Shown in pieces: positions 1 to 34,046 of a stretch of DNA of 34,046 bases. Source of the stretch: Dysgonamonadaceae bacterium (GTDB taxonomy: Bacteria > Bacteroidota > Bacteroidia > Bacteroidales > Azobacteroidaceae); NCBI GenBank assembly GCA_031267615.1, contig JAIRYM010000001.1, positions 1 to 34,046 of the forward strand. Reading direction: 5' to 3'. Position numbers and translations under genes: made by a program. The notes beneath the pieces are model-generated. The model did not search any database. It worked only from the letters and a program-made list of their open reading frames with translations, and was not told where the DNA came from. Numbering within the stretch: position 1 is the first letter of the stretch; every line of letters begins with the position of its first letter.

Positions 1-78
1 GCGTCTTTCGCCATACCCATACTCATCGTGTAATCTAATTACTTCTTCAAAATACAACTCTTGTTTTCTTGTTTGCAT
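1..78 (-). CDS. Partial 5' end of an unidentified protein running off the left edge
   Basis: Reading leftwards from an ATG at 78-76, 26 codons stay open to the window edge. The peptide begins MQTRKQELYFEEVIRLHDEY and continues GYGERR. The short helical start rich in charged residues, followed by an LHxEYGYGE-like turn, resembles from memory the N-terminal helix-turn-helix of some transposase-like proteins, but this is weak. It points away from the tandem array that starts at 121. Only the start can be seen, so no function is assigned. Confidence 0.45.
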   Translation of the reverse strand, partial: MQTRKQELYFEEVIRLHDEYGYGERR

Positions 79-120
79 CTTTAACTCTTTTGTGAGTCAA
101 CTTTTTTTAGCGAAAGACAT

Positions 121-372
121 TCTTACTTCGCATTGGGGGCTTCTTACCTCGCATTGGGGGCTTCTTACCTCGCATGGGGGGCTTCTTACCTCGCTTGGGG
201 GGCTTCTTACTTCACTTGGGGGGCTTCTTACCTCGCTTGGGGGGCTTCTTACCTCGCATTGGGGGCTTCTTACCTCGCATTGGGGGCTTCTTACCTCGCT
301 TGGGGGGCTTCTTACTTCACTTGGGGGGCTTCTTACTTCGCGTCGGGGGCTTCTTACCTCGCAAAGGGGGCG
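121..372. repeat. Tandem array 1: twelve 21-bp units, G-rich
   Basis: Twelve contiguous 21-bp units without spacers, each built as TCTTAC(C/T)TC followed by a variable GCATT or GCTTG-like core and a run of 4-6 G ending in GCT. The first and last units are the most diverged. All three forward frames stay open through the array. The frame that reads S-Y-L-A-(L/W)-G-A continues without a stop to the ATG at 460 of the next gene. I see no clear dyad in the unit, unlike the other arrays; its mark is one G-run per 21 bp. Confidence 0.95.
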
Positions 373-459
373 ACTTATTTCACAATGCTGATAATCAACG
401 TATTTTATTTTATAAACAATTACAATATAGAATTAAACATTATAAATTTCTTTAGAACA

Positions 460-904
460 ATGAAACAGATTCTTTTAACAATGACGACGCTCTTCATGTT
501 GAGCGCAAACTGCGCTCAGGCGCAGGTAACCATCGGGGAACTCAAAGATCCTGAAAGTTTTTCCATACTTGAGTTAGAAGGCGGCGGTACACGCGGGCTG
601 CGGCTGCCACAACTGACGCAGAAACAGCGCAGTGATCTTGATTTCTTAGGGCACGAGACGGAAGCCCTCGGCTTGCAGATTTTCAACATTACAACCAAAT
701 GTGTTGAGACCTGGAACGGGGTGGAGTGGATTTCGTTACTACAGCAATGGTTTGCTCAACTATTCCGGTTACTCCGGCTGCTACTGGAGTAGTTCTTCCT
801 ACGGTAATTCTCGCGGCTGGTACTTGTACTTCGGCGACAGTTCCGCTTACCAGATCAACACCGTTCGCAGCAACAGCCACGCAGTGCGCTGTGTGAAGGA
901 ATAA
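460..904 (+). pseudogene. Broken secreted FISUMP-type protein (N-terminal module joined out of frame to a C-terminal tail)
   Basis: The ATG at 460 begins a signal peptide (MKQILLTMTTLFMLSANCAQA, cut before QVTIG), then a module with FSILELE, GLRLPQLT, GLQIFN and TKCVETWNGVEWIS. That frame ends at a TAG at 790-792. From about 733 the next frame encodes a typical FISUMP (Fibrobacter succinogenes major paralogous domain) ending: NYSGYSGCYWSSSS, RGWYLYF, then HAVRCVKE and a TAA at 902-904. The paralogue at 6812 carries about 140 further residues between the same two modules. I infer an internal deletion plus frameshift at about 728-736. Alternatives are a silent donor cassette for recombination or a sequencing error; an error alone would not explain the missing middle. 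Confidence 0.7.
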
Positions 905-923
905 AAATTGATTGTTTGAAAAG

Positions 924-961
924 AGGCTGTTTCAAAAGGTTTTTTTGAGCAGCCTTTTTTG
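924..961. terminator. Intrinsic terminator between the FISUMP pseudogene and the HTH/cupin gene
   Basis: A hairpin with left arm AGGCTGTTTCAAAA (924-937), a GGT loop and right arm TTTTTTGAGCAGCCT (941-955) is followed by a T run to 961. It lies in a convergent gap and can serve the + strand. In the minus direction it is followed by a weaker T run. Confidence 0.75.
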
Positions 962-965
962 TTTT

Positions 966-1544
966 TTATGACGGCGTATAGACTACGGCAAGAATCTTTG
1001 CTCCTTCCCCGTTTTCCGCGTGAACGTGGTGCGCGACAATGGAATCGTAGTATATGCTGTCGCCTGCGGAAAGATGATAGTTATTTGCGCCGTATGTAAT
1101 TTCGAGAGTTCCCTGAAGCACATAAATAAATTCTTCGCCTTCGTGGGTTGAGAGTTGATATTTATCTGTCTTTTCCTGGGGAGCAACCTGAATGATAAAC
1201 GGCTCAATATGCCGTCCCGTTTTGTCGGGCGCAAGTGAATAGTAGTCCATGTGAGTATGTGACGATGCTTGTGCGGTAGAAAAACTTACCGTCTGGCGAT
1301 GCTCTTCGCAACGAGAAACGACAGGTCCAAGAGCGTCCTGGTCGTCGAGTAAGGTTCCGAGCCGTATGCCGAGAACGCGGGCAATTTTGATTAGCGGAGC
1401 AAGCGAAGGCAAGTTTTTTTCTTCTTCTATCCTGCGAATTTGTGCAATATCGAGTCCTGAACGTTCAGCGAGTTGTTCTATACTGATAGATTTTGCTTCT
1501 CGAATTGATTTTATCCTGCTGCCTACAGTTTTATTAGAATCCAT
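966..1544 (-). CDS. XRE-family HTH regulator with C-terminal cupin domain
   Basis: 192 aa. Residues about 8-65 form a Cro/C1-type helix-turn-helix (GSRIKSIREAKSISIEQLAERSGLD, then IRRIEEEKNLPSLAPLIKIA). Residues about 115-190 form a cupin barrel with a metal-site-like STHEGEEFIYVLQG segment, GDSIYYDS and AHHVHAENG. Proteins of this design sense a small ligand in the cupin pocket and repress or activate nearby genes. It lies 28 bp downstream of parB on the same strand, so it is probably cotranscribed with parA-parB. In other Bacteroidales such regulators often sit next to an acyl-CoA ligase; none is visible here. The ligand is unknown. Confidence 0.9.
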   Translation of the reverse strand: MDSNKTVGSRIKSIREAKSISIEQLAERSGLDIAQIRRIEEEKNLPSLAPLIKIARVLGIRLGTLLDDQDALGPVVSRCEEHRQTVSFSTAQASSHTHMDYYSLAPDKTGRHIEPFIIQVAPQEKTDKYQLSTHEGEEFIYVLQGTLEITYGANNYHLSAGDSIYYDSIVAHHVHAENGEGAKILAVVYTPS

Positions 1545-1572
1545 ATTTTATGTTATTTATGCGCGAACAATC

Positions 1573-2472
1573 TTATTTTTTCACAGTGTCAAAAATCTGT
1601 AATATCCTTTCAAATTCCTCTTCGCTTGCGAATGGAATGCTTATTTTTCCTTTTCCCTGTTCGTTAAACGAAAGAGCAACTTTTGTACCGAAGAAAGAGG
1701 AAAGTTGCTTTTTAAGGCTGTTAAATTCTTCGGGCGTTTTTCTCCTTACTTTATCGGGCATTGTTTCTCTCTGTCCGGTTGGATTTCCATCATTAATTTC
1801 TTTGACAATTTCTTCCGTTCGCCGTACCGAAAAGCCGTATTCAAGGACTTGTTCATAAACCATCAGTTGTGTTGATGCGTCGTCAAGAGATAGCAGAGCT
1901 TTAGCGTGTCCCATATCTATTTTTTTGTCTTTCAGTCCGATTTGGATTTCTGCAGGAAGACGCAAAAGACGCAGAAAATTTGCTATTGTTGCGCGTTTTT
2001 TGCCGATTCGTTCACTTAGCTGTTCCTGTGTAAAATTATGTGTGTCGATGAGGGCTTGGAAAGCGAGTGCGATTTCTATTGCGTTCAGGTCTTCTCGCTG
2101 GATATTTTCGATAAGCGCCATTTCTATCACGTTTTCGTCGCTTGCTTTTCGAATATATGCCGGTATGGCTGTCAATCCTGCTTTTTGTGATGCGCGATAG
2201 CGGCGTTCCCCCGAAATAATCTGATAACGGTCGGGCTGAATTTCACGCAGGGTGATTGGCTGAATAAGTCCATTGGCACGAATAGAAGCAGCAAGTTCTT
2301 CAAGCGCTTCTTCGTCAAATGCGTGTCGTGGCTGTTCGGGATTTGCTTCGATTTTCGACAATTCAATTTCGTTTATCGACGAAGAGCCTGCCGTGTTCAG
2401 TCCGCTTATATCTATCAGTGCTGCGAGTCCCTGTCCTCCGAGTGCAGGCTTTTTTGTCTTTTTATTGTCCAT
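1573..2472 (-). CDS. parB: Chromosome-partitioning protein ParB (Spo0J family)
   Basis: 299 aa, normal length for chromosomal ParB. The N-terminal nuclease-like CTP-binding domain shows NPEQPRHAFD, ASIRANGLIQPI and SGERRYRASQKAGL. It is followed by ALIENIQREDLNAIE, then the helix-turn-helix that reads parS (FTQEQLSERIGKKRATIANFLRLLRLP) and a C-terminal dimerisation region ending in ILQIFDTVKK. ParB loads at parS, slides as a CTP-dependent clamp and works with ParA to segregate origins. It begins 3 bp after the parA stop in the same operon. I did not find a convincing parS palindrome in the window. Confidence 0.97.
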   Translation of the reverse strand: MDNKKTKKPALGGQGLAALIDISGLNTAGSSSINEIELSKIEANPEQPRHAFDEEALEELAASIRANGLIQPITLREIQPDRYQIISGERRYRASQKAGLTAIPAYIRKASDENVIEMALIENIQREDLNAIEIALAFQALIDTHNFTQEQLSERIGKKRATIANFLRLLRLPAEIQIGLKDKKIDMGHAKALLSLDDASTQLMVYEQVLEYGFSVRRTEEIVKEINDGNPTGQRETMPDKVRRKTPEEFNSLKKQLSSFFGTKVALSFNEQGKGKISIPFASEEEFERILQIFDTVKK

Positions 2473-2475
2473 AGT

Positions 2476-3243
2476 TTATTTTTTAATTTTTGCAATCAGT
2501 TCCTTTGCAAGTTGAATATGATTGAGCGAACCTCTTGAATCTGCATCATAAAGAATGACAGGCTGTCCGTAACTCGGCGCTTCGCTCAATTTGATGTTTC
2601 GTTGAATGACTGTTGTAAACACGAGATTTCCAAAATGTTTTTTCACTTCTTCATAAACCTGATTGGCAAGCCGAAGCCGCGAGTCATACATTGTCAGCAA
2701 AAAGCCTTCAATTTCGAGAGAAGGATTAAGTTTAGCCTTGATTATTTTAATTGTGTTCAACAGTTTTCCTATGCCTTCAAGAGCGAAATATTCACACTGA
2801 ACAGGAATAATTACCGAATCTGCAGCCGTGAGCGAATTTACGGTAATAAGTCCGAGAGACGGCGAGCAGTCAATCAGCACGAAATCATAGTTATCGCGCA
2901 CTTTTTGCAATACATTTTTGAGTGCTTTTTCACGATTTTCCAGGTTAAGCATTTCGATTTCGGCGCCAACCAAATCTATGTGAGACGGAATAATATCAAG
3001 GTTTGGCGTTTCAGTGGAATTAATCGCTTTTTCAGGGTCTGTTCCATTAATAATACATTCATAAATAGAACTTTCCAACTGTCTGATGTCAATCCCCAGT
3101 CCTGACGAAGCATTTGCCTGCGGGTCGGCGTCAACAATGAGAGTTTTTTTTTCAAGAACGGCTAATGAAGCCGCAAGATTAATAGAGGTAGTGGTTTTTC
3201 CTACTCCGCCTTTCTGATTTGCAATAGCAATAATTTTCCCCAT
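2476..3243 (-). CDS. parA: Chromosome-partitioning ATPase ParA (Soj/MinD-like)
   Basis: 255 aa. A deviant Walker A motif, KGGVGKTTTSINLA, lies at residues 10-23, preceded by the signature IIAIANQ. VDADPQANASSGLG forms the A' segment and FVLIDCSPSLGLITVNSL the Walker B region. Chromosomal ParA forms ATP-dependent dimers on DNA and is stimulated by ParB. It is first in a minus-strand operon parA-parB-HTH/cupin, with a -7 box at 3269-3276 about 26 bp upstream of the ATG. Confidence 0.97.
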   Translation of the reverse strand: MGKIIAIANQKGGVGKTTTSINLAASLAVLEKKTLIVDADPQANASSGLGIDIRQLESSIYECIINGTDPEKAINSTETPNLDIIPSHIDLVGAEIEMLNLENREKALKNVLQKVRDNYDFVLIDCSPSLGLITVNSLTAADSVIIPVQCEYFALEGIGKLLNTIKIIKAKLNPSLEIEGFLLTMYDSRLRLANQVYEEVKKHFGNLVFTTVIQRNIKLSEAPSYGQPVILYDADSRGSLNHIQLAKELIAKIKK

Positions 3244-3268
3244 TACAGAAGTAATAATAAATTAAATA

Positions 3269-3276
3269 CAAAGGTA
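3269..3276 (-). promoter_or_regulatory. -7 box of the parA-parB operon
   Basis: On the minus strand this reads TACCTTTG, a perfect match to the Bacteroidota -7 consensus TAnnTTTG, 26 bp before the parA start. I see no good -33 box. Confidence 0.65.
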
Positions 3277-3375
3277 GAATTTTTTGTTCTGTTTTTAAAA
3301 AAATCTTTATAAAAACAGGCGTTGCTGTTAATAATTAAGCATTTTGGTTAATAACTTTTTAACTAATTGTTTTAT

Positions 3376-3406
3376 TTTGCAGAACGAAATAAAAGCACTA
3401 ACTTTG
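3376..3406 (+). promoter_or_regulatory. Promoter of the nucleoside kinase gene
   Basis: A TTTG -33 box at 3376-3379 and a TAACTTTG -7 box at 3399-3406 are separated by 19 bp, the expected Bacteroidota layout. The kinase ATG follows 35 bp later. Confidence 0.75.
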
Positions 3407-3440
3407 TCAAACCATAAACTATAAAATAACAGGCGCACAA

Positions 3441-5105
3441 ATGACAGATAAAATCAAAATTTTTTGTAAAAATAACGGAGAATACCGCTATTTTGATACA
3501 GGCGTTTCTCTCATCGAAATATATCAAACACTCGGAATAAAACTTCCTCAACCGCTCGCAGGAGCAAGAGTAAACAATAAGATACAGGCGTTGACGTTCA
3601 AATGTTACGAATCGAAAGACGTTGAATTTATAGACATCACTAACTTGTCTGGAATGCGCTCGTATGTCCGTTCGCTCTGCTTTATTCTTGCAAAAGCAGT
3701 CAGCGATTTGTTTCCCGCGAGCAAACTGTTTATCGAACATTCGGTGGCTAACGGATACTTCTGTGAACTGTCCGGACAAGCTGCTACAGAAAACATTGCA
3801 GAACAACTTAAACAGCGTATGCAGGAAATCATTGCACAGGATTTGCTTTTTGAAACTCATTCTGAACATACCGGAGATGTTGTTCGTTTGTTTCGAGAAA
3901 ACGATATGGAAGACAAGGCTTTGCTGCTCGAAACAAGCGGCGAAGTCTATTCGCGCTATAATCGTCTTGATGAACATATTGATTATTATTACGGCGCATT
4001 GCTGCCATCAACGAAGTGGGTTTATATGTTTGGACTGGACTGTTATGGAGAAGGGCTGTTACTTCGCACGCCCGACTACACCAATCCTGAAACGCTGCGC
4101 CCAATCGTTCATCAAGGCAAAATGCTTGACGTTTTTCAGGAATTGATGTCATATCAGAAAGCAATTGGCATGCAGACGGTCGGTGCGTTGAATCAGGCAA
4201 ACAAAAAAGGTATTATTCCCGACATCGTAAAAGTGTCGGAAGCATTGCAAGAGCGTAAAATAGTCGCTATTGCAGACGAAATAGCCTGCCGATTAAACAG
4301 TGGCGTCCGTATCGTTCTTATTTCCGGACCATCATCATCGGGAAAAACTACTTTCTGTAAACGGCTGCAAATTGAATTGATGGCAAACAGACTGCATCCA
4401 ATCAGCGTTTCACTTGATGACTATTACGTAAATCGAGTTGATACTCCGCTTGACGCAAACGGTGAATATGACTACGAATCGCTTTATGCAATTGACCTGT
4501 CAACTTTCAATGCTGACTTGCAACGTATTCTTGCTGGCGAAGAAGTTGCATTGCCAACTTATGATTTTATGACAGGAAAGCGTGTTTATCGCGGCAATAA
4601 AATCCGTATTGGCAACAATTCTGTGCTTGTGATGGAAGGGATTCATGCGCTTAATCCGTTGCTGTTGCCAAATATTAATCAGTCGGCGCTGTATAAAGTA
4701 TATGTTTCTGCTCTTACCACTATTGCTCTTGACAACCACAACTGGATTCCTACAACCGACAATCGTATGATTCGGCGCATTGTCCGCGATTTTCAGTTTC
4801 GCAATTATTCGGCGAAAGAAACTATCAGCCGTTGGGAAAGTGTCAGACGAGGAGAAGACAAGTGGATTTTCCCGTTTCAGGAACAGGCAGATGCAATGTT
4901 CAACTCTGCAATGCTCTATGAACTTGCAGCGTTGCGGCGACTTGCAGAGCCGATTCTGACAGCTGTTTCGCCCATTGATGTGGAGTACGCCGAAGCATAT
5001 CGATTATTGAAATTTCTGCGTTATTTCAATTATATTGATGTTGATGAACTTCCAAATACTTCTCTTTTACGCGAATTTGTTGGTGGCAGCAGTTTCAGAT
5101 ATTGA
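3441..5105 (+). CDS. Nucleoside (uridine-type) kinase with N-terminal TGS / threonyl-tRNA-synthetase-like region
   Basis: 554 aa. The first about 60 residues look like a TGS ubiquitin-like fold (GVSLIEIYQTLGIKLPQPLAGARVNN). Residues about 70-230 resemble the second N-terminal domain of ThrRS. The C-terminal half is a phosphoribulokinase/uridine kinase P-loop domain with Walker A GPSSSGKTTF at residue 296, SLDDYYVNR after it, YDFMTGKR and LVMEGIHALNP. This fused architecture is common in Bacteroidota and Firmicutes and is annotated as nucleoside kinase. By family it phosphorylates a nucleoside (uridine or cytidine) in pyrimidine salvage; the role of the tRNA-synthetase-like half is not known. 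Its 3' end overlaps the convergent lpxK end by 11 bp. Confidence 0.9.
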   Translation: MTDKIKIFCKNNGEYRYFDTGVSLIEIYQTLGIKLPQPLAGARVNNKIQALTFKCYESKDVEFIDITNLSGMRSYVRSLCFILAKAVSDLFPASKLFIEHSVANGYFCELSGQAATENIAEQLKQRMQEIIAQDLLFETHSEHTGDVVRLFRENDMEDKALLLETSGEVYSRYNRLDEHIDYYYGALLPSTKWVYMFGLDCYGEGLLLRTPDYTNPETLRPIVHQGKMLDVFQELMSYQKAIGMQTVGALNQANKKGIIPDIVKVSEALQERKIVAIADEIACRLNSGVRIVLISGPSSSGKTTFCKRLQIELMANRLHPISVSLDDYYVNRVDTPLDANGEYDYESLYAIDLSTFNADLQRILAGEEVALPTYDFMTGKRVYRGNKIRIGNNSVLVMEGIHALNPLLLPNINQSALYKVYVSALTTIALDNHNWIPTTDNRMIRRIVRDFQFRNYSAKETISRWESVRRGEDKWIFPFQEQADAMFNSAMLYELAALRRLAEPILTAVSPIDVEYAEAYRLLKFLRYFNYIDVDELPNTSLLREFVGGSSFRY

Positions 5106-6180
5106 TTCGGTTTTGTTTATTGGAAAAGAGGTAAGAGTGCAACTGTTGAATAAACAATTTTTCCTGTTCGGGACATGCGAAAACTACTTCAACAGGAAGA
5201 TAAAATATAAACGGCTTCAATAAATCAGACACATAAGGATTATCAACAATCCGCGCAGCATCTTTCTCGGTAGTGACAAGCAGTTTTTGAGCATTTGTAA
5301 TATTGTTGAATCGCGCTTTGATTTCTGAAAAATCACGTTCAGTAAAATCATGATGGTCGGGATAAAGCATTATATTTAAATCGGTTGTATATTCGTTTAA
5401 ATATTTCGTCAGAGGAACCGGATTTGCAAGCCCCGCAACAACTAATAATGAGAAATTTTCCTTTTTCAACCTGTCAAGGCTTTCTTTATGGACAACTGTA
5501 GAGGCAGGAAAAACAGGTAAAAGTCCCTTGTATTCAAAAGAAGAATAAAACCGTCCGTCCTGTTCGCAAACGTCTTTTGGACATTTCGTTACAATAATAA
5601 TATCCGCTCGTCCGGCGCTTGAAGCAGGTTCTCGAAGCCGCCCTGCCGGCAAAAGGCGATCGTTATTGAACTGACGGTTATAATCTGTCAGAAGTATTGA
5701 CAGTGCAGGTTTAACATAGCGATGCTGAAAAGCGTCGTCAAGCAGTATAATTTCCGGGCGTTCATCGCCAGGAAGCGCCAAAAGTCGCCTGATGCCGCGA
5801 CGACGGCTGGAATCAACTGCAACAGTGACTTCTGAGAACTTGCGGTGAATCTGGTATGATTCGTCGCCAATCCGGCGGCTGTCGGAATGTTCATCGGCAA
5901 GCATAAATCCGCGAGTTTTTCGTTTGTAGCCACGACTTAATATTGCAACGCGATATTTTTTATTCAAAAACAAGCGTATAAGATATTCTATATGTGGCGT
6001 TTTACCTGTACCGCCGACGGCAAGGTTTCCGACAGAAATTACAGGAATATCAAACTCCTCAGAAGGCAATATTCGCAAATCAAAGAGTTTGTTGCGAAAC
6101 CGGACAACCGCCCCGTAAAGCCAGGAGAGCGGTAACAACGCGATTGAAATCATGCCGTTAAAACACATAAACTTTTGCAT
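5095..6180 (-). CDS. lpxK: Tetraacyldisaccharide 4'-kinase LpxK
   Basis: About 361 aa from this start. A hydrophobic N-terminal helix (ALLPLSWLYGAVV) precedes the LpxK P-loop ISVGNLAVGGTGKTPH, then LSRGYKR, IGDESYQI, ILLDDAFQHRYV and the C-terminal PDHHDFTERDF. LpxK phosphorylates the 4' position of the lipid A disaccharide at the inner membrane, so the cell makes a lipid A outer membrane. The open frame extends to 6255, but the -7 box at 6189-6196 rules out starts above about 6185. The ATG at 6180 would be nearly leaderless. The ATG at 6153 (MISIALLPLSW), with a leader of about 30 nt, is an equally good or better start. Confidence 0.93.
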   Translation of the reverse strand: MQKFMCFNGMISIALLPLSWLYGAVVRFRNKLFDLRILPSEEFDIPVISVGNLAVGGTGKTPHIEYLIRLFLNKKYRVAILSRGYKRKTRGFMLADEHSDSRRIGDESYQIHRKFSEVTVAVDSSRRRGIRRLLALPGDERPEIILLDDAFQHRYVKPALSILLTDYNRQFNNDRLLPAGRLREPASSAGRADIIIVTKCPKDVCEQDGRFYSSFEYKGLLPVFPASTVVHKESLDRLKKENFSLLVVAGLANPVPLTKYLNEYTTDLNIMLYPDHHDFTERDFSEIKARFNNITNAQKLLVTTEKDAARIVDNPYVSDLLKPFIFYLPVEVVFACPEQEKLFIQQLHSYLFSNKQNRINI

Positions 6181-6188
6181 TATACTCG

Positions 6189-6196
6189 CAAAGGTA
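6189..6196 (-). promoter_or_regulatory. -7 box of lpxK
   Basis: TACCTTTG on the minus strand. Transcription should begin about 5 bases downstream, near 6184, which limits the lpxK start to 6180 or 6153. Confidence 0.6.
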
Positions 6197-6262
6197 TAAA
6201 TATTTCTGTTACTGCAAATATTAATCAGGATTGAAAAAGGTGCAAAAGACCTCAAAAATAAT

Positions 6263-6293
6263 TTTGCCGTTTCAAATTAATGTCTTACATTTG
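6263..6293 (+). promoter_or_regulatory. Promoter of the leader ORF and FISUMP-type gene
   Basis: TTTG at 6263-6266 and TACATTTG at 6286-6293, spaced 19 bp, with the leader ATGs at 6311 and 6317. It is the only consensus promoter I see upstream of the gene at 6812. Confidence 0.75.
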
Positions 6294-6316
6294 CTGCCGA
6301 TAATAACAAGATGAAA

Positions 6317-6811
6317 ATGGCAACCGAATATTTTTACAGCAGTAACTCAAAATTGACACTTAGCACGACGCGTCAGTTAATGCCATTTTACCCCCCCCCC
6401 CCCCCAATAAACGACAATACACCAGCGGATTACGTCATAATCCGTTTTGGGAAGTCCCGAAAACATTTCCTTTTTATCTGTAAAAATTCAGCTGCGGATG
6501 GAACAGTTTTTCATTCGGGCGTGAATAATTTCCGTCACGACAGGATTGTTTCCCGTCATGGCGGGAATGATTTACTCCATGGCGGGAACGTTTGCCGCCG
6601 TGGCGGGAACGATTTACTCCGTGGCGGGAACGTTTGCCGCCGTGGCGGGAACGGTTTACTCCGTGGCGGGAACGTTTGCCGCCGTGGCGGGAATGATTTA
6701 CTCCGTGGCGGGAACGTTTGCCGCCATGGCGGGAATGGTTTACTGAAAGTCCTGATAACAGCAAAAAGTAACAAAATCCATAAATATTCACTTCTAAATT
6801 TTATAAAACAA
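6317..6811 (+). CDS. Leader ORF containing the C15 tract, in frame with the downstream secreted protein
   Basis: From ATG 6317 (or 6311) the frame reads MATEYFYSSNSKL, LMPFY, five prolines from the C run, INDNTPADY, then YVIIRFGKSRKHFLF. It goes on through the 21-bp array (RRGGNDLLRGGNVC-type units) and meets the ATG at 6812 in the same frame without a stop. The matching peptide at 33377 differs partly at third codon positions on both sides of the C run. That supports a coding frame, although amino-acid changes are also frequent. Whether it is translated as an extension of the 6812 protein or is a separate regulated leader cannot be told from sequence. Confidence 0.5.
6391..6405 (+). repeat. 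Homopolymeric C15 tract (candidate phase-variation switch)
   Basis: Fifteen consecutive cytosines lie 74 bp inside the leader ORF. At this length the leader frame continues; loss or gain of one C would change the frame. The copy at 33451 has 14. Confidence 0.85.
6557..6745. repeat. Tandem array 2: nine 21-bp units in a 42-bp alternating pattern
   Basis: Nine contiguous 21-bp units share C(A/G)TGGCGGGAA(C/T)G and alternate between endings TTTGCCGC and (A/G)TTTACTC, giving a 42-bp higher-order repeat. At least one degenerate unit precedes it (6536-6556). Where a GCCGC ending meets the next unit, the sequence forms the dyad CCGCC-GT-GGCGG; at 6721-6732 it is the perfect palindrome CCGCCATGGCGG. 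Both forward frames inspected are open. Confidence 0.95.
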
Positions 6812-7663
6812 ATGAAAAAGATTCTTCTTACAATGAGCGCGCTCTTCATGTTGAGCGCAATGGGCGCTTCGGCGCAGGTAACCGTCGGATCCCTCGACGA
6901 TCCGCAGGATTTTTCAATCCTGGAACTGATTAGCAACTCCGGAGGTCTTCGGCTGCCGCAGATGACTACCGCTCAGCGCGAAACTATGCAGGAAACATCT
7001 GAATTTAAATCAAAAGCCACTGCCGATGCTATGGGTTTGCAGATCTTCAATCTCGACACCAAGTGCGTCGAGACGTGGAACGGTGTGGAGTGGATTTCCA
7101 AGTGTGCAATGTGCGGCGATCAGCCGTGCGTTTATTATCCGCCTTCAGAAGATATTACTCCCAATAGCGGCGGTATTACCACATTCACCAATGTTATGTA
7201 CGACTTTCAGCATCAAACCATTGAGGCGTACAACTTTTCAGGTACGCCTGAAAGTTACCAGTGGTACGCCAAGCGCAAAGGTGCGGCAGATACTGAATAC
7301 AAAGGAATTAGTGGTGCAACGGCTATTAATTACACCGCTCCTGCCGATTTTGTCAAAAACATTTATCAGCCCCTTGTTTCCGATAATGACGCTGATTACA
7401 ACGACAACATTATCTTTGTCTGCCTCGCAAAATATAATGATGGCACATACGAGAAAACTCCCGAAATGGACATTTTGTTTATTGGCACAAATACTGAGGG
7501 TTACGGCACAGATGAAAACGGCGTTAAATATGCTGTTTTGCAAAGCGGCACCAGCAACAGCAGCGCCTCATACTCTCTGTACTTCTTCGAAAACAACGTG
7601 TACGCCGGTATCAACAACTACGGCAAGGCGCACGGCTTTAGTGTCCGTTGTGTAGAAGATTAA
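6812..7663 (+). CDS. Secreted FISUMP-type surface protein with Ig-like middle
   Basis: 283 aa from ATG 6812, chosen because it starts the signal peptide MKKILLTMSALFMLSAMGASA, cleaved before QVTVG. Residues about 25-95 repeat the module of the gene at 460 (FSILEL, GLRLPQMT, GLQIFN, TKCVETWNGVEWIS). The middle (YQWYAKRKG, INYTAPADF, YNDNIIFVCLAKYNDG) looks like an Ig-like or PKD-type beta sandwich. The tail (GTDENGVKYAVLQ, SASYSLYFFENNVY, HGFSVRCVED) ends like a FISUMP domain but lacks the usual GYYWSSS core. It is probably an exported or outer-surface protein; the binding target is unknown. The frame is open upstream through array 2 into the poly-C leader. Confidence 0.8.
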   Translation: MKKILLTMSALFMLSAMGASAQVTVGSLDDPQDFSILELISNSGGLRLPQMTTAQRETMQETSEFKSKATADAMGLQIFNLDTKCVETWNGVEWISKCAMCGDQPCVYYPPSEDITPNSGGITTFTNVMYDFQHQTIEAYNFSGTPESYQWYAKRKGAADTEYKGISGATAINYTAPADFVKNIYQPLVSDNDADYNDNIIFVCLAKYNDGTYEKTPEMDILFIGTNTEGYGTDENGVKYAVLQSGTSNSSASYSLYFFENNVYAGINNYGKAHGFSVRCVED

Positions 7664-7739
7664 AGCCGGTGGAATGAGACCAGCCTGACTTGTCGTATCG
7701 AATATGATGTGAATGTGGCTGTAAGTGCAGTTTTTCTCC

Positions 7740-7792
7740 AGAATCGGCTATAAAATGATAAATTCTTTTATAGCCGATTCTGTGTTTTTTTT
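7740..7792 (+). terminator. Strong intrinsic terminator overlapping the gmk stop codon
   Basis: A perfect 16-bp stem (AGAATCGGCTATAAAA at 7740-7755 and its complement at 7766-7781) with a 10-base loop is followed by GTG and a run of T. It ends the + strand FISUMP gene while lying across the last codons and TAG stop of the convergent gmk gene. Confidence 0.85.
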
Positions 7793-8329
7793 TGCTTTTT
7801 CCAAATCGTCATTGACAATGATGCAGTCGTAACTGTCTGCAAGACTTAACTCATATTCTGCCTTTGCTATTCTGTCTGCAATGACTTTTGCGCTGTCTGT
7901 GCCGCGCTGTTCAAGCCTTCGCTGTAATTCTTCTATTGATGGCGGCTTAATAAAAATAAGCAATGCTTCATTGCCATATATTTTTTTGATATTCAATCCA
8001 CCTGCGACGTCAACATCAAGAATAACATTTTCGCCGCGATGCAGTCTGTCTTCTACTTCTGAACGTAGAGTTCCATAGAAGCGGTCGACATAAACTTCTT
8101 CGTATTCAAGGAAATCACCATCTTTTATTCGTTTGCGAAATTCTTCGGGCGAAAGGAAAAAATATTCCACGCCGTTTTGTTCATTGCCTCGAGGCGGACG
8201 GCTTGTTGCGGAGATGGAAAAATGCACGGAAACACCACGTTCGAGAATATGATTGATAATAGTTGACTTTCCTGAACCTGACGGAGCAGATAATATGATT
8301 AACTTTCCTTTTTTCAAATTTTTAATCAT
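7748..8329 (-). CDS. gmk: Guanylate kinase
   Basis: 193 aa, normal length. P-loop SAPSGSGKST at residues about 14-23, then the GMP-binding segment SATSRPPRGNEQNGVEYFF, FLEYEEVYVDRFYGT, the Walker B-like ILDVDVAGG and a lid segment RLEQRGTDS. It converts GMP to GDP with ATP. It begins 6 bp after the rpiB stop, so the two form an operon. Its final codons lie inside a hairpin used by the opposing gene. Confidence 0.97.
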   Translation of the reverse strand: MIKNLKKGKLIILSAPSGSGKSTIINHILERGVSVHFSISATSRPPRGNEQNGVEYFFLSPEEFRKRIKDGDFLEYEEVYVDRFYGTLRSEVEDRLHRGENVILDVDVAGGLNIKKIYGNEALLIFIKPPSIEELQRRLEQRGTDSAKVIADRIAKAEYELSLADSYDCIIVNDDLEKAKKNTESAIKEFIIL

Positions 8330-8335
8330 CTACAT

Positions 8336-8764
8336 TCAGAGAGGGATTGCATCAATTCTTGCCTTATGACGTCCGCCGTCAAAAGGCGTATTCAGAAATA
8401 TTTCAACTAATTTTTCTGCTTCAACGAGCGAAATAAAACGACCTGCGATCGAAAGAATATTAGCATCATTATGCGCTCTCGCCAGGCGGGTGATTTCTTC
8501 ATTCCAGCATAAAGCAGCACGAATGCCCTGATGTTTGTTGAGCGTCATATTGATGCCGTTTCCAGAGCCGCAGACAGCGATTCCCTTATCCACGTCTCCG
8601 GATTCTACTGCATTAGCCAACTTATGTCCGAATATAGCATAATTAGCGCTTTCAGTTGAATATGCGCCATAATCAATATATCCAATCATTCGCGATTCAA
8701 GCCACTGGCAAATGGCTTTCTTCATAAGAACTCCTGCGTGGTCAGATGCTAAACCTATTTTCAT
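8336..8764 (-). CDS. rpiB: Ribose-5-phosphate isomerase B
   Basis: 142 aa, typical RpiB/LacAB length. The start MKIGLASDHAGVLMKKAI carries the conserved SDHAG. The catalytic region GIAVCGSGNGINMTLNKHQGIRAALCW includes the active-site Cys, followed by AHNDANILSIAGRF. It interconverts ribose-5-phosphate and ribulose-5-phosphate in the pentose phosphate pathway. It leads the rpiB-gmk operon, with a -7 box at 8788-8795. Confidence 0.96.
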   Translation of the reverse strand: MKIGLASDHAGVLMKKAICQWLESRMIGYIDYGAYSTESANYAIFGHKLANAVESGDVDKGIAVCGSGNGINMTLNKHQGIRAALCWNEEITRLARAHNDANILSIAGRFISLVEAEKLVEIFLNTPFDGGRHKARIDAIPL

Positions 8765-8787
8765 ATTTGTTTGAAAAAATTGCGCTG

Positions 8788-8795
8788 CAAAGTTA
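8788..8795 (-). promoter_or_regulatory. -7 box of rpiB-gmk
   Basis: TAACTTTG on the minus strand, 23 bp before the rpiB ATG; it diverges from the + strand box at 8841. Confidence 0.6.
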
Positions 8796-8840
8796 CTAAA
8801 AAAAAAAGAAAAAATTGAGGTGTTATTTAAAAGTTTTCAT

Positions 8841-8848
8841 TACTTTTG
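8841..8848 (+). promoter_or_regulatory. -7 box of the LolD-like ABC gene
   Basis: TACTTTTG, 19 bp before the ATG at 8868. It argues against the upstream in-frame TTG at 8820 as start. Confidence 0.6.
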
Positions 8849-8867
8849 CCGAATTAAAAAATTGAAA

Positions 8868-9518
8868 ATGATTGAATGTAAACAGATAACCAAAAGTTTT
8901 GGGTTGCTAAAAGTACTTAAAGGAATTGACTTAACTGTAAATCGCGGCGAAATTGTATCAATAGTCGGACCAAGCGGTGCAGGCAAAACAACTCTGCTTC
9001 AGATTATGGGAACTCTCGACAAACCTGATTGCGGTGAAATATATTATGACGGCTTTAATATCAATAGTCTGAAAGATAAAGATCTGGCTCATTTTCGCAA
9101 TAAAAATATCGGATTTGTTTTCCAGTTTCATCAATTGTTGCCAGAATTTACTGCTCTCGAAAACGTTATGATTCCTGCACTGATAGGAAATTTTAGACAA
9201 TCGGAAGCAAAAAAATCTGCCGGCGAAATTCTTGATTTTCTTGGACTGAAAGACAGAATGGAACATAAACCTGCCGAACTTTCAGGTGGCGAAAAACAAC
9301 GTGTGGCAGTCGCCCGCGCTCTTGTGAACAAGCCTTCGGTTATCTTTGCTGACGAGCCTTCCGGGAGTCTTGATACGCAAAACAAAAATGAACTCCATCA
9401 ATTGTTTTTCGATTTGCGCCGCGAGTTTAACCAAACTTTCGTCATCGTTACTCACGACACACAACTTGCTGGAATTACCGACAGAACTGTGAAAATGCAA
9501 GATGGAACTATTCAATAG
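8868..9518 (+). CDS. LolD-like ABC transporter ATP-binding protein
   Basis: 216 aa from ATG 8868, chosen because the -7 box lies upstream at 8841. Walker [10 protein letters not shown] at residues 34-42, Q-loop [21 protein letters not shown] signature ELSGGEKQR near residue 138 and Walker [13 protein letters not shown] at 158, then the switch His in IVTHD. The size and the Q-loop wording place it in the LolD/MacB/FtsE group; LolD with LolCE releases lipoproteins from the inner membrane. No permease is adjacent, so the partner must be elsewhere. It is followed after 29 bp by the helix-hairpin-helix gene. Confidence 0.88.
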
Positions 9519-9547
9519 CACAATAAAAATCAAATTTTTATAAATGT

Positions 9548-10282
9548 ATGTGGAAAGATTTCTTTTATTTTACACACAATGAACGACAGGGAATTTTATT
9601 TCTAATTGTTTTTGTTGCAGGAATTTTTGTAGGTAAATTCTTCTTTACTCCAAAATTCGTTCCTGTAGATATTTTTGAGACGACAGAACAAATAACGACA
9701 AAAGAACAGTATCCTTCTGAACACAACAAAGTGAAACAGACACCAATAAATAAACAGACTGCTAGCGTAAAGCCTGTAAAAAGCAGCCAACAGAGCGAAT
9801 CGCGAACTTATTACCATCAGCAGGAACAGCCTGTCCAACGGACACAAAATCAATATCCTGTTCAGAATAAATATCCCAAAGGCACTGTCATTGAACTCAA
9901 TACAGCTGACACGACTAAACTGAAAATGATTCCGGGCATTGGCTCGTCGTTTGCAAAAAAGATTGTAGGCTATCGCGGTATATTAGGCGGATATTATAGC
10001 AAAGAACAGTTGCAGGAAGTCTATGGAATGTATGCAGAACTCTACGATAAGATTGTGCCATATTTTCACATTGACACCACGCTGATTACGCCAATCGCAG
10101 TAAACACCGCTTTATTAGACAGGCTAAAAGCGCATCCCTATCTTGATTTTTATCAGGCAAAAGCAATAATAGAATTAAGAAAGAAACGAAGTAAAATAAA
10201 CAGTATAGGTGATTTGGAACTCCTGGAAGAATTTACTCAAGAAAATTTGGAAAAAATCAGGCATTACCTTGATTTCCATTGA
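9548..10282 (+). CDS. Membrane-anchored helix-hairpin-helix (ComEA-like) protein
   Basis: 244 aa. A short cytoplasmic start (MWKDFFYFTHNERQG) leads into one transmembrane helix (ILFLIVFVAGIFVGKFFF), then a Gln/Ser/Thr-rich linker to about residue 110. Next are helix-hairpin-helix motifs: VIELNTADTTKLKMIPGIG, with SFAKKIVGYRGILGGY, and later LDRLKAHPYLDFYQAKAIIELR with INSIGDLELL. Such domains bind DNA without sequence specificity. Anchored forms resemble ComEA, the DNA receptor for uptake, but related proteins of unknown role are widespread in Bacteroidota. It is probably cotranscribed with the LolD-like gene. Confidence 0.85.
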   Translation: MWKDFFYFTHNERQGILFLIVFVAGIFVGKFFFTPKFVPVDIFETTEQITTKEQYPSEHNKVKQTPINKQTASVKPVKSSQQSESRTYYHQQEQPVQRTQNQYPVQNKYPKGTVIELNTADTTKLKMIPGIGSSFAKKIVGYRGILGGYYSKEQLQEVYGMYAELYDKIVPYFHIDTTLITPIAVNTALLDRLKAHPYLDFYQAKAIIELRKKRSKINSIGDLELLEEFTQENLEKIRHYLDFH

Positions 10283-10284
10283 AC

Positions 10285-11181
10285 TTACATTCTCAATTTC
10301 ATTCCTGCAAACAAAGTATCAGGTTTCAGCGCCATCACGCTGTGCATCTCGCCTGCCATACAAAAACCGCAACTGTCGCAAAGTCCTTTGCTGTCGCCGT
10401 CGCACATTGGAAGGCGACTGCCATCGACGAGTATAAAATTCGATACCCAGCACTGTTTCTTAAACTTGTTGTGTTTCATAAGTCTAAGTCCTGATACAGA
10501 ATTGATAATCGGATATTTTTTCTGTTTGTATTCAATCAGTTTGTCAATTATTTGTCGGCGTATTTCCCAATCAAGAAACAGATCTTCGGTATCAGGATAA
10601 GGTGTATGAAAATTAAATGAAATTGCCTCTATATTAGGGTTTTGTTTGACAAATTCCAAAGTATCATCAACCGAAGAATAATTGACGGTATTGATAACCA
10701 TATTAACATTCAAATGTTTATGCCCGGAATATGCTATATTTTTTACTAATTTGTCAAATGCGCCTGCTCCGCGAATTTTGTCGTGATATTCTCCGATGCC
10801 GTCGAGACTTATCCACAGCGAATCCGCTTCAAGTCCGTCAAACGGACGGACTGCATTTGTCGTAATGGTAGTTGAAAAAAATCCTGTTTCCTTCGCTAAT
10901 CGCACCAGTGAATTGATGTCGCGTTTACCATCGCGCCATAAAGTTGGCTCGCCACCTTCAAAATCGACAAATCGCGAACCAAGACGATAGCAATATTCAA
11001 GATCATCTTTTATTTGTTCAAATGACTTGACTGTCGGTGTTTTTCGCGCATAAACACAGCAATGACGGCATTTCAAATTACACAAATCAGAAATAAATAC
11101 AACAGACTGTAACGGTTGCCGTTTCCCAAAAAACTTTACTTTTAGAAACCAAAGAGGAAGATACAGAGACTGGAACTTCAT
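10285..11181 (-). CDS. Radical SAM protein with C-terminal cysteine cluster
   Basis: 298 aa from ATG 11181, selected because the -7 box at 11205-11212 lies just upstream; the open frame continues to 11319. The SAM-binding cluster is CNLKCRHC (Cys34, 38, 41), followed by FVDFEGGEPTLW, ITTNAVRPF and LWISLDGIG, all typical of the radical SAM barrel. The C-terminus has CWVSN and CDGDSKGLCDSCGFC, which may hold an auxiliary iron-sulfur cluster as in SPASM-type enzymes. The substrate is unknown. It diverges from the frameshifted membrane gene at 11361; I cannot show that they share a pathway. Confidence 0.85.
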   Translation of the reverse strand: MKFQSLYLPLWFLKVKFFGKRQPLQSVVFISDLCNLKCRHCCVYARKTPTVKSFEQIKDDLEYCYRLGSRFVDFEGGEPTLWRDGKRDINSLVRLAKETGFFSTTITTNAVRPFDGLEADSLWISLDGIGEYHDKIRGAGAFDKLVKNIAYSGHKHLNVNMVINTVNYSSVDDTLEFVKQNPNIEAISFNFHTPYPDTEDLFLDWEIRRQIIDKLIEYKQKKYPIINSVSGLRLMKHNKFKKQCWVSNFILVDGSRLPMCDGDSKGLCDSCGFCMAGEMHSVMALKPDTLFAGMKLRM

Positions 11182-11204
11182 TTTGTGAATTTTAATATTT
11201 GAAA

Positions 11205-11234
11205 CAAAGGTAATAAAAATAAATACACAACAAA
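11205..11234 (-). promoter_or_regulatory. Promoter of the radical SAM gene
   Basis: On the minus strand TTTG (11234-11231) and TACCTTTG (11212-11205) are spaced 18 bp, 23 bp before the ATG at 11181. Confidence 0.7.
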
Positions 11235-11268
11235 TTGTACATTTAGCGAAAGGCGTATTTATCTGTAA

Positions 11269-11300
11269 TTTGACAATTTCAAAAGAAAACAGTACCTTTG
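11269..11300 (+). promoter_or_regulatory. Promoter of the polytopic membrane protein
   Basis: TTTG at 11269-11272 and TACCTTTG at 11293-11300, spaced 20 bp. Between it and the ATG at 11361 lies a short inverted repeat, ACACAC-T-GTGTGT (11314-11326). Confidence 0.65.
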
Positions 11301-11360
11301 CCTCATATCTGGAACACACTGTGTGTAGCGTGTACTGACGTTTTAGAGAAAAAAATATTT

Positions 11361-12781
11361 ATGAAGCAGTGCAAAATTGATTATTGCATAATAGCATTAT
11401 TAACAAGTATTTATCTGTTCTTTCCCTCTATCAACCCCACAGGCGATGTTGTCGCTTATGCAGTAAATGTGCGCGAAGGTTCCGACTTGTTTATGCCCCA
11501 TCATTTGCTTTATAATGCCTTTGGATATGCAGTGGCGCGGATTTTTGGCATTGTTAATACAATGATTTGAATCAGGTACTCACCGCGATGTTTGCCGTCG
11601 GGTGTCTTCTGATAATGAAAATTATTCTTAAACGACTTTCTGTAAGTCACATATCCGTGATAATACTCGCTGTTGGCTCGTGCTACGGCTTTATGCGCTA
11701 TGCTGTTTCAGGAGAAACATACATCATTCCGCTGTTTTTTTCTTTGCTTGCAAGTCTGTGCGCTTTACATTACAATAGCCGCATCTGGTTGACAGGTTTA
11801 TTAGCCTCAATTGCCTGTCTGTTTCATCAGATTCATTTTTTCTGGTGGGCAGGATTATTCGTTTATATACTGATTACCAACAAAGAAAGACGTTGTTATG
11901 CGTTTTTTGTATATTCTCTTGTATCCTGTATAGTTCCTGCGGTATATTTACTCGTTTATTATCTTACTCCAAACGATGCGTCCGGTTTTTTCGATTTCAT
12001 CTTCTATGATTATTTTCATCGCAGTGGCGTCAGTTTTAATATCGGTTTACGCAGCCTCTACCTTACTCCCGTCAGTTTAGTACGCACCTTTTTCCAGGTT
12101 CACGGTTATATTGTACCGCTTGTTATGAAACATCGTATTTTGCTCTTATCTGCCGGCGCAGTAGTCGCTCTGCTTGCATTTCCTGTTTTTAAATGCAAGT
12201 CATTGTTTAGGCGGGCAGACGTAACTTCTGTCGAAAAGAAGTTCGGTATCTGTCATCTGCTTATTTTTGCCTTGCAGTTGCTTTTTGCTGCCGGTTCAGC
12301 GGGCAATGCCGAGTTTATGGTAATGCTGCCTTTCGCGCTTTTGCTGTTTTGTGCTTCACGATTCAGAATCTCTGTTTGTTATGTGCCGGTCGCCGCAGGT
12401 CTGTTTATTTGGAATCTCTCTTTCGCCGTAATACCGTTTCACTGTTTGGAAATGACGCCCGATAAAGCCGTTGTGCGTTATATCGAACAGCATCCGGACA
12501 GGACTTACTGTCTCTTTGACCGACAAACAGCAGAATCCACGCTCCGTTATCGCAATCCGGCTTCTGTTTTTCATCTGTACAAAGGCATAGACTCGCTGCA
12601 TCCGCTTCTTGATCGAGGAGTTGCAGTTACAACTGACTTTTGGTCGCCGCGTCATCTTTCGCGCTCCACTATTCTAAATGACAATAAACAAGTTTTACCC
12701 GCTTCAGTTTTAATAAATCAAGATAGCATCCCTTACGACCTTGGTACGTTGATATTGTCTACAATTCAAATTATAATGTAG
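11361..12781 (+). pseudogene. Polytopic membrane protein (GT-C glycosyltransferase-like), split by a frameshift
   Basis: The first part starts at ATG 11361 (MKQCKIDYCIIALLTSIYLF) and has PTGDVVAYAVNVREG then LFMPHHLLYNAFGYAV, a loop pattern seen in lipid-linked-sugar glycosyltransferases. It stops at a TGA at 11568-11570. The second part opens at TTG 11567 and continues with about nine hydrophobic helices to the TAG at 12779-12781, including LFHQIHFFWWAGLFVYI. A one-base deletion (or two-base insertion) at about 11552-11570 joins the two into one product of about 470 aa. The TTGA overlap could allow coupled translation, but the split falls within a membrane domain, so a broken gene or sequencing error is more likely. 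Array 3 starts at its stop codon. Confidence 0.7.
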
Positions 12782-12947
12782 CCGTTTCCCATTATAATGT
12801 AGATGTTTCCCATTATAATGTAGATGTTTCCCATTATAATGTAGACGCTTCCCATAACAATGGAAATGATTCCCATAACAATGGAAATGATTCCCATTAT
12901 AATGGAAATGTTTCCCATAACAATGGAAATGATTCCCATAAAAAATG
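12779..12947. repeat. Tandem array 3: eight 21-bp units with a palindromic core
   Basis: Eight contiguous units of 21 bp (the last 22) built on (TAG/GAA)A(T/C)G(T/A)TTCCCAT followed by TATAATG or AACAATG. The left half uses TAGATG and the right half GAAATG. The core CATTATAATG is a perfect palindrome; at 12894-12905 it extends to CCATTATAATGG. The variant form CCAT-AACA-ATGG keeps the outer arms. The first unit starts at the TAG stop codon of the upstream gene, whose last codons (ATT ATA ATG) already match the unit end. It lies between that gene and the rpsG terminator. Confidence 0.95.
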
Positions 12948-12970
12948 AAATGCAAAAGGTACGAAATAAA

Positions 12971-13004
12971 AAAAGGAGCAGTCTTTTGAGACAGCCCCCT
13001 TTTT
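12971..13004. terminator. Terminator of the rpsL-rpsG operon (bidirectional)
   Basis: An imperfect hairpin, GCAGTCT-TTTG-AGACAGC with one mismatch, is flanked by A-rich sequence on the left and T-rich sequence on the right. On the minus strand it ends in a run of seven T after the rpsG stop; in the + direction it has CCCCCTTTTT. Confidence 0.7.
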
Positions 13005-13025
13005 ATGGCTTAAAATTTTGTTTTA

Positions 13026-13502
13026 TTAAAAGCGGAAATGTGCAAAAGCGCGGTTTGCTTCCGCCATACGGTGCATATCTTCCTTGCGTTTGAATGCTCC
13101 ACCCTGGTTGTTGAAAGCATCAACAATTTCTGCCGAAAGTTTGTCCGACATTGATTTGCCGTTACGCTTGCGCGAAAAAGAAATCAGGTTTTTCATCGAA
13201 ATTGATTCTTTTCTGTCGGGGCGAATTTCTGTAGGAACTTGAAATGTTGCTCCACCTATACGACGTGATTTTACTTCCACAAGTGGAGTAATGTTGTCGA
13301 GCGCCTGTTTCCAGATTTCGAGTGGGGATTTCGTTTCGTTGGCGAGTTTGGTTTTTACCTTGTTTAACGCTGAATAAAAGATGTCGAAAGCGGTGCTTTT
13401 TTTACCGTCGTACATCAGATGGTTTACGAACTTCGTTACCTTTTGGTCTCCAAAGACAGGGTCCGGAAGAACCTGTCTTTTCTTTGGTTTTGTCTTTCTC
13501 AT
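13026..13502 (-). CDS. rpsG: 30S ribosomal protein S7
   Basis: 158 aa, full length. Diagnostic segments are [40 protein letters not shown], a conserved Arg/Lys-rich [16 protein letters not shown] and the C-terminal [22 protein letters not shown]7 nucleates assembly of the 3' domain of 16S rRNA. It follows rpsL after 76 bp. Unusually, fusA does not come next: the gene is followed at once by a terminator, array 3 and an opposing gene. Confidence 0.98.
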
Positions 13503-13578
13503 TCTGTTTTTTAAAATTGGCTGTTAATTACTTGGTCTTCAACGAGCTTCTTGTAACTCATTTACTCAACCGTTTTCT

Positions 13579-13995
13579 TTATTTTTTCTTTGCTGGTTTT
13601 GCTGGCGCTGCTGCTGCTTTACCGGCTTTCGGGCGTTTGGTGCCGTATTTCGAGCGGCGTTGGGTACGTCCGTTAACTCCTGCTGTGTCAAGAGTCCCGC
13701 GCACGATGTGATAGCGGACTCCGGGGAGGTCTTTCACGCGACCGCCACGCACGAGTACGATTGAATGTTCCTGCAAGTTGTGTCCTTCTCCCGGAATGTA
13801 AGCATTGACTTCTTTTGTGCTCGTAAGGCGGACACGGGCGACTTTACGCATTGCCGAATTAGGTTTCTTCGGGGTTGTAGTATAAACTCTCACACACACG
13901 CCACGACGTTGCGGGCATGCGTCAAGTGCAGGTGATTTACCTTTTTCCACCAGAGTTTTCCTTCCTTTTCTGACTAACTGTTGAATTGTAGGCAT
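13579..13995 (-). CDS. rpsL: 30S ribosomal protein S12
   Basis: 138 aa. The conserved decoding-site segments are present: [51 protein letters not shown] and the end of the core, [10 protein letters not shown]. An Ala/Lys/Pro-rich tail ([15 protein letters not shown]) extends it by about 14 residues, common in Bacteroidota. S12 controls decoding accuracy in the 30S A site. It leads a two-gene transcript rpsL-rpsG with a -7 box at 14036-14043. Confidence 0.98.
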
Positions 13996-14035
13996 TTTAT
14001 AAATAAATATTTACTGTTTTTTTACTTTCGGGCTG

Positions 14036-14065
14036 CAAAGTTAAAAATAATTTTTGGAATGACAA
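14036..14065 (-). promoter_or_regulatory. Promoter of rpsL-rpsG
   Basis: On the minus strand TAACTTTG (14043-14036) lies 40 bp before the rpsL ATG, with TTG (14065-14063) 19 bp upstream as a partial -33 box. Confidence 0.65.
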
Positions 14066-14130
14066 TAGGTTGTTGCGAAAAATAATATATTTTTTTACAG
14101 AATTAAAGAATGCAGTTATGAAAAAATTAT

Positions 14131-14138
14131 TATCTTTG
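14131..14138 (+). promoter_or_regulatory. -7 box of the M6 metalloprotease gene
   Basis: TATCTTTG, 26 bp before the ATG at 14165. No -33 box is evident. Confidence 0.6.
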
Positions 14139-14164
14139 CGGCTCATAATTTAATATTTATCAAT

Positions 14165-15901
14165 ATGAAATCGGTCTGTACACTATTACTACTGTTCGTT
14201 TCTGTATGCTCTTACGCCGTCCCTTCACGTCCAATACTTTCTAAAATTACATTGTCAGACGGTAGCGTCATAAGCGTCTATCTTCGCGGCGATGAAACGC
14301 TACGCTGGATGGAATCGACAGACGGACGGACGCTTATGTATGATAAGGATGGTTGTGCAGTTTATGCGAGCCTTGATGAGATAAAGGCAACGAAAGTGCA
14401 ACGCGCTGCGAGAAATATTCAGCCTCAACAAAAAACAAAATTCAGAGCGCCCGGAGGCGAATCATCTCAAACAGTCAATGCTTTGGTTTTGCTTATTGGT
14501 TATTCAGACTTGCCTTTTTCCAAATCAAAAGCAGATTTTGATATGCTGTTTAATCAGGTTGGATACAGCGAAAACGGCGCTTTGGGCAGTGTTCGCGATT
14601 TTTACCTTGAAGATTCATACGGACAGTTTGACGTGAACTTTACGGTAGCCGGTCCATTTACCGCTGCAAATACGATGAAATATTACGGCGAAGATATTAG
14701 CGGCAACGATGCGCACGTTCTCAATCTTGTCAAAGAAGCGGTTATTTTTGCTTCTAATGCTGGCATTGACTTTACGCAATTCGACAATGACAGCGACGGT
14801 TATCTTGACAATATACACGTTGTTTATGCAGGTCATGGACAGGAAAACGGTGGTGTTTCTACCGATGCAATCTGGGCACATACCGGCTATTTTGACCAAA
14901 GTGAAGACTTTCCGATTGACGGCAAAATATTATGGCATTATTCCTGCGCTTCCGAACTGCGAGGAAGTTCAAACTCTACGATCAACACTATCGGCGTGCA
15001 TACTCATGAACTCGGGCATAATATGTTTTACGCTCCGGATTTTTACGATGCAAACGGTACTATTGGCGGCTCCTATTTAGGAACAGGGTACTGGGATTTA
15101 ATGTCAAGCGGTTCGTGGAACGGTCCGGATAAAAATGGTTCATGTCCGGCGCATACTAATATGTATCAGAAAATTGTAAACGGTTGGGTTAATCCTGTGG
15201 AATTGACAGGAACACAGACCATTGTTGATATGTTAAATTCATCTGAAAACCCTGTTGCATACGTTGTGAAAACGCCTGTCGAAAATGATTATTATGTACT
15301 CGAAAATCGTCAGAAAATTGGTTTCGATTCAAATATTCCCGGACACGGACTTTTGATTTATCACGCAAGTCTGACAGATGACAATATTATAAAAAATACG
15401 GTAAACAACACTCATCCGCAAAAAATGTATCCTGTCTGTGCCTCTGCAAACGGTAATCCTGGCAATTCTTACTCTTCTTACGGAAAGATAGACTCTGATG
15501 GCTGTCCTTTCCCCGGTTATTTCGGTATTACCGAGTTTACTGCCGAAACTTTACCTTCGTTTATTGCGTGGAACGGACTAAGTGCTAACGGCAAACTTGT
15601 CGATATTACCGAAAACAGCGAATTGATTTCTTTCAACTTCGTAAATATGGCAGATGATATCAGGTTTCTTCCCAACAGTGAAATCGCCATTTATCCCAAC
15701 CCTTTGAAACGTGGCGAATGTCTGAATTTCGACATACAGTCCGACAGAGCAAATCTCGCTGTTTATTCGCTTGCGGGTATACAAATCAGCGAAGAAGTCA
15801 TTAGTAACGGAAGCCATACAATAAATTTGCCGACAGGAGTCTATCTGCTGAAACTTACTGAAAACGGAAACATAAAAACGAGTAAACTTGTAGTGCAGTA
15901 A
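14165..15901 (+). CDS. Secreted M6-family metalloprotease with type IX secretion C-terminal sorting domain
   Basis: 578 aa. A signal peptide (MKSVCTLLLLFVSVCSYA) is followed by a propeptide-like region to about residue 100. The M6 (immune inhibitor A-like) catalytic domain shows DNDSDGYLDNIHVVYAGHG and the zinc motif HELGH (His281, Glu282, His285) followed by PD at 291-292, with a downstream YWDLMSSGSWNG Met-turn. The last about 80 residues (IAIYPNPLKRGECLNFD, AVYSLAGIQISEE, LPTGVYLLKLTENG, KTSKLVVQ) are a type A sorting signal of the type IX secretion system. It is expected to be exported to the cell surface or medium to digest proteins. It converges on kbl with a 3-bp gap. Confidence 0.93.
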   Translation: MKSVCTLLLLFVSVCSYAVPSRPILSKITLSDGSVISVYLRGDETLRWMESTDGRTLMYDKDGCAVYASLDEIKATKVQRAARNIQPQQKTKFRAPGGESSQTVNALVLLIGYSDLPFSKSKADFDMLFNQVGYSENGALGSVRDFYLEDSYGQFDVNFTVAGPFTAANTMKYYGEDISGNDAHVLNLVKEAVIFASNAGIDFTQFDNDSDGYLDNIHVVYAGHGQENGGVSTDAIWAHTGYFDQSEDFPIDGKILWHYSCASELRGSSNSTINTIGVHTHELGHNMFYAPDFYDANGTIGGSYLGTGYWDLMSSGSWNGPDKNGSCPAHTNMYQKIVNGWVNPVELTGTQTIVDMLNSSENPVAYVVKTPVENDYYVLENRQKIGFDSNIPGHGLLIYHASLTDDNIIKNTVNNTHPQKMYPVCASANGNPGNSYSSYGKIDSDGCPFPGYFGITEFTAETLPSFIAWNGLSANGKLVDITENSELISFNFVNMADDIRFLPNSEIAIYPNPLKRGECLNFDIQSDRANLAVYSLAGIQISEEVISNGSHTINLPTGVYLLKLTENGNIKTSKLVVQ

Positions 15902-15904
15902 AGT

Positions 15905-17092
15905 TTACTGTATCACTCCGTATTTCCTTCCTGTTTTGATGAATGCGTCAATACATCTGTCCAAATGTTCATGCTCGTGCGCTGCCGAAATTTGAACACG
16001 GATTCGAGCCTGCTTTTGTGGTACAACAGGGTAATAAAAACCAGTAACGTAAATACCTTCTTTCATCAGCGCATCGGCCATACACTGCGACAGGCGAGCG
16101 TCATAAAGCATCACAGCGCAAATAGCGGATTCAGTCGGTTTGATGTCAAATCCCGCTTCTTTCATTTTACATACGAAGTATTCGGTGTTTGTGTGCAATT
16201 TGTCTTGTAAATCGTTTGACGACTGCATAATGCGGAATGCTTCTATACCTGCTGCCGCAACCATTGGCGGGATTGAATTTGAGAAAAGATATGGGCGCGA
16301 ACGTTGACGCAGCATTTCTATAATCTCTTTTTTGCCTGTAGTAAAACCGCCGATTGCGCCGCCAAACGCTTTTCCGAGCGTGCCTGTGATGATTTCTATT
16401 TTGCCTCGAAGATCGAACCGTTCTGTAACACCGCGTCCTGTTCGCCCAACTACGCCTGCCGAGTGCGATTCGTCAATCATTACCATAGCACTGTATTTTT
16501 CCGCTAACTCGTAAATTTTGTCAAGTGGAGCAACATTGCCGTCCATAGAAAAAACGCCGTCGGTTACTATAAGGCGAAAACGACAGTCGATGGCTTCACA
16601 AAGCTGGTTTTCCAAATCTTCCATATCGGCGTTGCCATAGCGAAAACGTCGTGCTTTGCAAAGCCGTATTCCATCAATTATTGATGCATGATTGAGTGCA
16701 TCGGAAATGATGCCGTCACGCTCTGACAAAAGAGGTTCAAAGACGCCTCCATTAGCATCGAAACAGGCTGCATAAAGGATAGTATCTTCCGTTTCGAAAA
16801 AATTTGCAATTTTCTGTTCGAGTTCTTTGTGTAAATCTTGCGTACCGCAGATAAAACGAACTGATGACATACCGTAGCCACGCTCGTCGAGCGCACGTTT
16901 GGCAGCGGCTATCAATTGCTGGTTGTTTGCAAGTCCTAGGTAATTATTTGCGCAGAAATTAAGCGCCGTTTCGCCTCTTACGTTGATTACGGCGCCCTGA
17001 GGGGAAGTTATTTCGCGTTCGAATTTCCACAATCCTGCCCTTTGTAAGTCTTCTTTTTCAAATTCAAGATGGCTTTGAAAATCGTTGTACAT
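15905..17092 (-). CDS. kbl: Glycine C-acetyltransferase (2-amino-3-ketobutyrate CoA ligase)
   Basis: 395 aa, the usual length. A class II PLP enzyme of the alpha-oxoamine synthase family: NFCANNYLGLANN, GMSSVRFICGTQDLHKELE, DALNHASIIDGIRLC, VTDGVFSMDGNVAPL, MIDESHSAG and the PLP lysine in TGTLGKAFGGA (Lys241). It splits 2-amino-3-ketobutyrate with CoA into glycine and acetyl-CoA in threonine breakdown. The related enzymes BioF and serine palmitoyltransferase are the alternatives; the wording matches KBL best. No threonine dehydrogenase is adjacent. Confidence 0.92.
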   Translation of the reverse strand: MYNDFQSHLEFEKEDLQRAGLWKFEREITSPQGAVINVRGETALNFCANNYLGLANNQQLIAAAKRALDERGYGMSSVRFICGTQDLHKELEQKIANFFETEDTILYAACFDANGGVFEPLLSERDGIISDALNHASIIDGIRLCKARRFRYGNADMEDLENQLCEAIDCRFRLIVTDGVFSMDGNVAPLDKIYELAEKYSAMVMIDESHSAGVVGRTGRGVTERFDLRGKIEIITGTLGKAFGGAIGGFTTGKKEIIEMLRQRSRPYLFSNSIPPMVAAAGIEAFRIMQSSNDLQDKLHTNTEYFVCKMKEAGFDIKPTESAICAVMLYDARLSQCMADALMKEGIYVTGFYYPVVPQKQARIRVQISAAHEHEHLDRCIDAFIKTGRKYGVIQ

Positions 17093-17118
17093 AAATATAA
17101 TAATTTTTTCAATGACCG

Positions 17119-17126
17119 CAAAGGTA
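17119..17126 (-). promoter_or_regulatory. -7 box of kbl
   Basis: TACCTTTG on the minus strand, 26 bp before the ATG. Confidence 0.6.
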
Positions 17127-17188
17127 CAATTTTTCCCAGGATAATTTATATTTGATTTCGCAACATCACATTATTTAATTTTTTTTTT

Positions 17189-17196
17189 TACCTTTG
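17189..17196 (+). promoter_or_regulatory. -7 box of the DUF2723-deacetylase operon
   Basis: TACCTTTG after a T-rich stretch, 45 bp before the ATG at 17242. Confidence 0.6.
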
Positions 17197-17241
17197 CGGT
17201 TTAATTATAAATGAAGCTGTTGTACAAAAGCAATTTGAAGT

Positions 17242-20200
17242 ATGAAGAAATACCATTTGTGGAACAATATTACCGGCTGGGCAGTGTTTGCTATAGCCAC
17301 CGTAACGTACCTTTTAACGATTGAGCCGACAGCAAGCCTCTGGGACTGCGGCGAATTTATTGCATCTGCATATAAACTAGAAGTAGGACATCCTCCCGGA
17401 AGTCCGATTTTTATGATGGTGGCAAACTTGTTTACACAATTTGTTTCCGACCCTTTGCTCAAACCGATGATGGTGAACTCAATGTCGGCTATTTTCAGTG
17501 CATTGACTATACTGTTCCTGTTCTGGACAATTACTCATTTAGTAAAGAAACTGCTTGTCAGTAACAAGGACAAAATCTCGTTGTCGCAGGTTATTACCGT
17601 ACTTGCATGCGGCGCAGTTGGTGCTCTCGCTTACACGTTTTCCGACACTTTTTGGTTTTCTGCAGTCGAAGGCGAAGTCTATGCTTTTTCTTCACTGATG
17701 ACGGCGATAGTTGTCTGGCTGATTCTTAAATGGGAAGATGTTGCCGACGAACCTCACGCAGACAGATGGCTTATTTTGATTGCCTATTTGATGGGTATTT
17801 CAATCGCGGTACACTTGCTTAATCTGCTGTGTATACCTGCCATAGTGCTTGTTTATTACTTTAAAAAATATCCCAATGCCAGTCTCAAAGGCTCAATACT
17901 CGCACTTGTTGTTTCTTTTGTACTTGTAGCGGTTTTGCTTTTTGGTATTATTCAAGGCGTTGTGAAAGTGGCAGGCTGGTTTGAACTGCTGACGGTAAAT
18001 ACGCTTGGAATGCCCTATAACAGCGGCGTTGCGATATATATTATCTTCGTTGCTGCAGTTTTGATTTGGGGAATATGGGAAACTATGCAACGAAAAGAAA
18101 ATCCTGTCAGAATAAAGATAGCATTTATACTTGGCGTTACATTGCTCGGTATTCCGTTTTTGGGCAACAGTCCATGGCTCGGCATACTGATTTTAACAGG
18201 TTTAAGCCTTTATTTCTTTTCCTGCAAACGTATTAATACTGTAGTTCTTAACTCAATACTTATAGGGTTGCTCGTTATCACGACAGGTTATTCATCATAC
18301 GCACTGATTATGATTCGTTCTGCTGCTAATGCGCCGATGGACGAAAATTCACCGCAGGATATTTTCACATTGAGGACATATCTTTCCCGCGAACAATATG
18401 GCGACACGCCGTTGATTTACGGACAGACCTACGCTTCAGAACGAAAATATGATGAAAAGGGTTATCCTGTAAAGAAAGACGAAGGGCCTGTATGGACGAG
18501 GATTGACAAGCAAAATCCATCAGACAGAGACAGATATTATGAGTCGATGAGGAAAGAAAAATGGGAATTTCGCGATGAACTTAATACTCTCTTCCCACGT
18601 ATGTACAGCCAACAGCCAGAACATATTTCGGCTTACAAATCGTGGGCTGACATAAAAGGTAAGCGTGTCAGGTTTACAGACCCAAGTGGCGAGCCGAAAA
18701 TTGTAATTAAACCGACCTTTATTGAAAACATCCGCTTTTTTCTCAATTATCAGGTTAATTTTATGTATCTCCGCTATTTTATGTGGAACTTTTCAGGACG
18801 CCAGAACGATATTCAAGGACACGGCGAAGTGTCGAACGGCAACTGGATAACAGGCTTCAAGTTTATCGACAAATATCTTGCAGGACCACAGGACAATATG
18901 CCTGACTTTATTGCTAAAAACAAAGGACACAACGTTTATTATATGCTACCGCTGATTCTCGGTATTATGGGAATCATTTTTCAACTTTCGAAAGGAAGAA
19001 AAGGCAAAGAAGGATTTTGGATAATTTTTCTGCTGTTCTTTATGACAGGCATGGCTATTGTAGTTTATCTGAATCAGACGCCATATCAGCCACGCGAGAG
19101 AGATTACGCTTATGCTGGCTCCTTTTATGCCTTCTGTATATGGATTGGTATCGGTGTGGCATACACTGTTCGACTGCTGGAAAAATATTTGAAACAGCAA
19201 ACTCTTCCCGCATCTGTTGCCGGCGGAATGTTATGTCTGCTTGTACCTTTACAGATGGTTTCACAAACCTGGGATGACCACGACCGCTCGCGCCGCTATA
19301 CCACTCGCGATTTTGGATATAACTATCTCACAACCTGCGAACCGAACGCCGTGATTTTCACTATGGGCGACAACGACACTTTCCCCCTTTGGTATGCACA
19401 GGAAGTAGAAGGATACCGTACCGATGTGCGTGTCTGCAACCTTTCCTATCTGCAAACAGACTGGTATATTGACCAGATGAAGCGTCAGGCTTACGAATCC
19501 GAAGCTCTGCCAATATCCTGGACACGCTCGGAATATGTTCAGGGGAAACACGATGTAGCATATATCCTGCCGGTTACAGATGAACCCTGGGACGTTGCCC
19601 GCGCTCTTGCAAGAGTCAAGTCGGACGACAAACGCACAAAAAGAATACCAAACTATTCTGTTGAAATAGATAATATTCCAACAGAAATGCTGACGTTGCC
19701 GATCAATCGTCAGGCTGTGATAGAATCAGGAACCGTCAAGCCGGAAAACGCAGATAAAATTGTCGATACCATGTTTATTGATCTTGGCGAAATTAAAGAC
19801 ACCAGCGGAAGAGTCGTTACAGGCAGCAAATCACACCTGGGTAAAGAAGAAATGATGGTATTGGACATGCTGAGCAATAATCGCGACTGGAAGCGTCCGT
19901 TCTATTACGCAATAACAGTATCGAGAGACGAATACATACGCCTCGACAGCTATTTCCGTCAAGACGGCGTCGCATACCGTATAGTACCCTACCTTACAGA
20001 CTCCAGTGAAACAAGATACGACACGGATATCCTGTGGGATAACCTGATGAACAAATACCGCTGGGGCAATCTGGAACAGAAAGGACTGTATGTCGATGAA
20101 AACACTGCACGGCTGGCAAAAACATTTCGTACACAGTTCGGAACGCTCGGCAAACGCCTGATAGAAGACGGCAAGCCCGAAAAAGCAATTGAAGCCATGG

Positions 20201-20541
20201 ATTATGCCCTGAAATCAATCCCTTCTCATAATGTGCCGCTGGATTACATGTCTGTTGGTGAAATTGCAAAAACATATTTGCTCGCAGGTGACACCGAGAA
20301 AGCAAAAGCTGTTTACGACGAACTGACGGAATCTACCATTCGCGAACTTGACTGGTATTCAAGATTAAGCAGAAGAAAATACGCATCCGCAATGCGAGAC
20401 GTCTATCAAGCAATGTATACTCTTGAAAGACTGATCAAAGATTTCTATGTGACTGCCGATCAGACCAGAGCAGAAGAACTGTCTCGATACCTGTATAAAT
20501 ATAACAGTCAGTTTGAACAGGCAAGCGGAAGAAACCAGTAA
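17242..20541 (+). CDS. DUF2723-family multi-pass membrane protein (TMEM260-like, probable O-glycosyltransferase)
   Basis: 1099 aa. The N-terminus carries the DUF2723 signature: TIEPTASLWDCGEFIASAYKLEVGHPPGSP, with the acidic D/E pair expected in GT-C enzymes. About a dozen transmembrane helices follow to residue about 690, with a long extracytoplasmic insert (about 380-560) between them. A soluble C-terminal part (NYLTTCEPNAVIFTMGDNDTFPLWYAQ onward) ends in TPR-like helices (AIEAMDYALKSIP, AGDTEKAKAVYDELTE). Families related to human TMEM260 transfer mannose to protein Ser/Thr, so a role in Bacteroidota O-glycosylation or envelope glycan assembly is plausible but unproven. It is followed after 7 bp by a polysaccharide deacetylase. 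Confidence 0.88.
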   Translation: MKKYHLWNNITGWAVFAIATVTYLLTIEPTASLWDCGEFIASAYKLEVGHPPGSPIFMMVANLFTQFVSDPLLKPMMVNSMSAIFSALTILFLFWTITHLVKKLLVSNKDKISLSQVITVLACGAVGALAYTFSDTFWFSAVEGEVYAFSSLMTAIVVWLILKWEDVADEPHADRWLILIAYLMGISIAVHLLNLLCIPAIVLVYYFKKYPNASLKGSILALVVSFVLVAVLLFGIIQGVVKVAGWFELLTVNTLGMPYNSGVAIYIIFVAAVLIWGIWETMQRKENPVRIKIAFILGVTLLGIPFLGNSPWLGILILTGLSLYFFSCKRINTVVLNSILIGLLVITTGYSSYALIMIRSAANAPMDENSPQDIFTLRTYLSREQYGDTPLIYGQTYASERKYDEKGYPVKKDEGPVWTRIDKQNPSDRDRYYESMRKEKWEFRDELNTLFPRMYSQQPEHISAYKSWADIKGKRVRFTDPSGEPKIVIKPTFIENIRFFLNYQVNFMYLRYFMWNFSGRQNDIQGHGEVSNGNWITGFKFIDKYLAGPQDNMPDFIAKNKGHNVYYMLPLILGIMGIIFQLSKGRKGKEGFWIIFLLFFMTGMAIVVYLNQTPYQPRERDYAYAGSFYAFCIWIGIGVAYTVRLLEKYLKQQTLPASVAGGMLCLLVPLQMVSQTWDDHDRSRRYTTRDFGYNYLTTCEPNAVIFTMGDNDTFPLWYAQEVEGYRTDVRVCNLSYLQTDWYIDQMKRQAYESEALPISWTRSEYVQGKHDVAYILPVTDEPWDVARALARVKSDDKRTKRIPNYSVEIDNIPTEMLTLPINRQAVIESGTVKPENADKIVDTMFIDLGEIKDTSGRVVTGSKSHLGKEEMMVLDMLSNNRDWKRPFYYAITVSRDEYIRLDSYFRQDGVAYRIVPYLTDSSETRYDTDILWDNLMNKYRWGNLEQKGLYVDENTARLAKTFRTQFGTLGKRLIEDGKPEKAIEAMDYALKSIPSHNVPLDYMSVGEIAKTYLLAGDTEKAKAVYDELTESTIRELDWYSRLSRRKYASAMRDVYQAMYTLERLIKDFYVTADQTRAEELSRYLYKYNSQFEQASGRNQ

Positions 20542-20548
20542 AAAACCC

Positions 20549-21160
20549 ATGTTCATAGAAAGTCCCCCGAAAATCTACCGTCTCCTTTTCCGAGGCGCAC
20601 ACTGGCGGATTAAAACCGGAGAAAAAACCGTTTATCTGACCTTCGACGACGGACCAGTCCCTGAAATTACTCCCTGGGTGCTTGACATACTCGACCGATA
20701 CGGTATAAAGGCTACCTTTTTTTGTGTTGGCGCCAATGTCTGCAAACACCCCGACATATACAAAATGATTCTTGACCGCGGACACGCTGTCGGAAATCAC
20801 ACTTTTCATCATCTACAGGGATTAAAAGTAAATACCTCAACTTATCTTAGCGATATAGCGCAGGCAGCAGATTATATCGACAGTACTTTGTTTCGCCCGC
20901 CGCACGGACATATTCGCTTTCCTCAGTTTCATGCTGTTCGCAAGCAATACAAAATAATTCTCTGGGATGTTGTAACGCGTGACTACAGTCATCTTAAGAC
21001 TGCGGAAGATGTGTTCTGCAATGTGAAACAATATACTCGCGACGGATCTATTATCGTGTTTCATGACTCTATCAAAGCGGGAGATAGAATGAAACTGTCC
21101 CTGCCGGTCTGCATCGACTGGCTTATTGATCAGGGTTATGCTTTCCGTAAGATTGAATAA
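20549..21160 (+). CDS. Polysaccharide deacetylase (NodB domain, CE4 family)
   Basis: 203 aa from ATG 20549, 7 bp after the preceding stop. The CE4 motifs are present: TFDDGP at residues 31-36 with the catalytic and metal Asp pair, HTFHH (His84, His88) for metal binding, RPPHGH for motif 3, WDVVTRDY for motif 4 and IVFHDS for motif 5. There is no signal peptide. By family it removes N- or O-acetyl groups from peptidoglycan, chitin-like or capsule sugars. Cotranscription with the DUF2723 gene suggests work on the same envelope glycan. Confidence 0.92.
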   Translation: MFIESPPKIYRLLFRGAHWRIKTGEKTVYLTFDDGPVPEITPWVLDILDRYGIKATFFCVGANVCKHPDIYKMILDRGHAVGNHTFHHLQGLKVNTSTYLSDIAQAADYIDSTLFRPPHGHIRFPQFHAVRKQYKIILWDVVTRDYSHLKTAEDVFCNVKQYTRDGSIIVFHDSIKAGDRMKLSLPVCIDWLIDQGYAFRKIE

Positions 21161-21206
21161 AAGTTATAATCATCGCATGAGGATGATCTGCTGACTTTTT
21201 TGGAAT

Positions 21207-21242
21207 AGGGGGAATGTACATTGCTTTCCCCTGTTTTTTTTT
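21207..21242 (+). terminator. Terminator after the polysaccharide deacetylase
   Basis: AGGGGGAA (21207-21214) pairs with TTTCCCCT (21225-21232) apart from one mismatch, followed by a run of T. It also sits just beyond the 3' end of the opposing gene at 21262. Confidence 0.7.
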
Positions 21243-21261
21243 GTCCTGTTACTGTTTATTG

Positions 21262-22218
21262 TTACACCCGCTTTATTATGAAGGAGATGGATTTTTTGCC
21301 TTTGTATGATCCGACGCCATGTATGGTGAGTGTCGCATTTCCTACTTCTACATTGTCGATGAATCTCAGGTTGTAGTCTTTGCCAATCTCGAGGCGTACG
21401 GTTTCTTCGTCTAATGGTTGTATGAATACTTCGGGCGTAGGTGTGACTGGGAGACCGGTGTAGTACTGTTCCGGTATCGAGACGATCTTGGATTTGGAAA
21501 GATTGTGACGGATACGGTGAAATTCTAAGTTCAGAATGTCTATCTCGGGATTCAGAAGGTTTATTATCGCTGCGAAGCCGGGGTCGGTCTTTGTTATGGC
21601 GTTGGCGTTTATGATTCTTGCGATTTCGTGGTAGATGGGCTCTATTTCTTTTTGGATCTGGTGAAATGTTTTGTCCGGCTTTGTATTGTAGTATTTGCCG
21701 CGACTGTTGAGCTTTGTTTTGAAGTCGATGTTTGCATTTTTCAACTCTGTTATCTGTGCTGAGATGGTGGGGGCGTACTGAAGTAACCATGTAACGTCGC
21801 TGCTGTATGGTCCTGCTAATTGTCGAAGGATGGATTCTATGTCGCCGATTTGTGATTGATATGGCTTGCGGTTTACATTACCGTATTTGTTTAGCATCAT
21901 GTATACGCGTTCTGCTGCAGCTGCGTTGGGGGCGCCGAAACTGTAGGTCTGACCTTTGACTAATATGCGAAGCGCGGTTAATGCTGTGTCTTGCCGTTTA
22001 TCGGCTTCCTTGATTTCTTTTGTTATTGGGGAGCGCCGCTGCCAGTCCATGATTGCTTTTTCTGTTTTTAACTTGTCTTCAAACTGCGGCTGAAGGTCGC
22101 CGAGTTTTGCTTTGACGGCTTCCGGACTTGCTGTGATTGCTTCGCTTGTGTGTGTTAAAAATCCGCAGTGTGCGTCGATTTTTAGTCTTCCAAATTGCAG
22201 TGGTCTTAATTGTTCCAT
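21262..22218 (-). CDS. DUF6261-like protein with a C-terminal Ig-like repeat
   Basis: 318 aa. Residues about 1-245 are helical and match, from memory, the DUF6261 pattern of Bacteroidota: a FGRLKIDAHCGFLT start, KEIKEADKRQDTALTALRILVKG, YGNVNRKPYQSQIGDIESIL, and a late NLEFHRIRHNL. The last about 70 residues (YYTGLPVTPTPEVFIQPL, LEIGKDYNLRFIDNVEVGNA, TLTIHGVGSYKGKKSISFII) are one copy of an Ig-like or MBG-type surface repeat, normally found in tandem on adhesins. No signal peptide is seen, which fits poorly with a surface domain. Function is unknown. The promoter at 22260-22291 drives it, and array 4 lies 222 bp upstream. Confidence 0.75.
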   Translation of the reverse strand: MEQLRPLQFGRLKIDAHCGFLTHTSEAITASPEAVKAKLGDLQPQFEDKLKTEKAIMDWQRRSPITKEIKEADKRQDTALTALRILVKGQTYSFGAPNAAAAERVYMMLNKYGNVNRKPYQSQIGDIESILRQLAGPYSSDVTWLLQYAPTISAQITELKNANIDFKTKLNSRGKYYNTKPDKTFHQIQKEIEPIYHEIARIINANAITKTDPGFAAIINLLNPEIDILNLEFHRIRHNLSKSKIVSIPEQYYTGLPVTPTPEVFIQPLDEETVRLEIGKDYNLRFIDNVEVGNATLTIHGVGSYKGKKSISFIIKRV

Positions 22219-22439
22219 ATTTTTTATTTTTTAGGAATTAATACTAAATTATTTTCATGCAAATTTACATACTGTTTTTTACTTTACCAAATTTTTTATT
22301 GTTTTTTCTTATTTTCTTATGTTTTTTCCTGTTTTTTTTACGATTTAATATTTTTTAACGTCGGTATTGTTGCTTGTTTATTGTTTGATATGTTTTTGAT
22401 GATGGTGTTTAAGATTTTTTTTCTTTGAATATATTTTAG
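22219..22439. other. T-rich intergenic stretch upstream of the DUF6261-like gene
   Basis: No gene is seen. The + strand is strongly thymine-rich with many runs of 5-8 T (22263-22440). It holds the minus-strand promoter at 22260-22291 and then leads into array 4. Confidence 0.6.
22260..22291 (-). promoter_or_regulatory. Promoter of the DUF6261-like gene
   Basis: On the minus strand TTTG (22291-22288) and TAAATTTG (22267-22260) are spaced 20 bp, 41 bp before the ATG at 22218. Confidence 0.65.
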
Positions 22440-22644
22440 GGTTCGGCGTATGATGTTTTTCTGCTGTACAAGTGTTGCACGTTCCGGCGTTCAATGTTTT
22501 TCTGCTGTGCAAGTGTTGCACGGTTCAGAGTTCAAGGTTTTTGTGCTGTGCAAGTGTTGCATATTCCGGCGTGCAATGTTTTTTTGCCGTAAAGATGTTG
22601 CACGGTTCAGAGTTCGATGTTTTTTTGCTGTGAGATTGTACATA
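22440..22644. repeat. Tandem array 4: five 41-bp units with a hyphenated dyad
   Basis: Five units of exactly 41 bp. Each has a GTTC(C/A)GGCGT or GTTCAGAGT-type start, a T5-7 run, GCTGT and a 15-bp dyad, perfect in unit 2 as GTGCAA-GTG-TTGCAC (22507-22521). Units 1 and 3 have one change in the dyad; units 4 and 5 are degenerate. Units 3 and 5 share the GGTTCAGAGT start and units 2 and 4 the TTCCGGCGT start, giving an 82-bp alternation. The array ends 5 bp from the ygiQ stop codon. Confidence 0.93.
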
Positions 22645-22649
22645 ATTAT

Positions 22650-24470
22650 TTATTTATCTGTTTTTCCAAATAATTTTATGATTATGTCCGGACGATGCAG
22701 TTTTTTGAGGGACTGTATTATTTTTTCTTTTAAAGTTTTATCGTGCCAGAAAAAATATTGCCTCTGACGCTGCTTCTCATCTGCGGTGCGGGCGACAAAT
22801 GGTTTTTCGTGCGAAAAGGGATGGACGCCGGTGTGAAAGATGGTTGTGGAAAGCGTCATCGGGGTAGGGGTGAAGTCCTGAATCTGCTCCGGACGAAGGT
22901 TCATGGTTTTTGTGATGACAGCGAGTTCAGCCATATCAATTTCAGTACATGCCGGATGTGAACTGATAAAATAGGGCTGGAGCTGCTGATTGAGGTTGTG
23001 CTGATGGCTTGTTTTATAAAAAATATTGCTGAACTTGATGTAATCGGCAAATGGTGGCTTGCGGATGCAGGCGAGCGTGCGGTCAGAGGTATGCTCGGGG
23101 GCGACTTTGAGGCGTCCCGAGACGTGATTGACGATGAGCTCGCGGGTATAGTCGGCTGCTGCGATGTTGAGGGCATTGTCGTCGTAGCGATTGACTAACA
23201 GATCGTAACGGACGCCGCTGCTGATAATGGTTTTCTTTATTCCGGGAATTTTACCGGCGGCGCGGTAGAGCTCTGTTAGCGGGCGATGGTCAACATTCAG
23301 GTTGCGACAGATTGCGGGGTGAATGCAGGATGGTTTGATGCATCGTTCGCATGTCTGGAGATTTTTTCCTCTCATACCGTACATATTTGCAGACGGACCG
23401 CCAAGGTCGCTTACGTAGCCTTTGAAATCGGGCATGTTTGTGATTGCTGTCACCTCATTCAGTATGGATTGCGGGCTTCGTGATATGATGTGCTTGCCCT
23501 GATGTGCGGAGATGGTGCAGAAGGCGCAGCCGCCGAAACAACCGCGGTGTATGGTGACGGAGTGACGAATGGTTTCGTAAGCCGGTATTCTTTTTCCGGA
23601 ATATTTTGGATGCGGAAGTCTGGTGTATGGCAGGTCGTAAACGGCGTCGATTTCCGGCGTCGTAATATGCGGGTATTGCGGGTTGATGATGACGTACCGG
23701 TCGCCGGTTTGCTGTATAAGCCGGCCGGCATGTATTTTGAGAGTTTCTTCTTCTGTTGTCTTAAAGTTTTCTGCCTGCCGGAGAGAATTTTTGATACATT
23801 GTTCGTATGAATGGAGTATTTTGTCGCCATCCTGCGGCTGATAGCGGGATGACAGTGTGACGGTTTGATGAACTGTTATATTTTGCAGTGTTTCGCCCTG
23901 CTTTATTCGTGAAACGATCTCGGTTATGGATTTTTCGCCGTTTCCGTATACAATAATGTCTGCCCGGGAGGGGATAATGATAGACGGCAGGAGTTTGTTT
24001 TGCCAGTAATCGTAATGTGCGAGCCTGCGCATTGAGGCTTCTATTCCTCCCACGATGACGGGTGTTTCGGGATACAGTTTCTTGAGGATTGCGGTGTATA
24101 CGACTGTCGGGTACTCGGGGCGGAGGTCGGTGCGTCCATCTGGTGTGTAGGCGTCCTCAGAACGCAGTCGCCTGCCGGCTGTGTATTTGTTTACCATTGA
24201 ATCCATGGCGCCTCCGGATACTGCGAAAAACAGTTTCGGAACGCCCATTTTAGTGAAGTCTCTCAGATCATCTCTCCAGTTGGGCTGCGGGACGATTGCG
24301 ACTCGAAGGTTTTTTGCTTCGAGAACTCTTGCGATTACGGCTGCGCCGAAAGATGGGTGGTCAACGTAAGCGTCTGCTGAAAAGATTATTACGTCCAGCG
24401 ATTCCCACCCGCGCTGCTCGGCTTCTTTCCTCGTGGTGGGAAGCCAGTCTGCGGTACGGTATAGTTTCAT
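22650..24470 (-). CDS. YgiQ-family radical SAM protein
   Basis: 606 aa, normal length. An N-terminal B12-binding-like fold (DVIIFSADAYVDHPSFGAAVIARVLE) precedes the radical SAM cluster CFGGCAFC (Cys311, 315, 318), then ISAHQGKHIISRSP and SDLGGPSANMYGMRG. A Cys-rich block (CERCIKPSCIHPAICRNLN) probably holds a second cluster. The C-terminus QYFFWHDKTLKEKIIQSL is typical. YgiQ proteins are widespread but their reaction is not established. Its ATG overlaps the last base of the upstream helicase-nuclease stop codon (TAATG), so translation is likely coupled. Confidence 0.93.
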   Translation of the reverse strand: MKLYRTADWLPTTRKEAEQRGWESLDVIIFSADAYVDHPSFGAAVIARVLEAKNLRVAIVPQPNWRDDLRDFTKMGVPKLFFAVSGGAMDSMVNKYTAGRRLRSEDAYTPDGRTDLRPEYPTVVYTAILKKLYPETPVIVGGIEASMRRLAHYDYWQNKLLPSIIIPSRADIIVYGNGEKSITEIVSRIKQGETLQNITVHQTVTLSSRYQPQDGDKILHSYEQCIKNSLRQAENFKTTEEETLKIHAGRLIQQTGDRYVIINPQYPHITTPEIDAVYDLPYTRLPHPKYSGKRIPAYETIRHSVTIHRGCFGGCAFCTISAHQGKHIISRSPQSILNEVTAITNMPDFKGYVSDLGGPSANMYGMRGKNLQTCERCIKPSCIHPAICRNLNVDHRPLTELYRAAGKIPGIKKTIISSGVRYDLLVNRYDDNALNIAAADYTRELIVNHVSGRLKVAPEHTSDRTLACIRKPPFADYIKFSNIFYKTSHQHNLNQQLQPYFISSHPACTEIDMAELAVITKTMNLRPEQIQDFTPTPMTLSTTIFHTGVHPFSHEKPFVARTADEKQRQRQYFFWHDKTLKEKIIQSLKKLHRPDIIIKLFGKTDK

Positions 24471-27400
24471 TATTTTATGATGATAATATTATTTGCGGGG
24501 TCCGGGTTTTCTGCGTACCAGAGGTAGCCGGTTATGTTCGGGTAATTCATCGACGTCAGCAGGTCGACATACTGCTGCATCTGCAGTTTATGTTCTTCGC
24601 GGGGTTGTCCGAACTTGTAATCTATTATTATTGTGTCTTTTTCAGACGTGAGTACTCTGTCCGGTCGCCTGGTTACAATTTCTCCGTTCTCTTCCATCAG
24701 GATTGAACATTCGGTGTAGATTTTATATTTATCAGAAAAGAAATCTTCGAATCCTGCGCGAAATATTGCGGAGAGAATCTTGGTTATATAAATATTCCTG
24801 TTTTCTTCGGCTACAATACCTTCGGCGACTGCGCTTTTTACGGCTTTTTCGACGTCTTCTGTTGTTTGTATGCGCTCAAAGAGTTTGTGCATAATGTTAC
24901 CGTTGGAGATGTATTTTTCTTTGTTTCCTGCGTTCTGATTTACAAATTCGCGCGATTTATTTGACTGTTTGAAGATAGATTTTCCCGTTTCAAAGCCGGC
25001 TGAGAAAAATTCTGCGTTTTTAGTCTCCGGCTTTTGCTTCAGTATGTTTTTTTCCTTCACAGCGTGTTGTTCGCCTGCGGTATCAGTACTTTTGCCATTC
25101 ACAAAAAATCCAAATTCGAAGTGTTCCTCATCGCTGTTTTCGTCTGAAATACGGGGTGTAATATACTGCAAAATGTCTGATACAGTCTTTATGCTGTCGA
25201 GTTTGTTTTTATGTTTTCCGAATATAATAAGATTTTTTTCTGCGCGCGTAAAAGCTACGTAGAGCAGATTAATGTTATCGAGCCACGATAGCGACATTTC
25301 GTTTTCGAAGTCTCCGGCGAATTCGGAGTGCTTCATTTTTGACGAGAAAGATACCGGCAGCAGTGGGAAATCATAAATTCCGGGCTTTTTTTTACACCAT
25401 ACCGTGGAGCCGCTTTTAGGATTTATTTCCCAGTTACAGAGGGGAATGATCACGGTGTGAAACTGGAGTCCCTTGGATTTGTGCACCGTCATGGCTCGTA
25501 TTCCGTCTACGCCATCGCTGGCGGGAATATTTTTATTGCATAAATCGTCGTCCCAATATTTAATAAACGAGTGCAGGTCATTTGATCCTCCGTTTTTTTG
25601 TCGTTTTATTATAGCGTCAAAGAATGTGAAGATGTAAGATGACTGTCCTTTTAAGCCATCGAGTTTGAGTGTCCGGAAAATATATTCGACGAGTTCGGAA
25701 AGCGGCATAAGCCTTACAGAATATAGCCAAGACTGCTTCGAGACCTGATTTTCCTGATTTTTAAACATGGGCGACAGATATTCTAGCGCTGGGTTATCTA
25801 TGGCACGCATCGTGTTGATAATCATCCTCACTGCTTCCGAGCTCGAGAGGCAAAAGGCGTCGTCAGATACAATGTTCAGGAAGTTTTCCGCTTCAAGTTC
25901 CGGAAAATCTGTTTTCTTGGACGCCAAAGCATCTGCGAGGAAGGAAATTTCATCATTTTTTCGTGTAAGAATACATATACTGTTAGCCTTTACGCCTGAT
26001 TCCTGCAACATTTGCAGCCTTTCGACAAGAGTATCGACCACCATTTCCAGATACGTATGTTCATCAGTTTTATTTAGAAAATCTATTCCCACGAAGCCAT
26101 TTCCGTCCAGCTTCACCGGTTTCTGTCTAACCAAACATTCTTTATATGCAGACATGAATGGTGATTCCGTATTTTTAAGCGAAGTAAGTTCGGCGCCATA
26201 TTTTTCGTTCATCAAATATCCTGCTTCGACAAAAAAACTGTTATTAAATTCGACGACATGATATTCACTTCGAAAGTTATGCGGAAGATTTTCTACACAA
26301 ACCGGCATTTCCTTCTCAATTCCGTCCAATATCTTCCAGTCACCGTTGCGCCATCTGTAAATAGCCTGTTTTACGTCTCCAACAAGCATGCAGAACGATT
26401 TAGCGGCAATAATATCGAGCAGCAGAGTTCGAAAGTTCTCCCATTGCAGGTGCGACGTATCTTGAAACTCGTCTATCAGAATGTGCTTTATTTCCGCCCC
26501 GATTTTTTCATATATAAACGGGGAATCCGAATCGTCAATCATTCTGTTAAGGAAAAGCGCCGTATCGGACAGCATTACGCGATTATTTTCTCTGTTTGCC
26601 CCGTCAATCACCTTCGTTATGTTCCACACGAGCCCCAGTTGATGAATATTCTGCCTTATCAGCGCCGAAGTATTGTATTCTACTGCGGCGTCAACGGTTT
26701 TTTTCAGCAAAGGCATCAGTTCGCTTGAAGCGAGCGCAACAATATCTTGCAGACGTTTTGATTGCGCTTTCGCCCATTCTTCCGCGCTTCCACAGTATTT
26801 CAAAATCCTGTCACTGATATTTCCCGACTGGCTGTCCGCCATTTTCTTCCAGAAACCGGCAATATTTCCGCCCCATTTAATATCTTCGAACGTCAAACCG
26901 TTATTTTCCAGCAATTCAACCGCCTTTCTGTAAGCAACTTTAAAAAAATTCTTCCCATCCTTCAGCGCGCGATTATGTTTATTAAGAATCTCGTCAAAAA
27001 CCTTTGGATTGTCAGCCATATAACTTTTCAGTTCGGATTCATTCCTCTGAAAGAGCTCATTATATATACAGCTGCTGAAAAGATACACATCATCTCGAAA
27101 TCTCCAGTTTCCGTTCTGCTCAAGTCTGTCTTCAGCGAAATCAGTAAGCCAGTTCAGAAGCTGTTTATCTCGGTGCGCATTTTCTATCAGATAATTAACC
27201 GCGTCACGCCTCACGTCTGCAGAATTCATCTCTATGTTGAACTTGGATCCCACGCCAAGTTCGCGAGCGATATTTCTCATAATTTTTTGAAAGAAACTGT
27301 CTATCGTTGTGATATGCAGATCTGAATAATTATGGATCACAGCGTTCAGAATACATTGCGCTTTTCGTATAATCATCGATTCGTCAAGCTCCATACCTTC

Positions 27401-27649
27401 CTCACTCACTGCATCCTTTATATCTGCAAGAAAACCGGCAGATTCCTCCACAATATATGCGAGACCATAAAGTTCAGCAATAATACGCTCTTTCATTTCT
27501 CCTGTCGCGTCCCTTGTAAAAGTTACGGCGAGAATATTCTTGAAACCTTTATCATAATCATTTATCACCGTCTCCTTAATAAATTCCTTAGCCAGCGTAT
27601 ACGTTTTACCGGCACCTGCAGATGCTTTATAAACTTTCATGTATGTCAT
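24470..27649 (-). CDS. UvrD/RecB-like helicase-nuclease (AddA/RecB type)
   Basis: 1059 aa from ATG 27649, chosen because the P-loop MKVYKASAGAGKTYTLAKEF must be N-terminal and the -7 box lies at 27667-27674; the open frame runs on to 27853. Superfamily 1 motifs follow: NILAVTFTRDATGEMKERI (Ia), HILIDEFQDTSHLQWENF (II), LVGDVKQAIYRWRNGD (III), NFRSEYHVVEFNN (IV), IRAMTVHKSKGLQFHTVII (V) and LLYVAFTRAEKNLIIFG (VI). The C-terminal PD-(D/E)xK nuclease shows RRPDRV, IIIDYKFG and QMQQYVDLL. It belongs to the RecB/AddA group that resects double-strand breaks. No RecC or AddB partner is next to it. Confidence 0.93.
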   Translation of the reverse strand: MTYMKVYKASAGAGKTYTLAKEFIKETVINDYDKGFKNILAVTFTRDATGEMKERIIAELYGLAYIVEESAGFLADIKDAVSEEGMELDESMIIRKAQCILNAVIHNYSDLHITTIDSFFQKIMRNIARELGVGSKFNIEMNSADVRRDAVNYLIENAHRDKQLLNWLTDFAEDRLEQNGNWRFRDDVYLFSSCIYNELFQRNESELKSYMADNPKVFDEILNKHNRALKDGKNFFKVAYRKAVELLENNGLTFEDIKWGGNIAGFWKKMADSQSGNISDRILKYCGSAEEWAKAQSKRLQDIVALASSELMPLLKKTVDAAVEYNTSALIRQNIHQLGLVWNITKVIDGANRENNRVMLSDTALFLNRMIDDSDSPFIYEKIGAEIKHILIDEFQDTSHLQWENFRTLLLDIIAAKSFCMLVGDVKQAIYRWRNGDWKILDGIEKEMPVCVENLPHNFRSEYHVVEFNNSFFVEAGYLMNEKYGAELTSLKNTESPFMSAYKECLVRQKPVKLDGNGFVGIDFLNKTDEHTYLEMVVDTLVERLQMLQESGVKANSICILTRKNDEISFLADALASKKTDFPELEAENFLNIVSDDAFCLSSSEAVRMIINTMRAIDNPALEYLSPMFKNQENQVSKQSWLYSVRLMPLSELVEYIFRTLKLDGLKGQSSYIFTFFDAIIKRQKNGGSNDLHSFIKYWDDDLCNKNIPASDGVDGIRAMTVHKSKGLQFHTVIIPLCNWEINPKSGSTVWCKKKPGIYDFPLLPVSFSSKMKHSEFAGDFENEMSLSWLDNINLLYVAFTRAEKNLIIFGKHKNKLDSIKTVSDILQYITPRISDENSDEEHFEFGFFVNGKSTDTAGEQHAVKEKNILKQKPETKNAEFFSAGFETGKSIFKQSNKSREFVNQNAGNKEKYISNGNIMHKLFERIQTTEDVEKAVKSAVAEGIVAEENRNIYITKILSAIFRAGFEDFFSDKYKIYTECSILMEENGEIVTRRPDRVLTSEKDTIIIDYKFGQPREEHKLQMQQYVDLLTSMNYPNITGYLWYAENPDPANNIIIIK

Positions 27650-27666
27650 TGCGATATTTTTTTTGG

Positions 27667-27674
27667 CAAAGGTA
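27667..27674 (-). promoter_or_regulatory. -7 box of the helicase-nuclease-ygiQ operon
   Basis: TACCTTTG on the minus strand, 17 bp before the ATG at 27649; it fixes the start below the long open frame. Confidence 0.65.
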
Positions 27675-27708
27675 AGAAAAAATGAATGACCGTCAAATAT
27701 TTTATTCG

Positions 27709-27716
27709 TACCTTTG
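27709..27716 (+). promoter_or_regulatory. -7 box of tgt, five bases from the start codon
   Basis: TACCTTTG followed by TCATC and the tgt ATG at 27722. The expected transcription start falls at or next to the ATG. Confidence 0.65.
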
Positions 27717-27721
27717 TCATC

Positions 27722-28849
27722 ATGAAATTTCAGCTTCAGCACACTGACAAATTGACAAATGCCCGTGCCGGTCTCATCACAACATCTCACGGAGAAATAA
27801 CTACACCGGTTTTCATGCCGGTAGGCACACAGGGCTCCGTCAAAGCAGTTCACTTTCGCGAATTACAAGACGACATTAATGCGCAGATCATACTTGGCAA
27901 CACATACCATCTCTATCTTCGTCCGGGCATTAAAATACTGGAACAGGCAGGCGGGATTCACAGGTTCATCCATTGGGATCGTCCCATTCTAACCGACAGT
28001 GGCGGCTATCAAGTCTTTTCGCTTCGCAATAATCGCAAACTTCACGAATCCGGAGCCGAGTTTCGCTCACATATTGATGGTTCCCGGCATCTGTTTACAC
28101 CCGAAAGCGTAATAGATATTGAGCGCAGCATTGGAGCAGATATTATCATGGCGTTTGACGAATGTACGCCAGGTGATGCCGATTACGAGTATGCCCGTCG
28201 CTCATTAGAATTAACGGAACGCTGGCTTGACAGATGTTTTCAGCGTTTCAGCGAAACAGAACCGAAATATGGGTATCATCAAAGTCTTTTCCCGATAGTT
28301 CAGGGTTGCGTCTATAATGATTTGCGGCGTCGTGCAGCAGAAAAAGTTGCGTCCCAAGATGCTGACGGTAACGCTATCGGTGGACTCGCAGTCGGCGAAC
28401 CAATCGAAAAGATGTATGAGATGATTGAGCTTGTCAATGAAATCCTGCCAAAAGAAAAACCGCGTTACCTGATGGGCGTAGGTACACCTGCCAATCTTCT
28501 CGAAGCAATTGAGCGCGGCGTTGACATGTTCGACTGCATTATGCCGACACGCAACGGTCGCAACGGTCAGTTGTTTACATACGACGGCATTATCAATATA
28601 AAAAATAAGAAGTGGGAAAACGATTTCAGTCCGATTGAAAGCGGAGGAGCATCTCTGTTGGACGAGTTTCATAATAAAGCATACTTGCATCACCTGTTTT
28701 CCGTAAGTGAAATTCTCGGCTTGCAAATAGCCTCGATTCACAATCTTGCGTTTTATATGCGGCTGGTTGGCGATGCCCGCAAACATATTATTGAAGGAGA
28801 TTTTGCGCAATGGAAAGCGGCAGTTTTACCTCGGTTGCAACAAAGATAA
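27722..28849 (+). CDS. tgt: Queuine (preQ1) tRNA-ribosyltransferase
   Basis: 375 aa from ATG 27722, which matches the normal family start MKFQLQHTDKLTNARAG; the frame is open to 27686. Family motifs are FMPVGTQGSVK, ILGNTYHLYLRPG, RPILTDSGGYQVFSL (catalytic Asp), IMAFDECTPGDADYEY, the substrate loop GGLAVGEP, YLMGVGTPANLLEAIERGVDMFDCIMPTRNGRNG and the C-terminal IASIHNLAFYMRLV. It swaps guanine for preQ1 at the wobble base of GUN-anticodon tRNAs. The usual zinc CxCxxC motif of this family is not obvious, as in related Bacteroidota sequences. Confidence 0.97.
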   Translation: MKFQLQHTDKLTNARAGLITTSHGEITTPVFMPVGTQGSVKAVHFRELQDDINAQIILGNTYHLYLRPGIKILEQAGGIHRFIHWDRPILTDSGGYQVFSLRNNRKLHESGAEFRSHIDGSRHLFTPESVIDIERSIGADIIMAFDECTPGDADYEYARRSLELTERWLDRCFQRFSETEPKYGYHQSLFPIVQGCVYNDLRRRAAEKVASQDADGNAIGGLAVGEPIEKMYEMIELVNEILPKEKPRYLMGVGTPANLLEAIERGVDMFDCIMPTRNGRNGQLFTYDGIINIKNKKWENDFSPIESGGASLLDEFHNKAYLHHLFSVSEILGLQIASIHNLAFYMRLVGDARKHIIEGDFAQWKAAVLPRLQQR

Positions 28850-28899
28850 TATGCTCACAGATCATCTCGCTGTTACGGCGATTAATAATTAATTATATC

Positions 28900-29430
28900 T
28901 CATATTAAAATAAACGCGAGCGGAATAAGCAACCCTGCAATAAGATACCATTTTCCATAGCCTTTGATTCCGTGTTTTCCGCGCGTGATGAAAAGTCCTG
29001 AAAAAGCGAGAAAAATCAGTGAACCGGCAAAAATATCTGCGACTGGAGTCCAGCCGTTCACGCGGCTGTAATGCAAACGATTTATCCAATAAATTATTAT
29101 TCGTTTATGGTGCAGTTCATAATCAATATGTCCGTCGGTAGAATTATAGATACCGATTCCACCTTCGAGCATCAGGCGCAGATGAGTTTCATCAACGGAC
29201 ATAATTTTATTTATTTTAGGCAAGTTTTTTTTCTCGTTCCATGCAGTTTCAAGCGATTGCAAAGTCAGATTCGGCGGCAGTTGCAATGAAGCCTCTACAG
29301 TACGGAAAGCAGGGTCTCCGCCGCCCAGATGATTGAGGTAAATGCCCGAAATGCCATAGACAAGTGAAATGCCGACTACAAGAAATCCCAAGTTGCGATG
29401 AATAACTCGTAACCAATGTCTGATACCCAT
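28900..29430 (-). CDS. PepSY-associated transmembrane protein, small
   Basis: 176 aa from ATG 29430; an upstream in-frame TTG at 29463 would overlap the preceding gene by 17 bp. An N-terminal helix (LGFLVVGISLVYGISGIYLNHL) is preceded by WLRVIHRN, and two C-terminal hydrophobic segments follow (VADIFAGSLIFLAFSGLFI, WYLIAGLLIPLAFILI). HYSRVNGWTPVADIFAG matches the PepSY-associated TM family. The soluble middle (about 40-115) is expected on the outside. The function of these small members is unknown, although larger relatives accompany iron uptake. It is cotranscribed with the lipoprotein gene upstream. Confidence 0.75.
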   Translation of the reverse strand: MGIRHWLRVIHRNLGFLVVGISLVYGISGIYLNHLGGGDPAFRTVEASLQLPPNLTLQSLETAWNEKKNLPKINKIMSVDETHLRLMLEGGIGIYNSTDGHIDYELHHKRIIIYWINRLHYSRVNGWTPVADIFAGSLIFLAFSGLFITRGKHGIKGYGKWYLIAGLLIPLAFILI

Positions 29431-29446
29431 TTGTATAAGTGATTTA

Positions 29447-29995
29447 TTATTCAACGACGGCAAAATTTTGTCCGTCCATATAAAATATGGAATAATATTC
29501 TTTGCCGTTGTCCTTCATCCACTGCCGCATCGCGTTGATATTACTTAATTCGGCGGCGCACGATTCGGCAGTGCCATCTTCCTCTTTCTTCATCTCAACA
29601 TCTTTTTCCATCTGCGATATATATTCTTTCGTAAGACGATGTTCTTTGACTGTGCCAGTAACTTCAATCTTTGAACCGACAAGTTCACGGTTGAATCCGC
29701 CTATTTCACCTTTTGCCTCAATTCGCATAGAGCCTTTCTGAGATTCGCCGACCATAAAGCAGCGTTTGCCTGAATGTTTGCAGGTATGAGTAACATATCC
29801 CACAACCGTTACGTTTTTATCCACCTGTGTTTCAGCCATGTTCAACAGACTGTCGAGAGGATACACTGAAAGATTCTCGGCAGCAGAAGTTACGACAGGT
29901 TCGCTTTCTGAATTTTTGTCCGATTTTTTACTGTCATTGCAAGAAAACGTTGCGATGGCAAAAACTGTGAATAATAAAAGATTCCGTTTGTTCAT
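29447..29995 (-). CDS. Lipoprotein with an OB-fold-like domain
   Basis: 182 aa from ATG 29995. A lipoprotein signal (LLLFTVFAIATFSC) puts the acylated Cys at about residue 19, followed by a charged Ser/Lys/Glu linker. The core (VDKNVTVVGYVTHTCKHSGKRCFMVGE, SMRIEAKGEIGGF, VGSKIEVTGTVKEHRLTKEYI) has the strand pattern of an OB-fold, with a CxxxxxxC pair that could form a disulfide or bind a ligand. The C-terminal WMKDNGKEYYSIFYMDGQ is unassigned. It leads a two-gene operon with the PepSY-type protein, suggesting a joint role at the membrane. Confidence 0.75.
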   Translation of the reverse strand: MNKRNLLLFTVFAIATFSCNDSKKSDKNSESEPVVTSAAENLSVYPLDSLLNMAETQVDKNVTVVGYVTHTCKHSGKRCFMVGESQKGSMRIEAKGEIGGFNRELVGSKIEVTGTVKEHRLTKEYISQMEKDVEMKKEEDGTAESCAAELSNINAMRQWMKDNGKEYYSIFYMDGQNFAVVE

Positions 29996-30019
29996 TATAA
30001 AATTGGTTGAAAATATGAG

Positions 30020-30027
30020 CAAAGATA
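30020..30027 (-). promoter_or_regulatory. -7 box of the lipoprotein-PepSY operon
   Basis: TATCTTTG on the minus strand, 24 bp before the ATG at 29995. Confidence 0.6.
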
Positions 30028-30057
30028 CGGCTATTTCTTATAATCACCAAAATACCG

Positions 30058-30086
30058 TTGCAAATCGGAATTTATGAATACCTTTG
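30058..30086 (+). promoter_or_regulatory. Promoter of the TIGR02757-type gene
   Basis: TTG at 30058-30060 and TACCTTTG at 30079-30086, spaced 18 bp; the ATG follows at 30126. Confidence 0.6.
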
Positions 30087-30125
30087 GGGTGAAATATAAG
30101 TAAAAAATTATTTTATAATAACATT

Positions 30126-30878
30126 ATGAACGACGTTAAAGATTTTCTCGACGAGCAGGTTATACGTTTCAACACACAATCTTTTATCAAAAACGATCCG
30201 GTACAATTTCCACGTAGATACAGCAAATTACAGGATATTGAGATAACGGCTTTCGTGGTAGCGACAATTTCGTGGGGTAAACGATCTGTGATTCTGCGCA
30301 ATGCAGAAAAACTGCTCGTAATGTGGGGCGACAGTCCGTATGATTTCATTATGAATGAAGACTATCGCGCACTCGGCAGAGCAAATATCCACCGTACGTT
30401 TTTTGAACACGACTTGGCATATATGTTGCGTGGATTCAGACAAATTTTTATAAAATACGGAAGCATTGAGAATATGCTTAAAGCCAATGAAATAGAACTG
30501 TCTATCGCACCGGCATGGGATTTTGCAGGCGTTTTATCGGCAGAAATGCAGCAGGCAAATGACGGACAAAACAACAGTAAATGTTACCCTTCAAACTATA
30601 AACACAGCGCATTGAAACGTATAAATATGGCCTTGCGGTGGCTTGTCAGAGATGACGGGATTGTTGATTTGGGAATATGGAAATCTATTAACCCAAGTCA
30701 GTTATATATTCCACTTGATGTTCACGCAGGAAATATTGCTCGTGAACTTGGATTATTGCGCCGCAACAGCAACGACCGTCATGCAGTAGAAGAACTTACC
30801 TCTGTTTTACGTCAATTTTGTCCGGAAGACCCTATTAAGTATGACTTTGCATTGTTCGGCACAGGTGTAAGTCGGTGA
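30126..30878 (+). CDS. TIGR02757-family conserved protein
   Basis: 250 aa, soluble, no signal peptide. Recognised by ITAFVVATISWGKRSVILRNAEKLL, YMLRGFRQIFIKYGSIE, LKRINMALRWLVRDDGIVDLGIW, IPLDVHAGNIARELGLL and the end FCPEDPIKYDFALFGTGVSR. Members are widespread in Bacteroidota; the helical pattern ending in a D-HAG-x-A-R-LGL segment suggests a DNA-glycosylase-like fold, but no activity is established. It is followed by topA, which has its own promoter. Confidence 0.8.
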   Translation: MNDVKDFLDEQVIRFNTQSFIKNDPVQFPRRYSKLQDIEITAFVVATISWGKRSVILRNAEKLLVMWGDSPYDFIMNEDYRALGRANIHRTFFEHDLAYMLRGFRQIFIKYGSIENMLKANEIELSIAPAWDFAGVLSAEMQQANDGQNNSKCYPSNYKHSALKRINMALRWLVRDDGIVDLGIWKSINPSQLYIPLDVHAGNIARELGLLRRNSNDRHAVEELTSVLRQFCPEDPIKYDFALFGTGVSR

Positions 30879-30927
30879 AAATATTTTAATTTTCTTATAA
30901 AACAATATATCTTTCCGCAATTTTTAT

Positions 30928-30935
30928 TACTTTTG
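30928..30935 (+). promoter_or_regulatory. -7 box of topA
   Basis: TACTTTTG, 27 bp before the ATG at 30963; it rules out the in-frame upstream TTG at 30933. Confidence 0.6.
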
Positions 30936-30962
30936 CGCCCAAATCAAAGATTTAAAAACAAT

Positions 30963-33290
30963 ATGCAAAAGAATCTCGTAATCGTAGAATCACCTGCTAA
31001 AGCAAAAACTATCGAAAAATTTCTTGGTTCTGACTACAAAGTGCTGTCGAGTTACGGGCATATCCGTGACCTTCGAGAAAAAGGCATGGGTGTTGATGTT
31101 CAACACGATTTCAAACCCGATTACATTATTTCGCCGGAAAAGGAAACAATTGTAGAAAATCTGAAGAAAGCAGCAAAAGAAGCAGAAATGGTCTGGCTCG
31201 CTTCCGATGAAGACCGCGAAGGAGAAGCCATTTCGTGGCATTTGTCAGTCGTTCTCGACTTGAATAATAAAACATCAAAACGTATTGTATTTCACGAGAT
31301 TACTAAAAATGCCATAATCGCAGCAATAGAGAATCCTCGCGACATTAACATAAATCTCGTAAATGCACAGCAGGCGCGGCGAGTACTTGACAGAATAGTG
31401 GGGTTTGAACTGTCGCCTGTCTTGTGGAAAAAAATTATGCCGTCGCTTTCGGCAGGGCGGGTGCAGTCAGTAGCTGTGCGCCTCATTGTTGAGCGCGAGC
31501 GGGAAATCAATCAATTCAGCGCAGAAGCATTTTTCCGAGTAACTGCCGAATTTCTGTTGCAAGATGGAAAGTCGCTGTTGAAAGCCGAACTGAATAAACG
31601 ATTTGCAACCGAAAAAGAAGCACAATCATTTCTTGAATCTCTTATCGATGCTAAATTTACCGTAGAAGATGTAACACAAAAGCCCGGCAAAAAATCGCCT
31701 GCTCCACCGTTTACAACCTCAACGCTTCAACAGGAAGCATCGCGCAAACTCGGTTTCTCGGTTGCTCAAACAATGTCGGTTGCACAAAAACTCTACGAAG
31801 CAGGGCAAATTACATATATGCGTACCGACTCGCTCAATCTTTCGTCGCTTGCTCTTGGCGCAGCAAAAAAGGAAATCACAGAAGAGTTTGGAGAAAAATA
31901 TCTGAAAATACGTCAATATCATACCAAAGCAAAAGGCGCACAGGAAGCGCACGAAGCGATTCGCCCAACATATATTGCCAACCGCGAAATCAAAGGTACG
32001 GCGCAAGAACAGAAATTATATGAACTGATTTGGAAACGCACCGTAGCGTCGCAAATGGCTGACGCAGCAACAGAACGTACTACAATAACGATCAACATAA
32101 ATTCAAGGAAAGAAAAATTTATCGCAAATGGCGAGGTAATACGTTTTGATGGATTTTTGCGAGTATATAATGAAAGCAAAGACGACGAAACACAAGACGA
32201 GAACGCAGAAGCAATATTGCCGTCCGTTTTGGTTAACGAAATACTCTCGCTTGGAACGGCGGCGGCTGTTGAACGGCTCACACAACGCCCGTTCCGTTAT
32301 ACCGAAGCAAGCCTTGTACGAAAGATGGAAGAACTTGGCATAGGACGCCCTTCCACTTATGCACCTACGATTTCAACCATTCAACAGCGCGGCTATGTCA
32401 TCAAAGGCAGCAAAGAAGGCGAACATCGCACATTTGTTACGCTCTTGTTGAAAAACGGCAAAGTTGATAAAAAAACAAAACCGGAACTTGTTGGTGCAGA
32501 TAAAGGCAAATTAATGCCCACTGATTCAGGTATAATAGTCAACGATTTCCTGACAGCAAATTTTCCAAAAGTACTTGATTATAACTTCACAGCAAATATT
32601 GAAAAAGATTTTGACAGTATAGCTGACGGCAAAGTTATATGGACAGACACTTTGAATAATTTCTACAAACTTTTTCATCCTGTTGTAATTGCCGTTGCGG
32701 ATTCAAAATCAGAGATGAAAGTTGGCGAGCGCTCGCTCGGTAACGATACGAAGACAGGAAAACCGGTTTCCGTAAAAATTGGACGTTTCGGCCCGTTCGT
32801 ACAGATAGGTTTGGCAGACGAGAAGGATAAACCACAATTTGCTTCGCTTGCAAAAGGACAGTCGATAGAAACCATCACGCTCGAAGAAGCGCTGAAACTG
32901 TTTGACTTGCCACGCACCGTTGGCGAAATCGACGGCAAGGAAGTTACATCTTCGGTAGGGCGTTTCGGACCATATATAAAAATTGACAGTACATTTGTTT
33001 CGATTCCAAAAAGTAGTGACCCATACAGCATAACCATTGATGAAGCTCGCAAACTGCTCGAAGAAAAAGCGCAGAAAGAAGCAAACAAACTCATTAAATC
33101 TTTCACAGAAGAACCGGAAATGCAGATACTTAATGGACGGTACGGACCTTACATTTCTTACAATAAATTAAATTACAAGATTCCTCGCGGCAAAAAGCCT
33201 GAAATGCTGACTTACGAAGAAACAAAACAAATAATTGAATCGGCGCCTAAAAAAGAAAATAAAAAGAGGAAAGCGAAGAAAGTTAATTAG
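30963..33290 (+). CDS. topA: DNA topoisomerase I
   Basis: 775 aa. The Toprim domain shows NLVIVESPAKAKTIEKFLG at the N-terminus and the metal-binding DEDREGEAISWHL near residue 82. The active-site tyrosine is Tyr285 in ITYMRTDSLNLS. GRPSTYAPTISTIQQRGY lies in domain IV. The C-terminus has four short topoisomerase C-terminal repeats (for example GRFGPFVQIG, GRFGPYIKID, GRYGPYISY) rather than Cys4 zinc fingers, and a basic tail, KKENKKRKAKKVN. It relaxes negative supercoils. Confidence 0.97.
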   Translation: MQKNLVIVESPAKAKTIEKFLGSDYKVLSSYGHIRDLREKGMGVDVQHDFKPDYIISPEKETIVENLKKAAKEAEMVWLASDEDREGEAISWHLSVVLDLNNKTSKRIVFHEITKNAIIAAIENPRDININLVNAQQARRVLDRIVGFELSPVLWKKIMPSLSAGRVQSVAVRLIVEREREINQFSAEAFFRVTAEFLLQDGKSLLKAELNKRFATEKEAQSFLESLIDAKFTVEDVTQKPGKKSPAPPFTTSTLQQEASRKLGFSVAQTMSVAQKLYEAGQITYMRTDSLNLSSLALGAAKKEITEEFGEKYLKIRQYHTKAKGAQEAHEAIRPTYIANREIKGTAQEQKLYELIWKRTVASQMADAATERTTITININSRKEKFIANGEVIRFDGFLRVYNESKDDETQDENAEAILPSVLVNEILSLGTAAAVERLTQRPFRYTEASLVRKMEELGIGRPSTYAPTISTIQQRGYVIKGSKEGEHRTFVTLLLKNGKVDKKTKPELVGADKGKLMPTDSGIIVNDFLTANFPKVLDYNFTANIEKDFDSIADGKVIWTDTLNNFYKLFHPVVIAVADSKSEMKVGERSLGNDTKTGKPVSVKIGRFGPFVQIGLADEKDKPQFASLAKGQSIETITLEEALKLFDLPRTVGEIDGKEVTSSVGRFGPYIKIDSTFVSIPKSSDPYSITIDEARKLLEEKAQKEANKLIKSFTEEPEMQILNGRYGPYISYNKLNYKIPRGKKPEMLTYEETKQIIESAPKKENKKRKAKKVN

Positions 33291-33320
33291 TAGCGTCCTG
33301 AAAAAAATCATCAAAAAATT

Positions 33321-33351
33321 TTTGCAGTTTCAATATTTTATATTACCTTTG
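33321..33351 (+). promoter_or_regulatory. Promoter of cassette copy 2
   Basis: TTTG at 33321-33324 and TACCTTTG at 33344-33351 with 19-bp spacing, the same geometry as copy 1; the leader ATG is at 33377. Confidence 0.75.
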
Positions 33352-33376
33352 CACCCGTTAATAACAAAAAAATAAA

Positions 33377-33469
33377 ATGGCAACTCATTACTTCTACAGC
33401 AGTAACTCAAAATTGATACTCAATATGACGTGTCAGTTAATGCCATTTTACCCCCCCCCCCCCCAATAA
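33377..33469 (+). CDS. Leader peptide ORF, closed by the C14 tract
   Basis: 30 codons: MATHYFYSSNSKLILNMTCQ, LMPFY, four prolines, Gln, then TAA just after the C run. It matches the leader at 6317. With one more C the frame would read PINAKTSTGYVIIRFGKSRK and continue without a stop through the array to the ATG at 33829. Translation is inferred, not shown. Confidence 0.5.
   Translation: MATHYFYSSNSKLILNMTCQLMPFYPPPPQ
33451..33464 (+). repeat. Homopolymeric C14 tract (candidate phase-variation switch, closed register)
   Basis: Fourteen consecutive cytosines inside the leader ORF, one fewer than in copy 1. Confidence 0.85.
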
Positions 33470-33585
33470 ATGCCAAAACATCAACGGGTTATGTCATAAT
33501 CCGTTTCGGGAAATCCCGAAAACATTTCCTTTTAAATAATAATAATTCAGCTATGGATGCAAATAGTTTTCATTCAGGCTGGAAG

Positions 33586-33774
33586 ATTTTGCAGAACTCT
33601 ACAAAGGTTTTGCAGAATTCTACGAAGGTTTTGCAGAGATCTACGAAAGTTTTGCAGAGCTCTACGAAGTTTTTGCAGAGCTCTACGAAAGATTTGCAGA
33701 GCTCTACGAAGTTTTTGCAGAGCTCTACGAAGTTTTTGCAGAGCTCTACGAAAGTTTTGCAGAGCTCTACAAAA
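33586..33774. repeat. Tandem array 5: nine 21-bp units with AGAGCTCT core
   Basis: Nine contiguous 21-bp units of the form (G/T)TTTTGCAGAGCTCTACGAA(A/G). The core AGAGCTCT is a perfect palindrome in units 4-9; the first three units have AACTCT, AATTCT or AGATCT instead. In frame with the following gene the units read LQSSTK(V/F); another frame reads FAELYE(V/S). No stop occurs between the cassette and the ATG at 33829 in the gene frame. Confidence 0.95.
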
Positions 33775-33828
33775 AGTTTATTAACAACAAATAATAACAG
33801 TATTAACAATAATAAAAAAATTGAGATT

Positions 33829-34046
33829 ATGAGTTCACAAGACTACATTCCCAGAACAGAGGAAGATTTTTTCAACTGGTCAATTAATCTGAAAACGACA
33901 TTGACCGGTTATGGTGCGGAAGACTATATGCCTCCGGCGACGTATCACGAATTTATGCGGCTCGGCGCTGATTACGAAGCGAAATTTGCGATAGCGGAAA
34001 ACTCCCTGACGCGGAATTCGAAGACGATCAACGACCGGCAGGAAGC
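33829..34046 (+). CDS. Partial protein of unknown function, running off the right edge
   Basis: 72 codons are visible: MSSQDYIPRTEEDFFNWSIN, LKTTLTGYGAEDYMPPATYH, then EFMRLGADYEAKFAIAEN. The wording (YIPRTEEDFFNW, helical, then an alternating A/E/K segment) resembles the N-terminal helical part of hypothetical proteins that recur in Bacteroidales genomes, some with fibronectin-like C-termini; I cannot place it more closely. No signal peptide. No TAnnTTTG box is seen between the array and its ATG, so the promoter of the cassette at 33321-33351 probably serves it. Confidence 0.7.
   Translation, partial: MSSQDYIPRTEEDFFNWSINLKTTLTGYGAEDYMPPATYHEFMRLGADYEAKFAIAENSLTRNSKTINDRQE

Follow-up and report, generated by a model that had tools for sequence, protein, structure and literature searches.

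A poly-C leader cassette in at least 40 places of a Dysgonamonadaceae genome, probably a phase-variable switch ahead of exported-type protein genes

Results and discussion

Two copies of one cassette in the window

The DNA analysed here (the window) comprises 34,046 nucleotides, positions 1 to 34,046 of contig JAIRYM010000001.1, from Dysgonamonadaceae bacterium (Azobacteroidaceae; GCA_031267615.1), a bin of 2.1 Mb in 128 contigs; the source lineage is kin of termite-gut symbionts. An earlier note on this sequence had pointed to two stretches of about 260 bp with matching layout, 27 kb apart, and both the alignment (80% identity over ~260 bp between copies 1 and 2) and the coordinates bear this out. 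As it had described, the same -33/-7 boxes with 19-bp spacing stand in both (TTTG, 19 bp, TACATTTG or TACCTTTG), the C14-15 run is C15 in copy 1 and C14 in copy 2, and each stretch is followed by a different 21-bp array (6548-6744 and 33582-33770). The features of the window are the following.

120..371, +: 21-bp array of another type, ahead of a frame-broken A-family gene; no cassette part in view
6263..6293, +: copy 1 promoter, read from the sequence (TTTG 6263-6266, 19 bp, TACATTTG 6286-6293)
6317..6390, +: copy 1 leader ORF up to the C run, MATEYFYSSNSKLTLSTTRQLMPFY; ATG at 6317
6391..6405, +: copy 1 C15 run, putative slippage tract; leader open
6406..6547, +: copy 1 post-C block with hairpins H2 (~6425-6445) and H3 (6445-6462, terminator-like)
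6548..6744, +: copy 1 21/42-bp array, RHGGNDLLHGGN type
6812..7663, +: family A gene, 283 aa, signal-peptide-like start, ...FSVRC end; matches the leader frame at C15
12768..12952, +: 21-bp array without cassette, SHYNVDV type, at the 3' end of ORF 11567-12781
33321..33351, +: copy 2 promoter (TTTG 33321-33324, 19 bp, TACCTTTG 33344-33351)
33377..33450, +: copy 2 leader ORF, MATHYFYSSNSKLILNMTCQLMPFY; ATG at 33377
33451..33464, +: copy 2 C14 run; leader stop TAA 33467-33469, 5 nt after the run in the leader frame
33465..33581, +: copy 2 post-C block with H2 (~33484-33504) and H3 (~33504-33521)
33582..33770, +: copy 2 21-bp array, LQSSTKV type
33829..34046, +: start of a family B gene (MSSQDYIPRTEEDFFNWS...), cut by the contig end

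The typical copy reads Bacteroidetes-type promoter, 24-codon leader, C run, hairpins, 21-bp array and gene. The leader ORF noticed earlier is present in both copies, with 24 codons preceding the C run; the block YVIIRFGKSRKHFL, taken to be shared, is in frame with the leader ATG in copy 1 (C15) but not in copy 2 (C14). The SHYNVDV-type unit of the array at 12768..12952 also occurs in the cassette copies C5, C23 and C29.

Copy number and downstream genes

In its own genome the cassette was matched in at least 40 places (E<=1e-3), a lower bound with 40 scored out of 64 candidates, and the alternative of a purely local duplication therefore fails. With C117 added to the matched places, 41 copies were analysed. 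Overlapping C8 matches numbered 15 in the window against 0.11 expected; among the runs of at least ten C listed by pattern search, 25 of 27 lie in cassettes and 2 of 27 in junk right after one, and a further C run, right where contig C77 ends, is junk too. G-rich junk lies behind C51 and C77.

TTTG was observed 18-20 bp ahead of TANNTTTG in 33 of the 41 copies, 25 of them with a spacing of 19 bp, and we take these boxes to be the Bacteroidetes promoter consensus. In those copies read with a gene, the promoter is directed toward it. Where the downstream side is in view (n=30), the gene after the cassette belongs to family A in 13 cases and to family B in 13, the other four sides showing a BspA-like gene, a degenerate A, a small unrelated ORF and no nearby gene. 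The two downstream genes of the window, previously called unrelated, belong to families A and B, which share one operon in other copies, with B-A operons wherever the visible DNA suffices. Pfam returned no match for window gene A or for a complete gene B, and an FGE-sulfatase match in another A protein. The proposal of a copied expression cassette for variable genes holds up, given the at least 40 places and the exported-type A proteins, several of which carry variable repeats of a diversity-generating retroelement (DGR).

The leader ORF and its reading frames

The 72-nt leader aligned without gaps across 31 copies; C51 (gapped, contig end), C18 (cut), and C87_28518 and C44 (leader fused to the array) were left out of the leader statistics. 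In-frame stops were found in 0 of 28 distinct copies in the leader frame, and in 28/28 and 23/28 in the other two frames. The pN/pS ratio was 0.52 in the leader frame versus 0.84 and 0.86 in the others, a weak selection signal, as column permutation gave an equally low leader value in 16 of 200 cases. The peptide of the post-C block displayed no purifying selection (pN/pS 0.95; null mean 0.88).

The repeat tract lies inside the leader ORF, and its unit (C or, in the other class, CA, as (CA)5-38) is not a multiple of three; the runs measure C12-C16 in most type 1 and type 3 copies and C6-C8 in type 2. In all 27 copies with at least five C and an array, one frame runs through the array without a stop; this frame was picked as the longest of three and owes part of its openness to that choice. 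Both remaining frames stop ahead of the array in 25 of these 27. Among the 29 copies readable for state (C77 and five repeat-less copies were not classed), 25 have an early stop, one a middle stop and three are open, so that all frame states occur; these counts compare paralogues, not alleles, and each C-run length is one assembly consensus. C92 copy 1 and C125 are examples of open loci.

Poly-C is replaced by (CA)n in this and in sister genomes. Six (CA)n leaders precede A or B-A in the own genome, and all six stop before +60, followed by a terminator-like hairpin near +70 (four by pattern, the other two by eye). A (CA)n leader or tract also stands ahead of 21-bp arrays in the genomes G008 (L218) and G009 (L172). 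All six leaders devoid of a repeat stay open across the array, to the extent that it can be seen (C44, C87_28518, C46, C37 and, in G008, L231 and L233); a counter-case is G008 L239, with a three-unit CA remnant, whose leader stops ahead of the array. When copy 2 was searched against 57 other genomes, with 13 candidates scored in each, matches were obtained in 18, nearly all of them covering no more than the promoter and leader start (the first 72 bases) and one limited to the C run. The layout itself was found in relatives via the upstream side of A homologues and via C runs. In G007, for instance, an unrelated C14 leader precedes an A gene; its frames stop at +9, +29 and +427, and a stem plus T7 lies at +117 to +186. 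The leader design recurs in related species with unrelated sequences.

The end point of the open frame bears on whether leader, repeat and gene are simply one phase-variable frame, in which the ON state would be an N-terminally extended A or B protein and the hairpins and arrays mere linkers. The open frame does join gene A in frame in C92a and C74, and also in all five (CA)n leaders that lack an array, the latter being close paralogues and therefore not independent. However, in most poly-C copies it ends 15-112 nt past the array, short of the gene; in C87_20014 it runs past the gene start out of frame; and with an extension, the signal-peptide-like start of A would come to lie inside the protein. 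We consider such a single-frame design unlikely. At the same time, no single coupling rule fits, because the open frame joins the gene in some copies and stops earlier in most.

Hairpins and 21-bp arrays

The top four of all scanned 6-bp stems form one helix, the leader hairpin, which is 96-98% paired. Of 18 type 1 copies, 15 can form both H2 and H3, with H3 at about +40 and without a strong T tract; in types 2 and 3 other hairpins occupy the H2/H3 place (by eye). The commonest early leader stop ends 34 nt ahead of H3, the short-frame stop lying upstream of the hairpin and the open frame running beyond it. Terminator-like sites in the scanned regions were not clearly above shuffles (2 vs 2.0, 4 vs 2.6 and 1 vs 1.9); terminator-like hairpins were recorded at 6445-6462 of the window, at 588-610 of L204 and in G007. 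A search of five sources against Rfam at gathering level gave 0 matches.

Arrays comprise 4-18 units of 21 bp and are absent in 12 of the 41 copies, six of which are cut by a contig end. Their units fall into 14 types with less than 15/21 identity between types. The dyad score summed over the array units was 58.5 versus 44.7 +/- 3.5, and the top value among 500 shuffles was just as high; the degree of structure does not exceed that of shuffles in unit type C7 or in the single arrays C87_28518 and C122, and it is lower in the G008 L236 array (z +4.2). A function of the array as a repeat peptide was considered and is not favoured, because no common peptide was seen across unit types (by eye) and the post-C block is without purifying selection.

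All 29 arrays repeat best at a period of 21 or 42. Because 21 bp make two helical turns, this period together with the dyads and the 14 types would suit DNA sites for a dimeric regulator, the C run tuning spacing or being a by-product. Yet 21 bp are also seven codons, the arrays lie within the expected transcript and, in each of the 27 copies compared, carry no stop in the open frame of the leader, the C runs sit inside a gap-free ORF, and no motif common to the unit types was seen. We consider regulator binding at the DNA level quite unlikely.

Spread of the cassette

Homology between copies begins abruptly at the promoter, and the upstream flanks are no more alike than by chance (0.25-0.29 identity, up to 50 bases ahead of the -7 box). 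Such a sharp 5' edge, with unrelated upstream flanks in at least 40 dispersed copies, could indicate a mobile or MITE-like promoter cassette inserting ahead of genes. The mobility suggested by the earlier note nevertheless found no support: inspection by eye revealed no ends, terminal or target-site repeats or linked transposase, 26 of the 30 copies with a visible downstream side precede A or B, and leader and post-C types reassort, as gene conversion would give. We regard insertion by a mobile element as very unlikely, and spread of the cassette along with its genes via duplication and gene conversion as the simpler account. Around gmk, none of 29 loci taken from 28 other genomes has an LpxK match inside 1.5 kb. 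Past topA, five relatives can be read (L089-L092 and L094, with L093 ending at topA), and in these as in the distant L095 the next gene is a different one (by eye). The empty-site comparison is therefore void rather than negative, since gene order around gmk and after topA is unconserved in relatives. An assembly artefact, with chimeric joins at the C runs of a fragmented bin (128 contigs, many with a copy at the end; G-rich junk behind C51 and C77), is a highly improbable source of the pattern, as 13 strong copies have distinct flanks and the same layout occurs with other sequences in related genomes.

A proposed leader switch

The anatomy, the copy number, the one-open-frame design with set stop places, the replacement of poly-C by (CA)n, the open repeat-less leaders and the DGR variable repeats downstream form the observed basis of our interpretation. 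Judging from sequence, we propose with a probability of about 0.72 that the cassette is a phase-variable leader, in which slippage picks the frame and translation of the leader gates the operon. Transcription from the promoter would yield an mRNA beginning with the short leader ORF, and replication slippage in living cells would alter the C-run length one base at a time, setting one of three frames. In two of these the ribosome would stop within ~3-90 nt, ahead of the array and, in the commonest state, ahead of two hairpins. In the third, the presumed ON state, translation would continue past the hairpins and the whole array to a stop shortly before, at or inside the B-A or A gene. Translating the hairpins and the array may keep the RNA open, and less premature termination or less masking of the gene start would then allow expression of the operon, whose products are presumably surface proteins of benefit to the cell. 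The first reading had recognised the copied cassette and had missed the place of the C run within the leader ORF, which would set read-through to array and gene.

Long C runs at many loci per genome, acting as switches there and as putative switches here, are shared with the homopolymer contingency loci of Neisseria and Campylobacter, with their poly-C and poly-G genes; unlike in those loci, the tract of the cassette lies in a conserved separate leader and not in an antigen gene or its promoter spacer. The leader logic has been demonstrated for pil1 of Streptococcus gallolyticus, where, as described by Danne et al. (2014, PMC3894217), slippage of a GCAGA repeat in a leader ORF moves the stop, the short leader ending 39-49 bp before a stem-loop and the long one in or past it. 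Both the pil1/pil3 leader and the cassette have a simple repeat placed in a leader ORF that lies upstream and has a start of its own, with a short-leader stop upstream of the stem-loop and a long one in or beyond it. In contrast to the two GCAGA loci described there, the cassette uses C or (CA)n in at least 40 copies in one genome, its hairpins are followed by 4-18 units of a 21-bp array, and it precedes A/B operons, of which some are targeted by a DGR. Among the matches listed from the open-licence literature searched, pil1 was the sole case of leader attenuation and no combination of a DGR with a slippage leader was found; nothing on Azobacteroides leaders was found in that literature. Because the design recurs with unrelated sequences, it provides a testable grammar of leader ORF, slippery repeat, hairpin and stop-free 21-bp array, and if the proposal is true, junk-like minisatellites gain a role.

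The diversity-generating retroelement

A DGR lies on contig C20, and its variable repeats occur in seven A genes preceded by a cassette or a (CA)n leader. This element has a reverse transcriptase (PF00078, E 7e-20) with an adjacent template repeat, and the variable repeats differ from it at template adenines: in 17 of them, 270 of 525 adenine sites were changed, compared to 85 of 1342 other sites. An HRDC domain (PF00570) is encoded next to it. HRDC is an accessory of DGRs (PMC10053308) and DGRs with remote targets are described (PMC8144416); such elements share with ours the reverse transcriptase, template repeat, HRDC neighbour and C termini with adenine-directed changes. Unlike the DGRs known from there, several remote targets here lie behind slippage-type leaders; the DGR concerns the downstream proteins, not the cassette.

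Because seven A genes carry variable repeats, the same proteins would be subject both to slippage switching and to targeted hypermutation. A wider, tentative picture, to which we give somewhat less than even odds, has two layers: one reverse transcriptase would rewrite the ends of exported-type proteins at 17 or more dispersed variable repeats, slippage in the poly-C/(CA)n leader ORFs would pick the few of these proteins that are made, and the 21-bp dyad arrays would be a new kind of RNA element gated by translation and constrained only in having a seven-codon period, a frame without stops and the ability to pair with itself. If this is true, an uncultured relative of gut symbionts has separate dials for protein sequence (DGR) and expression (slippage). 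The ends of the remaining A genes, for example window gene A, look variable.

Cassette copies and the genes behind them

The earlier note had drawn attention to two similar stretches in the window. Their alignment does span about 260 bp, with 80% of positions identical, and the boxes of the promoter, the leader, the C run and the block common to both all lie where the note had placed them. The search of the whole genome that it asked for was conducted in the bin carrying the window (2.13 Mb, 128 contigs, 87.6% complete; contigs are named C plus a number, the window being contig 92), whose topoisomerase has as nearest named relatives MAGs labelled Dysgonamonadaceae, Candidatus Azobacteroides and Tannerella (68-78% identity in the best segments). 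When the DNA of copy 1 was the query, at least 40 places matched at E ≤ 1e-3, which is a lower bound as 40 of 64 candidates were scored; copy 2 matched at least 13. With an extra copy met upstream of a family A gene (C117), 41 copies were analysed; since they are paralogues, counts over them are not independent events. Among related genomes 18 of 57 matched copy 2, nearly all at the promoter and leader start only (best 13 candidates per genome).

The motif TANNTTTG was present in 34 of the 41 copies and was preceded at 18-20 bp by TTTG in 33 (at exactly 19 bp in 25). Upstream of the cassette the identity between copies was that expected by chance (0.25-0.29), increasing only from the promoter on. 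A gap-free alignment of the leader was obtained for 31 copies (72 nt), and in 28 distinct copies its frame had no stop codon; its pN/pS was 0.52 in frame versus 0.84 and 0.86 in the other frames, a difference that is weak by column permutation (16/200 as low). Within it lies a conserved stem, AATTGACRC/GYGTCAGTT, which ranked first among all scanned 6-bp stems. In copies with the first of three post-C types, the C run is followed by two hairpins, H2 and H3, both predicted in 15 of 18 copies, with H3 starting about 40 nt past the run; by eye, types 2 and 3 carry other hairpins at the corresponding place. All 27 runs of at least 10 C with a preceding base in this genome were cassette-linked, 25 in copies and 2 in junk directly after a copy at contig ends (C51, C77), and thus the C runs are not background. 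C77 itself ends in another run, likewise junk.

The downstream side was visible in 30 copies, and the next gene belonged to family A in 13 and to family B in 13. The remaining four were followed by a BspA-type repeat protein gene (C28; PF13306), a degenerate A gene (C124), a small unrelated ORF (C9) or no gene close by (C71_13599). Nine of the other 11 copies were cut by contig ends and two were interrupted by insertion sequences; C27 is cut just at the start codon. Four B copies had enough downstream DNA (C71, C39, and C64 and C117, where B is shortened), and in each of them an A gene followed B; six more A genes were seen by eye after a B end (L202, L203, L205, L209, L211, L212). Family A, which has a signal-peptide-like start and QVTIGSL..., had 39 matches in this genome and was matched in 27 of the 38 genomes of the genus, this one included. 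The A protein of the window had no match in Pfam or NCBIfam, and the one complete B protein scanned had none in Pfam; another A protein carries an FGE-sulfatase domain (PF03781, E 1.9e-47). At L009 (C83) the usual start codon of the A gene behind the cassette seems to be lost.

Reading frames after the C run

In most type-1 copies one frame reaches TAA within 5 nt past the C run, the second is closed some 24-26 codons on, shortly beyond H3, and the third is open. Copies having both an array and at least 5 C numbered 27; the longest frame crossed the array without a stop in all of them, and both remaining frames were closed ahead of it in 25; as the open frame was selected as the longest of three, the informative part is the closure of the two others and the crossing of 4-18 units by the open one. 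Of the 29 leaders that could be read, 25 have, in the assembled sequence, a stop within 35 nt past the C run (in one the stop precedes the run), a single one has it at +75, and the other three are open (C125, C92 copy 1 and C36, the array of the last being seemingly interrupted by an insertion sequence). These states come from one assembly, in which C-run lengths may be off by one; given the 25 early stops, most cassette loci would be OFF.

The nearest worked-out system found in the open-licence PMC literature is Streptococcus gallolyticus pil1, in which, according to PMC3894217, slippage in a leader ORF displaces a stop that lies 39-49 bp ahead of a terminator into or past this terminator, and transcription goes up. 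The early stop of the cassette ends at a similar place, 34 nt before H3 versus those 39-49 bp. This likeness led us to propose that slippage makes the cassette phase-variable and that translation gates expression; a slippage-switched leader of this kind we consider probable (roughly 0.7). Slippage in the C run would move the leader stop, and translation past the hairpins and array would gate expression, the candidate steps being termination at the hairpins, termination at the array or masking of the start; the ON state would be a leader translated through the array. The earlier note had suggested a mobile or copied expression cassette; mobility is not needed as an explanation.

The two main leader types occurred with two post-C types in all four combinations (SSN-1 13, SSN-3 2, KNSQ-1 3, KNSQ-3 1), which indicates that the copies have exchanged parts, with the breakpoint between leader and post-C block, at the C run. 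Deletion- or fusion-like structures lay near this junction in C41_7017, C87_20014, C44 and C46. The neighbours of guanylate kinase (L258-L287) differ between species of the genus, hinting at heavy rearrangement.

Other leaders with the same layout

Six leaders of this genome have (CA)n in place of the C run (MKKINTNIALFYASYLAVPDILLNTHTH and alike); those of L204, L205, L206, L208 and L213 are of unrelated sequence and precede family A genes. In the five that lack an array the open frame enters gene A in frame. In the assembled state each of the six has its stop before +60, and a terminator-like hairpin comes only after it, near +70 (pattern match in four, by eye in two). In the related genomes G008 (L218) and G009 (L172), (CA)n tracts precede 21-bp arrays, with leader sequences other than these.

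Leaders without a repeat are expected to be open if the ON state is a leader translated through the array, and on the whole they are: all six (C44, C87_28518, C46 and C37 in this genome; L231 and L233 in G008) stay open from their ATG across whatever part of the array is in view, C44 being cut by a contig end. L236 (G008:C35), flanked by a B-like gene and an A gene, likewise has an ATG-started open ORF through a 21-bp array, with no promoter or repeat in view. L239 of G008, with 3 CA units left, stops before the array and counts against the pattern.

G007 has a leader of unrelated sequence with 14 C, followed by a GC-rich stem with seven T and an A gene. G028 has promoter-near leaders with 15-19 C (e.g., MNKVINRL), its remaining C runs lying in other contexts; at L244, L288 and L303, runs of 14-20 C precede a common flank (ATTTTAACRTTTATTAACRCTTCGGG), in at least three places. 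Runs of 11 C occurred in 25 of the 38 genomes of the genus, few of them inspected for context; one, by eye, lies within a glycosyltransferase-like ORF (L078, G019:C151), a classic contingency-locus layout.

21-bp arrays

An array was detectable in 29 copies, with a best period of 21 or 42 in every one (periods 9-60 scanned). Together with two further window arrays and four of G008, these 35 arrays comprise 14 unit types, 10 from this genome and 4 from G008. The summed dyad strength of the units was 58.5 versus 44.7 ± 3.5 in shuffled units. Over the 35 arrays, the RNA folded more strongly than dinucleotide shuffles (mean z -4.5) and mildly more strongly than arrays in which a permuted unit was repeated in tandem (mean z -1.1); in the same tests neither excess was found for arrays of type C7, and the trend was reversed in the L236 array.

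Insertion sequences seem to lie inside or right at 21-bp arrays in window 1-119 (minus strand), L030 (C36) and L024 (C72); those of the window and C36 begin MQTRKQELYFEEVIRLHDEYGYGER, and their protein is presumably a transposase. A cassette-free 21-bp array at window 12768-12952 may form, as SHYNVDV repeats read in a shifted frame, the C-terminal tail of an ORF resembling a membrane protein. The 41/82-bp tandem repeat at window 22453-22632 differs from the 21-bp arrays.

Diversity-generating retroelement

FGE-type A genes end in RVxRGGSW...GFRVVCR and have many NNC codons there. Contig C20 (L308, G000:C20) carries the following features:

179-2027, diversity-generating retroelement (HRDC-domain ORF, template repeat and reverse transcriptase)
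ORF with HRDC domain (PF00570, E 6.6e-9)
735-850, template repeat GGSWNNNANNCRVSNRNNNNPYNRNNN, between the reverse transcriptase and the HRDC-domain ORF
1044-2027, reverse transcriptase (PF00078, E 7e-20)

The template repeat as DNA query found 17 remote variable repeats in this genome, two extra matches of 17-21 bases being left out. Over these, 270 of 525 template adenines were changed versus 85 of 1342 other positions; in the repeat behind the C41 cassette 16 adenines were changed but none of the 79 other sites, and in that behind the (CA)5 leader of C84 18 adenines and no other site. Seven of the 17 are located in A genes that follow a cassette copy (C41, C114, C30, C8, C71 through B, and C87, whose assembled copy lacks promoter and leader) or, in C84, a (CA)n leader. 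Eight have their 5' end beyond the contig or within a cut B-A operon, that of C112 has no leader in view, and that of C37 is some 1.5 kb past a leader without a repeat and its array, outside any ORF of 90 codons.

A similar reverse transcriptase was found at E ≤ 1e-20 in 5 of 37 relatives (best 52% identity), with none in G008 or G009 at that threshold. A second reverse transcriptase (C58; L309, G000:C58; 233-802 and 1276-2283), 35% identical to that of C20 and with an IGNYLSQ motif, perhaps belongs to a phage-borne retroelement, because a phage major capsid protein E (PF03864) adjoins it.
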